Positions 1-64,000 of a DNA stretch of 64,000 nucleotides are shown piece after piece. Under the pieces are notes generated by a model that saw only the letters and a list, made by a program, of their open reading frames with translations, was not told the DNA's origin and searched no databases. The stretch's first letter is position 1, and every line of letters begins with the position of its first letter. Source of the stretch: Peronospora farinosa (lineage: Eukaryota > Oomycota > Peronosporomycetes > Peronosporales > Peronosporaceae); contig CANTFK010000943.1 of NCBI GenBank assembly GCA_947646735.1, positions 372,001-436,000 on the forward strand. Direction: 5' to 3'. The position numbers and the translations under genes were made by a program.

Positions 1-3000
1 GACCAAGTCATCGCTATTGATGAATTTTTCGAGGGTCGCCGCAAGGCTGGCCATGTCCGCGAGAGTATCTCGCCACATTCGAGTCCGACTTTCTGTGTGA
101 AGAAAGCCACCGGCGGTTGGCGCATTGTGCACGCCTTCAACAAGATGAATGACGCCACTATCCCGGCTCAAACGCCTATCCCTCGAAAAGACATGGTATT
201 AAATACCATGTCCGGGAGCTATATCTACAGCGCCATAGATCTGACAGACGGTTTCTATCAGATCCTCATGAGGGAAAGTGACATTCCGTTCACTGCGGTC
301 TGCACCCCAAGCGGGATGCTTTGGGAGTGGTTAGTCATGCCACAAGGTCTTTAGAATGCTCCAGCTACGTTCAATCGGATGGTGAGACAAGTACTTCGCC
401 CACTTCGCGACTTTGCACCGAGCTACTTTGACGACATTTTTGTTCACAGCCGCGCTGAGCAAAAGCTCAGCGCTACGGAGGTACACCTTTGACACTTGAA
501 GCAGGTGTTTCAAGTTATGCGCGAGAATAAATTGTATGCTAATTTGAAGAAATGTGTCTTCTGCGCTTCCGAGATTCCAGTACTCGGTTGCTACGTCAGC
601 AAGGAAGGTGTCCTGAGAAGATCTCATCGATCTGTTCCTGGCCAACGCCCAGGAACCAAACTGAATTACGTCAATGGCTCGGTCTGGCGAATTACTTGCA
701 TAAGTATACAGTGAACTATGCTGAGCTAAGTCAGCCATTATCGACTTTGCTCAAGAAAGATGCAGTATGGTTATGGACGGCAGAACATCAATCTGCCTTC
801 GACTCCGTAAAGAAGAGCTTGTCCGAGGCACCGGTGCTGATGTTACCTGATGACTCTAAGCCATTCCACGTCGTGTGTGACGCGAGCAATTTCGCTATAG
901 GATGTGACCTCATGCAATTTGATGACGAGGGTCGAGAGCGCATCGTGAGTTTTCAATCACGACAGATGAAACCTGCCGAGAAAAATTATCCGGTACACGA
1001 CAAGGAACTTTTGGCTATGCGTTCGCGCTAATCAAGTTTAGAGTATATTTGCTCGGTGAAAAGATGTTTTCTATCTACACAGATCACGCATCATTGCGAA
1101 CCGCCGTCAAGAGTCCTCACTTGTTTCAGCGTATGGCACGGTGGTTGTCATTTTTTGCCGAGTATAATTTTGTGGTGCATTACAAGCCTGGCAAGAATAA
1201 CATTCTCGCCGATGCGCTTTCTCGTCGTCGGGGTGATTACGATCCTTGGCGTGATATGGGTCATCAAACGGAGTATGTTGATGACGACGAAGATATCTGT
1301 GTGTGTTGTATTGAACTGGGACTTAATGCGGTGATTTCGACCCCCGTGCTTTCGATCCGAACTCAGATCGCTGAATCCTACGCGAATGATTCCTTCTATG
1401 CAGGAATCATCAACTATCTCAGGGACCCGAGCGAAAAATTAATCGCGAAGTTGACGAAACCAACACGCGACAACATCAAGCGTTACGCGCTTGACGGTCC
1501 GCTGCTGACGTACACGATGAACGTCTTTCATCCACCGCGGGTCGTCATCCCTTCTGATGACGACCTTCGAGCCCGATTGGTTTATGAGTTTCACGACAGC
1601 CCAGCTGGCGGACACCTGGGTCGCGAAAAGACGTTTGCAGCTATTTCTCGCGTATTTTTCTGGCCGCGAATGTATAAATACATCCAGAAATGGGTGCGCT
1701 CCTGTGAAACCTGTCAGCGTGTGAAGCCCGCGCCATCTTCACAAGCCCCATTGCGTCCGCTTCCGATTGCTACGGAAGCCTGGCGCTCGGTCAGCATGGA
1801 TTTTATCTTTGGCCTTCCACCGGATGAACAGAAACGCACGGGCGTATTGGTTCTAGTGGATCGATTCAGCAAAATGGTGCATTTTGCTCCGGTCTCCGCT
1901 CACATTACGGCGGAGACGACAGCGAAGATCTTCATCGATCTTATCTTTAGGCATCACGGCTTGCCAGAATCTATTGTTTCGGACCGTGACCCGCGTTTCA
2001 CTTCGGCTTTCTGGGCCGAATTATTCCAGCTATTAGGCACGCAGTTGCTCATGTCTACGGCGGCCCATCCAGAGACGGATGGGCAAACAGAGCGTGTAAA
2101 CAGAGTGCTCGAAGATGTCTTGCGCAGTTACGCAACATCGTTTTCATCATGGAGTTTATTTCTTCCACTTGCAGAGTTTGCAATCAACAATGCTGTCCAC
2201 GCGTCAACCGGGTTGACGCCCTTTTTCGCCAACAACGCGAGGCATCCTCGCGTTCCGGCGCTGCTTGCTTTCTCAGCTTCAGACCACCCTGTCTCCAAGC
2301 TTGGTGGGGGAGTATCTACGGATGGAATTGCGCCGAAACTATTGCTGAGTGATTCCGATGCGCATAAGGTTGCTGCCGATTCACCTATTACTGGTAATTT
2401 TGTGGCCAACGGCATATCGACTCCTGACGCGATGCTTTCCATCGCGTCTCCCGTTGCCAATTTTGCTCCAAAAGAGACATACGTCGCCTGTAAGTTCGGC
2501 TGCAGTAACCGAATTCCTACTATTATGACAAGGAATCACGCGTTTTGTGCGTGATGCATTACAAGAGGCAGTCGACAAGCAAAAGGAGAATGCTGACAGA
2601 AGAGGACGAAAAGAATATGTTTACATTTCAAGAAGGTGACAGAGTATTGTTATCAACAAGTGGATTACCAAACACCTCAGTGACGAATTTGGGCGCTAAT
2701 AAGTTAGCGCCAAGATATATTAGCCCATTTCGGGTTGTTAAGGTGTATGGTGACGCTTACACGCTAGACATATCTACATCTATGCGTTTGCACCCGACAT
2801 TCTACGTCGGGCGCCTCAAGGCTTACCTGCCGGCGGATCTCCCTTCGAATCTTCCCCGCTCTTCTGTGCCGGCTCGAAATCCGACATCCCTTGACGACGA
2901 CGTTGACGACGACTGGGACCAAGTCCTGCCCGAACGCGTGCAGACTCGATCTGCTGGGGCCCTCCGAACGCAGTCGTCTCAAGTTGACGTAGGCGCTCAA

Positions 3001-3880
3001 CCAGTACCAGCTGCTCACGTCGGGTCCGCTCAGCAGCCTCAGTCGCAGCATCCGCACGATCTTGAGCTCTCTCAGCCATCTCGCGAGCATCAAGTAGGGC
3101 ATTCTTCGACTCCTCAGCTTCAGCGCGGAGTAGGCGCAGCTCATCATCCGACTGTACAGGCGCCCGATTACGAGAATCGGCGCTCATCGCCAGAGGCCTT
3201 CCGTCGTGATGCTCCTCCTCCATTAGTCGATGCATCGGGTGCGCGACGCTGGATTGTCGACCGGATTGTCGATCACGAGGATCACAAGTCCCAGGCGCCG
3301 AGAAATAACTTGGCGCCCATGAAGAAGCGTGTCGAGAAACATTACAGGGTTCGCTGGTTGGGATATTCCCCGGCGGACGATACATTGGAACCATCGAAGT
3401 ACGGTGGCTCAGGATGTCCCGGACGTGGTCGAGGACTACGAGTCCCGTAGAAAGACGGTGATCGCGACCGACGCTGACGGTTCCATCCCCGATCTCGTGA
3501 GCCGTAATGCTCGCGAGCAACGAAACCGCGACGACCTCCCGAGCGACTCCGAGACCGAGACCTATTACGAGGCTCGGGAGCATATGGATGGTACGGTTGA
3601 CGACCTCGGCTACGTGAATGCCGTCGGCGATCGTAAGGACGCGCTCTCATTCGCCGTAGCTCGTAAACCTGGAGATTCGAAAGGCTTCTCTCATAACGGG
3701 CAATCCATGGACGAATATGGTCGGGCATGCCTCGCGCACACACTAAGTCGTCCCATTCCTGCCGGACCGGTCGCGATCTGCCCACGTCGCACGCTGGACA
3801 TCCCTTACGAATGTGGACGTATCAAAGGTGATACTCGTCACAAGTCATACGACAGATGCGCCGGCGCAGGTCGCCAATAG
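1..3880 (+). pseudogene. G1 pol remnant: RT, RNase H, integrase, chromodomain
   Basis: RT palm is readable from base 1, with YFDD near 420-437. RNase H follows with its DAS start intact (VVCDASNFAIG, about 868-903). Integrase has the HHCC zinc finger (HDSPAGGH to CETCQ, about 1590-1720) and the D,D,E core (FVDRFSK-type, SDRDPRF, TDGQTERVNR), about 1790-2105. The GPF/Y module ends at FYVGRLKAY near 2825. A 130-residue Pro/Gln/Ser-rich linker leads to a chromodomain (HYRVRWLGYSP, about 3340). Lesions: TAG at 352-354, TGA at 490-492, frameshifts near 612, 1020, 2530 and 3395. The tail after the chromodomain runs to 3880 and overlaps an antisense frame. Confidence 0.9.
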
Positions 3881-4226
3881 CGTGTCTATCACGCGTTCCC
3901 TCGCGACCGTATAATTAGGACGTGAAGGACGTTCCTTCATGTCGGCTACGAGTTCCAGCGTCCGATGAAGGCAAACCAAAATCTCTGCAACGCATCGTCG
4001 GTATAACGCGTTGTTGGTCGCTTTGCCTCTTACTGTACGGTATCGCGTGAAAAGGTCCTTCATGACCTCCAGTGGCTCGGGTTCGACAGACACCTTCAAG
4101 ACCATACAAGAGCCACGGTTTCAAGTCCCCATCCATGACCTGCGGTGCCTGCTCTCTTTGGATCGTCGCTTGGTGTTCCCAGTTCTGGCTGTCAGAGAGA
4201 TTGTTTCGTGGACGTCCAGAGTCCAT
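2816..4226 (-). pseudogene. G1 antisense accessory gene (helical, RS-rich and coiled-coil parts)
   Basis: Reading away from the 3' LTR, the first ATG is at 4226, 112 bp inside it. Frame pieces in order: 4226-3915 with a KPWLLYGLEG motif; 4105-3845, helical, with an FTRYRTVRGK motif; 3785-3342, Arg/Ser-rich with runs of RSRSRSRS; and 3583-2816, whose last half (from about residue 145) is a charged coiled coil followed by a basic tail. Frame changes between pieces suggest old indels. The PW-L-Y-L-G and F-R-R-x-RGK motifs recur in the G2 antisense product. The function is unknown and the family is not one I recognise. Two-thirds of it overlaps pol on the other strand. Confidence 0.6.
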
Positions 4227-4337
4227 GCTGCTCAGTTGTGTCTAATTGAGCAGGTTCGAAGTTGCGCCGTTGGTCGAGAAGAAACTTTCTGCGATTCGCG
4301 CTTACGTTGAGGTAAGCGCAACTTAAAGAGGGGGTGA

Positions 4338-4659
4338 TGTAACGGGGCAACCTATTACATAAGTGGTTATAGGGATAATACTTATAATTACATAAGTAGG
4401 GATAGGGCAGTATCCGATTAGCGGATACTGTGCGTCATTTTTATTATTGGTTTATTATTGAGGTGCCAGACTTAATAATTAGCCAATAATAAATTGACTT
4501 CCATATTGAGTGGTTCCCATGAGCTAGGGAACATATTCGCACTTACTGCAAATTAAAACTAAAACAAAAATAAAACAGAGTTATATTTACGAGTTAATTA
4601 AGAGCGCTATCACAACGCCCTTTTAATGTAAGACGGTAACGGGTCCTTAGCCCGTTACA
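4338..4659 (+). repeat. G1 3' LTR (322 bp)
   Basis: It starts TGTAACGGGG directly after the purine-rich AAGAGGGGGTGA and ends CCCGTTACA, giving an inverted TGTAACGGG/CCCGTTACA pair. The same family is recognised at 21167-21485 (minus) and 37078-37378 (plus) by the shared block around GAGTGGTTCCCATGAGCTAG. Confidence 0.88.
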
Positions 4660-4674
4660 GGCTTCGGAGGACTG

Positions 4675-4701
4675 GTGAATCCATCCATGGATATCACATT
4701 C
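4675..4701. repeat. 27-bp near-palindromic motif, copy 1
   Basis: A 27-bp stretch that folds on itself (GTGA-ATCCAT / ATGGAT-ATCAC). A copy with one mismatch is at 13627-13653. It sits between the G1 LTR and the G2 insertion point. Confidence 0.6.
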
Positions 4702-4702
4702 C

Positions 4703-5044
4703 TGTAACGGGGCTAGAATGTACCGTCACTATCTCACACGTGTGCTTGAGGAAGACTTAAGACCAAGTGTTAGGTATAATGTAATTTTTACGCTTAGTTT
4801 TATTTTGGTTTTGATTCATACTAATTACGAAGATTTTAGTCGTAATAAATACGACAGTGTTTCCGCCTTTCGGGAACTACACAATTTCAGGTTGATGTAT
4901 CATTGGTCCATATTGGAGAATTTAGGCTCCCATAATAAACCGATAATAAATTGCCACGCTGTGCCCGCTATTCGGGCACAACACCTGCCTACATATGTAA
5001 TTGTTTATTTGTGTTAATCTATGTGTGTAATGTAGACCATTAAT
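4703..5044 (-). repeat. G2 3' LTR (342 bp)
   Basis: It matches 12218-12559 along its length with scattered substitutions. On plus it begins TGTAACGGGGCTAG; the other end has decayed (ATTAAT where the partner has ATTACA). Just inside, on minus, is the purine tract GAGAAGGGGGTGA. Confidence 0.9.
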
Positions 5045-5123
5045 TCACCCCCTTCTCAAGACAGCACTCACCAGCTGTGAGCGCTCAACTGTCGAAATCT
5101 TATCGCTCACAAATGAACAAGCA

Positions 5124-5588
5124 ATGTCCGGAGACCCAACACCCAATCCAGAAGCACTCCCAAGCACCATCAGCGGGAGTGCAACAACCAGCATCATGGC
5201 GCGGCAAATCATACCTTGGTCGCTGTACGACTTGTCCGGATCTCACGCTCCGGACTCACTGGACATGATGCGGGAATACTTCCGCCGATTTCGAAAACTG
5301 CGCGGGAAAGGTCTTGATGGAACCGAGCATGAAGCTCTACAACGTTCTTGGTGCGCCTTCATCCAACGTTGGAATCGGATGCTCGAGGATGGTAGCAGCT
5401 TCCAGTTATGGCTCGCCAATCGAGAGGAACTTCGCGCCGATCACTCCATCGGCGCGCTAATTCGCGAAAGAGTGTGTGAGGAAGCTTGGAATGAGGACCC
5501 TCCTGCTTCGTCCATGTCAATGAAGGATGCCAATCTTGTGACTCGACTCCACGCCCAACTCATGACGAATGGCGAGACACATCGCTGA
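5124..5588 (+). CDS. G2 antisense accessory ORF, N-terminal part (154 aa)
   Basis: ATG at 5124 lies 80 bp inside the 3' LTR and the frame stays open to TGA at 5588, 75 bp before the oppositely running pol ends at 5663. The product has a Pro/Ser-rich start, a PWSLYDLSG motif near residue 30, then an amphipathic helical region (MREYFRRFRKLRGKG, SWCAFIQRWNRML). No signal peptide or membrane segment is seen. Equivalent frames occupy the same place in G1, G3b, G3c, G4a and G5, and the PW and FRRxRxxRGK motifs are shared with G1. I know no named family for it. It could be the first exon or segment of a longer protein continuing at 5700-6540. Confidence 0.6.
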   Translation: MSGDPTPNPEALPSTISGSATTSIMARQIIPWSLYDLSGSHAPDSLDMMREYFRRFRKLRGKGLDGTEHEALQRSWCAFIQRWNRMLEDGSSFQLWLANREELRADHSIGALIRERVCEEAWNEDPPASSMSMKDANLVTRLHAQLMTNGETHR

Positions 5589-5662
5589 GTGTCCACTCAG
5601 CGATCGCGAACGAAGTTGGATTGCAAAGTATGAGCGAAGTCTGAGCGAACGGAGAAGCGCAG

Positions 5663-7048
5663 TTATTCGTGGTGCGCCTCGCTGACAGCACCACTCGCGA
5701 CAGCGGAGTCAATCTCCGCGGGATCATCAGCGTAGGGCAGCGACACGTTCGCTTGTCCGTCCTTCTTCGCGATTCTCGCCTCGCAATCGTGATATAAATT
5801 CACCGCGACGTTCTCGTTCACGGCGTCGTTCTCATTCGCGACATCGTTCTCGTTCACGGCATCGTTCTCGTTCGCGACATCGTTCTCGTTCTGGTCATCG
5901 TTCCCGTTTCCGACAACGTGAATCTCCTTACCGCTCTCGTTTGTCACGAGAGCGTTCGCGTGCTCGCCCGCCTTGGAATAGTCCGACTTCGTGGCTTCAT
6001 ACGACAGAACCACATCTGGAACGTCACGAAGGAGCGAGGAACGTGGTTCCCATGTATCCTGCTCGGGAGGGAATCCAAGCCAACGTACTCGGTACCTACG
6101 CACGGATGGAACCGCACGCTTCTCATGAGCCGACTGCAGTAATGGTTGGGGAGGGTCCTCGTGACCCACAATGCGGTCTACAATCCAGCGCACCTGTCCC
6201 TCCGCATCAACAAGCGGAGGAGGGCCCTCGCGGTGGTAGAGCTGGCGTCCTGGTTGCTCATGACGATGTTGATCAGGCCGTGAATATAGCTGCCGATGCT
6301 CGGCTGGAGGCTGAGGCTGCCAGTGAACGTGCTGCCCAGGCGGAGAAGACTTCGAGTGAGACCCGGCAGTCGAACCGTGAACTGCTCGAGCGGATAAGGG
6401 TTCTGGAGCGCCAGGTGCTTGGTCAGGTCCAGACGGGATCGAGGCCCCACCCCATGTCATCGGCGCGTCGAGCACTACGGGAAGGCCGTTCGACTTACGG
6501 ACCCCTGAAGCCGGCGTCTGAGCCAAACCGTGAAGCGTAGCCGGACGATATTCCTTCAGCCGCCCGACATAGAATGTCGGGTGGAGTCGCAGTGATGAGG
6601 GGACGTCGAGTGTATAAGCGTCGCCGATTGCCTTCAGAACCTTGAATGGACCGATGAAGCGTGGCGCGAGTTTACTCGCGCCCAGATTAGTGACCGCAGA
6701 ATCCCTTAAACCTTCCGTCGATAATAATACACGGGCACCTTTCTCAAACTTGCTCATGTTCTTTCTTCCATGTTTGTCAGCGTTCTCCTTCTGTTGGTCT
6801 ACAGCAGTTTGTAGTGCGTCGCGTACAAACCGGGTGATGGCTTGACGTTGGAGTATAAATTCCGACACGGCCATGTCATCAATTGGTCGCGCCGACTCAA
6901 TCGGCGCGTAGTTGGCAGTAGGGGAACGTTTACCCGAAGACGGGTCAATCAATGTCTGCGCAGCCCATCGAGCTAATGGGGACGCCACGTCTGATGGCGT
7001 CAAAATGGCCGTCTTTGCCTTGGATCGTGTTACTGCATTCGCGCTCAA
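5663..7048 (-). pseudogene. G2 pol C-terminus: GPF/Y module and chromodomain
   Basis: It carries the integrase C-terminal GPF/Y module (LAPRFIGPFKVL to FYVGRLKEY, about 6700-6545), a Pro/His/Gln-rich linker, then a chromodomain (VRWIVDRIVGHED, YRVRWLGFPPEQDTWEP, about 6190-6030). A tail contains eight-residue NENDVANE-type repeats at about 5905-5790, the sense side of the RS-rich antisense stretch. The chromodomain presumably steers integration to particular chromatin. A frameshift near 7045 separates it from the integrase core. Confidence 0.85.
5700..6540 (+). CDS. G2 antisense RS-rich and coiled-coil frame, overprinted on pol
   Basis: In the frame that holds ATG 5941, the stretch upstream (about 5800-5940) reads as Arg-Ser/His-Arg repeats (RSRSRHRSRSRHRSRS). 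The 199 residues from 5941 contain a long coiled coil (about residues 105-160: DARLEAEAASERAAQAEK, ELLERIRVLERQV) and a basic tail, ending at 6540. The sense strand here is the pol linker and chromodomain. G1 has the same RS then coiled-coil order antisense to its own pol linker, which argues against chance. The start and the link to the 5124-5588 frame are uncertain: a splice or a frameshift would be needed. Confidence 0.5.
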
Positions 7049-7759
7049 AATACCGTGAGCTGCACTCGATCCTTGTTTATCACCTTTATCCCCCCCAGAG
7101 TGGAGCCACTAGGTGTTGTGGGTCGCCCCACGGCCAGGACAGTAGGAACACGAGGGTGACGAGCCGAATTTACAAAAAATGGCGTCAACCCTGTTGACGC
7201 GTGTACGGCGTTGTTGAGTGCGAACTCAGCGAGTGGTAAAAATGCACTCCAACTTGTAAATGACGTAGCATAACTCCGAAGAACGTCTTTGAGGACTCGG
7301 TTCACGCGCTCGGTCTGCCCATCCGTTTCCGGATGGGCTGCCGTCGACATCAGCAGTTTTGTCCCGAGGAGCTCGAAAAGTGATGTCCAAAATGCGGACG
7401 TAAATCGCGGATCACGGTCCGAAACAATGTTTTCTGGAAGGCCATGATGTCGGAACACCGCGTCGATGAAGTGCGCCGTGGTCTCTGCCGCGGTGATCTT
7501 AGCGTGAACAGGCACGAGATGTGTCATCTTGCTGAATCGGTCAACAAAAAACAAGATGCCCATTCGAGCTTGGCTATCGGGCGCAAGCCAGAAGATGAAG
7601 TCCATCCAAAATGATCTCCAGGCCTCGGCTGTAATTGGCAACGATCACAAGCGGAGTCTGTGACGATGGAGATGGCTTCACACGCTGGCATATTTCGCAC
7701 GTTCGGATCCAGTTGCGTACCCACTTATACATGTGGGGCCAGAAGAAGTCTCGAGACAC
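7045..7759 (-). pseudogene. G2 integrase core and zinc finger
   Basis: The zinc-finger half (CEICQRVKPSPSS) is in the 7759-7574 frame and the catalytic core in the 7641-7045 frame, so at least one indel splits the gene near 7600. The catalytic triad is visible as FVDRFSK, SDRDPRF and TDGQTERVNR, with usual spacing. It would insert the cDNA into the genome. Confidence 0.85.
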
Positions 7760-9066
7760 AGCGCGAAAGTCTTTTCGCGGCCTAAATGGCCGCCAGCAGG
7801 AGCATCGTGATACTCGTGAATGATTCTTGCACGCAAATCCATGTCATTGGCAATCACCGTGCGAGGAGCATCGAAATGGTCGATGCTATACAGAAGCAAA
7901 TCGCCATCTAAACTGTATCGATGAATATGGTCGCGCTTGGTTCGGGATAATGCTCCCAGTGCAACATCGCTGGGAGCACGCAGATACTCGATAATGTCTG
8001 CATAATCTGAGTCACCCTTGTACGCTGCGACGATCTCATCAAATAAACACGGCTCGGGTGTAACCCGAGTTAAGTTCAGCGATACACACATTGCACATCG
8101 GTCATCATCGTCCTCGTCATCAGTAGCCTGGCGACTCAGAGCAGTCCGAGGATCGTAGTCGGGACGTCGTGACAAGGCGTCAGCGAGAATATTGGTCTTG
8201 CCTGGCTTGTAATGCACGACGAAGTTGTACTCAGAGAAGTATGAGAGCCTTCGTGCCATCCGTTGGGACAGGTGTGGGCTCTTCATCGCTGTGCGCAGCG
8301 ATGCATGATCGGTGTACAAAGCAAACGTACTTTCACCAAGGAGATGCACGCGAAACTTGATGAGTGCATAGCGCATCGCTAATAACTCCTTGTCGTGAAC
8401 CGGATAGTTCTTCTCAGCTGGCTTCATCTGTCGCGACTGATAACTCACGACTCGTTCACGGCCCTCATCATCAAATTGCATGAGGGCATAACCGATTGCA
8501 AAATCACTGGCGTTGCAAACCATGTGGAACGGCTTGGAGTCGTCTGGTAGGACCAGCACTGGCGCTGACGCTAGGCTCTTCTTTACTGCTTCGAAGGCTG
8601 CTTGGTGCTCGGGACGCCACAACCACGTGGCGTCTTTCTTCAAGAGTGACGACAAAGGCTGGATAGAACCAGCATAATCCTTCGTGTACTTGTGCAAATA
8701 ATTAGCCAAGCCGAGCCACTGGCGCAACTCCGTAGGGTTCTTGGGCGTGGGCCAAGAACAGATGGACGACACCTTCTCTGGATCAGCTCGAACTCCCGAT
8801 TTATTCACATAGCAACCTAACACCGGAATCTCCGGTGCACAAAAGACACACTTCTTGAGATTCGCGTACAACTTGTTGTCCCGCATAACTTGAAACACTT
8901 GCTTCAGGTGTTGAAGGTGAACTTGGACATCGTTGAGGTTGCCCTCGGCGCGACTGTGGACGAAAATATCGTCAAAATAACTTGGGGCAAAGTTCCGAAG
9001 GGGCCTCAATACTTGAGACACCATGCGATTGAAAGTGGCCGGAGCGTTCTTCAACCCTTGTGGCAT
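7678..9066 (-). pseudogene. G2 reverse transcriptase (C-terminal half) and RNase H
   Basis: It opens at MPQGLKNAPATFNR and has the RT catalytic motif SYFDDIFVHS intact, then the thumb/connection and RNase H. The RNase H start reads VCNASDFAIG where G1, G3 and G4 have VCD, so the first catalytic Asp is Asn in this copy. It then runs into the integrase zinc-finger region. It is in frame with the upstream piece; the only barrier between them is TAG at 9070-9072. Confidence 0.88.
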
Positions 9067-9072
9067 TACCAG

Positions 9073-10107
9073 CTACTCCCATAACATGCCACTCGGGGTG
9101 CTCACTGCGGTGAGTGGGATATCGCTCGGGCGCATCAAAATATGGTAAAAGCCATCGGTCAAGTCGATGGCACTGAAGATGACACTACCTGACATGGAAT
9201 TCAGCACCATGTCCTTCCTGGGAATTGGCGTTTGCGCAGGAATAGTGGCATCATTCAACTTATTGAACGCATGCACTATCCGCCAGCCTCCCGTAGCCTT
9301 CTTCACGCAGAAGGTTGGACTCGAATGTGGTGAGATACTCTCCCGCACATGACCCGCTTTGCGGCGGCCTTCAAAGAATGCGTCAATAGCTTCGACTTGA
9401 TCTCGAGGCAACGGCCACTGCCGTGTCACACAATACTTCGACCCTGGCACGAGATCAATCTCGTGCCGAACACCGCGGTCCGCAGGAAGTTCAGCCGGGA
9501 TCTTGTCCGGGAACACGTCTGCATACTCACGAGCAATGTCGTAGACGGGGTTACCAGATTCTCGCAGGGCCTCCCATGACTGTGATGCAAACCTTTCTTC
9601 ACGCGCTGACTTCGGCTCAGCGCTTCGAGGACGCGCCATATGCTCCTCGTTTGCCACGGTAACCACCTCGTTGGTGATTAGACACACTTGTTCCACAGTG
9701 CCTCCCTTAAGGTCACGTAGGAAATGCTTCCAGGAAAGCCCTGGAAGACTTGTAATGGAAGACGCATTACGAGGAGGACTCTCGACCTCGATATATTGGC
9801 GCCTTTGTGGACTCCCTTCCACGTACACGATAGCGTGGACACATTCCAACGCTAAATTCTCGGCGCTGTTGTCCCCATCGTGCTTCGAGTCACTACTCGA
9901 AGCTGGCGAACCGCAGTCAGGTGATAAACCATCAACCCCCTCTAGGCACTGGATGTCGTCATCCAAGATGCCGGAAACACTGGACGGGAGTACCCCAAAC
10001 TCGACCGTCGACACTTGATGCGGGAGCTCCTGCTCGGCCGCCGTAAACCCGCGTGGGATCCCCTGCTCAACCACAGTATGCCCATGTGGGAACCTCGGTT
10101 CTACCAC
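9073..10107 (-). pseudogene. G2 linker and RT N-terminal half
   Basis: An acidic/Ser-rich linker is followed by the RT fingers/palm start ([54 protein letters not shown] with the first catalytic Asp). It ends at a TAG replacing a Trp codon in LWEW. Same frame as 9066-7678. Confidence 0.86.
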
Positions 10108-10345
10108 AGTGGGTGATGATGGGAACCCCGGTTCGAACCATCATGCTGTCGCGTGGGGACTCCTGTCCGTCCACGTTGTACTCGTGTGGGAGCCCTGCTC
10201 GACCACAATATGCCCATGTGAAAACCTCGGTTCGACCACAGTGGGTGATGATGGGAACCCCGGTTCGACCATCATGCTCTCGCGTGAGGACTCCTGTCCG
10301 TCCACGTCACACTCGCTGGCGAGCTCTTTCTCGTCGCCACAATGC
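10030..10345 (-). repeat. Tandem duplication in the G2 protease-RT linker (period about 131 bp)
   Basis: Blocks starting with ATGCCCATGTG at 10078 and 10209 repeat the same phrases (GGGTGATGATGGGAACCCCGG, GACTCCTGTCCGTCCACG). The copies differ by single-base indels, including an extra A near 10136, and this puts a TGA into the pol frame between the 11097-10141 and 10107-9073 pieces. Confidence 0.75.
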
Positions 10346-11140
10346 CCTTGTGGGAGCCCCTGCTCGACCACAATAGGTGCAGATGGGAACCCCGGTTCAA
10401 CCACTGCATTCACGTGCGGGAACCCCTGTTCAACCGCATTAATGACGCGCGGGAACCCCTGTTCGACCGCGTCGTCCTCGTCGTCCTCTTCGCTCTGTAG
10501 CGAGGAGTCACTGTCACTTGTGTCCCGAAGAACAGCACAAGCAGTGCAGAGAGGGCCATCGCTCGCTCTGTGCACCGCCAACGTCGTGGAATCGCGATCC
10601 ACGACTGTGACGTTTGGCCAGTCACTTGGAGATACCAAGAGATGGGTAAACACTTCACTGACATCGAACTTGCGTCGACGTCTCACTGATCTGTCTAACC
10701 AGTCGATCTGGGGCTTATAACGTGCCAACCATGGCATGCCCAGTATGCAATCGAATGCATAATTCATCGCGATCACCAAGAAATCATCATTACTGCGAAA
10801 GCCATCAAACGTATACGGCAACGACACTTCGCGCCGCGATACGCGGTGTGGTTTCCCGTCAGCCAACTTGACGACGACTTGGCCAGGTCCCTCACGGACC
10901 TGATTGCTGGGAGGCATCATCGACAAACAAGATTCACGAAAGAAACTGTTTGTTGCTCCTGAGTCCAGGAGTGCTCGCAGAGGTCGCCGGACGCCGGCGA
11001 CATGTAAACTGACAATAATCAGACGTGAATCACCACTCGTAGTGGTGGCATTTAACCGTGCGCGTAGCGCAGGAGGACTGGAAGGTTGGGCTGCCACCGG
11101 GGGACCCGGACCTCCGTTCCAACCAGTAGGGCGCCCTGCA
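10141..11140 (-). pseudogene. G2 aspartic protease and repeat-rich linker
   Basis: The frame is -1 relative to gag and open from the frameshift site. The retropepsin active site is [11 protein letters not shown] (about 10975-10945), with the flap/hydrophobic-Gly region [17 protein letters not shown] (about 10755-10700). A linker of repeated [18 protein letters not shown] units follows, disrupted by the tandem duplication. The protease would process Gag-Pol. Confidence 0.85.
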
Positions 11141-11163
11141 CCTACTGGTCCCGACCGTTTTTT
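11123..11163 (-). promoter_or_regulatory. G2 -1 ribosomal frameshift cassette
   Basis: On minus, the heptamer A AAA AAC (11163-11157) is in the gag frame, 8 nt before a perfect 8-bp stem CCAGTAGG/CCTACTGG (11148-11141 with 11130-11123, 10-nt loop). The gag stop TAG (11144-11142) lies inside the stem. Pol is in the -1 frame, as this predicts. G3 has the same arrangement. Confidence 0.82.
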
Positions 11164-12191
11164 GGACGTGCGGCCGGTACAGCACCCTCATGATGGGCGT
11201 CCACTACTTGCACCGATAATGGGGCTGGCGCACGGCACTCTGCCGCGCGATGTCCTGGCTTGAGACAACGAAAGCAAACCATTGGACGCCTGGTGCGAGC
11301 GTCACCTTTATGATGAAAGACACGTCGCCGGTCACCCGACGACTCAATAACGTCGATCTCCATAGGTTCTGGGCTAGAAGGCCGGGAAACGCTGACGACC
11401 GAGGGTTTGGCATAGGCCTTTGTGACCCTAAAGTCTTCACGGAGTGCGATGGCGAATGCCTCCTCCACTGTGGCAGGCTCGGCGCGCTCCAGCGATAAGC
11501 GGGTCTGCCCCTCACGCATACCATCCACAAAGACATTCACCTGTGTGTACATGTCCATGGGGTGCGTGATAATACACGACGCCAGATGCCTAGCCATCTG
11601 TACGTAGTCGCGCACCGCCATTTTACCCTGTCGCATCGACAGGAATCTTGATCGCACCAGTTTCTCCTCTTGTGGTGGCTCGAAGGCAAGACGGAGATCG
11701 TCCTGGATGGTATCCAAGGTGGGAAATGCGTGCTCGTCCACAACGAGTTTACCAAGGGCCCACTCCTTGGCCTTCCCGGTGCGGCGGGAAAGAAGAAAGT
11801 TGACCTTCGCCTGTGGAGCCTCAAGAAGTCTCGAGGCGATGGCGATATCAACTTCTCGGAACCACCGGTTCAGCGATAACCAGTCCTTACCTTCTCCAGA
11901 GTAGGAGGAGGTTTCCATCTTCACGGCCTCATTACGTGAAGGGTGCGAGGGAGTTAAGCCTCGCCGGTTGGATTCGGCGAGCTCGCGTGCCATAAACTCA
12001 TGTATGGCGAGACGTTGCGCGTCAGGGGTCGCTGATCTCATCAACGACGCCACGAATGCTTCTCCCGATATCGCCACGAGGCGATTAAGGGCATCCCACT
12101 CAACACCAGTAAGATGGGGGAAGGTCGCGTGCTCCAGAAATAAATCTGGAGTGTCAAAGTACGACGATTCGCTCATCCCAAACTCGGGCAT
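11142..12191 (-). CDS. gag: G2 Gag (349 aa)
   Basis: The uninterrupted frame from ATG 12191 starts only 26 bp inside the 5' LTR. It is a retrotransposon Gag with a central helical capsid-like region ([41 protein letters not shown]) and one CCHC zinc knuckle [14 protein letters not shown] (about residues 306-319), which binds RNA. It ends at a TAG inside the frameshift stem. It would build the virus-like particle in the cytoplasm. This is the only G2 protein still intact. Confidence 0.9.
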
Positions 12192-12199
12192 AGGAAGGA

Positions 12200-12215
12200 C
12201 TACAAAGTGCTACCA
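12200..12215 (-). promoter_or_regulatory. G2 primer-binding site
   Basis: On minus, two bases after the 5' LTR, TGGTAGCACTTTGTAG. The first 11 bases match the G3 and G4 sites, so these lineages appear to use one tRNA ending AAGTGCTACCA; initiator Met is a guess. Confidence 0.7.
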
Positions 12216-12217
12216 GG

Positions 12218-12559
12218 TGTAACGGGGCTAGAACGTACCGTCACTAGCTTACACGTGCGCTTGAGGAAGACTCAAGCCCGAGTATTAGGTATTAAGTAAA
12301 TTTAACTCTGATTTTTATTTTGGTTTTAATTCGTACTAATTACGAAGATTTTAGTCGTAATAAATACGACAGTGTTCCTGCCTTTCGGGAACCACACAAT
12401 TTCAGGTTGATTTATCATTGGTCCATATTGGGGACTTTAGGCCCAATAATAAACCAATAATAAATTACCACGCTGTGCCCGCTATTCGGGCCCAGCACCT
12501 GCCTACATATGTAATTGTTTATTTGTGTTAATGCTATATGTGTAATGTAGCCCATTACA
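12218..12559 (-). repeat. G2 5' LTR (342 bp)
   Basis: On minus it starts TGTAATGGGC and ends CCCCGTTACA, pairing with 4703-5044. It contains a short inverted repeat block TACGAAG/ATTTTAGTCGTA that may be structural. Confidence 0.9.
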
Positions 12560-13039
12560 CTTCCTCGGAACAGGCGTGTGGCCAGACTCGAGTTCCTGTA
12601 CAGCGCGACGAAGACTTGCCAAGTAGATCGCAAATTGAGTAGTATTTAATATAGTCCTATTCTTTTAACTTCTTTGCTCTATCCTTGCCTGAAGCTCTGA
12701 TTCCTTGTGTCGACTGGTCTGATCCTTGTATTAACTGGTCAGGAGTGGCTGAACCCCGAGGGGCCGAGGTTGACCAATGAGGGACCCAGGTCGACCAATG
12801 AGGAACCAAGTTCCGAAGGGGACCATGGTCGACTCCCTTCGGTACCGGTTAAACAGTACCCTGGTAATGACTTCTCCTTTGTTTGTCTTTCACATTGTCA
12901 TCCAACGTTCGCTTCACTCCGAGGTTCTCTTTCTCTCCGGTCCCTTCGCGTGGTCCCTTCTCCCTGGTCCACGGCCCACTACCCCTTCAACCCAACTGGC
13001 CTCTGGGTTTTTCAAAATTTTGAAAAGCACTTCACCTCA
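12560..13039 (-). repeat. Remnant of a G5-type LTR
   Basis: The reverse complement of this stretch matches the single LTR at 52361-53551: the start (GGTGAAGTG), the GGTCGACC-type minisatellite (only about 3 units here, 12760-12830), the TATA region and ATTTGCGATCTAC. G2 is inserted into it; the remaining LTR end is missing, cut at the G1 LTR. Confidence 0.72.
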
Positions 13040-13177
13040 TTTCCATAACTTGTCCACGGCTTTGTCGTTTTGCGCGAACAGCGTATATTTAACACGTCCT
13101 TGGGCCTGGAATTGTTTCGCCACGTGCACTTAGCGCCATTGTTCTTCTTCATCTATTTCTGTTTTTAAGACCAACGA

Positions 13178-13776
13178 TGTAGACAGGTACTTCTACGAAG
13201 TTGCCTCGTACTACTTAGCACACATCTTCAGCACAAGCGAGGAAGCAGTTAGACCGTCTTACCTTCGCGTGCGAGTGTGGTTGTGTGGTTGGTCGACTAC
13301 TTAAGTAGTCGTACCACCAGTTGCCTCTCGCTTAAGCGAGAGCGCAATGAACAACTAACAAGTGTCCTACTTACGTCACGCAGAAGCTAACTCAGCTTCT
13401 AGTGCGTAGTAGACAGTGTGTAGTAAATTCAAGACTGAGTTATATTTAATGAATTATAATTAAATATAAAACTTAACTACTGATTGGCTAATTATATAAA
13501 GATCGGATACGCGACTCTTTAGAAGCGTATCCTGACGTGTAAGCTTAAATGTAGATTTAAGCTCGCTAATGGCGTCCTTCTGGGACGTCGCGATGCCTAG
13601 CTTCAACTAGCGTCATCCTTTCCCATGTGAATCCATCAATGGATATCACATTCACGAGGGTGAATCACATTTATGTATCGCACACAAGTGACAGGTCAAA
13701 AGTAATCATGGATAATTTGCGACCTTACATCAAGTATATACATCATTATTTACGTGTAACTAGATGCCCTATTACA
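13178..13776. repeat. Hairpin-packed LTR-like sequence, family unknown
   Basis: It starts TGTAGACAGG and ends GCCCTATTACA, a TG...CA layout of about 600 bp. It holds two perfect 18-bp palindromes (13294-13311 and 13325-13342), AGAAGCT/AGCTTCT, GGATACGC/GCGTATCC, and the second copy of the 27-bp near-palindrome (13627-13653). No target duplication was found, so LTR status is inference. Confidence 0.4.
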
Positions 13777-13890
13777 TTAGGAGTGTTTTGACGCCCAGGT
13801 TGCCTTATTAAGCTTAGTTGCGTAAGCCTAGCCGCTGACCGTAGGCTCCGAAATATTGTATGCTAAATCTTTAGGGTTGTGTTAACCTTG

Positions 13891-15009
13891 CTAAGATTTC
13901 TCATGGGTCAGCTCCTTTTTAAGCCTCTTTGCCAGTCTGACAGCAATATTCTTCACTCTGTCGTCTTTAACCTTCGAACCCTTATCTAGAATTATCGTTA
14001 ATGTTTCGTCGTTGTAATGATAACGTAAAATTGATAAAGCAGCCTTAGCAGGCACACGGTCAGCCGACTTGAAAGCCTTCTCAGCCTCTTTAGCAGCCAA
14101 CTCAAACTTTTCTTTAATCTTGATAGCATTATTAGCAGCCGACTCAAACGCCTTCTTAGTCTTGATAGCCTCCTTATCAGTCAACTTTATAGCCGCCGCA
14201 TCATCCAACTTTTTAGCCGCCGCATCACTTAAAATTTTAGCCACCTCCATAGCCGACTTGTAAGCCTCATTGTAAGCCTCATTGTCCATCACTCGGTAAT
14301 ACGACCCGACAAATTCTAGCCAATGAACTAGTTGTGGGCTTTCAAAGAGTCCTTCTCCATTATCGTGTAGCTTTAAAAGTGTGAAAACCGACTCCACACT
14401 TTTTCCAGTGTCACACCACTTCTGGAGTTGTACCGTTAACAGGACATCGGCGAGTATATACGTATTGGGATTTCTTAGTCCAGCAACAAGAACATCAGCC
14501 AATGCAGCATCTTCCCTGTAATGAGCTTTCAGAGTCGACAAGATTACATCAATTCCCGCTTTGCGATCTTTCGAGTATCTTGCCTCGACAAAAAGGACCC
14601 ACTTCATAAAGCGTAGGTCTCGAAACAGTTTGGTTCCTTCCGTGTCGAGCTTGACAAGCTCTTCGAGCTTCAGAAGCTTGAACACATCGTCCGAGGATTT
14701 CCGCATCAGCCGCCACACCCAAATTTGCATTTTCTGGTAAATTGCCGCAGGAATAGACTTCAGGCTGGAAAAGCTGGGAGCCAGTTCTGAAAAATGAAAG
14801 TTAAGGGCCCTCTCTTCAGAAGATTCACTCGTCTCCATGGCCGTGGTACGCTTCAATCGCCGATTGATCGCGGCCGGGGCATGAGACGAATGCAGCGTAG
14901 TCGAAGCGACACCCCCAGGATTCGACTTGGGGGTTGCCACGGTTTGAGCTGAGCAAAAGACGAGCGCAACAACAACTAGCGCGCAAGAAATCCGGGCTGC
15001 ACTTGACAT
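13891..15009 (-). CDS. Secreted RxLR-EER type effector with WY-like repeats (372 aa)
   Basis: The frame from ATG 15009 is intact. Residues 1-25 form a signal peptide (hydrophobic ALVVVALVF, cleavage likely after TVA). An RxLR-like motif is at 50-53 with Lys in the last place (RRLK) and EER at 65-67. The rest is helical with WY/LWY-type spacing: VFKLLKLEEL then W137 and Y164; LQKW198, VFTLLKLHDN, W230 and YY237-238. Residues 245-320 are an Ala/Lys-rich helical stretch with loosely repeated units. Such effectors are secreted and act in host cells; the target here is unknown. It stands alone among dead transposons, a usual setting for this class. The motif variant is within what the family tolerates. 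Confidence 0.85.
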   Translation of the reverse strand: MSSAARISCALVVVALVFCSAQTVATPKSNPGGVASTTLHSSHAPAAINRRLKRTTAMETSESSEERALNFHFSELAPSFSSLKSIPAAIYQKMQIWVWRLMRKSSDDVFKLLKLEELVKLDTEGTKLFRDLRFMKWVLFVEARYSKDRKAGIDVILSTLKAHYREDAALADVLVAGLRNPNTYILADVLLTVQLQKWCDTGKSVESVFTLLKLHDNGEGLFESPQLVHWLEFVGSYYRVMDNEAYNEAYKSAMEVAKILSDAAAKKLDDAAAIKLTDKEAIKTKKAFESAANNAIKIKEKFELAAKEAEKAFKSADRVPAKAALSILRYHYNDETLTIILDKGSKVKDDRVKNIAVRLAKRLKKELTHEKS

Positions 15010-17239
15010 GACAGCTATCCCTTATTATTGGCACAGTGAGCTTGGAGCAAATTGTAAAGTGAGGAGGCAGTGTAGCACAGGATGGAATCCTGGATTCAAT
15101 TAGTTAGACAGTTCCATCCTCCATTACGACCAGACTACAGTGCATCAGGCCAGAAAGATTGGAGACTATCCATCTTTCCCGTCTTACCGTCTTTTAGCTC
15201 GTTAAATCTTCCGTTCGTGCACTCGATCCGAGCAGCCGCACCGCTTACGTTCTCGCCATGGATAGGCCAATGTATGTATCGGTGCTGACCTTCAGAGCAA
15301 ATAGAAGAAGAACAGACCGTCTATTTCAAACATTAAGGATTGGTAAGATGTCTGGAGTGCTTCTACCAGGACTTCGTCATTCTTCGCCTCGCTGGCTCAA
15401 TCTGCTGGCTCGAGACGTCGGGCGTCACGGAGGACACTCCGAAAAGGGCACGTGGAATCGGGTATCCAGCCCGAGGTGTAAACAGTGGCTCAATGATCGC
15501 AACAAGCGCCGGGCACCACACCGATCAGTCCCGATCGACCGCTGATGCACCTGGACGGGGCCGATCAATTCACGTTCTTGGCAAGTTCACTTCGTGGGAC
15601 CGAGATTCGCGCTCGGCGATCGAATCGGCGGCTTGAAGGCTGACGTAGAATAGCAGGAACTATTGGGGAAAGAGGGAATGATAACCGCGGTCATCGATCC
15701 TCTCCCCCCGGGGGTAACAGGGTTGGTGCTCCCCTTACGGTTCGCACGCTGCGCTTGCCCCCCATAGCGCACGCAGCAGAGGGAAAACCTCCCCCCTCTT
15801 ATCCTGGGCCTCCCGTTGGAGGGACTTCCCGCCCTGGTCGGAGGGGGCCGGTTGACCGGCTCTTTGAAGGTCTTCGTCTCTTGGCCGTTGTTGCTCGAAG
15901 GCTCGAATTGGGAAGTGCCTTCAGAGCAAATACAGTACCTGTGTCATTAACATGATCAGTTCTCTGGATTCCATGTGGATTGGCGAACAGCGATGCGTCG
16001 TCACCAAATCTTGTCGTTATCCACTGCACCATTTATTGTGAACCCTGAAGTGCTAGCAGTGTCGGACTCGAACTTTAGTGTCGGTCATTTACTCCCAATT
16101 GACCAAAGCACTTTCTTCCTCGGCAGTTCTACGATCTGATGCCACAAGAGACATAGTAAGAAGAACAAGAGTAGGCAATCCCATATCCGCATTGCTTCCA
16201 CACGTAGCAGCTTGGACACTCTCGACAACAGAATTATCTGCAATTGAAATGGCACCACTGTTGATGATCTTGACGATGGCAGGATATAACATAGCGAAAG
16301 CAGCCGGCATTCGGCAGCGATAGATATAATATACAGATGGACGCCGATCAAGCGTGGTCAAGTCTTTCCAATTTTACATGTGTCCAAAGCTGTCGACGAT
16401 GTTGCGATGCAAAGCCATAGCTGGGATCAGGTACCAAATGCGACCCTAGCGTTCATATTAGAACTTGCCTTGTCGTACTTGACAGATTGGAGGCTATTCG
16501 ATCAGCACAACTATTAGCTTGACATAGCTTCGACATCGGCGAATTAACTTTTCACTAAAAACGACGAGATACTTTGTCAGTAACAAATTGAATTAGAGAC
16601 TTATTTAGCACCTAGCTTTTGTGGAAATCGATTCGTTGATGCTGCCGTCGTCGGCAACAACAAATATCACTATGTCAAACATACTATACTATCAAGCTTG
16701 AAATGCGCATATGCATCTTACAATTCTTTCTTAAACGAGTACGTAGCTAGCAGCACCGTCCGACTTAAATACACAGTAAAAACGACGTAGTGCATAAAAC
16801 CTTAAGACCATGCTTTCAAAAGAGAAGTCTATTGTCTCCTTGCTCATCGCGTTGGCAACTAGGCGACAGCGTGTACCGCTTTACGACACGTCACAACCAC
16901 TGAAAAAGTGTTAGAGAGTACTGGTTTTAACAGGTACGTCAAGGGAAAGACCGATACAGATCAATTGCATCCGCACCAGTGGGCTGAAGATGGGAAAGAC
17001 GCTGGGATAGGACGACGCCAACAGATCGGGAAGAGCGACAAGGATGGGCTAGGAGCAGATGCTGGCAAGTCCAGTAATTGCTATCTTTTATGGAAGATGG
17101 ATGCCCACGCGGCGTGCTTATGTGACCAACACTGTTTAGAGTGGACGACATTACTAGCAGATGTTGGCTCAGAAATAAAAGCCAACGGAAGAGCTTTCTA
17201 GATTGCTTCTCCAAGCAAAAATTAAATGACTAGAGGCAT
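15010..17239. other. Spacer with no supported gene
   Basis: Short frames at 15082-15636, 15755-15955, 16078-16361 and 16908-17201 have no motif I recognise and overlap frames on the other strand. There is a GC-rich patch with CCCCCGGGGG near 15705 and a 15-bp phrase (CCTTCAGAGCAAATA) repeated at 15289-15303 and 15918-15932. It may contain effector 5' flank; no promoter element could be assigned. Confidence 0.5.
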
Positions 17240-17402
17240 TTGTAGGGGTTTTATAAGATGAAGTATCTCCCACTTCCGTAAAATGGGTAGACTTCGTAGT
17301 CATTTATCTTATTATATATTTCCGTAGAACTAGGTGGCTTTTAGCCGTATATTCATCTACTTCTTTATAGCTAAGTGGCTTCTAGCCTCAAAAGTCTTCC
17401 TC
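17240..17402 (+). repeat. Decayed fragment of a G4 LTR
   Basis: It resembles the last quarter of the G4 LTR (repeated phrase AACTAAGTGGCTTTTAGCC in variant forms, then AAAGTCTTCC). It is cut at 17403 by the G3a LTR. It may be the 5' LTR of the G4b copy. Confidence 0.6.
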
Positions 17403-17852
17403 CATAACGGGGTGAGATCGTTACATAATGTTGACACTTATGTGAAGTATCAATATTTAATTTTATTATAACTAATAATATTTGACAATATTATCTTTTC
17501 ATACAATATTGTCCTCGCATCTCCTTGAAGTTTAAGATGCCCTCTAATTGGTTGATATAGGCTATTATATCAATTAAGGCGCTGACCAATCCCCGATGGA
17601 CGCGCGCAATGAATGGAGTGCACAAAGGTAGCATACATATTTGTACTTTGATGTAGTTAAGATAAGGTTATTAATGTTTTCGTTTTGTTAGATAGTTTAA
17701 CTATATTAGATACAATTCTCTTTTCTCTACTTCTAACGTGTTGTTAGAAGTAAAACTTCCTCTGCCTCTTTGTGTTTGACACCTGCTTTCTCTGATTATC
17801 AGTAAAGGTAGACTATACTGTTATCAGTATAGTCGGAGGGTGCCCCATTACA
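17403..17852 (+). repeat. G3a 5' LTR, diverged
   Basis: It has the same plan as the 460-bp G3 LTRs but with many substitutions and a decayed start (CATAACGGGG). It ends GCCCCATTACA, followed by a damaged primer site. It looks older than the G3b and G3c LTRs. Confidence 0.82.
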
Positions 17853-18028
17853 CCTAGTAACACTTCGTGGTCCGTTCAACGACCATTTTATCATCCGCAA
17901 TGGAATTAGCGGATGAGGAGCGTCATCAAGCAACGCGTAATGACTTCCGCCATCTGATAAGTCGATTTAACTAGTACATAAGACGATCCTGAATATTGTA
18001 GTACAAATGAAGCGATCTCGAATGGGAT

Positions 18029-19138
18029 GTGGTTCAGCGTATGGCTGAAACCATCGGCAACCCTGCCGTTGGTGCCATGTTGCTCTCTCTTAGCGGAGAC
18101 GACCAACATGCAACCATCGCCAAGTTCATACAACATGAACTTGACGAAGTCGTAAAGAAACTCACCTTGCTAGAGAAGCAAGGTTCTCAACAGGTTGAAC
18201 TGTTGAGAGAACAAGGCGCTCAACAAGCTGACTTGTTGATGCAGCAGGGTGCTCAACAGTCTGAACTGTTGAGACAACAGCAGGCTAGTGCTGTTGCTGC
18301 CGGGTCGACGTATACACGTCGACCCGAGTCCTTGAAGATTGATGTCTCCAAGTACAAGGCAGTCGAAAGCGACTCCTTGTTGAGATGGTTCGTCGAGCTC
18401 GACGATGCCATTGAGGCTCGCCGCATCGATGACGATGCGATGAAGGTCAAGTTCGCCATGTCGAACTTGGCAGGACGTGCCAAAGCTTGGGCCTTAGGGC
18501 TCAAACTGCACGACCCACACGTTTTCCCAACGTATGACGTCTTCAAGGCGCGGCTCAAACACACGTTTGAACCGACTCGCGCCGAATTCAGGGCTCGGGC
18601 TGAGCTCCTGGATTTGAAACAGGGTAAGCGTGATATACAATCTTACGCCCAACACGTACGATACCTCGTTAGCTGTATCGTACTGAACCCAATCGATGAA
18701 CACACGCAGGTTACTGTGTTCATCAAGGGTCTGGCAAATGGTCCTGTAAAGACCCACTTGTTCCGCTTGGAGCTAGAATCGCTGGATCAAGCGATCTCTA
18801 TAGCGGAACAGGAGGACTTCAGCCTGCAACAGGCTCACATCGACTCGGGGTCCTATCGCCCACCGAGACGACAGGAGGGCGGAGATCCAGAACCAATGGA
18901 CCTCTCCTATGTAGAGAGCGAGCGACCTAGCTCTCCAGCATACACGCGATTGCAAAAGTGCAATCACTTTCAAAAGATGGGCCACTACGCTTATGAGTGT
19001 AGTGCATCACGCCCAGTGTCTCGTAACACTGGGAGTGACGGTCGACCGTCTGCCAAGAAGAGCCAGAGACGTGGGTCCCACGCTGCTGCGAAATCGAAAC
19101 AACGTGGTGGACCATTAAAAAGCGGTCGGGGTCAGTAG
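18029..19138 (+). pseudogene. gag: G3a Gag
   Basis: The frame is intact from an internal position, but the first 30 or so codons present in G3c are disrupted by foreign bases near 17955-18015. It contains a Gln-rich coiled coil of 11-residue repeats (LLREQGAQQAD, LLMQQGAQQSE; about residues 50-90), a capsid-like region and a zinc knuckle CNHFQKMGHYAYEC in which the second Cys is Phe. The slippery heptamer is altered to A AAA AGC. It is probably a non-functional copy. Confidence 0.85.
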
Positions 19139-19188
19139 GGGCGGAGCGCCCTACTGATCCAGCAACGTCAAGAGAGTTCGCGGGACTC

Positions 19189-21077
19189 TTGACGAAGGTT
19201 GCTCCCAACACACAGTCACTGTGTGTTGCCGCTCCCAGTGATGAGGTATCCCTCATCACATTGAAGATCGAAGTGACAAAGAACATGTCACTTCGCGCCC
19301 TAGTTGATTGTGGGGCTTCGAGCAGCTCTGTTCGACGCCAATCGCTAGATGATCGTAGCCTCAAATATGTTGAGCGTGAGACCCCTCCAACGAGGATGAC
19401 GGTGCACCTTGCAACTGGCGCATCCGTAACACTAAAGAAACGTGTAGTAGGAATTCACTACACGCTTGAAGGCAAAAAGTACGATGATGATTTCATCGTA
19501 CTTGATCTGGATGACAAATTTGATATCATCCTAGGATTACCATGGCTCAGAAGGTACGATCCATGGGTCAGCTGGCAGCATCGAACCGTGAAGATGCCTG
19601 CCGCTTGTTCATCAGATGGCCATCTGATGAACGTCTTGGAGCGTTCACAAGCGTGTGAATGTACTACGAGTGAGTGTGATGGCCTCACTTATGGTTCGGT
19701 CGTTAGTACGACTGCACAAGAACTCAGCGTGACAGACAGTCCCGCTGTGGAGCAAGCTGCCGGCGGCTGTGCACAAGCACAGGCAGCGTCGAAGGTCCAC
19801 CACTCGAATAAGTCGAGTGGACTGGGACATGAATGCTCGCCTAGAGGGCAGCATTCACCGAAGAGTAAACCGGTTGCCCAGAAACGGCAACACGGTAATC
19901 CTAGATCAACTGGAGAGTTGATCGTAGAGGATCTCGCTGTGGTTGCGCCACCACAGCTAGAGGAAGTCGATGGAACTTGTTCCATCGAGCCTGCGGGAAT
20001 AAGTCCCCAGGAAATAATCACTGAGGGAATAAGTCCCCAGTGCCCTGAGGGAATAAGTCCCCAGGAGGAAACCGAGACGTTGAACGTCTTGGTTAATGAC
20101 GGATCAAGCGTAGGCGCTTATACGCTTGATCTTATCCCGCCTCCGAAGTTAACTTCGGAGATAACTCAGTTGCCTACGCTAGAACCTAAAAGGTTCTTGC
20201 GTGATCTGCGTAGTGGCAAAGTCAAGCAGATCTGTGTGCTCGTCGCAGAAGACGAGTACATGACTGACATTCGGTCAGCAACAGTTTTTGCCGAGAACGA
20301 ACGGGTTCTCAGCAGCTCATCAATGGACGAAAGTGTCCTTGATAAGAAGACTCGGATTGAGCGATATACATCGCAATCCTGGGAGTCGCTGAAGTCAAAT
20401 CCTTTGTACAAGGATTTGGTCGAATTCAAGGATGTATTCCCTGAATCCGTTCCGTGCGAGTTGCCTAAGGGTAAAGGTACTTTCCACGAGATCTACCTAG
20501 TTCCAGGCACTAACTATTGTGTCATGAAGCAGTGGCCACTGCCTCGGGAACAGGTCGAGGCGATCGACAAGTTCTTTGCCGATCGCCTAGCAGCGGGCCA
20601 TGTGAGGGAGTCAACTTCACCTCACAGCTCTCCGACCTTCTGTGTGCGCAAGGCCACAGGAGGGTTGCGGATAGTGCACGCGTTCAATAAGTTGAACGCT
20701 GCAACGATACCGGCGCAAACGCCGATACCGAGAAAGGACGTAATCATAGATGGTATGTCTAAGAGTACCATCTTTTCGTCCATGGATCTGATGGATGGTT
20801 TCTATCAGATCCTAATGCGTGAACGGGACATCCCGTACACAGCAGTGAGCACTCCCAGTGGTATGCTCTGGGAATGGTTGGTGATGCCGCAAGGGCTCAG
20901 TAATGCACCAGCCACATTCAATAGATGTGTTTCACATCTATTGAGACCGGTGCGCGAATTCGCACCGAGTTAATTCGAAGATGTGTTCGTCCATAGTCGG
21001 GCTATGGACGGGAAAACAGACGTGGAGGTTCAAAGACTCCACTTTCGTAAGAATCTTACACTTATGCGCGAGCATAA
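19189..21077 (+). pseudogene. G3a protease and partial RT
   Basis: The retropepsin site reads LVDCGASSSSV (DCG rather than the usual DS/TG), with flap region IILGLPWLRRYDPW. The linker has three EGISPQ units (about 20010-20065). RT runs to the catalytic box, where the Tyr codon of YFDD is TAA (about 20971-20973) and the next residues read FED. The element is truncated soon after, near 21077. Confidence 0.86.
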
Positions 21078-21166
21078 ATTTACGGCACCCGTATTCGCGG
21101 CTGGTATCCATGGCTCCATGGAAGCTTCCAAGGAGCTACCTGAGGCTAAGACCTTTTTACCTGTAC

Positions 21167-21485
21167 TGTAAGGGATAAGGGCGTCTTTTTACCTTCTTAT
21201 ACTAAAAGGGCGTTAAGGAAGCGCTTTTAATTAACTCGTAAATATAACTCTGTTATATTTTTGTTTTGTTTTAATTCGCAGTTAGTGCGAATATGTTCCC
21301 TAGCTCATGGAACCACTCAATATGGAAGCTAATTTATTATTGGTTAATAAATGGGTCTGGCAACTCAATAGTAACCCATTAATAAAATGACGCGCAGTAT
21401 CCGCTAATCGGATACTGCCCTATGACTACTTTTGTAAAAATGTATAATTTTTAGAACTACTTATTTAATTGGTTGCGGCATAAAT
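21167..21485 (-). repeat. G1-family LTR, inverted
   Basis: The reverse complement matches 4338-4659, including the CGGATACTGC block and the central GTTCCATGAGCTAGG block. Ends are decayed (TGTAAGGGAT here; GGTTGCGGCATAAAT at the other side). No target duplication was seen. Confidence 0.8.
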
Positions 21486-24299
21486 TAGTACCTCCCTAAG
21501 GTTCAACAAAGATTATTTAATCTTAGTAGGGCCCCCCGCGCCTACTGGGAGTCTGCGTTTTCTTTCGTCGGCTTGATACGGGATTACGGCTTTGTCGGTT
21601 ATAACGTTGCTTTCGCAACGGACAGCTAGGGAGGAGGTACCGCACATGTAACATTTTACGGATGTCAAGTTGCTGCTCTGCACCTTAAAGCTGAGTATCA
21701 TGGATATCAGCATAGCTGAGGTCCTTGGGATCGGCCCTTTTAAGCGAGCTTATATATTATTCATGGGTAATCTGTTTGGTTGTGTCGGCAACCGTTAATG
21801 GCTATAAAAAGCCATGGCCCATTGTAATTGACTCAGGGACGTCGGGTAAATATGTTCGACGCCATTCTCTTTAAGAGATTAATCAATATGCTGAAGATAT
21901 ATAAGCGCAAAGAGGTGATTATACTACGGTCCATCTCGCAACTGGTGCTCGTGTCATCGTTCCTGAAGTTCTGTTAAATATAGATTTGAATTTTGTAGAC
22001 TTCAATAGAATAAAGCGATGTCTGGACATAGATTTGGACTCGAGATATGATCTCATTCTTGGTATGGATTGGCTGGAACGTCACGAGTCATGGATCAATC
22101 GAAGATCCGAAACCTAAGGTGCCACGCGCGATGTTCCTAGTGAAGCTTTGGAAAGTCATTAATTCACTTTGCTGGTTAAAAAGCGCGGTTAGCGCGAGCC
22201 ACTAACTGAGGCAATTAGTGTGCTGAAAACTAATGTTTTCTGAGTTACTAGACACCCATATTAACGAAAGTAGTATCAAACAATGCTCATTGACACAGTT
22301 TGAAAAGGCACGTACTGCGTTGAAAGATACTCGTAGTGATATCGTATCACCAAATGCTGAAAGCTTTGAGGGCCTATAGCCGAGTCATTAGAATTGAACC
22401 TGAGTGATGAGCATAGAGTGGCACTTATAAATACCCACTGGATATCGGTAATACATCGGCTTTTGTATAGAGCAAGATAAGGTCAAATACCTTGGTAGTG
22501 ATGTCGGCTGCGATAGTAGTTTACTGGATGTCTGTTATGACATCGGCTCTCGCAAAGATCAAACAAGATCGAGAAACCTATTTATTGTTACGATTTCGTC
22601 AATGAGAAGGCAGCGTCACCAGATGAAGGCTGCGTGACGCAAGGCGTCCGTTTAATCACGAAGTGATGTAAGAAATCAGTTGTATACCCTGTTCCACGGA
22701 GTGACAGGTGACGTAGATGGTGTGGTTGACCTAGAGGCCCTCTCATCATTAGACGCTCTGTAAGAGATAGACGAGATGTCATGGATACATTTCATTAAGC
22801 CTTTAAGGCTGTAGATCTTTTTCGATATGGTGGTCATTCTACCTGACATTAAGTTGAACTCATCCTCGCTTATTAATGAAACCTTCCTTAAGGATTTAAA
22901 GGCGGCATTTAGAGCACGTAGTGAATCATCAATCTTGAAGAACTCTTTGGATCACTACTATCATTTAGTTAAGTAATTTCAGGACGTAATGTGCCATATC
23001 CTACCGCCGCTTCTATTCTATGATAGAGGAGTACGTCATGAGATTGACTTGGTTCCTGGAATCAAATACTGCGTAACACGGCAGTGGCCTTTACCCAAAG
23101 AACAGTGTGACGTCATTGACGAGTTCTTTTGTGCAAAGCACGCGGCGGGAATGGTGCGCGAGAGTAAATCTCCGCACGCGACATACACTTTATGTGTTAA
23201 GAAACCGAATGGCTAATGGCGTAGTGTTCATGCTTATAATAAGCTCAATGCAGCCACTATACCTGCACAGACACCGATACCTAGAAAGGATGTTCTTCAG
23301 AACAAAATGGTCGGTTGTACCATGTACAGTGCGCTCGACTTAGTCGATGGTTATTACTAATTGCTTACGCGAGCAAGCGATGTTATGCTCACAGCGGTAA
23401 GTACTCCGAGCGGTATGATCTATGATTGGTTGGTGATGCCCAACGGGCTGACGAGCGCTCCGGCTACTCTTATCTGTTTGTGGCGCAAATTTATCGAGCT
23501 TATTAAAGTTATGCACAAGCATACTTTGATGACATTTTTTGCCATAGTCGTACTGAACATGGGTGGTCGAATACCGAGAACAATATTGCTTACGTAAAAG
23601 CTATGCTTGATTGCATGCGAATTAGCAAATTATATGCTAATGCATCTAAGTGCATTTTCGGTGCCGAAGAGATTATCTCTTTACGGTGTTTATTGGGAAG
23701 CGGGGTCTTCGAGAGGATCACGCCCGCTAAGGTCGATGCCATAGTCGACCGGGCCGTTCCACAGTTCTAGAATGATTTGCGGAAGTGGCTTGGCCTTGCC
23801 AATTACCTGCATGAGTACAGCGAGAATTACGCTGATATGACTCGGCCATTATCCAATCTCCTTAGTAAGGATGTGGAATGGTGTTGGCATGCCGAACACG
23901 AGGACACTTTTCAAGCAGTGAAAGAAAGCCTTCTCCAAGATTCTATCTTAGCTTTTCCAGACCCTGACCAACCTTTTAGCGTAGTATGTGACGCGTCGGA
24001 TTTTGCCATTAACAGTTATCTGTTACAAACAGATGTTGAAGGATACTAGCGAGTGATCACCTATAAAATTTTTGCCAGCTAAATCCTCTAACAAATCAAT
24101 CCAGTTCATGACAAAGAGCTACTTGCAAAAAAGTGTGCTTTAGTCAAACTAACGAGTTTATCTTCTGATATCCAGGATTTTCTTGATCTATACTGATCAT
24201 GCGTCATTACGACCTGTGACTCATTTGCCTCATCTCTCGCAGAAGATGTCCAGATGTCTTTCATTCTTTGCTGAATATAATTCCTAAGTGAGGCATAAG
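21486..24299 (+). pseudogene. G4b: old G4 gag-pol remnant, with a flipped gag piece
   Basis: Compared with G4a: 21500-21720 is the gag zinc-knuckle region in reverse orientation, while 21770 onward is forward protease (NDSG region lost), RT ([19 protein letters not shown] near 23040; YFDDIF near 23525) and RNase H (VVCDASDFAI near 23985). There are many stops and indels. It ends at ATAAG (24295-24299), exactly where G5 begins. The next G4 bases in order (GCCGGCAAG...) are found at the end of G4c (40950s, minus), so b and c are two halves of one element. Confidence 0.82.
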
Positions 24300-25565
24300 T
24301 GTGGTGGAGCGGGGTTCACAAAATTTCTGATGTAGATCCGACTCTCTACTGGCGCCCGGACAACTGACTTTCGGAGGGGGGCTCGAATTTCGTGTATAGC
24401 AATTCCTTCATCACCTTTTGTACCCGTCGGGAGGGCGGGGTATGGACTTGAGTAGATGCTGATCTTGACTGTGGTTGGGATTGGTTAGGGGGGTCGACCG
24501 TGCGGAAATCCTCACGCGGTCGAGGTTTTTTTTAGGTACTCTATCCGAGTCACCCTGATCTCTCTTGAGATCGCCTTGTTCAAAAAATAGATACTTGAAT
24601 TACTTATACGCTTGACTTAAGCCGTCTCGCGATCCTGTACCTTGTCCTTCACGTTATACTTCGTTCAATCGCAGGCAAAGTTTGCTTTTGTGAGAGTACT
24701 TGTAAAAACTGGCCAAAGAATCCAGGGATATTGCTTGTTCGTAGGGTGGCAGAAGCTCTTGATCGTCGGGGGGCCAAACATATCCCACCCAGAAGAGAAG
24801 TCTGCGTGCGTAGTTATAAGTAAAATAACTGCTTTGAATTAAATTAATCAAATACTAAAGCCTACGATTTTGCCTATCTGTATACCAGGGTATTTTATTA
24901 CGTATTGTTCTTTACGGAAAATCAGATCTCGATGTGTGGCCCACTCCAATATAGCCGCGATCTCACTCTAAATTATGATGTCAACATGATCGTATATGTA
25001 CCCATGTCGACAGTGATTCCATTTGTCGATCGTGATCACATTTGTCGATTTTTATTATGTTTGTCGATCGTGATCGTATTTTTGCCCGATCGCATTTGTC
25101 GATGGCGATCTCATTTGTCGAACATGATAGCATTTGTCGATGGTGATCGCATTGGTCGAACTGATCGCCACTTGTGCCCAAGTTGATTTGACCGTAATTA
25201 TATTCGTGCCGATTGGCTCGACCGCGATAACGATCTCCGTTTCAATCGATTGTGGCCGAATATGATCACATAAACTATCGCAGTTGCGATTGATCGGAAA
25301 TCGTCACAATCGCAAAGTGAGATCGATCGTAGCCCATTGTTATTGTAAATACGATCATGATAAAGCATAAAAAGTCGACATGTAGTCGTAATCTACACTT
25401 GGCCTGTAATAATTTTAGTCAATCGATTAATATTACAATATTAAATGATCGAGTCATTGTATAATCAAGTGTCATCCCATAATATTGATCCATCCCATGT
25501 ATGTAGTCCACATTCCAATCATTTTTCCGCCGTTGTTCAAAAATTCTTTGATCGGCTTCACCACA
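24300..25565 (-). repeat. G5 3' LTR (1266 bp)
   Basis: On plus it runs from TGTGGTGGAGCGGGG to CTTCACCACA, the reverse complement of the G5 LTR plan seen at 52361-53551. It contains a minisatellite at about 25015-25170 built on a roughly 21-bp unit with TTTGTCGATCGTGATC. It is more diverged than the 52361 copy. Confidence 0.75.
25015..25170. repeat. Minisatellite inside the G5 LTR
   Basis: About seven imperfect units around CATTTGTCGATCGTGATC, at the same relative place as the GGTCGACC minisatellite in the 52361-53551 LTR. Confidence 0.75.
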
Positions 25566-25647
25566 GCCGCCCCCAGCGCCGATCACCGACATACAGTGTG
25601 GGTGTATCGGTGCATCTTTGGTCAATCTATTTCATCGCGATTTCAAC

Positions 25648-27760
25648 ATGTCGCAATCACCATCTGGAACATCTGCGTCCCCTAATCCGACAAACGAATT
25701 CGGGGCTGCCCTGCCGCGATCACTCTTCCATCGTCTGCTAGTTTCCCTAGTGGTCAAGCATAAGTCATCCCTGCTGTGGATCGGGCTACTTTGCAAGCTC
25801 AAATCGATATTCTTTATGACTGCATCGAAACCCACTAAGATATACGCGATACTTATAACTCGATTTACGACGCATCGCGCCTCCAAGAAATCCGCAACGA
25901 TCGCTTGGAGAAGAAGATCAAAGCTTACCAAGAGTTTGCCAATTCTTTCGTAAAATGTGTAATTTGAGAACATAACAATTTACGTCACCAGCTCCAGGAC
26001 GTGAACATTTAGTAGACGATTACCGGGGTAAATTGAGTCATCTCGATCAATATAAAAAAGAGATTTCGGACCTACTTTCCTCTCTCCTCGGTACCAATGT
26101 GGCTCGCCACAAAGATAAAAAAATCAATTCCAATTGCTCGCCGTCGAAAAAGGTAAGTTTCATCGATTGCTGCAGTTGAAGCTGCCGACGGAAAAGTGGC
26201 GCAAGCGCAAAATTTCGAGAGCAAGTGCAACGTCCGTTACGAGGATTTCAAGGACAAATTGAATCGTACGAAGTGTTAGCTTGATGCGACCCGAGTCGAG
26301 CGTGATCAACTCCTGTCAGCAGTCGATGATCGTGAGGCCGATCGTGATCGTTTGGTCACAAAAGTTATTGGTTTGAAATTCGATCGCGATCGCACAATTT
26401 GTGATCCAGATTCTCTTTTCGCTCGTTTAGACGATGTAGTTTATGTTACCGAATTTTCGGCTTCCACCTCGTTGCCCATTATGACCTACACTAAAAGGTT
26501 CCTTCAACGAAACAAACGTCAGCATCAGGTTACTACCCTGGATAAAACAACCTTGAAAAATAAAAGCGGTGATATTACACCCCTTGCTCACCGCCCACTC
26601 TACCTATCGACCATTCTGAATCCAAATTTCACACTCCGGTTGGATTTATTTCGCTTAAAAAATCATACTGGGTCCACGCAGGGAATCCACTCTGTGATTT
26701 TTTTTCGTCCCCTTTACCTGAAGATTTCTGACGACAATAATCAATTTTAAATCTCGTCCAACCAGACTGAAATTTTGTTGTTGACTGCGTTATCTTCGTC
26801 TCGGTCCACGTCCCGAAAACGGCGGCGGCACAGTCTAAGACGGTGTTAACTTCTTCACCGATAACGGTCGACACTTCCAACCCGATTACCTTAACTTCTA
26901 GTATTCAGCCTCGTGTATCCATGGCCGATTTGTTTGAAAAAATATCTGATGATTCTAACAGAATAGGTAGCGAGCTTCGGAGTCCATTCAATCAGCTAAA
27001 TCTACGAAAAAGTCTATGAATCTCCCAGCCACAACTATTAAATCGTCATCGTCAAGCCCTATGGGAAGCGAAATGCGTTTTTCCAATCTCCTATAAGCTA
27101 CGTCTGTAACGGGGCGAGCCCGTTACATAATATTAACACTTATATGAAGTGTCAACAAAAATATTATTATAACTAATAATATTTGACAATATTACCTTTT
27201 CTAATAATATTGTTCCTAGATCTCCTTGAAGTTGGAGATGCCCTCTCATTGGTTGATATGGGCCATCATATCAACCAACGCGCTGACCAATGACCGATGG
27301 ACGCGCGCAATGAGTGGAGGGCAAGTTGTCAACATACATAGTTGTAGTTTAATTTAGTTAACATAGGTTATAACAGATTAGTTTTATTAAGATAGTTAAC
27401 TATATTAAATACAGTTTTCTTTTCCTCTACTTCTAAGCGTTTGTTTAGAAGTAAAGCTTCCTCTGCCTCTTGTGTAAGAGAGGTAATTGAGGCACCTGCT
27501 TTCACTGTAATCAGTGAAAGTAGACTATATTGTAATCAGTATAGTCGGAGGGTGCCCCGTTACAACGTCGATCCGATCCAGCACTAGCCACCTTTGCTAA
27601 GGAGCGAAGTCAACGGCGATCGAGAGCTGTTCCCGAATGGAAAAATGTATTGCAGAAGATTTTGCAAGGTATGATCGACGGCCATTTTTATCGAGACATC
27701 CTATGGACCCAATTACCCTTTACTTTCACCTTCAGAACGAGGTAAAAATGTGGTATCCAG
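25648..27760 (+). pseudogene. G5 antisense accessory gene remnant (coiled coil)
   Basis: ATG at 25648 lies 83 bp inside the G5 3' LTR and opens MSQSPSGTSASPNPTNEF. After frame changes the trace continues as charged helical sequence (LQEIRNDRLEKKIKAYQEF about 25890; ATRVERDQLLSAVDDREADR about 26290) and on to about 26470. Past the inserted G3 LTR (27105-27564) it ends near VPEWKNVLQKILQG (about 27625). Many stops, so it is dead. It is antisense to G5 pol, whose last codons run the other way from 27937. This is the fifth lineage here with such a gene; sequence likeness to the others is low. Confidence 0.5.
27105..27564 (+). repeat. Solo G3 LTR with perfect target duplication
   Basis: 460 bp, TGTAACGGGG to CCCCGTTACA, flanked by ACGTC at 27100-27104 and 27565-27569. 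It is the product of LTR-LTR recombination after a G3 insertion into the G5 antisense gene. Confidence 0.93.
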
Positions 27761-27799
27761 GATTCGCCACAAAGCAAATTAACATTCTACACCTTCACC

Positions 27800-27937
27800 T
27801 TCACCATTTCTAACATTCCACCGCCATTAGTCACGACGTTCCTCCTCGTGTGACTGCATCACCTTGAAACGATCAATACTTGATCAATTGCGATTAAACT
27901 CTTCCAGCAAAGCGCCGCAATTCAAATCGGCCTCATC
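27800..27937 (-). pseudogene. G5 pol 3' end (after the chromodomain core)
   Basis: On minus from 27937 it reads DEADLNCGALLEEF, continuing the frame that stops at the G3c boundary 55055 (WKGYEDPS-type chromodomain end). The shared bases are GATGA, the target duplication. This shows the two places were once adjacent. Confidence 0.75.
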
Positions 27938-28397
27938 TGTAATGGGGCACCCTCCGACTATACTGATTACAGTATAGTCTACTTTCACTGATTACAGTGA
28001 AAGCAGGTGCCTCAATTACCTCTCTTACACAAGAGGCAGAGGAAGCTTTACTTCTAAACAAACGCTTAGAAGTAGAGGAAAAGAAAACTGTATTTAATAT
28101 AGTTAACTATCTTAATAAAACTAATCTGTTATAACCTATGTTAACTAAATTAAACTACAACTATGTATGTTGACAACTTGCCCTCCACTCATTGCGCGCG
28201 TCCATCGGTCATTGGTCAGCGCGTTGGTTGATATGATGGCCCATATCAACCAATGAGAGGGCATCTCCAACTTCAAGGAGATCTAGGAACAATATTATAA
28301 GAAAAGGTAATATTGTCAAATATTATTAGTTATAAAAATATTTTTTTTGACACTTCATATAAGTGTCAATATTATGTAACGGGCTCACCCCGTTACA
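27938..28397 (-). repeat. G3b 3' LTR (460 bp)
   Basis: TGTAATGGGG to CCCCGTTACA on plus. The purine tract on minus is GAGGGGGGGGGTGA, immediately inside. It shares with 27105-27564 the variants TTGTCAAC and AATTTAG, which the other G3 LTRs lack. Confidence 0.93.
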
Positions 28398-28493
28398 TCA
28401 CCCCCCCCCTCAACCAACAGTCACCTTAGTGACTGTTTAGTGACTATGGGAAAGGAGAACTTGTTGAATTTTCTTTCATTCAACAATTACGCT

Positions 28494-29510
28494 ATGACAA
28501 AGTCAATGCGCGTCGCTGCTAAGGCAGCCGAGAGCTCGGCTGCACGCCTGTGTGCAGCCGCTACTGAGGCTTCACAGCCTCATCCAGCAGACATTAATGT
28601 GTCTGCTATAAGTCAACATCAGCCTGCAACGCCTGTTGCAGGTTCACGTAGCGCTTCGCCACGTGAAGATGTTGACCCAGAGTTAGTCGTTGACTACTCT
28701 GGTGAGTCGGATGACGCATCCGGCTCAAAGCCACCTGTGTCACTCCCGGGCTCTCCCCGGGGTGATACCTCGTCGTCTAATGCTACGAAGAGAGATCGTG
28801 GTACATTGAGTGAATCAATGTACCGTGAAATGTTCGGTTCGTCTGATGAATCAGACGACTCGCCAAACGAGTCGAAGGATAGTGACTCGGGTGAGGACCG
28901 TACGGGTGATGTCAGTACTTCTACTGACATCAATGCTCATAGTGTCGGTACTTCTGTTGACACTAATGCTCGTGGTGTCGGTACTTCTGTTGACACCACG
29001 CAGGAGGCTTTAGACCGCAACGTATTGCGTCTTGCTCCTGATCGCAAGCCATGGATGCTACCTAAGCATCTGCTTGATCGTTGGTCTGGAAAGACCAACG
29101 AACGGTTCCCCATACCGTTGTTTGATGCGTCAAAGCTTCATGGACTTGACGCCAGTGCGAAGAACTTTCGCACTGAGAACGATTTTTACATCGATGTGTT
29201 CCTTGAACATCGATGGTATGGCCCACACAAGAAGCGTGAGGCCGACGCGTTCCTCCAATCTTGGAACGCGTTTATCGCCAACGTTTTAAACGTTGGGAAA
29301 GAGGCTTGGTTTCAAAGACTTTATGCTAGCCGCAATAAGTTTCAGAAACGAAGTACGTCCGGTGCATGCTATCGTTTGCACCGGTTATCTAGAGAGGCAG
29401 GCCTGTTATGCCTCTCTTGGGGCGACCCATGCCCGGGGTGCCTGAGCCCCTCGTCAAGAGCGCCTAAGGAGGCGTACCTCCTTACTGAGGAGGGCTCGCA
29501 TCTCTTCTGA
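28494..29510 (+). CDS. G3b antisense accessory ORF (about 338 aa)
   Basis: The conserved ATG (MTKSMRVAAKAA) is 97 bp inside the 3' LTR; an in-frame ATG at 28446 is also possible. Residues 1-165 are Ser/Asp-rich and probably disordered (VVDYSGESDD, SSDESDDSPNES), with three GTSVDT-type units where G3c has fewer. A helical part follows: KPWMLPKHLLDRW, FYIDVFLEHRW, LQSWNAFIANVLNVG. The SWxAFI helix resembles the G2 antisense product. It stops at 29510, 34 bp from the end of pol on the other strand. Open in both G3b and G3c. Function unknown. Confidence 0.62.
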   Translation: MTKSMRVAAKAAESSAARLCAAATEASQPHPADINVSAISQHQPATPVAGSRSASPREDVDPELVVDYSGESDDASGSKPPVSLPGSPRGDTSSSNATKRDRGTLSESMYREMFGSSDESDDSPNESKDSDSGEDRTGDVSTSTDINAHSVGTSVDTNARGVGTSVDTTQEALDRNVLRLAPDRKPWMLPKHLLDRWSGKTNERFPIPLFDASKLHGLDASAKNFRTENDFYIDVFLEHRWYGPHKKREADAFLQSWNAFIANVLNVGKEAWFQRLYASRNKFQKRSTSGACYRLHRLSREAGLLCLSWGDPCPGCLSPSSRAPKEAYLLTEEGSHLF

Positions 29511-29515
29511 AATGC

Positions 29516-30205
29516 GTGAAGAGATTGCTACTTTGCAATCCCTTTACGAGCGCGCTGGGCGCTCGTATTCCGATGGTCCTTCACCCATCGGGTGCTCCTT
29601 GTCGTACTGTTCGACAAGGCCGTGAACGTCGGCCATCAGTTGGGCCCGAGGTTCCCAGCTATCCGCCGAAAGCGGATAGCCACGCCACCGGACGAGATAA
29701 ATTGTCCGACGTCCCTTCACATCGCGGTGATTTCGCAATCGTTCCACAAGGAAGCGCTTCCCACCGTTTGAGTCCTCCAACGGATGCGGTGGTGGAGGGA
29801 AAACCCTGTCCGATTATTTCATCGGACTTGTCTGCTGAGTTATACGGGTTTGACCGTGTAACTCGTGAGCTACGTTGTGATGTCGATCACGAACGGGATA
29901 AGCGTCGCCGCTTAGAGGACATTGTGCGACAGCTTGGGTTTGACCATGAAAAGTCTCGGGAAGCAATGCTTTCACACTGTTATAGAATGAGAGTATACTT
30001 CATTCTCTAAGTAACGACCTGACGACAGCTCGTCAGGAGATCGTCCATTATCATGGGACGATCTCATCTCTACACGACCAGATATCGAATCTGGTTCGTG
30101 ACAACAAGAATCTGAAGGGGATTCTTGAGAGTAATGGCTATCTTCGTCGTTCGAAGAAGCCGCGTACTGAACGTACGGACGAAGACGTCCCACGTAAAAC
30201 GTAGG
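29516..30205 (+). pseudogene. G3b antisense continuation: coiled coil over the pol chromodomain and linker
   Basis: In other plus-strand frames the trace goes on: MREEIATLQSLYERAGRSY (about 29512), VTRELRCDVDHERDKRRRLED (about 29860) to 29999, then after a stop RQEIVHYHGTISSLHDQISNLV (about 30030) to 30205. Heptad-like Leu/Ile spacing suggests a coiled coil. The sense strand is the pol linker and chromodomain. Frame breaks mean it is either a decayed gene or one needing splicing. Confidence 0.42.
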
Positions 30206-30319
30206 ATGCGTACGCATCCTGCGTGGCAACTCGATCGTGTATGCGTTGCCTAGGCGGCGCAATACACGAAACGGGCCGATGTACTTGGGCAACAATTTAT
30301 TGCTGCCCACGTTAGTCAC
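29544..30319 (-). pseudogene. G3b GPF/Y module and chromodomain
   Basis: The GPF/Y module (LLPKYIGPFRVLRRLGN to HPTFYVGRLRPY) lies at 30319-30170, then an Asp/Ser-rich linker, stops between about 29972 and 29785, and the chromodomain (FLVERLRNHRD, YLVRWRGYPLSADSWEP) at 29780-29544. G3c has the same breaks. Confidence 0.82.
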
Positions 30320-30354
30320 TACATGTTTAGGTAGGTTTACTGTTGACAGTAAAA

Positions 30355-31470
30355 CTAAATCACCTTCAATAAATGTTTGAGCATTTGCCCTTCCATTATT
30401 GTCTGCGTTTCGCTTTTGTTTATCCCCGCTTCCGCGATGGAATCTTGCACGAAACGGACTACCGCTTCACGAGTCAGCAGGAAATCCTCAGCTGACTCGT
30501 TGCTTTTGGCTGCAGTGCATTGTGAGTGCACTGCAGAGATATCGGTTACTAATTCAGCGAGAACAATACTGTTCTCACTTGTGATACCTCGAACGATGCT
30601 GACATCTTCAGCATCGTTATCAGTAAGAGCGTCATCGCTCTTACTTTCTTCCTCTTCACCGAAGTCGAATGGTACGACTTCGGTTACTTTCGCGTCGACC
30701 ATAACGTCTTCGCGTGATGAGCAAGAGCCAGATTGGCTCTCGCTCGAGCGAGTCCCTCCCCCCCTTGAATTAGAGTCACCCTCTACTAAGGTGGGGACAC
30801 GTGGATGGCGAAGGCCATTCACGTAGAACGGTGTATGCGTCGTAGACGCATGCACGGAGTTGTTGATGGCGAATTCGACCATCGACAAGAACTCACTCCA
30901 ACTCGTAAACGAGTGGACGTACCCTCGAAGAATCTCTTCGAGGACGCGATTGGCGCGTTCAGTCTGACCATCAGTTTCTGGATGGTCAGAAGTAGACATT
31001 GTGAGCCGTGTTCCAAGTGTTTGGAACACGGAACGCCAAAACTCAGCCGTGAACCGGGGGTCCCTATCGGACACAAGTTCACGGGGTAAACCGTGCAATC
31101 GAAAGATTGTATCGATAAACACTCGAGCACAGCCCTCTGCTGTGATCGACTCAGGTACAGCAACAAGATGTAACATCTTGCTGAACCTGTCCACAAACAC
31201 GAGAATACCATTATTCCCGTGAGCGTCTTTGGGAAACCCAAAGGCGAAGTCCATTGATACGGACTCCCAGCACTCTGCCGGAACAGGTAGAGGCTGCAAT
31301 GGTGCACGGAGTGAAGGACTAGGCTTCACTCGTTGACACACCTCGCAAGCACGCACGTACTTGCGCACAAACTTATACTGGCGTGGCCAGTAAAAGTCGC
31401 GACTGACCGTGAGGTAGGTCTTCTCACGGCCGCGATGCCCACTTATTGGTGCATCGTGACATTCAAACAT
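30355..31470 (-). pseudogene. G3b integrase
   Basis: HHCC finger (HDAPISGHRG to CEVCQRV) and catalytic D,D,E motifs (FVDRFSK, SDRDPRF, TDGQTERANR) are all present. The C-terminal extension is acidic. A 1-nt indel near 30420 shifts the frame before the GPF/Y module; G3c carries the same shift. Confidence 0.9.
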
Positions 31471-31499
31471 GATCCGTAACCTGAGATCATGTTGTGGCG

Positions 31500-32576
31500 T
31501 TACAACGACGCGACGCGTGGGACGGCTGTATAGTACAGTAAGCCGTTCCGTTGGGTGTATCGATCGAGAGAAGATCGATACATGGCAGGCAAGCGCTTCT
31601 TAGCTTGCGTGGATGGGTCCTTGAGATACTCCATCAGGCGTACAAGATCATTATCTTGTGCGCATGCCCTTCTAATGTCGTCGAGTAAACTCGACGACAA
31701 GACGCTGGTACTCAGCGTGGCGACAGTGGTGTTCACATCACTGTCGGATTGCACAGTCGGCTCTAGGTCAGGCCGACGTGAAAGAGCATCGGCGACGACG
31801 TTAAGTCGTCCCGGTTTATACTCCACGGAGAAGTTGTACTCCGCGAAGAATGACAACCATCTCGCCATTCGTTGCGAGAGGTGTGGACTATTTACAGCCG
31901 TGCGTAGTGACGCATGGTCTGTATATACAATGAACGGTCTATCTCCTAAGAGATAGACGCGAAACTTAGCCAGTGCATACTTTATGGCAAGGCGTTCCTT
32001 GTCATGCACCGGGTAATTGCGCTCGGCCGGTTGCAGCTGACGCGATTGATAACAGACGACACGCTCTGCGCCGTCTGTATCATATTGCATCAGTGCACAG
32101 CCGATTGCAAAATTACTGGCGTCACAGACCACATGAAATGGTCTGTCTTGATCGGCAATCGCCAACACTGGCGATTGCATCAAGCTTTGCTTGATACGTT
32201 CAAAGGAACGCTGACAATCAGCGTTCCAATTCCACTTTACATTTTTCTTGAGTAAACAAGAAAGATGTACTGTCATTTCGGCATAATTGCGCGAGTACTT
32301 GTGCAAGTACGCCGCTAGCCCAAGGAACTTCCTTAGTCCCTTGACATCGACTGGCACTGGCCAGTCGGTGATCGCCTTGATCTTTTCTGTATCAGGGCGT
32401 ACGCCGTTCTTTACAACGATGCACCCAAGAAGTGGTATTTCACTAGCTGCGAATATACACTTCTTGAGGTTGACGTACAGCTTATTCTCTCGCATAAGTG
32501 TAAGAACCTTACGGAAGTGGAGTCTATGGACTTCCACGTCAGTTTTCCCGTCCATAGCCCGACTATGGACGAACAC
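31500..32576 (-). pseudogene. G3b RT C-terminus and RNase H
   Basis: It begins right after the stop in the RT catalytic box. Contains the thumb (GLRKFLGLAAYLHKYSRNYAE), RNase H (VVCDASNFAIGCALMQY; TDHASLRTAV) and the tether. It ends at a frameshift before integrase near 31500, also found in G3c. The coding sequence is a chain of short inverted repeats. Confidence 0.9.
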
Positions 32577-32585
32577 ATCATCGAA

Positions 32586-34430
32586 TTAACTCGGTGCGAA
32601 TTCGCGCACCGGTCTCAATAGATGTGAAACACATCTATTGAATGTGGCTGGTGCATTACTAAGCCCTTGCGGCATCACCAACCATTCCCAGAGCATACCA
32701 CTGGGAGTGCTCACTGCTGTGTACGGGATGTCCCGTTCATGCATTAAGATCTGATAGAAACCATCCATCAGATCCATGGACGAAAAGATGGTACTCTTAG
32801 ACATACCATCTATGATTACGTCCTTTCTCGGTATCGGCGTTTGCGCCGGTATCGTTGCAGCGTTCAGCTTATTGAACGCGTGCACTATCCGCAACCCTCC
32901 TGTGGCCTTGCGCACACAGAAGGTCGGAGAGCTGTGAGGTGAAGTTGACTCCCTCACATGGCCCGCTGCTAGGCGATCGGCAAAGAACTTGTCGATCGCC
33001 TCGACCTGTTCCCGAGGCAGTGGCCACTGCTTCATGACACAATAGTTAGTGCCTGGAACTAGGTAGATCTCGTGGAAAGTACCTTTACCCTTAGGCAACT
33101 CGCACGGAACGGATTCAGGGAATACATCCTTGAATTCGACCAAATCCTTGTACAAAGGATTTGACTTCAGCGACTCCCAGGATTGCGATGTATATCGCTC
33201 AATCCGAGTCTTCTTATCAAGGACACTTTCGTCCATTGATGAGCTGCTGAGAACCCGTTCGTTCTCGGCAAAAACTGTTGCTGACCGAATGTCAGTCATG
33301 TACTCGTCTTCTGCGACGAGCACACAGATCTGCTTGACTTTGCCACTACGCAGATCACGCAAGAACCTTTTAGGTTCTAGCGTAGGCAACTGAGTTATCT
33401 CCGAAGTTAACTTCGGAGGCGGGATAAGATCAAGCGTATAAGCGCCTACGCTTGATCCGTCATTAACCAAGACGTTCAACGTCTCGGTTTCCTCCTGGGG
33501 ACTTATTCCCTCAGGGCACTGGGGACTTATTCCCTCAGTGATTATTTCCTGGGGACTTATTCCCGCAGGCTCGATGGAACAAGTTCCATCGACTTCCTCT
33601 AGCTGTGGTGGCGCAACCACAGCGAGATCCTCTACGATCAACTCTCCAGTTGATCTAGGATTACCGTGTTGCCGTTTCTGGGCAACCGGTTTACTCTTCG
33701 GTGAATGCTGCCCTCTAGGCGAGCATTCATGTCCCAGTCCACTCGACTTATTCGAGTGGTGGACCTTCGACGCTGCCTGTGCTTGTGCACAGCCGCCGGC
33801 AGCTTGCTCCACAGCGGGACTGTCTGTCACGCTGAGTTCTTGTGCAGTCGTACTAACGACCGAACCATAAGTGAGGCCATCACACTCACTCGTAGTACAT
33901 TCACACGCTTGTGAACGCTCCAAGACGTTCATCAGATGGCCATCTGATGAACAAGCGGCAGGCATCTTCACGGTTCGATGCTGCCAGCTGACCCATGGAT
34001 CGTACCTTCTGAGCCATGGTAATCCTAGGATGATATCAAATTTGTCATCCAGATCAAGTACGATGAAATCATCATCGTACTTTTTACCTTCAATCGTGTA
34101 GTAAATCCCCACTACACGTTTCTTTACTATTACGGATGCGCCAGTTGCAAAGCGCACCGTCATCCTCGTTGGAGGGGTCTCACGCTTAACATATTTGAGG
34201 CTACGATCATCTAGCGATTGGCGTCGAACAGAGCTGTTCGAAGCCCCACAATCAACTAGGGCGCGAAGTGACATGTTCTTTGTCACTTCGATCTTCAATG
34301 TGATGAGGGATACCTCATCACTGGGAGCGGCAACACACAGTGACTGTGTGTTGGGAGCAACCTTCGTCAAGAGTCCCGCGAACTCTCTTGACGTTGCTGG
34401 ATCAGTAGGGCGCTCCGCCCCTACTGACCC
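32586..34430 (-). pseudogene. G3b protease and RT N-terminal part
   Basis: The -1 frame relative to gag is open from the slippery site. Protease LVDCGASNSSV (DCG in place of DS/TG). The EGISPQ linker has three units. RT is read up to the catalytic box, where Tyr is replaced by TAA, followed by FDD. Another difference from G3c is His for Arg in the LM(H/R)ERDIPY stretch. Confidence 0.88.
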
Positions 34431-34442
34431 CGACCGTTTTTT
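34398..34442 (-). promoter_or_regulatory. G3b -1 ribosomal frameshift cassette
   Basis: On minus, A AAA AAC at 34442-34436, 8-nt spacer, then TCAGTAGGG pairing with CCCTACTGA around an 8-nt loop. Same geometry as G2 and G3c. Confidence 0.82.
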
Positions 34443-35581
34443 GATGGTCCACCACGTTGTTTCGATTTCGCAGCAGCGTGGGACCCACGTCTCTGGCCCT
34501 TCTTGGCAGACGGTCGATCGTCACTCCCAGTGTTACGAGACACTGGGCGTGGGGCACTACACTCATAAGCGTAGTGGCCCAACTTCTGACAGCGATTGCA
34601 CTTTTGCAATCTCTTGTACCCTGGAGAGCGAGGTCGCTCGCTCTCTACATAGGAGAGTTCCATTGGTTCTGGACCTCCGCCCTCCTGTCGTCTCGGTGGA
34701 CGATAGGATCCCGAGTGGACGTGAGCCTGTTGTAGGCTAAAGTCCTCCTGTTCCGCTGTAGAGATCGCTTGATCCAGCGATTCTAGCTCCAAGCGGAACA
34801 GGTGGGGCTTGACAGGACCATCTGTAAGACCCTTGATGAACACAGTAACCTGCGTGTGTTCATCGATTGGGTTCAGTACGATACAGCTAACGAGGTATCG
34901 TACGTGTTGGGCGTAAGATTGTATATCACGCTTACCCTGTTTCAAATCCAGGAGCTCAGCCCGAGCCCTGAATTCGGCGCGAGGCGGTTCAAACGTGTGT
35001 TTGAGCCGCGCCTTGAAGACGTCATACGTTGGGAAAACGTATGGGTCGTGCAGTTTGAGCCCTAAGGCCCAAGCTCTGGCACGTCCTGCCAAGTTCGACA
35101 TGGCGAACTTGACCTTCATCGCATCGTCATCGATGCGACGAGCCTCAATGGCATCGTCGAGCTCGACGAACCATCTCAACAAGGAGTCGCTTTCGACTGC
35201 CTTGTACTTGGAGACATCAATCTTCAAGGACTCGGGTCGACGTGTATACGTCGACCCGGCAGCAACAGCACTAGCCTGCTGTTGTCTCAACAGTTCAGAC
35301 TGTTGAGCACCCTGCTGCATCAACAAGTCAGCTTGTTGAGCGCCTTGTTCTCTCAACAGTTCAACCTGTTGAGAACCTTGCTTCTCTAGCAAGGTGAGTT
35401 TCTTTACGACTTCGTCAAGTTCATGTTGTATGAACTTGGCGATGGTTGCATGTTGGTCGTCTCCGCTAAGAGAGAGCAACATGGCACCAACGGCAGGGTT
35501 GCCGATGGTTTCAGTCATACGCTGAACCGCATTCCATTCGAGGTCACTCAAATGGCGGAAATCATCACCCGCTGATTCCAT
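34421..35581 (-). CDS. gag: G3b Gag (386 aa from ATG 35581)
   Basis: The first ATG (MESAGDDFRHLSD) is at 35581; the frame is open a little further up but only with a GTG. N-terminal Gln-rich coiled coil of 11-residue repeats, a capsid-like helical core (WFVELDDAIEARR, FRARAELLDLKQGKRDIQ) and an intact CCHC knuckle CNRCQKLGHYAYEC. The basic C-tail ends at TAG after the slippery site. No lesions were seen, so it may still be expressed. Confidence 0.9.
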   Translation of the reverse strand: MESAGDDFRHLSDLEWNAVQRMTETIGNPAVGAMLLSLSGDDQHATIAKFIQHELDEVVKKLTLLEKQGSQQVELLREQGAQQADLLMQQGAQQSELLRQQQASAVAAGSTYTRRPESLKIDVSKYKAVESDSLLRWFVELDDAIEARRIDDDAMKVKFAMSNLAGRARAWALGLKLHDPYVFPTYDVFKARLKHTFEPPRAEFRARAELLDLKQGKRDIQSYAQHVRYLVSCIVLNPIDEHTQVTVFIKGLTDGPVKPHLFRLELESLDQAISTAEQEDFSLQQAHVHSGSYRPPRRQEGGGPEPMELSYVESERPRSPGYKRLQKCNRCQKLGHYAYECSAPRPVSRNTGSDDRPSAKKGQRRGSHAAAKSKQRGGPSKNGRGQ

Positions 35582-35610
35582 AGCGGATGGTGCGGTGGTC
35601 GTTGAACGGA

Positions 35611-35626
35611 CCACGAAGTGCTACCA
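35611..35626 (-). promoter_or_regulatory. G3b primer-binding site
   Basis: TGGTAGCACTTCGTGG on minus, two bases after the 5' LTR, identical to the G3c site. Confidence 0.75.
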
Positions 35627-35628
35627 GG

Positions 35629-36086
35629 TGTAATGGGGCACCCTCCGACTATACTGATTACAGTATAGTCTACTTTCACTGATTACAGTGAAAGCAGGTG
35701 CCTCAATTACCTCTCTTACACAAGAGGCAGAGGAAGCTTTACTTCTAAACAAACGCTTAGAAGTAGAGGAAAAGAAAACTGTATTTAATATAGTTAACTA
35801 TCTTAATAAAACTAATCTGTTATAACCTATGTTAACTATATTAAACTACAACTATGTATGTTGACGACTTGCCCTCCACTCATTGCGCGCGTCCATCGGT
35901 CATTAGTCAGCGCGTTGGTTGATATGATGGCCCATATCAACCAATGAGAGGGCATCTCCAACTTCAAGGAGATCTAGGAACAATATTATTAGAAGCGGTA
36001 ATATTGTCAAAATATTATTAGTTATAATAATATTTTTGTTGACACTTCATATAAGTGTCAATATTATGTGGGCTCACCCCGTTACA
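35629..36086 (-). repeat. G3b 5' LTR (458 bp)
   Basis: TGTAATGGGG to CACCCCGTTACA on plus. It has a small deletion in the first 25 bases of the LTR. It shares the TTTTGAC and ACCG variants with the G3c 5' LTR rather than with its own partner LTR. Confidence 0.92.
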
Positions 36087-37077
36087 AGACGTCTACTTTA
36101 AGGGTGGTAGACCCAAGGGGGCCTCGAGTGAATATACTTCACTAGGGACCGGGTTTTTTAGGCTCGTTCGACTGTGTCAGGAGCAATGCACCTGGTACTA
36201 TGCACCCTTTTAGGTATCTAGCGATTTCTTGGTCCTTGGACCCATTTTCTTGTTCCCCGGAAATAAACCGCTTCCTGTAGCGGGTTTTGAAGGTATTGAC
36301 ACTTCAAGCTATTCATCCAGAGGTTCAACTTGCGTAGCTTGAGCCATCTAACACCTGCTGTCTTCGGGGAAGGGGGCCAATGGGATCCTGCTCGAAACAG
36401 GTGAGGTTGCGGCGAAGCTAAAAGGAGGCGCTTGAAGCTGCAACGGGTAATGCAAATTCGAGTGTGTTTAATTATCTTATACTTTGTATGCTTTTTCTTG
36501 CCTAACCATAACCCTTCGCTCTGGATGGTGCAACGTGTCGACTCTTGGAAGAAGGACTAGCTTCTTGGTACCTGAGCTTTAGTATGATCTTAGGGGTTCC
36601 TTGTATTGTTTCTGCACCCTCAGGTCTTGGACCTTGGGGCCCTGGGGCCTCAGTGACCTGGCTCTTGGGGCTCTGGTCTTAGGAACTTTGGACGCTTTAT
36701 AAACCTGAAGCACTATGAGGACTTGTGGACCTGAGAGGCCTTGTTGTTGCCATTTCCTTGAGGAAGTGACCTAGAGTTTTCTTGCCCCCAGTCCATATTT
36801 TTTTTGGTGCCCTGATTTCTTGGCACCTCTACATAGGTTTGTGTAACTATTGGCTCGTTACAGCCGCCGATAGAGCAATTCTGGATCTCTTCGTGACATC
36901 CACGCAATAGCTACACCAGCAACTTAAACAAATATTCTCTCGCTATTACAAATTCAATCCAAGATAACTGGGTCGGACGCTTGCGTAGTTTTCTTGTACG
37001 TGATTCCATAATTATGCGTCCACTATGTATCATAGTCGTGCCAATATGCTAGCTCGGCGGACGTGTGATATTTCTTA
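36087..37077 (-). repeat. Diverged G5-type LTR, first part
   Basis: The reverse complement recalls 52361-53390: CCTCGAGTG/CTTCACT near 36123-36150, ACCGCTTCC-TAGCGGGT near 36268-36285, a GGACCTTGGGGCCCTGGGG minisatellite-like patch near 36625-36680. If the 36087-55055 segment is turned back, it joins 63145-63601 to make one LTR. Confidence 0.55.
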
Positions 37078-37378
37078 TGTAATGGGGCAGCCTATCACAT
37101 AAGTAGTTATAGGAATTATGCATAATTACATAATTAGTCATAGGGCAGTATCCGATTAGCGAATACTGCGCGTCATTGGGATGCCAGACCCATTTATAAC
37201 ACAAAAATAAATTATCTTCATATTGAGTGGTTCCCATGAGCTAGGGAACATATTCGCACTAATTGCGAATTAAAACAAAACAAAAATAAATCAGAGTTAT
37301 ATAAATAAGTTAATTAAGAGCGCTTCCTCAACGCCCTTTTAGTATGAGACGGTAAAAAGCCGCCCTTAACCCGTTACA
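37078..37378 (+). repeat. Solo G1-family LTR
   Basis: TGTAATGGGGC to CCGTTACA, 301 bp, matching 4338-4659 with a short deletion around the GTCATT block. No clear target duplication (TCTTA before, TAATC after). Confidence 0.85.
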
Positions 37379-37391
37379 TAATCTTAATCTA

Positions 37392-38057
37392 TGTAGCGTA
37401 TTACGTAGCTCTTTGGTCAAAGGGAGCCTAATAGGCGAAAAACTTAATGAACTAATATAAAGATGAAGAACTTAAGTCACTTAGCTGTATAAAAAAAATT
37501 ATTGGCTTAAGGCCACTGAATTTTAAGAGGCCAATTGAAATGATTAAGAAGTTTTCCATTTTAAGAAACTTTAAAGGGACATTCTGGTCAACAAGCAATG
37601 AGCTTAAAGGTTCAGAGAATCAGCGGACAGAGCGCAACAACAAGCTAAAGGCTTACGGTTCTTAGAAGCAACGCACGAAGTGCACAAGAGAAGAAAGCCA
37701 ATACAGCCTAATCTCTTAGCCCAAAATGAGAGCTGATCTTTATTTATGCATAAAGATTTGTAGTAATAATTATATTCTAAGTACCTTAAACTAGATTTAA
37801 TCACTATATAAGTAACAATTACAGTTATCATAATATACAGGCTTATGCATTGGATTATGTGTTATCCATACATTTGTGTATTTTCTACTTGTATCGTCGA
37901 TATAGGTTTGTAAGCCATGACCGATATGGTGATACCGTACCACACTTAATGCCTTTTTTGTTAATGGATAATATAATACGATGTATATGATATGTATGCT
38001 TACAACCGTAACGTAATGAATGATAAATTTATCCAGCCGTCGTGTATCCCCGTTACA
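37392..38057 (-). repeat. G4c 3' LTR (about 666 bp)
   Basis: The reverse complement of the 638-bp G4 LTR, diverged: CTCTGAACC, GTGCACTTCGTGCGTTG and GCTTATTGCTTG blocks are recognisable. It ends CCCCGTTACA at 38057; the purine tract CCTGGTGGGGAA follows on minus. Confidence 0.8.
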
Positions 38058-38299
38058 TTCCCCACCAGGTTAAGGTTTTACAGAATGTTTCGTGACACAA
38101 TTCCACTTTAAGGTAGTGCTTCGCAAACGTTTAGCCTGAGGGTTGTTAACAAGCACGCATGAGCCTTATTGGAAATGAGTCCGACACTTTTAAAGATCTC
38201 CGTTAAGGAGATCTTAATAAAGCGGTTGTTTACGCAAGTGAAACCTTCTATATAAAATCCGATGGGTCCTGCCTTACCAACCCCAATTCAAACATAAGA

Positions 38300-39430
38300 T
38301 GTCTGTATTCATTCCCCAAACGAGGTGCTGTGGATCCGCTATCAGCATTACGCGTTCCCATTTACGTATCGACAACGGCGACGATTACCAATCCGCTCGA
38401 TGAGCAACAACAACGAGCCACTGACAAAAAAGGCGCAAAAAGTCGGCCCAAGAGCATAGCCAGACTCCATGACCAACGAAAACATAAGTTTACATCACTA
38501 TCTGAGGAAGATCGCCTCAAGAAGGTGGCTGTTCAGTCCCTATCAGGGTGGGTCATTGGCCCTGAAGACACCTCATAGAGATATCGCTTCGTGAACGTCA
38601 CTTTTGAAGCGGTATGTAAAACCACACGTCACCACGAAAAAACAATAATTTGCACACCTGGCTAGGTATGCACGTATTCTCCCCTAAAGGGTGTTCTCAT
38701 CCTTTTTCGCAGGCGAAATAGAGGAGGAGATTATGGTTCTTATCCGCTGGGAGTACTATGAGCGATGCTTGAAGCATGAAATCTATGCAATTACGGGATA
38801 ACGTGGCAGACTTTCACTTCGAACGGAAGATGCGCTATAAATACGCATATATTAAAGCCCTCGACCTGTTGCGGTCGAAATAATCACAATATGCGTCGAA
38901 CACGCAGCACTTACGTGAATCGTAAGTGCTTAGGAGCCTGCGGCTAAAGGTTACCCCTGCAGCCGCAAGCTCCTGACAAGCTGCGGTAGTCAGCTCGCCC
39001 GCTCTCACCAGTAATGGTGCGAGTCATTACTGGTGAGTAGCGCAAAGTAGCCTACTCTCACCATTACTAGTGAGAAGCGCCGTTGGTCCCAAAATGACCC
39101 TAAGAGCGATTTCAAAAACGTCAATGGCGTATGGGAAATCTCGCCGATGGTCTATCTCACATTCTTACAAGCTCCATGACTCAGGGTACCCACGCCACTT
39201 CGTCGAATACTAGCTTTTAACATGGTGAAGACGCTTCTGGAGAAGTTTGATCACATGTACCTATAGGTAACCATGCTCATCTAGCAATGCCGATGGCGGC
39301 CGGTGTATCCGCGAAAGCTCAAGATGAGTTATTGCAGGAGGTGGAATGTCTCCGTCAGACGTTAAGCCATTATCAGAGCGCGCTTGACGCGGTAGGCACG
39401 TCTGCAGGCGTTATATTAGCATAAACCCTC
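38300..39430 (+). pseudogene. G4c antisense accessory gene remnant
   Basis: The 38330-38578 frame (TITNPLDEQQQRATD, EEDRLKKVAVQSLSGW) matches the middle of the G4a antisense product. A later stretch at 39285-39415 reads as a short coiled coil (AQDELLQEVECLRQTLSHY). Several stops and indels between. It shows that the antisense gene was already present in this older G4 copy. Confidence 0.6.
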
Positions 39431-39462
39431 GCTTGAAGATCAGCTGCGTCCTAATTCGGATG

Positions 39463-40956
39463 CTACCGCCTGCAGCAATTCCCATTTATCGTTAAAAGTG
39501 CCTCTAATGTCACGTGGCTCGGACCTAAATACGGCTTAAGCAAGCCAACGTAGAAGACGGGGTGTGTACAAAATTGCGCGGCAGAGCAAGCGTATACGCC
39601 AATCCTTTCTTGGCCACCACCGTATAGGGTTTGATGGAGCGTCGGCGCAACTTTTGTCTTAAAGATATCAGACACTACATTTGTCTTAAAGATAGCAGAC
39701 ACTACATTGGTAGGTAGATTTTTAGAATTAACTAAGACTTGGTCTCCGACCTCATAATAATCAATACAACTTCTGCCTTTAGCATCAGAATATTCCTTCT
39801 GTTTGTCTTGGCTATCAGCCATTGCGTCACGCACATGTGTAATACATTCTGTCGCGTTGTGAGAAACGTATTCACCTGTTTCTTAACAGTATGAAGGCTG
39901 ACATCAGCAAGCCGATCGGCAACCTCTCCCCCACCAAACCCTGAACCATTCGGTGGTAGCGTTAACGGAACGCGTGGGTGTGTGAGACCATTCACATAGA
40001 ACGGAGTGTAGCCGGTAGAGGCGTGCACAGAGTTATTGAGTGCAAACTCAACTACAGGGAGCATAGCGCTCTATCGCTTAGGCGTTTCAGCACAAACGCT
40101 GCGTAGGATATCTTCCACAACGCGATTTACGCGTTCGGTTTGGCCATCGGTCTGCGGATGATCCGCTGTGGACATGTCCAAACGGGTGCCCAGCACCTGG
40201 AAGACGGACTTCCAAAATTTACTCGTAAAACGAGGATCACGATCAGAAAAAATTGCCACTGGCAAGCCATGTTGGCGAAACACTCGATCGATAAACAGCT
40301 CCGCTGTACCCTCACCATCGATCGAGTCTGGCACAGCCGCTAAATGAGCCATTTTGCTCAAGCGGTCAACAAAGACCACAATACCTGTATTGCCATGCGA
40401 ATCTTTCGGTAGGCCAAACACAAAGTCCATACTAATGGACTCCCAGCACCCAGTGGGAATAGGCAAACTAGCCAGCGGCGCTGCCGAATGGGGTGAGGGT
40501 TTCACCCGTTGACACGTTTCACACGTACGTACATATGTGCTCACCCATTTATATAATTTGGGCCATCAATAACTATGGCATACTGCCCCATAGGTCTTTT
40601 CATGACCCACATGACCACCGATGGCGGTGTCATGTACCTCATAGAGGATATAATACTTCAGGTCCTCGTCATGAGGAACCACAATACGCGGAGGATCCGC
40701 CACATCTGTACGATAGTACAACAGCCCCTCATCGATAGAATATCGATGAGGCTCGCACGTAGTCGTGCCGACAATTTAATGTCCGAGTCTTTAAACTCAT
40801 CACTGCCAAGAGCATGTAGCAACGCTATACAGTGATCATCTTTAGCATACGCGGATCAAATGAGATCAATAATTGAAGACAACAACGTCGTAACATGAGC
40901 AAGCTCATAGTCAGGTCTGCGTGACAACGCATCAGCCAAAGCGTTTCGCTTGCCGG
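39463..40956 (-). pseudogene. G4c pol remnant: RNase H end, integrase, GPF/Y
   Basis: On minus: end of RNase H (NALADALSRRPDYELAHV), integrase finger and core (CETCQRVKPSPHS, FVDRLSKMAHL, SDRDPRF, TDGQTERVNR) and a diverged GPF/Y piece. One Ser/Val-type change (AIFSDRD for AIVSDRD in G4a) and several stops. Its 5' limit is the G5 insertion point. Confidence 0.85.
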
Positions 40957-40961
40957 CGTAT

Positions 40962-41058
40962 ACACGGATACGGAGTACCTCCTCCGATATTCGGTTGTCC
41001 GGGCGCCAGTGGAGAGTTGAGATCACATCAGAGATTTTGTGAACCCCGCTACACCACA
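40962..41058 (+). repeat. End fragment of the G5 5' LTR
   Basis: About 97 bp ending CGCTACACCACA, the same as the inner end of the LTR at 24300. It is preceded by CGTAT (40957-40961), the complement of ATACG, one base from the ATAAG flank at 24295-24299. The rest of this LTR is gone. One base on, TGGTGCGCATGCCC (41060) is a possible primer site. Confidence 0.65.
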
Positions 41059-41059
41059 A

Positions 41060-42637
41060 TGGTGCGCATGCCCGGATCTTCTGGTGACTCGGGATTTTAC
41101 CGTAAGTCCCGGAGAGAAGATGTCTCGATGAAGACTGAACTAGGAATTATAGATTCAAAGGCAAAAGGATCGCGGCAGACGCGTGAAAGAAAAGTATTCC
41201 CGGATCGCAAGAGTTTTGGAACGGCCGCAGACGAGAAGAAAAAAGAAGATCATTAGATAAATCTGAAAATGAAATTTCTATTCCCTCCCTAGGTCCCTTT
41301 GGGTATACCTGCGGATCGCGTTGCAAAGCGCAATTCGCGAGATGAAAAATATTCAGTAAAAATTGAGAGATTTTTTTCCATACCATCCCTGCGAGACCTT
41401 AGAATAAAGAGCCGATAAAATTTACAGTTGCAGATGAAGGCGCCACGATAAGTTCGCGATGTTCAGACGAAGAAATCGGACGATCGTATTGTTTAGTACG
41501 GTCGATTAAAGATTAAATATCGAAAGATCAACGAACATTAAAATTGGAACAGCGTTTTCACCAGGAAGAGCTAAAGACTTTGCTATCGATCGATCCAATT
41601 TTTAAGTATATGAAGATTAAACTAGATGGATCACTGCAAGGAACGGTATCAGCTTCAGTAGAAACACCGAATCAGTTAAAAGCGATTCGTTGTCTGTTTA
41701 AGTTGCTCAAGGAGACAGGATTCACTGCTGGGGCGTTTATGCGGCCACATTGTTGGAATGTAATTTCAATCAAATGATCAAGGCAGGACGATCGTTGTTC
41801 GAGGTGTTAACACTTCACACTGGATATTATCAAACGATTGCACCGGCCACTAAGACGTATCAAACGGGATCATCACAGTATGCATCGGCAGAATCGGAGA
41901 CGGAATTAAGAGAATCACTTCCCATTCAACAAAATTGTTGGGACCGTCTGGTGCGGCGTTTATAGGCGAAGGAACGACGACGATCGAAACGAAAGTAAAA
42001 TCGACCGATGTACCCATGGTTCGAGAAATGAATCCAATAGGACCAAACCAGCTGGATTTTTATTTAAAGCAGGCAAGAAGATGTACGAAGACGATCAACG
42101 GACTTTGACTTTTGCCCAACAAAAATGCCAATTGGTTAAGGATCAACGCCACTCCTCAAATGATGAATATTTCAAATGTGGAGATGGATTCAGTTGGATC
42201 GCGTCATATTCGATCCAATATTTGCGATCCTCTAGATCTAGGACTCGAAGATCCAAGACGACCTATGGTGGCAGCTGCAGAAGCCATGCCGAGTGTTGGG
42301 TTGACTACACAACGAATTCGAGTATCGGCGATCGCAGGTTTTTGTAAAAAGTTTACCGGGCGAGACAGAGAAGAAGATCGAACCAAAAGCTGGTTCAGTA
42401 AAGTCAAATTTGCCTTCTTACCTGATCAAGATCCTGACATCGAAAATTGTATTGTGTTTGTAGATCTGTTGACGGGGCTAGCACAGCTAAGCCGTTCGAC
42501 TCGTCATTACTGAAAATCTCTATTGGAAAGTTTCATGATACAATATGGAGGGTGTAATGTATCTATTAAAAGACAATGCTATTGTGCAAAGAAACAACCA
42601 AATGAAACAACAATCCAGTATCTGTATCGGCTAAATG
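41060..42637 (+). pseudogene. G5 leader and gag, first part
   Basis: Decayed leader, then gag traces: a helical piece at 41544-41777 and a capsid-like stretch at 42300-42500 (EDRTKSWFSKVKFAFLPDQ, LTGLAQLSRSTRHY). The G4a insertion splits it at the AAATG duplication (42633-42637 and 50389-50393), and the Gag reading resumes at 50389. Confidence 0.7.
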
Positions 42638-43275
42638 TGTAACGGGGTTACACGACGGTTGCAGCGTCTTTCCGAGAGTTTACGGTTAAACTTTCCTTTC
42701 TATTGCATATAATGCATTATTATACTTCTCTTTAGAGAGGTATTAAGTATGAGCGTTAAGATACGGTATTCGGTAATACCGTATCTTATCGATTGGGATT
42801 CGATAAATCACTAACGCTGTATTAAGTACATCATACACAGATATTTAGACGATACGTCGTCCAATCACAAAGTCTGCATATAAAAATTACTATTATAGTA
42901 ATTAATCTAGTGTAGTGTACTTAGAGTAGGACTATTCATAAAATCTTAAAGCATAAATAAAATCAGTTCTCCTTTTGAGTTTAAGATTGCAAGTCGTTTT
43001 GACTTGTTCTCTTGTGCACTTCGTGCGTTGGTTCTCTGAACCTCTAAGCTTCTAGCTTGTTCTTGCACTCTGTGCGTTGGTTCTCTGAGCCTTAAGCTTA
43101 TTGCTTGCTGACTAAAAGTCTCTCCTACTTCCTTAGAACAGGGTGACTTTAAGTCGTTTAATTAGTTCCTTAGAACTAAGTGGCTTTTAGCCTTAACTCT
43201 ATTTAGTTCTCTAAAACTAATAGGCTTCCAGCCGAAAGTCTTTCGCTGGCTAAACGGCTGTGCAGCTCCGCTACA
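42638..43275 (+). repeat. G4a 5' LTR (638 bp)
   Basis: TGTAACGGGGTTACACG to CAGCTCCGCTACA. Contains CGGTATT/AATACCG and ATCGATTGGGATTCGAT hairpins and direct repeats of TGCGTTGGTTCTCTGA. Primer site at 43278. Confidence 0.95.
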
Positions 43276-43335
43276 CTTGGTAGCACTTGTAGTCAATCCT
43301 ACACCTGAGTCTTTAAAGACTGACCATTTGTGAGG

Positions 43336-44350
43336 ATGGATCATCAAAATCACCTCTCTGAGGCGCAACGACTCGCGCTAGATAAATTATCTGCGTTCGT
43401 CGGGCCCGATCAAATCGAGGCCCTTTTGCCCAAGGCCCGGAGGTTTTGAATGCTCGCCTTGAGGCCTTTATGCGTTATGAAGCAACGCTCCTCGGGCAGG
43501 TTCATGACCAGGCAGCGTCAGCTGCGCCTACACAGTACATTCCGGTACCTGTGCCCGATGCAGATCCAAAGGCTCGCCCACTCGTTTTAAACGTAAAGAC
43601 CTTCGAGGGGAAGGAGGGAGAATTTTTACTCCTCTGGGTTCGAGAAGTTGAAATGGAAATGGATGCCGCCATGCTTGTATCAGATAAGCAACGAGTTGGC
43701 TTGGCCATTTCGAAGCTCGGTTGAAGAGCTAGAGAGGGGGCTCTAACGAGCGATGTCTCTGTAAATGCTGCAATTCCCACATGAAAATTCTTAAAAAGCA
43801 ATTAACTTGTGTGTTTGCACCGCCTAATCAGGCTTATCGTGTGCGCTCACGCTTCCTAGCTACCCGACAGGGTAAGAAAGAATTGTTGGACTATGTCCAA
43901 GATTTGAGAACTCTCATTGCTGCTATGCAGGAGGACCCACTGGCAGAGGAAGTCCGAGTAACCATTTTTATGGAAGGACTTCGTACTATTGTCGTCAGGA
44001 CAGAAGTTTTCCGTGTCCAGCCTTCGACTTTCGAGGAGGCAGTAAGCATAGCGTTTAACGCTGAATTTAATTTTAAATCTGCTCGATATGGTCTGCCCTG
44101 GTATCAATCATAGACCTCTAACAGGGCGGAAGCCATGGATCTCAGTCAAGCTGAAGAAGCTGAGTTTTAAGCTGCTGAGCAGCAAGGTAACATTCGTAGA
44201 TGTTATATGTGCGGAAAAGGCATCTCCGCCCTAGCTGTCCGTTGCGAAAGCAACGTTCAAATCGGCAAAGCCGAAGCCCTGCTCCTAGCCAAAAGGCGAG
44301 CACCGCAGGGGAAAACGTCAACTCCCAGTAGGCGCGGGGCGCCCTACTGG
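43336..44350 (+). pseudogene. gag: G4a Gag
   Basis: Begins MDHQNHLSEAQRLAL near 43336, then pieces at 43446-43724 and 43781-44113 (capsid-like: FLATRQGKKELLDYVQDL) and a frameshifted zinc-knuckle region (CYMCGKG near 44205). Ends near the conserved stem CCCAGTAGG/CCTACTGGG (44324-44332 with 44343-44351). The slippery heptamer is not clear in this copy. At least three lesions. Confidence 0.8.
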
Positions 44351-44460
44351 GAAAGAACTAAGTTCTGTTGGATCTTTAGGTGGTAAAGGTAAACAGGGCT
44401 TAGCCCCAGGTGGTTCTGTGGATGCTCCCATAAAACAAGATTACAAGCCAGGCTTGTTGG

Positions 44461-45606
44461 TTGTGTCGGCAACCGTTAAGGGTTTTGAGAAACCATGGTC
44501 AATTTTTAAATGACTCAGGGGCATCATGTAATTATGTCCGACGTCGTTCCTTTGAAGGGAGTCAGCTGTATGCTGAGGCGCTGGAAGCGCAAGAGGGTGA
44601 CAGTATAACCGTACGTCTCGCGACTGGTGTACGCGTCACCATTCCTAAAGTTCCGTTGAACTTAGGTGTGAAATTTTTAGATTTCAATAGCGTTGAACGC
44701 TGTCTTGTCCTAGATTTGGACTCGAGATATGATCTCATTCTCGGTATGGCCTGGCTGGAACGCCATGAGCCGTGGATCGATTGGAGATCCAAAACTTTAG
44801 GCGCAACGCGCAATGTTCCTAGCGAAGCTTTGGAGAGTCATGAACCCACCTTCGCTAGAAAACAAAAGTGCTATTGGCGCGAGCCATTAACTGATTCAGT
44901 TAGTGTGCTGGACATTGGAGTGTCTGAGTTGATAAACTCCGATGTCAACAATAATAGTGTCGAGCAGAGCTCAGTGACACTTAGTGGAACTGCACGTACT
45001 CCGTTGAGTGATACTCAAAGTAATATTGAGACACTGGATGTCGGTAAAGACATCGGCTCTCGTATAGAGCAAGTGAAGGTCGATGACCTTGTTAGTGAAG
45101 TCACTGGTACTAGTGACCCACTGGATGTCGGTAATGACATCGGCTCTCGCATAGGGCAGGTAAACGACAAGGGGTCTGTTGACCTTGGGGACGATAACAT
45201 CCCAAGTACTTTGAAGAGTACGGTCTCGTCAAGGAGACGGCAGCGTCGCCAGATGGCGACTGCGAGACGCAAAGCGTCTGTTTTATCGCATAGTAATGTC
45301 AGTGACCAGTTGTACACCCTGGTCAACGGAGTGACAGGTGATGTAGATGGTGAGGTTGACCTTGAGGCCCTCCCATCATTAAATGCTCTCTTAGAGATAG
45401 ACGAAATGTCTGTGGATGAATTTCATCAGGCCTTGAAAGCAGATTCTCAATCCGATATGGTGGTCATTCGACCTAACCTCGAGCTGAACTCATCCTCGCT
45501 TGTCGATGAGACAGTCCTTGAAGATACAAAAGCGGCACTAAGTGCACGTAGTGGGGCATCTATTCTGAAGAACCCTTCAGATCCCTACTATCCTTTAGTT
45601 AAGTAA
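44461..45606 (+). pseudogene. G4a protease and linker
   Basis: Active site [15 protein letters not shown] (about residues 17-31), flap region [18 protein letters not shown] long acidic linker follows with repeated [10 protein letters not shown] phrases (about 45040-45165). Ends at TAA before RT; continuity with RT needs a frame change. Confidence 0.82.
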
Positions 45607-45615
45607 TTTCAGGAC

Positions 45616-47030
45616 GTGGTGTGCCATATCCTACCGCCGCTTCTATTCTATGATAGAGGAGTACGTCATGAGATTGACTTGGTTCCTGGAATCAAATACT
45701 GCGTAACACGGCAGTGGCCTTTACCCAAAGAACAGTGTGACGTCATTGACGAGTTCTTTTGTGCAAAGCACGCGGCGGGAATGGTGCGCGAGAGTAAATC
45801 TCCGCACGCGACATACACTTTATGTGTTAAGAAACCGAATGGCTAATGGCGTAGTCGTTCATGCTTATAATAAGCTCAATGCAGCCACTATACCTGCACA
45901 GACACCGATACCTAGAAAGGATGTTCTTCAGAACAAAATGGTCGGTTGTACCATGTACTGTGCGCTCGACTTAGTCGATGGTTATTACTAATTGCTCATG
46001 CGAGCTAGTGATATTCCGCTTACTGCTGTTAGTACTCCGAGCGGTATGCTCTGGGAGTGGTTAGTGATGCCCCAAGGAGCTATCTAATGTCTCCGGCTAC
46101 GTTTAACCGTTTGGTGACGCAATTGTTTCGACCCCATCGAAGTTATGCACAGACGTATTTTGATGACATTTTTGTCCATAGCCGAGCTGAACATGGGCGG
46201 TCAGATATTGAGAACCATATTGTTCATTTACGAGCAGTGCTCGAGTGCATGCGCACTAATAAATTATATGCTAATGCCTCTAAGTGCATCTTCGGGGCCG
46301 AAGAGATTCCCTTTCTAGGGTGCTTCATTGGGAAAAGGGGCCCAGAGCGGATCCCGCTAAGGTCAAAGCCATAGTCGATTGGCCTGTTCCACAATCTCAG
46401 AAGGACTTGCGTAAATGGCTTGGCCTTGCCAATTACTTACACAAGTATAGCGAAAATTACGCTGATATGGCTCGGCCGTTATCCAATCTCCTTAAAAAGG
46501 ATGTGGAATGGTGTTGGCATGCCGAACACGAAGATGCTTTTCAAGCGGTGAAGGCGAGCCTTCTACATGCTTCTGTTTTGGCTTTGCCAGACCCTGATCG
46601 ACCGTTTAGTGTAGTCTGTGACGCATCGGATTTTGCCATTGGCAGTGCTCTGTTACAAACAGATGATGAAGGCCGTGAGCGTGTAGTCGCTTTTGAATCT
46701 CGCCAGCTGAAAGCTGCAGAAAAGAACTTTCCAGCTCATGACAAAGAGCTACTTGCGATGAAGTATGCCCTGGTCAAATTCAGAGTTCATCTGCTGGGCT
46801 CAAAGCCTTTTGTGATCTATACCGATCATGCGTCGTTACGCACTGCGACTCAGTCGCCGCACCTCTCGCATAGAATGGCCAGATGGCTGTCATTATTTGC
46901 CGAATATAACTTCGAGGTGAAATATAAGCCGGGCAAGCAAAATGCTTTGGCTGATGCGTTGTCACGCAGACCTGACTATGAGCTTGCTCATGTTACGACG
47001 TTGTTGTCTTCAATTATTGATCTCATTTGA
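45616..47030 (+). pseudogene. G4a RT and RNase H
   Basis: RT begins [19 protein letters not shown]; stops at 45844-45846 and at the GYY(stop)LLM position (about 45990); a frameshift near 46075; YFDDIFVHS intact (about 46155). RNase H (VVCDASDFAIGSALLQT, TDHASLRTAT) is in the frame 46284-47030. Cannot be expressed whole. Confidence 0.86.
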
Positions 47031-47159
47031 TCCGCGTATGCTAAAGATGATCACTGTATAGCGTTGCTACATGCTCTTGGCAGTGATGAGTTTAAAGACT
47101 CGGACATTAAATTGTCGGCACGACTACGTGCGAGCCTCATCGATATTCTATCGATGAGG

Positions 47160-47971
47160 GGCTGTTGTACTATCGTACAGATGTGGCGGATCCTCCGCGT
47201 ATTGTGGTTCCTCATGACGAGGACCTGAAGTATTATATCCTCTATGAGGTACATGACACCGCCATCGGTGGTCATGTGGGTCATGAAAAGACCTATGGGG
47301 CAGTATGCCATAGTTATTGATGGCCCAAATTATATAAATGGGTGAGCACATATGTACGTACGTGTGAAACGTGTCAACGGGTGAAACCCTCACCCCATTC
47401 GGCAGCGCCGCTGGCTAGTTTGCCTATTCCCACTGGGTGCTGGGAGTCCATTAGTATGGACTTTGTGTTTGGCCTACCGAAAGATTCGCATGGCAATACA
47501 GGTATTGTGGTCTTTGTTGACCGCTTGAGCAAAATGGCTCATTTAGCGGCTGTGCCAGACTCGATCGATGGTGAGGGTACAGCGGAGCTGTTTATCGATC
47601 GAGTGTTTCGCCAACATGGCTTGCCAGTGGCAATTGTTTCTGATCGTGATCCTCGTTTTACGAGTAAATTTTGGAAGTCCGTCTTCCAGGTGCTGGGCAC
47701 CCGTTTGGACATGTCCACAGCGGATCATCCGCAGACCGATGGCCAAACCGAACGCGTAAATCGCGTTGTGGAAGATATCCTACGCAGTGTATTTGCTGAA
47801 ACACCTGAGCGTTTGATCTCTATACTTCCTATTGTAGAGTTTGCGCTCAATAACCTCGTGTACGCCTCTATCGGCAACACTTCTTTTTATGTGAATGGCC
47901 TCATACTCACGCGTTCCGTTAACGCTACCACCGAATGGTTCAGGGTTTGGTGGGGGAGAAGTTACCGATAG
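47160..47971 (+). pseudogene. G4a integrase
   Basis: Finger HDTAIGGHVGHEKT to CETCQRV (with a stop in the FYWP position near 47320) and the core with FVDRLSK, SDRDPRF, TDGQTERVNR. A frameshift near 47905 leads into the GPF/Y frame. Confidence 0.86.
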
Positions 47972-48734
47972 ACTTGCTGATGTCTGCCCTACTACTGTTA
48001 AGAAACAGGTGAACGCGTTTCTCGCAACGCGACTGAATGTTTTACGACATGTGCATGACGCAATGGCTGATAGCCAAGATAAACAGAAAGAATATGCGGA
48101 TGCTAAAAAAGGCCAAAGCTGTATTGATTATAATGAGGTCGGAGACCAAGTGTTACTACACGCTAAGAACCTACCTACTAAAGTAGCGTCTGCTGTCTTT
48201 AAGACAAGGTTGCGTCCACGCTTCATCGAACCCTTTACGATCGTGGCCAAGAAAACCTTAGCGTATACGCTTAATCTGCCGCGCATATTCCGTACGAACC
48301 CCGAATTCTATGTTGGCATCCTAAAGCCGTATCGGGATCCATCCCAAGTGGATACTAAGGCTCTCGCGCCGAGCTCATCGGCACTACCGCAGGAGGTATC
48401 ATTTGGACCAAAGATGTCAAGATGCCCAACCACTCGGGTTCGACTCTTCTCCAACGACTTGAGACGATCATTCATCTTCTGCACAGTCTTAAAGCGACAT
48501 TCACCTCTTAGCGTAGCTTGGCATGAGCTTGTGCCGGTACACCGGCCTCCTCCGGCTTTGCTCGATGCGCAGGGGAACCTACAGTTCCATGTGGAGCGTC
48601 TACTGCAGAAGCGTCGCCGCTATGGTCAAAACCAGTATCTGGTAAAGTGGCGGGGTTATCCCGAGTCGTGGAATTCATGGGAGTTTGAGACTCCCCTTCG
48701 GCAGGACTGCCCATACGCCGTGGACGTTTTTTGA
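47895..48734 (+). pseudogene. G4a GPF/Y module and chromodomain
   Basis: GPF/Y-like stretch (LRPRFIEPFTIVAKKT, FYVGILKPY, about 48205-48330), linker, then chromodomain (LQFHVERLLQKRRR, YLVKWRGYPESWNSWEF, about 48570-48690). Open in one frame to TGA at 48734, overlapping the antisense frame by up to 78 bp tail to tail. Confidence 0.85.
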
Positions 48735-49639
48735 GCGTCGTGCGCAGGGTCAGCCTGTTGGCGCTGACGCTTCTCACCAGTAATGGTGGGCGTGGGCGGG
48801 TTAGCGGCCTCGGCCTGTCGTGAACTTGCGGCTACAGGGGTAGCCGAAACATTGGGATGCTGGGTAGCAGACGCATAATGCGTTCGTTGTGACTTCAATT
48901 TTCCCCGGGCCTTCAATTTAGCGTAATCGTAACGCATTTTCCGTTCGAGTCGAACATCTGCCACATCGGCACTTGCCCGTAGAGACCACATGCTGCTTAA
49001 ACGTCGCGCATAATGCGCCCAGCGGCTAAAAGCCGTATCTTCTTCCTCCTCGGTTTCTCCCGCGAATAAAAGGATGGGAAGACCCTTTACGGGAGGAACT
49101 GGCGCACCGCGCACTTGCCTGTTAAGGCGTGCCAAGTATTGGCTTTGTGTAGTAATATGGGGTTCCAGATATCGTTGTCGAAGTGCCGTGCGTGTGGCAA
49201 CATCCTCAGGTGAAATGGCCTCAGGCCCAATGGTCCAGCCAGAAAGGGAATGCCCAGATGCTTCCTTTAGGCGTTCTTCCACCGTAGGTGGCTTGAACCT
49301 GTACTGTCGGTGGTCCTGCAGTCTCGTCATATTCTTCGTCCGGCGCTTGGCGCCTTCCTCTTGGTCGGTGGTCCGCTGTTGCTGCTCGTCGAGTAGGTTG
49401 GTAACCGTTACCGTTGATGATACGTCAGGCGGGTCACGTAACGCTGTTAGCGCATCTGTAGCACCACGTTCATGGAACGGATTCGGTGCATGACGAGTGT
49501 CATCTTCACCCGTGAGGGTGGCTAAAGGGGACCCATCGGGTCCCACAAAGACGGTGTCACTTTCGTAATCAACCGCTTCGTCAAGGTCGTCCTCAATAAG
49601 GTCCCTAAGAGTTTGTGACTCACTGCCGGGAGGCGTCAT
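48656..49639 (-). CDS. G4a antisense accessory ORF (about 327 aa)
   Basis: First ATG on minus is 49639 (MTPPGSESQTL), 112 bp inside the 3' LTR. N-terminal acidic part (IEDDLDEAVDYESDT), a middle with SLSGWTIGPEAISPED, then a basic helical part (FSRWAHYARRLSSMW, VRLERKMRYDYAKLKARGK) and a disordered tail. Open throughout although pol of the same element is broken in many places, which hints at constraint or chance survival. No family recognised. The G4c copy has a decayed version. Confidence 0.62.
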   Translation of the reverse strand: MTPPGSESQTLRDLIEDDLDEAVDYESDTVFVGPDGSPLATLTGEDDTRHAPNPFHERGATDALTALRDPPDVSSTVTVTNLLDEQQQRTTDQEEGAKRRTKNMTRLQDHRQYRFKPPTVEERLKEASGHSLSGWTIGPEAISPEDVATRTALRQRYLEPHITTQSQYLARLNRQVRGAPVPPVKGLPILLFAGETEEEEDTAFSRWAHYARRLSSMWSLRASADVADVRLERKMRYDYAKLKARGKLKSQRTHYASATQHPNVSATPVAASSRQAEAANPPTPTITGEKRQRQQADPAHDAQKTSTAYGQSCRRGVSNSHEFHDSG

Positions 49640-49750
49640 GTTGTGTGCCGTGAACAAACCGTGAGGTTTTAAAAGTTCGCTAAAGCACTACCTCTATGAG
49701 GAAAGATGTCGAGTGACATTCTATGGGAACGTCAGTCTGGTGGGGGAGGG

Positions 49751-50388
49751 TGTAACGGGGTTACACGACGGTTGTAGCGTCTTTCCGAGAGTTTACGCTA
49801 AAACTTTCCTTTCTATTGCATATAATGCATTATTATACTTCTCGTTAGAGAGGTATTAAGTATGAGCGTTAAGATACGGTATTCGGTAATACCGTATCTT
49901 ATCGATTGGGATTCGATAAATCACTAACGCTGTATTAAGTACATCATACACAGATATTTAGACGATACGTCGTCCAATCACAAAGTCTGCATATAAAAAT
50001 TACTATCATAGTAATTAATCTAGTGTAGTGTACTTAGAGTAGGACTATTCATAAAATCTTAAAGCATAAATAAAATCAGTTCTCCTTTTGAGTTTAAGAT
50101 TGCAAGTCGTTTTGACTTGTTCTCTTGTGCACTTCGTGCGTTGGTTCTCTGAACCTCTAAGCTTCTAGCTTGTTCTTGCACTCTGTGCGTTGGTTCTCTG
50201 AACCTTAAGCTTATTGCTTGCTGACTAAAAGTCTCTCCTACTTCCTTAAAACAGGGTGACTTTAAGTCGTTTCATTAGTTACTTAGAACTAAGTGGCTTT
50301 TAGCCTTAATTCTATTTAGTTCTCTAAAACTAATAGGCTTCCAGCCGAAAGTCTTCCTCTGGATAAAGAGCTGTGCAGCTCCGCTACA
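49751..50388 (+). repeat. G4a 3' LTR (638 bp)
   Basis: Nearly identical to 42638-43275; differences include AAAACAGGG for AGAACAGGG and CTCTGGATAAAGAG near the end. Followed by AAATG. Confidence 0.95.
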
Positions 50389-50810
50389 AAATGCGGCAGC
50401 GATTAAAGCAAAATTTTTGATTCGAGAAGGAACGCCGGCCACCAGACGTGAACATGAGGAGCATTTTGTTGAGACACTGTATGATCGCGATCTGGAGAAA
50501 CAGTTGACTTTATCACGTTTGGCCGATGCTGATAACATGGAAGAAGCTCTACGTGCGTATCAACGTATGGAAATTCGTCAAGGCAAGGCATTAGTGGGAT
50601 CCAACAAATTACGTCAACGACCCGCACCTTTACCCGATCAAGCGTCGTCCAGATTGGCTCGCGCAGTGAGAGCGATCCATATCAAAAACGGTAATAAATG
50701 AGTCAAAGAGTCGGAATCGAGTGGATCCGAAGCGGAAGTGGATCGACGACGCATTATTTCCGCGATGAAGTATGTTAAAAAAAGCCAAGAGATTATCGAG
50801 TGTGGCTAGG
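50389..50810 (+). pseudogene. G5 gag, second part
   Basis: Starts with the second AAATG copy; the frame carries on the Gag of 42300-42637 (IREGTPATRREHEEHF, LSRLADADNMEEALRAYQRME) and a Lys/Arg-rich tail, ending with a stop at 50699. Protease and most of RT are missing after it. Confidence 0.75.
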
Positions 50811-50880
50811 CGTCTCTGGGGACGTCTTTAAGTGGATTAGCTGGGTCATTAGGTTTCGCTTTCAGGATTAGAAGCTCACT

Positions 50881-52260
50881 CAAAGGATCTGAGATCGCTT
50901 GTGAATATACCTTTCCTTCAAACGCTGCGATCGATGCAATCGTTTTTAAAGGGTCTTAATTACTACAGACAGTTCATTGAAGACTTTGCAATTTATGCAT
51001 ATGTGCTTTATGAGCTACGGGAGGCGGATTTCCATGAATTCCGCCGCACAAGTAACGTTCAGATATCTATAGACAATGCCGGACCAGAGTGCGATCGCAA
51101 TGCCTCCAGAGATTGCTACACAATTGATTCCTCAGGAGGTGGATACAAAATTGATCAGGAACTCATTACCGGGGGATGGTCACGATACCGAAAAAAGAAA
51201 TCGTTGGGAAAAGACTACAATTGGATTTACTCTGTTGAAGGCCAAAATAGCTGCAGCACCAATCCTGAAGAAATTTGATAATGATAATTACCTGTAATTG
51301 TGTTGTATGTCAGCAAGGGGGCGACATCAGCCGCGTTATTGCAAGGGCATGATGCAATTCTTGGCCGGTCACTTTCACTAGTCGGAAGTTGAAATCTAAT
51401 GAGTTTAATTATGGGATAGTTAAAAACGAGGTCTTAGCCTTCCTTCGGATTCTGGAAAGTTGTTACACTATGTTGGTCGCACGTGCGATTGTATTTATCA
51501 CGAGATATTCCACTTTGGCTTGGTTGCTGAAGTCTTCGAGTCTCAACGAAAGACTAGGAAGATAGGCTGCATTGTTTTCAAATTGGACGTTAGACATCCG
51601 CCGAAGTGAGAAGGGCGAAGATGAGGAATTGGGTACACTAACCGCGACTATGACTCCCCCGTGAGGAAATGAATGAAGTATTGATCGCGATCGCGATCGC
51701 TCCACGAAAACAACCCAAACAAACAATAAGTATGCCACCATCCACGCTGAGAATAGAAGAAAACCTCCTGGGTGCCAGTCGATGGATCGGCTAGGGTAAA
51801 ATGGAAGGGCGGAGTATACAACGCGATCATATGGAAAGTACCAGAATGGACGATCGTAGCTGCCGCCTTTAAATTTGCGACTAATTTGAAGGTGAATGAA
51901 GCAGAATATCGAAGACTACTCCTCAATTTTGATTTTCTTGCTGATCAGACCAGGGGACGTGTTATTATCTGCGGGGATTTAAATTTGGTGATCAGGCAAT
52001 TGCGTGGCGAGTTCGACTGCAAAGTACCAAGTCTACATTTGCTGCGCCGTAAAGCTATGGAAAAACTCCGATCGTGGCCAAATCAAGATTTCCTTCATAT
52101 GAAGCGTAAAAGGAAACAGAGTGCTGATCGGCTAGCAAGCGAATCTCTAAAGCGAGAGAAAGATACATACGTCGTTTCGAATCGAGATCGCCACGATCTG
52201 ATTACACTCAATCGATTGAATGAGTTGTCGATTCCGAGTCATATTGTTTAAGTAGTTAAG
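50881..52260 (+). pseudogene. G5 RT end and RNase H, including an archaeal-type RNase H domain
   Basis: 50881-51290 matches the RT thumb/RNase H junction (RSMQSFLKGLNYYRQFI). After a decayed retroviral-type RNase H (about 51300-51650), 51772-52251 is an open frame with DGSARVKWKGG, NEAEYRRLLL and ICGDLNLVIRQ, the D, E, D pattern of the archaeal-like RNase H found as a second domain in some plant and oomycete LTR elements. It ends just before an inserted LTR at 52361. Confidence 0.7.
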
Positions 52261-52360
52261 GTATTGCAATCGCTCGATCAGCCGTAAGAAGATTGCTGTT
52301 ATCCAGGCGTTTTACAGGAGAAGATCGTGCAGCAAGTGAAGATATCTCGAATTAGGCATG

Positions 52361-53551
52361 TGTGGTGAAGTGGTTTCCTAAATTGTGAAGAACCCAGGGG
52401 CTAGTTGGATTGAAGGGACAAGGGGCCGTGGAAAACCACGCACCAGAGAGAAGGGACCGGAGATAAAGGGAACCTCGGAGTGAAGCGACCGTTGGCTGAG
52501 AATTTGAAAGACAAACAAAGGAGAGGTCATTACCAGGGTACTGTTTAACCGGTACCGAAGGGAGTCGACCATGGCCCTCATTGGTCGACCCGGTCCATCA
52601 TTAATCGAACAGGTCCCTCATCGGTAGACCTGGGTCCCTCATCGGTAGACCTCGGCTCCTCGTCGGTAGACCCGGTCCCTCATTGGTAGACCTGGGTCCC
52701 TCGTCGGTCGACCTGGTCCCTCATTGGTCGACCCGGTCCCTCGCTGGTCGACCTGGGTCCCTCATTGGTCGACCTGGGCCCCTCATTGGTCGACCCGGTC
52801 CCTCGCTGGTAGACCTGGGTCCCTCATTGGTCGACCTCGGCCCCTCGGGGTTCAGCCACTCCTGACCAGTTAATACAAGGATCAGACCAGTCGACACAAG
52901 GAATCAGAGCTTCAGGCAAGGATAGAGTAAAGGAGTCACAAGGATAGGACTATATAAAATACTACTTAATTTGCGATCTACGTGGCACGACTCCGTCACC
53001 CAAGAAGAACTTGTTCTAAGTTACTCACTGTTCCGGATAGGGAATATACTTTGGCCCCCCGTCGAAGAAAGTTGTGTAGCGAAGTTTAAGTGCGAATAGA
53101 GCTCCAGGATATATTTGGCCTGTGAGCTCGTTCGAGTAGCAACACCACCCAAGACCCGCTATCGGAAGCGGTCTCCCTCACCTCAAGGTCCGGGAGCAAC
53201 GTAAAGGTCAGGTAGTTAATACCCCTGAAACAGAAGGAAAAGGCCAGGGACGACAAGCGCCCCTGAAGAATTTGGCTCTAAGTCCACTCTCGACAAGGTC
53301 GATCGAGTGGCCACCTACCGGCCCACCGAGTGAAGCATATCCACTCGAGGCTCCCCAGGTCTAACTCCCTCAAGGCAGAAATATACATCGTCACCAAGTC
53401 ATCCGAAGAGTGCAACCCGCCAGCCGACGGGTACACAAGGTGAGAGAAGGTTCATACGCGGCATCGGTGTACCCCCTCCGACAGTCGGCAGTCCGGCACA
53501 GTGAGTGGTTTGGGGTCTCATCATACAATTTTGAGAACCCACTCCACCACA
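52361..53551 (+). repeat. Solo G5-type LTR (1191 bp)
   Basis: TGTGGTG to CACCACA (perfect 7-bp inverted ends) with CATG on both sides (52357-52360, 53552-53555). Holds the minisatellite at 52577-52850 and, downstream of it, ACTATATAAAATAC (about 52950), a good TATA box. It interrupts G5 itself. Confidence 0.85.
52577..52850 (+). repeat. GGTCGACC minisatellite in the solo G5 LTR
   Basis: About 12-13 imperfect units of 20-22 bp around GGTCGACCTGGGTCCCTCAT. The 12760-12830 copy has about three. It sits just upstream of the TATA region, so it may act as an enhancer-like array. Confidence 0.88.
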
Positions 53552-53553
53552 CA

Positions 53554-55055
53554 TGCACAGGATGAAGAGAATTGGATATCCAACTTGAAGACATATTTGA
53601 TCGGGGACGTTGCCAAGTTAACAGCAGAAGAAGCGAAGGCCTGAACGCTGATGGCATTCGATTAAGAAGTGGATCAAAATGGATTATATAGTTCTTCCCT
53701 GAATCAGTTACGAGTTCCGAAGGTCGTGCAAAGTTAGCTCGTTTGGTGATATTAGAGCTACTGCAGATATATTATCTACATCATTACCATACAAGTTTGT
53801 AGGGTGGTCACCAAGGAATTGGTCGGACTTACCAACAAATTACAATGACTTTTCATTGGTGTGAATTGTACCGGAATGTGCAATGCTATATAGGAGAATA
53901 TGTTAATTGTGAAACGGACAAAGGAAGACCATCTGATAGAAATGATCACCAGGGAAGTTGTATGCAGCCTATCCTTTTCGAATTTTGACCATTGTTCATA
54001 TACCGTCGTTGCCGCGATCATTTATAGAAAACACCGAACTATCATTATGGATCAATTTGTTCTCTGGTTACGTGAGAGCGAAGGCGAGTTTGTTTAAAAT
54101 TGCACAAACTATTGCAGAGGATAACGAAGAATGCGTATTCCGAGGATTTGGTGCAAGTTAAGCATAAACCAACGATCGAGAGTCAGGATTTAAGACTGAT
54201 TTCTTTCGAGCTTTCAATAAGATCGCAGGACAGAAATAGCGGGCTACTATGGCGTACAGGCCGCAAGCAAATGACAGAGCCGAACGAATACTTCAACCTT
54301 TAACAAGAGCAATCAAGATGTATGTGACGGATGAGGATAAAGAAGACTAGGACGAATATGCAGAGCGATTAACTTTGGCGACGAACACCGCACAAAATCG
54401 TGTCCTTAAAGACACACCGTTCTATCTAATTCACGGTTGGGACCCACGATCATCTTTGGAGGCCACCCTGCCGTTAGGAAAGCACACAACCTGGGGATCG
54501 AAATCCATGACGATGGCGATATGGTATTAAACGCCATTATCAAAGTATACGATCAGTGGTGAATGATCGATTAAGACTTGCGATTAAAGAATAAGCTGTT
54601 CATTATAATGCCGATCACGATCGATTAGAAATAAGTTGCGGATCGCAAGTATGGATCTATCTGAATCAAGACAAGGATGATACGCTCGGAAATTGGTGCA
54701 CAAGTGGCATGGAATGTTTCGCGAAGCCTACATATGTGATGATTACGCTGCACGATTGGAAGTTGCGGGTACGCCGTATAGACTGTTATCATTAGTACAT
54801 GTTTTCAAATTCGAACTAGTCAAAGTGTTTCCGGCTCGGCCTACGAACTTTTTGGATGTAGACGAGGCAGATCAAACTAGTTTCGATGAAGCATTGTTGC
54901 TAGAAGATAGATGGGAAGTTGATCTGAAGGATGGTGAATTCGAGGTGAAAAAGATTGCAGATGTATATATCAGGCCGTACGACACGTTATGGCCGGATGC
55001 ACCGTCAATTCTTGGTGTATTGGAAAGGTTATGAAGATCCGTCTTAGATAGATGA
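53554..55055 (+). pseudogene. G5 integrase and chromodomain start
   Basis: Resumes pol after the solo LTR (ENWISNLKTYLIGDV), with traces of the integrase core near 53900-54400 and a better preserved C-terminal part at 54693-55034 (LARLEVAGTPYRLLSLVHV-like, FPARPTNFLDVDEAD). The chromodomain end is cut by G3c at GATGA; its continuation is on minus at 27937. Multiple stops. Confidence 0.72.
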
Positions 55056-55516
55056 TGTAACGGGGTGAGCCCGTTACATAATATTGACACTTATATGAAG
55101 TGTCAATAAAAATATTATTATAACTAATAATATTTTGACAATATTACCGTTTCTAATAATATTGTTCCTAGATCTCCTTGAAGTTGGAGATGCCCTCTCA
55201 TTGGTTGATATGGGCCATCATATCAACCAACGCGCTGACCAATGACCGATGGACGCGCGCAATGAGTGGAGGGCAAGTCGTCAACATACATAGTTGTAGT
55301 TTAATATAGTTAACATAGGTTATAACAGATTAGTTTTATTAAGATAGTTAACTATATTAAATACAGTTTTCTTTTCCTCTACTTCTAAGCGTTTGTTTAG
55401 AAGTAAAGCTTCCTCTGCCTCTTGTGTAAGAGAGGTAATTGAGGCACCTGCTTTCACTGTAATCAGTGAAAGTAGACTATACTGTAATCAGTATAGTCGG
55501 AGGGTGCCCCGTTACA
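55056..55516 (+). repeat. G3c 5' LTR (461 bp)
   Basis: TGTAACGGGG to CCCCGTTACA. Contains a row of hairpins: GACACTT/AAGTGTC, GGTTGATATG/CATATCAACC (55203-55228), ACTTCTAA/TTTAGAAGT, CTTTCACTG/CAGTGAAAG, CTATACTG/CAGTATAG. Confidence 0.94.
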
Positions 55517-55518
55517 CC

Positions 55519-55534
55519 TGGTAGCACTTCGTGG
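55519..55534 (+). promoter_or_regulatory. G3c primer-binding site
   Basis: TGGTAGCACTTCGTGG, two bases past the LTR. Confidence 0.75.
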
Positions 55535-55563
55535 TCCGTTCAGCGACCACCGCACCATCCGCT

Positions 55564-56724
55564 ATGGAATCAGCGGGTGATGATTTCCGCCATTTGAGTG
55601 ACCTCGAATGGAATGCGGTTCAGCGTATGACTGAAACCATCGGCAACCCTGCCGTTGGTGCCATGTTGCTCTCTCTTAGCGGAGACGACCAACATGCAAC
55701 CATCGCCAAGTTCATACAACATGAACTTGACGAAGTCGTAAAGAAACTCACCTTGCTAGAGGAGCAAGGTTCTCAACAGGTTGAACTGTTGAGAGAACAA
55801 GGCGCTCAACAAGCTGACTTGTTGATGCAGCAGGGTGCTCAACAGTCTGAACTGTTGAGACAACAGCAGGCTAGTGCTGTTGCTGCCGGGTCGGCGTATA
55901 CACGTCGACCCGAGTCCTTGAAGATTGATGTCTCCAAGTACAAGGAAGTCGAAAGCGACTCCTTGTTGAGATGGTTCGTCGAGCTCGACGATGCCATTGA
56001 GGCTCGTCGCATCGAAGACGATGCGATGAAGGTCAAGTTCGCCATGTCGAACTTGGCAGGACGTGCCAGAGCTTGGGCCTTAGGGCTCAAACTGCACGAC
56101 CCACACGTTTTCCCAACGTATGACGTCTTCAAGGCGCGGCTCAAACACACGTTTGAACCGCCTCGCGCCGAATTCAGGGCTCGGGCTGAGCTCCTGGATT
56201 TGAAACAGGGTAAGCGTGATATACAATCTTACGCCCAACACGTACGATACCTCGTTAGCTGTATCGTACTGAACCCAATCGATGAACACACGCAGGTTAC
56301 TGTGTTCATCAAGGGTCTTACAGATGGTCCTGTCAAGCCCCACCTGTTCCGCTTGGAACTAGAATCGCTGGATCAAGCGATCTCTACAGCGGAACAGGAG
56401 GACTTTAGCCTACAACAGGCTCACGTCCACTCGGGATCCTATCGTCCACCGAGACGACAGGAGGGCGGAGGTCCAGAACCAATGGAACTCTCCTATGTAG
56501 AGAGCGAGCGACCTCGCTCTCCAGGGTACAAGAGATTGCAAAAGTGCAATCGCTGTCAGAAGTTGGGCCACTACGCTTATGAGTGTAGTGCCCCACGCCC
56601 AGTGTCTCGTAACACTGGGAGTGACGATCGACCGTCTGCCAAGAAGGGCCAGAGACGTGGGTCCCACGCTGCTGCGAAATCGAAACAACGTGGTGGACCA
56701 TCAAAAAACGGTCGGGGTCAGTAG
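55564..56724 (+). CDS. gag: G3c Gag (386 aa from ATG 55564)
   Basis: Intact. Same domains as G3b: Gln-rich 11-residue coiled-coil repeats (about residues 45-95), capsid-like core, CCHC knuckle CNRCQKLGHYAYEC and a basic tail. Few residue differences from G3b (for example EEQ for EKQ in the repeats). Starts 47 bp after the LTR. Likely translated to make particles and, by -1 slippage, Gag-Pol. Confidence 0.92.
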   Translation: MESAGDDFRHLSDLEWNAVQRMTETIGNPAVGAMLLSLSGDDQHATIAKFIQHELDEVVKKLTLLEEQGSQQVELLREQGAQQADLLMQQGAQQSELLRQQQASAVAAGSAYTRRPESLKIDVSKYKEVESDSLLRWFVELDDAIEARRIEDDAMKVKFAMSNLAGRARAWALGLKLHDPHVFPTYDVFKARLKHTFEPPRAEFRARAELLDLKQGKRDIQSYAQHVRYLVSCIVLNPIDEHTQVTVFIKGLTDGPVKPHLFRLELESLDQAISTAEQEDFSLQQAHVHSGSYRPPRRQEGGGPEPMELSYVESERPRSPGYKRLQKCNRCQKLGHYAYECSAPRPVSRNTGSDDRPSAKKGQRRGSHAAAKSKQRGGPSKNGRGQ

Positions 56725-56743
56725 GGGCGGAGCGCCCTACTGA
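56703..56743 (+). promoter_or_regulatory. G3c -1 ribosomal frameshift cassette
   Basis: A AAA AAC at 56703-56709 in the gag frame, 8-nt spacer, 9-bp stem 56718-56726 with 56735-56743, gag TAG (56722-56724) inside the stem. Pol is open in the -1 frame from before the stop. Confidence 0.85.
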
Positions 56744-57824
56744 TCCAGCAACGTCAAGAGAGTTCGCGGGACTCTTGACGAAGGTTGCTCCCAACACACA
56801 GTCACTGTGTGTTGCCGCTCCCAGTGATGAGATATCCCTCATCACATTGAAGATCGAAGTGACAAAGAACATGTCACTTCGCGCCCTAGTTGATTGTGGG
56901 GCTTCGAACAGCTCTGTTCGACGCCAATCGCTAGATGATCGTAGCCTCAAATATGTTAAGCGTGAGACCCCTCCAACGAGGATGACGGTGCGCTTTGCAA
57001 CTGGCGCATCCATAATAGTAAAGAAACGTGTAGTGGGGATTTACTACACGATTGAAGGTAAAAAGTACGATGATGATTTCATCGTACTTGATCTGGATGA
57101 CAAATTTGATATCATCCTAGGATTACCATGGCTCAGAAGGTACGATCCATGGGTCAGCTGGCAGCATCGAACCGTGAAGATGCCTGCCGCTTGTTCATCA
57201 GATGGCCATCTGATGAACGTCTTGGAGCGTTCACAAGCGTGTGAATGTACTACGAGTGAGTGTGATGGCCTCACTTATGGTTCGGTCGTTAGTACGACTG
57301 CACAAGAACTCAGCGTGACAGACAGTCACGCTGTGGAGCAAGCTGCCGGCGGCTGTGCACAAGCACAGGCAGCGTCGAAGGTCCACCACTCGAATAAGTC
57401 GAGTGGACCGGGACATGAATGCTCGCCTAGAGGGCAGCATTCACCGAAGAGTAAACCGGTTGCCCAGAAACGGCAACACGGTAATCCTAGATCAACTGGA
57501 GAGTTGATCGTAGAGGATCTCGCTGTGGTTGCGCCACCACAGCTAGAGGAAGTCGATGGAACTTGTTCCATCGAGCCTGCGGGAATAAGTCCCCAGGAAA
57601 TAATCACTGAGGGAATAAGTCCCCAGGAAGTAACCGAGACGTTGAACGTCTTGGTTAATGACGGATCAAACGTAGGCGCTTATACGCTTGATCTGATCGC
57701 GCCTCCGAAGTCAACCTCGGAGATAACTCAGTTGCCTACGCTAGAACCTAAAAGGTTCTGCGTGATCTGCGTAATGGCAAAGTCAAGCAGATCTGTGTGC
57801 TCGTCGCAGAGGACGAGTACATGA
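56725..57824 (+). pseudogene. G3c protease and linker
   Basis: Protease LVDCGASNSSV, flap region IILGLPWLRRYDPW. Linker with two EGISPQ-type units (G3a and G3b have three). A one-base deletion near 57763 (GGTTCTGCG for GGTTCTTGCG) throws it out of frame before RT. Confidence 0.88.
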
Positions 57825-59617
57825 CTGACATTCGGTCAGCAACAGTTTTTGCCGAGAACGAACGGGTTCTCAGCAGCTCATCAATGGACGAAAGTGTCCT
57901 TGATAAGAAGACTCGGATTGAGCGATATACATCGCAATCCTGGGAGTCGCTGAAGTCAAATCCTTTGTACAAGGATTTGGTCGAATTCAAGGATGTATTC
58001 CCTGAATCCGTTCCGTGCGAGTTGCCTAAGGGTAAAGGTACTTTCCACGAGATCTACCTAGTTCCAGGCACTAACTATTGTGTCATGAAGCAGTGGCCAC
58101 TGCCTCGGGAACAGGTCGAGGCGATCGACAAGTTCTTTGCCGATCACCTAGCAGCGGGCCATGTGAGGGAGTCAACCTCACCTCACAGCTCTCCGACCTT
58201 CTGTGTGCGCAAGGCCACAGGAGGGTGGCGGATAGTGCACGCGTTCAATAAGTTGAACGCTGCAACGATACCGGCGCAAACGCCGATACCGAGAAAGGAC
58301 GTAATCATAGATGGTATGTCTAAGAGTACCATCTTTTCGTCCATGGATCTGATGGATGGTTTCTATCAGATCCTAATGCGTGAACGGGACATCCCGTACA
58401 CAGCAGTGAGCACTCCCAGTGGTATGCTCTGGGAATGGTTGGTGATGCCGCAAGGGCTCAGTAATGCACCAGCCACATTCAATAGATGTGTTTCACATCT
58501 ATTGAGACCGGTGCGCGAATTCGCATCGAGTTACTTCGAAGATGTGTTCGTCCATAGTCGGGCTATGGACGGGAAAACAGACGTGGAAGCCCATAGACTC
58601 CACTTCCGTAAGGTTCTTACACTTATGCGAGAGAATAAGCTGTACGTCAACCTCAAGAAGTGTATATTCGCAGCTAGTGAAATACCACTTCTTGGGTGCA
58701 TCGTTGTAAAGAACGGCGTACGCCCTGATACAGAAAAGATCAAGGCGATCACCGACTGGCCAGTGCCAGTCGATGTCAAGGGACTAAGGAAGTTCCTTGG
58801 GCTAGCGGCGTACTTGCACAAGTACTCGCGCAATTATGCCGAAATGACAGTACATCTTTCTTGTTTACTCAAGAAAAATGTAAAGTGGAATTGGAACGCT
58901 GATTGTCAGCGTTCCTTTGAACGTATCAAGCAAAGCTTGATGCAATCGCCAGTGTTGGCGATTGCCGATCAAGACAGACCATTTCATGTGGTCTGTGATT
59001 CCAGTGATTTTGCAATCGGCTGTGCACTGATGCAATATGATACAGACGGCGCAGAGCGTGTCGTCTGTTATCAATCGCGTCAGCTGCAACCGGCCGAGCG
59101 CAATTATCCGGTGCATGACAAGGAACGCCTTGCCATAAAGTATGCACTGGCTAAGTTTCGCGTCTATCTCTTAGGAGATAGACCGTTCATTGTATATACA
59201 GACCATGCGTCACTACGCACGGCTGTAAATAGTCCACACCTCTCGCAACGAATGGCGAGATGGTTGTCGTTCTTCGCGGAGTACAACTTCTCCGTGGAGT
59301 ATAAACCGGGACGACTTAACGTCGTCGCCGATGCTCTTTCACGTCGGCCTGACCTAGAGCCGACTGTGCAATCCGACAGTGATGTGAACACCACTGTCGC
59401 CACGCTGAGTACCAGCGTCTTGTCGTCGAGCTTACTCGACGACATTAGAAGGGCATGCGCACAAGATAATGATCTTGTACGCCTGATGGAGTATCTCAAG
59501 GACCCATCCACGCAAGCTAAGAAGCGCTTGCCTGCCATGTATCGATCTTCTCTCGATCGATACACCCAACGGAACGGCTTACTGTACTATACAGCCGTAC
59601 GCGTCGCGTCGTTGTAA
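57797..59617 (+). pseudogene. G3c RT and RNase H (606-aa open frame)
   Basis: All RT motifs are in one open frame; the catalytic box reads SYFEDVFVHS (about residue 245), so the first Asp of the usual DD pair is Glu. RNase H VVCDSSDFAIGCAL and TDHASLRTAV. Ends at a frameshift before integrase. With Glu in the active site, polymerase activity is doubtful. Confidence 0.9.
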
Positions 59618-59646
59618 CGCCACAACATGATCTCAGGTTACGGATC

Positions 59647-60759
59647 ATGTTTGTATGTCACGATGCACCAATAAGTGGGCATCGCGGCCGTGAGAAGACC
59701 TACCTCACGGTCAGTCGCGACTTTTACTGGCCACGCCAGTATAAGTTTGTGCGCAAGTACGTGCGTGCTTGCGAGGTGTGTCAACGAGTGAAGCCTAGTC
59801 CTTCACTCCGTGCACCATTGCAGCCTCTACCTGTTCCGGCAGAGTGCTGGGAGTCCGTATCAATGGACTTCGCCTTTGGGTTTCCCAAAGACGCTCACGG
59901 GAATAATGGTATTCTCGTGTTTGTGGACAGGTTCAGCAAGATGGTACATCTTGTTGCTGTACCTGAGTCGATCACAGCAGAGGGCTGTGCTCGAGTGTTT
60001 ATCGATACAATCTTTCGATTGCACGGTTTACCCCGTGAACTTGTGTCCGATAGGGACCCCCGGTTCACGGCTGAGTTTTGGCGTTCCGTGTTCCAAACAC
60101 TTGGAACACGGCTCACAATGTCTACTTCTGACCATCCAGAAACTGATGGTCAGACTGAACGCGCCAATCGCGTCCTCAAAGAGATTCTTCGAGGGTACGT
60201 CCACTCGTTTACGAGTTGGAGTGAGTTCTTGTCGATGGTCGAATTCGCCATCAACAACTCCGTGCATGCCTCCACGACGCATACACCGTTCTACGTGAAT
60301 GGCCTTCGCCATCCACGTGTCCCCACCTTAGTAGAGGGTGACTCTAATTCAAGGGGGGGAACTCGCTCGAGCGAGAACCAATCTATCTCTTGCTCATCAC
60401 GCGACGACGTTATGGTCGACGCGAAAGTAACCGAAGTCGTACCATTCGACTTCGGTGAAGAGGAAGAAAGTAAGAGCGATGACGCTCTTACTGATAACGA
60501 TGCTGAAGATGTCAGCATCGTTCGAGGTATCACAAGTGAGAACAGTATTGTTCTCGCTGAATTAGTAACCGATATCTCTGCAGTGCACTCACAATGCACT
60601 GCAGCCAAAAGCAACGAGTCAGCTGAGGATTTCCTGCTGACTCGTGAAGCGGTAGTCCGTTTCGTGCAAGATTCCATCGCGGAAGCGGGGATAAACAAAA
60701 GCGAAACGCAGACAATAATGGAAGGGCAAATGCTCAAACATTTATTGAAGGTGATTTAG
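59647..60759 (+). pseudogene. G3c integrase
   Basis: HHCC finger and D,D,E core complete, as in G3b. Separate from RT and GPF/Y by frame changes shared with G3b. Acidic extension SDDALTDNDAEDVSIV at about residues 275-290. Confidence 0.9.
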
Positions 60760-60794
60760 TTTTACTGTCAACAGTAAACCTACTTAAACATGTA

Positions 60795-61570
60795 GTGACT
60801 AACGTGGGCAGCAATAAATTGTTGCCCAAGTACATCGGCCCGTTTCGTGTATTGCGCCGCCTAGGCAACGCATACACGATCGAGTTGCCACGCAGGATGC
60901 GTACGCATCCTACGTTTTACGTGGGACGTCTTCGTCCGTACGTTCAGTACGCGGCTTCTTCGAACGACGAAGATAGCCATTACTCTCAAGAATCCCCTTC
61001 AGATTCTTGTTGTCACGAACCAGATTCGATATCTGGTCGTGTAGAGATGAGATCGTCCCATGATAATGGACGATCTCCTGACGAGCTGTCGCCAGGTCGT
61101 TACTTAGAGAATGAAGTATACTCTCATTCTATAACAGTGTGAAAGCATTGCTTCCCGAGACTTCTCATGGTCAAACCCAAGCTGTCGCACAATGTCCTCT
61201 AAGCGGCGACGCTTATCCCGTTCGTGATCGACATCACAACGTAGCTCACGAGTTACACGGTCAAACCCGTATAACTCAGCAGACAAGTCCGATGAAATAA
61301 TCGGACAGGGTTTTCCCTCCACCACCGCATCCGTTGGAGGACTCAAACGGTGGGAAGCGCTTCCTTGTGGAACGATTGCGAAATCACCGCGATGTGAAGG
61401 GACGTCGGACAATTTATCTCGTCCGGTGGCGTGGCTATCCGCTTTCGGCGGATAGCTGGGAACCTCGGGCCCAACTGATGGCCGACGTTCCCGGCCTTGT
61501 CGAACAGTACGACAAGGAGCACCCGATGGGTGAAGGACCATCGGAATACGAGCGCCCAGCGCGCTCGTAA
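60795..61570 (+). pseudogene. G3c GPF/Y module and chromodomain
   Basis: GPF/Y at 60795-60960, acidic/Ser linker to 61142, stops, then chromodomain (YLVRWRGYPLSADSWEP) at 61334-61570. The opposite strand carries the antisense coiled-coil frame. Confidence 0.83.
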
Positions 61571-61598
61571 AGGGATTGCAAAGTAGCAATCTCTTCAC
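61000..61598 (-). pseudogene. G3c antisense continuation (coiled coil)
   Basis: Same as 29516-30205 in G3b: open minus frame 61598-61104 with VTRELRCDVDHERDKRRRLED, then a further coiled-coil piece to about 61000. Retained in both copies with the same stop. Confidence 0.42.
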
Positions 61599-61603
61599 GC
61601 ATT

Positions 61604-62587
61604 TCAGAAGAGATGCGAGCCCTCCTCAGTAAGGAGGTACGCCTCCTTAGGCGCTCTTGACGAGGGGCTCAGGCACCCCGGGCATGGGTCGCCCCAAGAG
61701 AGGCATAACAGGCCTGCCTCTCTAGATAACCGGTGCAAACGATAGCATGCACCGGACGTACTTCGTTTCTCAAACTTATTGCGGCTAGCAAAAAGTCTTT
61801 GAAACCAAGCCTCTTTCCCAACGTTTAAAACGTTGGTGATAAACGCGTTCCAAGATTGGAGGAACGCGTCGGCCTCACGCTTCTTGTGTGGGCCATACCA
61901 TCGATGTTCAAGGAACACATCGATGTAAAAATCGTTCTCAGTGCGAAAGTTCTTCGCACTGGCGTCAAGTCCATGAAGCTTTGACGCATCAAACAACGGT
62001 ATGGGGAACCGTTCGTTGGTCTTTCCAGACCAACGATCAAGCAGATGCTTAGGTAGCATCCATGGCTTGCGATCAGGAGCAAGACGCAATACGTTACGGT
62101 CTAAAGCCTCCTGCGTGGTGTCAACAGAAGTACCGACACTATGAGTATTGATGTCAGTATAGGTACTGACATCACCCTTACGGTCCCCACCCGAGTCACT
62201 ATCCTTCGACTCGTTTGGTGAGTCGTCTGATTCATCAGACGACCCGAACATTTCACGGTACATTGATTCACTCAATGTACCACGATCCCTCTTCGTAGCA
62301 TTAGACGACGAGGTATCACCCCGGGGAGAGCCCGGGAGTGGAATAGGTGACTTTGAGCCGGATGCGTCATCCGACTCACCAGAGTAGTCAACGACTAACT
62401 CTGGGTCAACATCTTCACGTGGCGAAGCGCTACGTGAACCTGCAACAGGCGTTGCAGGCTGATGTTGACTTCCAGCAGACACTAATGTGTCTGCTGGCTG
62501 AGGCTGTGAAGCCTCAGTAGCGGCTGCACACAGGCGTGCAGCCGAGCTCTTGGCTGCCTTAGCAGCGACGCGCATTGACTTTGTCAT
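61604..62587 (-). CDS. G3c antisense accessory ORF (327 aa)
   Basis: ATG 62587 (MTKSMRVAAKAAK), 98 bp inside the 3' LTR, open to 61604. Matches the G3b product except for fewer GTSVDT units and scattered changes (QPQPADTLVSAGSQ for QPHPADINVSAISQ). Disordered acidic N-half, helical C-half with KPWMLPKHLLDRW and LQSWNAFITNVLNVG. Its intactness contrasts with the broken pol on the other strand. Confidence 0.65.
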   Translation of the reverse strand: MTKSMRVAAKAAKSSAARLCAAATEASQPQPADTLVSAGSQHQPATPVAGSRSASPREDVDPELVVDYSGESDDASGSKSPIPLPGSPRGDTSSSNATKRDRGTLSESMYREMFGSSDESDDSPNESKDSDSGGDRKGDVSTYTDINTHSVGTSVDTTQEALDRNVLRLAPDRKPWMLPKHLLDRWSGKTNERFPIPLFDASKLHGLDASAKNFRTENDFYIDVFLEHRWYGPHKKREADAFLQSWNAFITNVLNVGKEAWFQRLFASRNKFEKRSTSGACYRLHRLSREAGLLCLSWGDPCPGCLSPSSRAPKEAYLLTEEGSHLF

Positions 62588-62684
62588 AGCGAGAAAAATG
62601 TTGGAATAAAAGAAAGCCCAACAAGTGCTCCTTTCCCATAGTCACTAAATAGTCACTAATGTGACTGTTGGTTGAGGGGGGTGA

Positions 62685-63144
62685 TGTAACGGGGTGAGCC
62701 CGTTACATAATATTGACACTTATATGAAGTGTCAATAAAAATATTATTATAACTAATAATATTTGACAATATTACCTTTTCTAATAATATTGTTCCTAGA
62801 TCTCCTTGAAGTTGGAGATGCCCTCTCATTGGTTGATATGGGCCATCATATCAACCAACGCGCTGACCAATGACCGATGGACGCGCGCAATGAGTGGAGG
62901 GCAAGTCGTCAACATACATAGTTGTAGTTTAATATAGTTAACATAGGTTATAACAGATTAGTTTTATTAAGATAGTTAACTATATTAAATACAGTTTTCT
63001 TTTCCTCTACTTCTAAGCGTTTGTTTAGAAGTAAAGCTTCCTCTGCCTCTTGTGTAAGAGAGGTAATTGAGGCACCTGCTTTCACTGTAATCAGTGAAAG
63101 TAGACTATACTGTAATCAGTATAGTCGGAGGGTGCCCCATTACA
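62685..63144 (+). repeat. G3c 3' LTR (460 bp)
   Basis: TGTAACGGGG to CCCCATTACA, preceded by the purine tract GAGGGGGGTGA. Carries the TTTGAC and ACCT variants shared with the G3b 3' LTR. Confidence 0.94.
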
Positions 63145-63601
63145 CGTCTACAACTTCACATAAGTCTTTAGAAGAGTGCAACTCGCCAGCCGACGGGTAC
63201 ACAAGGTGAGAGAAGGTCCATACGCGGCATCGGGGTGCCCTCTCGACAGTCGGCAGTCTGCTGGAGCTCAATCAGGGTATCGTGTCGCGCGCATTTTAAG
63301 TAAGTTGGTTCACTCGAATACTGCCACTAATTGTGTGAGCTTGCAGTGCGTGTTATAACATTATGTGTTGACTTCTTGTTGATGTAAGTGTGGGGAAGTG
63401 ACTGTTTTGACGGTCTTCAGTTTGCTTACGACAAGATAGACGACCTAAACGATGCGCCTGACACCGTGTTTGGCTCGCTGATGGGGAATGCTAACGCGCA
63501 ACGTCAAGCGTCTCAACCAACAGCCATGCTTGATTTGTTACCAACGCACAGTGAGCGGTTTGAGGTCTCGTCATACAATTTTGAGAACCCACTCCACCAC
63601 A
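63145..63601 (+). repeat. G5-type LTR, end part
   Basis: GAAGAGTGCAACTCGCCAGC (about 63171) and AATTTTGAGAACCCACTCC (about 63577) match 53408 and 53528 in the solo G5 LTR; about 280 bp in the middle (63261-63541) is unrelated. Ends ACCACA at 63601; TGGCACTATGTGCGC (63603) could be a primer site. Confidence 0.65.
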
Positions 63602-64000
63602 ATGGCACTATGTGCGCTAGCATGGCGAGATGGAAGCCATCGTTCTAAGGAAGGTGAATGGCTGGTGCTTTTTCCAAGGCATTTGACACAAAGTTTCTTA
63701 GGTGTCGATTGCTGCTGTTTATTGTTGACAACGCTGCGTAAGTCGGCTTCCAGGGGATGGATTATGAGATCAGGTAGTTGGGAAAGGAGGTTCTAGATAG
63801 TGTCATCAGGTCGTTATGTGAAAGAGGGTATGGGAAGATGTGGTGGTGGCACCCGTTTGAATCGCTTCCGTTAATCGAGAAGTAGATTTGGGAATAGAAT
63901 GCTACTGCTATTAAGTCTTTAATCTCCTTTGAGATACTGAGGTGGAAAAACTTTTCAAAGTTGTAATATACAAAGCAACTTGTTCAATTAAGTCACGAAG
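63602..64000. other. Unassigned, probably the inside of a G5-type element
   Basis: Short frames only, no motif recognised. Position directly after an LTR end suggests an element leader. Confidence 0.35.

Follow-up and report, generated by a model that had tools for sequence, protein, structure and literature searches.

Does a reading frame that recurs at the same place in several retrotransposon families of Peronospora farinosa, on the strand opposite to pol, encode a protein, and if so, what might that protein do? The question is raised by a window of 64,000 nucleotides, the whole stretch of DNA that was analysed (assembly GCA_947646735.1, contig CANTFK010000943.1, positions 372,001-436,000, forward strand), in which an earlier note had described such frames in five Ty3/gypsy lineages, here G1 to G5. 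The finding is real, and more extensive than that note had it.

Host elements and antisense frames in the window

G1–G4 are Ty3/gypsy families of the chromovirus type, with a chromodomain at the end of pol. In all four, Pfam matches to PF00385 and PF24626 above the cut-off place the chromodomain after the integrase SH3 domain; within the window the chromodomain was matched in the pols of G2 and G4a. Pfam also matched Ty3/gypsy-type gag (Retrotrans_gag), reverse transcriptase, RNase H and integrase in the window copies of G2 and G3c, and part of this set in G1 and G4a, in a scan of single ORFs only. Wrong polarity of the elements is ruled out, as pol, gag and LTR ends are all concordant. The landmarks of the host elements are:

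4703..5042, minus strand: G2 3′ LTR (self-blastn; partner 12218-12557, 90.6% identical)
5663..7048, minus strand: G2 pol end, integrase SH3 and chromodomain (Pfam PF24626, PF00385)
27938-28397 and 35629-36086: G3b LTR pair, 97.4% identical
55056-55516 and 62685-63145: G3c LTR pair, 99.3% identical
42637-43275 and 49750-50388: G4a LTR pair, 97.7% identical
47895..48734, plus strand: G4a pol end, integrase SH3 and chromodomain (Pfam)

The antisense features are:

2819..4226, minus strand: G1 antisense gene, frameshifted (tblastn with the 468-aa frame of locus L076), 111 bp from the LTR end
5061..6537, plus strand: G2 antisense gene, frameshifted (tblastn with the 487-aa frame of L042)
5124-5588, plus strand: G2 open frame, the 5′ part of the gene, 154 aa
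28446..30201, plus strand: G3b antisense gene, frameshifted (tblastn with the 588-aa frame of L034)
28494-29510, plus strand: G3b open frame, within a 356-aa ORF
60913..62611, minus strand: G3c antisense gene, frameshifted (tblastn)
62587-61604, minus strand: G3c open frame, 327 aa
48358..49639, minus strand: G4a antisense gene, first 304 residues open, then frameshifted (tblastn with the 427-aa frame of L070)
49639-48656, minus strand: G4a open frame, 327 aa from the ATG
38159..39358, plus strand: G4-type antisense relic, absent from the earlier note (pieces 39-45% identical)
25648..26992, plus strand: G5 antisense relic, 101 codons open (32-43% identity to a 474-aa frame in L080)

Genome copies of G1–G4 that have decayed less show an antisense gene of 427-588 codons, which lies on the other strand from gag-pol and has its start approximately 81-111 bp within the 3′ LTR. 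The distance from LTR end to ATG (111 bp in G1, 81 bp in G2 with the LTR alignment end taken as 5042, 96 bp in G3b, 97 bp in G3c and 111 bp in G4a) agrees with the 80-112 bp reported previously, and the position, whose lack of conservation had been named as a possible refutation, is kept across copies and across families G1–G4. The exact start is uncertain in G2 and G3, since other copies have a further in-frame ATG upstream (by 66 nt in G2 and 48 nt in G3), and no initiator motif is common to the families. Many copies hold long open antisense frames, though the copy counts are lower bounds because only the best candidates get scored. Full-length copies were tallied by eye as matches running from residue 1-3 to the last or last-but-one residue, with shorter ones dropped, and the 30-locus copy sets are those nearest the window copy.

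The frames of G2, G3b, G3c and G4a, previously described as open over 150-340 codons, are indeed open, but they are the 5′ parts of broken genes. Compared to less decayed copies, frameshifts fall near residues 146-173 in G2, near 348-385 and 508 in G3b and G3c, near residue 303 in G4a and at several places in G1. Likewise, the tail-to-tail arrangement with pol holds as regards the opposite strands, but the antisense gene, instead of ending at the pol end, overlaps the 3′ end of pol by approximately 140-350 codons, up to the integrase SH3 domain. For instance, the G2 copy overlaps pol at 6874-5666 on the other strand, and the G4-type relic faces a pol tail at 39834-39111.

The count of five lineages stands for G1–G4 only. 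G5 is a relic, whose antisense gene is supported by one of three relatives examined; its reverse frames at 25648 are full of stops and no pol partner was found in the window. In the supporting relative (C259, locus L083) an antisense ORF meets, tail to tail, a pol with a chromodomain; the Pfam match to that chromodomain lies above the cut-off and the one to SH3 below. No such ORF was seen in the stretches examined of the other two (C10 and C36).

Selection in the pol-free part

Purifying selection, a check for which the earlier note had proposed, keeps the antisense frame of G1–G4 in the part that lies free of pol, as measured by dN/dS in G1, G3 and G4 and by comparing shared with single-copy variants in G2. 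In G4 the antisense dN/dS is 0.13-0.35 in 9/9 comparisons (0.13 for G4a and 0.35 for the G4-type relic, each against L070), compared to 1.10-3.14 for shifted frames; in G1 it is 0.11-0.70 in 7/7, and in the core of G3 0.16-0.50 in 4/4, with values of 0.98 and 1.01 in two of five comparisons when the whole pol-free part of G3 is considered. Among 38 copies of G2, N/S is 1.12 for shared variants versus 2.82 for single-copy variants (p 0.006); for 33 copies of G3 the same test, which omits variants in exactly two copies and sites with fewer than 12 copies covered, is not significant in the pol-free part (p 0.12). The conserved antisense core of G2–G4 falls where no pol frame exists. Overall, the earlier interpretation is supported, with length, overlap and descent amended.

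Overlap with pol

Where the two genes overlap, constraint alternates between them in G1–G4: pol is kept in the chromodomain zone, and the antisense frame in the zone of the linker between integrase and chromodomain. Where it faces the linker, the antisense frame has a pN/pS of 0.51-0.71, compared to 0.96-1.61 where it faces the chromodomain, with pol reversed, in 4/4 families (7 G1, 11 of 38 G2, 8 of 33 G3 and 9 G4 copies picked by divergence, with one reference per family, so that copies are non-independent and p-values nominal). The antisense frames of G1–G4 are beyond chance. When pol is redrawn synonymously, the openness of the overlapping frame has a P of 0.0003-0.0008 in G1–G3, and of 0.11 in G4, where chance is possible. 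In the G3 overlap N/S goes from 2.43 to 2.46 in the shared versus single-copy test, with no drop, and dN/dS of the antisense frame over the whole overlap is 0.53-1.16. When G1 is compared with G2, conservation of the coiled-coil stretch (32%) is no better than that of the pol linker facing it (31%). The pair is a clear case of opposite-strand genes under alternating constraint, and its presence in four families makes the evolution of antisense genes testable from sequence alone.

Products and their homologues

Models of the G2 and G3 products both have a helical core, a disordered region and a long helix. The predicted disordered region lies opposite the chromodomain, and the linker between integrase and chromodomain is faced by a coiled coil predicted at the C-terminus; in G1 and G2 the disordered middle region is basic and Arg/Ser-rich. 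Uncharacterised homologues occur in Peronospora, Hyaloperonospora and Phytophthora, and a single cluster of proteins at 90% identity, which takes its name from Peronospora matthiolae, comprises 1,335 sequences. Database entries for such proteins are uncharacterised or hypothetical, and could be confused with host genes. The antisense gene may itself be a captured host gene, against which stands the finding that Pfam matched no known domain in the products.

Among G1–G5, sequence similarity makes common descent secure for G1 and G2 only. Their products are 45% identical over 166 residues, and the motifs PW-x-LY-x-L-x-G and F-x-R-x-R-x-x-RGK that they had been said to share are real. G3 is possibly homologous to these two: the profile score between G1/G2 and G3 is equalled by 4/60, 5/100 and 1/100 shuffles, and in a global run by 59/100, so the SWxAFI likeness noted between G2 and G3 is suggestive only. 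With G4, the score is equalled by 10/60 and 26/60 shuffles. The best full-length profile matches across families (G2-G3, G2-G4) sit opposite the chromodomain, and pol accounts for them.

Comparison with known systems

HBZ of HTLV-1 is a bZIP protein that regulates HTLV. Like the HBZ gene, the antisense gene described here lies at the 3′ LTR and its product has a coiled coil, here by prediction; unlike HBZ, the products have no bZIP match (Pfam), and the host is an oomycete retrotransposon, known here from its sequence, and not a retrovirus. HBZ is nuclear (PMC11963269). More generally, antisense accessory genes are known from plant elements, one fungal element and some retroviruses (PMC7264820, PMC11963269). 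An antisense ORF between pol and the 3′ LTR (aORF-3R) is described in maize Grande (gene23), rice RIRE2, plant Retand, Phaseolus PvRetro13 and the fungal Boty, and the Grande product is nuclear, with its own promoter (PMC7264820, PMC11963269). The G1–G4 gene resembles these in lying near the 3′ LTR in many copies, but differs in overlapping the pol end, which the consulted parts of both papers do not mention for the plant genes, and in its oomycete chromodomain hosts. Retand is described as lying outside the chromoviruses, and TRP28 is present in most of its antisense ORFs (PMC11963269), unlike the products here, in which no match to TRP28 (PF04195) was found (Pfam, E up to 0.1 and 1).

The present case places an antisense accessory gene in an oomycete, in chromodomain elements, and in several families and many copies. 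The elements treated in “Convergence of retrotransposons in oomycetes and plants” (PMC5348765) are likewise oomycete Ty3/gypsy, with the chromodomain mentioned 14 times in the text, where a term search returned no mention of an antisense, additional or accessory ORF. Nor did any title or abstract opening listed in searches of open PMC papers describe antisense ORFs for LTR elements of oomycetes.

Putative function and alternatives

Jointly, these observations are probably best explained by a selected antisense protein gene, expressed from the 3′ LTR, whose product would be a nuclear oligomeric regulator. In this reading G1–G4 carry a protein-coding accessory gene opposite gag-pol, extending from the 3′ LTR to near the integrase SH3; reverse transcription initiation from the 3′ LTR would yield an antisense mRNA; and the product would enter the nucleus, oligomerise, and regulate transcription, RNA processing or integration of its own element, in a manner similar to HBZ or to what is proposed for the antisense ORFs of Grande and Retand. 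The nuclear and regulatory roles are our best guess from composition and analogy. A broader version, in which a single antisense gene predates the Phytophthora–Peronospora split and is standard throughout a clade of oomycete chromodomain elements, with folded domains opposite linkers and the product acting as an HBZ-like nuclear partner of the chromodomain integrase or LTR, is tentative, and on balance we lean against it.

The protein might instead counter host silencing or defence, and an antisense promoter would then permit expression independent of the sense LTR; the basic Arg/Ser-rich middle of G1 and G2 is consistent with this, but no known suppressor domain was matched (Pfam), and we consider it unlikely. 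A role as a partner in particle assembly or of integrase, for instance as a second structural protein, would suit the predicted helical core and coiled coil, but a gag is already present (Pfam Retrotrans_gag in G2 and G3c), which leaves this quite improbable. It is very unlikely that the functional product is the antisense RNA, as a dsRNA silencing trigger or in copy-number control, with the frame incidental: other elements are known to have antisense transcripts that are non-coding (PMC7264820), and in Phytophthora infestans the small RNAs that map to Gypsy elements come from both strands (PMC3522703), but selection in the pol-free part acts at the amino-acid level and protein homologues exist in three genera, though an RNA could still act alongside the protein. 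Finally, that the frames are chance antisense ORFs arising from pol and base composition is hardly credible and largely refuted by the selection, overlap-openness and homologue tests: the P of 0.11 in G4 and the pol-explained cross-family match would fit it, but the core of G2–G4 has no opposing pol, dN/dS is 0.11-0.70 in G1, G4 and the G3 core, the overlap P is 0.0003-0.0008 in G1–G3, and homologues are found in three genera.

Selection on the antisense gene

Computation shows that the antisense reading frame overlaps pol and is kept by selection as a protein. Purifying selection across copies, a check that the earlier note had proposed, is present both in the dN/dS (Nei–Gojobori) of the pol-free part, i.e. 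the antisense gene outside the overlap, and in a variant test in G2. For G4 the pol-free dN/dS is 0.13–0.35 in 9/9 comparisons, against 1.10–3.14 in both shifted frames, and for G1 it is 0.11–0.70 in 7/7. The entire pol-free part of G3 gives 0.37, 0.60, 0.72, 0.98 and 1.01, compared to 0.16–0.50 in 4/4 comparisons for its core (residues 190–363), so that selection preserves the core but leaves no visible mark on the N-terminal part. Variants confined to a single copy, which are mostly post-insertion, were set against those common to at least three copies as an internal control. Between the two classes pol-free antisense N/S drops in G2 (38 copies; p 0.006) from 2.82 to 1.12 and in G3 (33 copies; p 0.12) from 2.86 to 1.90, while pol alone, the coding control, goes from 1.83 to 0.45 in G2 and from 2.78 to 0.60 in G3.

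The same test in the overlap gives a fall from 2.45 to 1.41 in G2 (38 copies; p 0.034) and none in G3 (2.43 to 2.46; 33 copies). Antisense dN/dS for the entire overlap is 0.53–1.16, an average that conceals zones: opposite the chromodomain pol is constrained and the antisense frame is not, and the reverse holds in the linker between integrase and chromodomain (Table). We read the chromodomain stretch as belonging to pol and the linker stretch to the antisense gene. Relative to the pol-only part, the linker shows less synonymous change in pol for G3 (p 0.003) and G4 (p 0.0003) and not for G2 (p 0.43); in G1 the order is the opposite, with 0.034 in the pol-only part and 0.055 in the linker. Compared with the chromodomain, a synonymous drop in the linker is present in G1, G3 and G4 and not in G2 (p 0.36). 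These p-values are nominal.

Table. Antisense gene and overlap; values for G1; G2; G3; G4. Match counts are lower bounds that partly include fragments; pN/pS is pooled over 7; 11; 8; 9 copies.
Reference locus: L076; L042; L034; L070
Antisense frame (aa): 468; 487; 588; 427
Genome matches to full-length query: at least 106; at least 89; at least 87; at least 101
Near-full-length matches lacking an in-frame stop: 7/29; 17/51; 11/21; 33/67
Pol residue opposite antisense stop: 157; 112; 167; 97
Last pol residue of SH3 match: 160; 110; 178; 90
Antisense pN/pS opposite chromodomain: 1.24; 0.96; 1.61; 1.55
Antisense pN/pS opposite linker: 0.51; 0.64; 0.71; 0.67
Pol pN/pS in chromodomain: 0.39; 0.45; 0.36; 0.21
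Pol pN/pS in linker: 1.23; 0.84; 0.89; 0.93
Probability of antisense frame open through overlap, pol codons redrawn synonymously: 0.0005; 0.0003; 0.0008; 0.11
The same, real pol codons permuted: 0.0000; 0.0003; 0.0010; 0.08

Host elements and the overlap with pol

The window elements are of Ty3/gypsy type and carry gag (PF03732), RT, RNase H and integrase; pol in G1–G4 ends in an integrase SH3 domain and a chromodomain. The antisense frames reported earlier are all found in the window, starting just inside the 3′ LTR as described (81–111 bp from ATG to LTR end in G1, G2, G3b, G3c and G4a). Decay is evident in these copies, and less decayed genome loci served as references; read antisense, their LTRs end in TTACA, after which comes a C-rich stretch that presumably represents the polypurine tract on the complementary strand. 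The frames were said to run tail to tail into pol: they do converge on it from the opposite strand, but continue through the pol tail and chromodomain.

The phase is identical in G1–G4, with pol positions 1, 3 and 2 opposite antisense codon positions 1, 2 and 3; as three phases are possible, this lends modest support to a common origin. The codon-redraw probabilities (Table) refer to reference copies picked for an open antisense frame, and the G4 overlap taken alone would be compatible with chance opening (0.11 and 0.08). In G1, the end of pol (L076:676–1104, minus strand) reaches ~140 codons beyond the chromodomain and so lies opposite the antisense gene. Between G1 and G2 this extension shows little conservation (20% identity, compared to 45–47% for antisense residues 36–298 of G2), and it may therefore be carried along by the antisense frame as a passenger. 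In the linker the two frames are alike (pol 31%, antisense 32%).

Relatives and predicted product

Protein searches (E up to 0.001) returned 194 proteins for G3, 19 for G2 and 77 for G4. Relatives of G3, among the 120 of 194 matches listed, occur in Peronospora effusa and P. matthiolae; those of G2 in Phytophthora (capsici, ramorum, rubi, fragariae, infestans, idaei, megakarya) and Peronospora (matthiolae, destructor); and those of G4 in Peronospora and Hyaloperonospora. The closest named relatives among the matches listed are from Peronospora effusa (up to 93% identity), which suggests a similar oomycete as the source of the window. Any names that the relatives bear are of the type “uncharacterized”, “hypothetical” or “unnamed protein product”, and the matches are at the level of protein sequence.

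The likeness noted earlier between G1 and G2 reflects homologous products. That between G2 and G3 extends to an end-to-end alignment sharing PW, LYD/LFD, SW-x-AFI and a Cys motif, but shuffles reached its score in 4/60, 5/100 and 1/100 runs and global alignment did not bear it out (59/100 shuffles), which leaves a relationship suggestive only. Profile and shuffle tests found no kinship of G4 with G1–G3. The Cys motif, C-x(5,8)-C-x2-C, is in the G1–G3 reference proteins, 18/21 aligned G1/2 proteins and 36/45 aligned G3 proteins, and absent from G4.

Domain and fold searches recognised nothing known in the products. AlphaFold2 predicts for G2 a helical core (~52–203; block pLDDT mostly 73–90), disorder (~206–392) and a helix (395–447; 94–97 over most), and for G3 a helical core (~186–372; 70–93 from residue 201), disorder (~381–457) and a 108-residue helix (458–565; 91–98 over most), with low whole-model pTM (0.30 and 0.37). 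Residues opposite the chromodomain (307–370 in G2, 387–438 in G3) lie within the predicted disorder. The middle of the G1 and G2 products is basic and Arg/Ser-rich.

Possible function and known systems

Transcription would start in reverse within or close to the 3′ LTR, and the product might enter the nucleus, oligomerise via its predicted coiled coil and regulate its own element. We tentatively favour such a nuclear regulator, a reading nearly as likely to be right as wrong. An anti-silencing factor is unlikely, a partner in assembly or integrase function somewhat more so, and an antisense RNA as the main product improbable.

Antisense accessory ORFs are known, according to two reports, from plant Grande, RIRE2, Retand and PvRetro13 and fungal Boty (PMC7264820, PMC11963269). 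The plant ORFs are the nearest known kind, of a different family: their place in the element is similar, but the G1–G4 genes lack a TRP28 match in Pfam, reside in chromodomain hosts and overlap pol. An open-access literature search (titles and abstract starts) gave no oomycete case.

Relics and other observations

The window copy of G5 is a relic. In a relative on contig C259, an antisense ORF and a chromodomain pol stand tail to tail and do not overlap; over its first 61 residues this ORF piece shares 90% identity with the product of a locus on contig C10 (L080). There, two G5-type antisense ORF copies (L082/L080, C10:269700–275000) stand face to face in a long inverted repeat, 95% identical. 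No pol tail was found at C10, including between the facing ORFs, or in a further stretch with G5 relatives (C36). The window also holds:

38159–39358, plus strand: G4-type antisense relic of a diverged element, opposite a pol tail (39834–39111, minus strand), missing from the earlier list
10047–10403: local duplication in the G2 element, two overlapping ~229 bp stretches, 83% identical
52564–52847: short tandem array, unit ~41 bp
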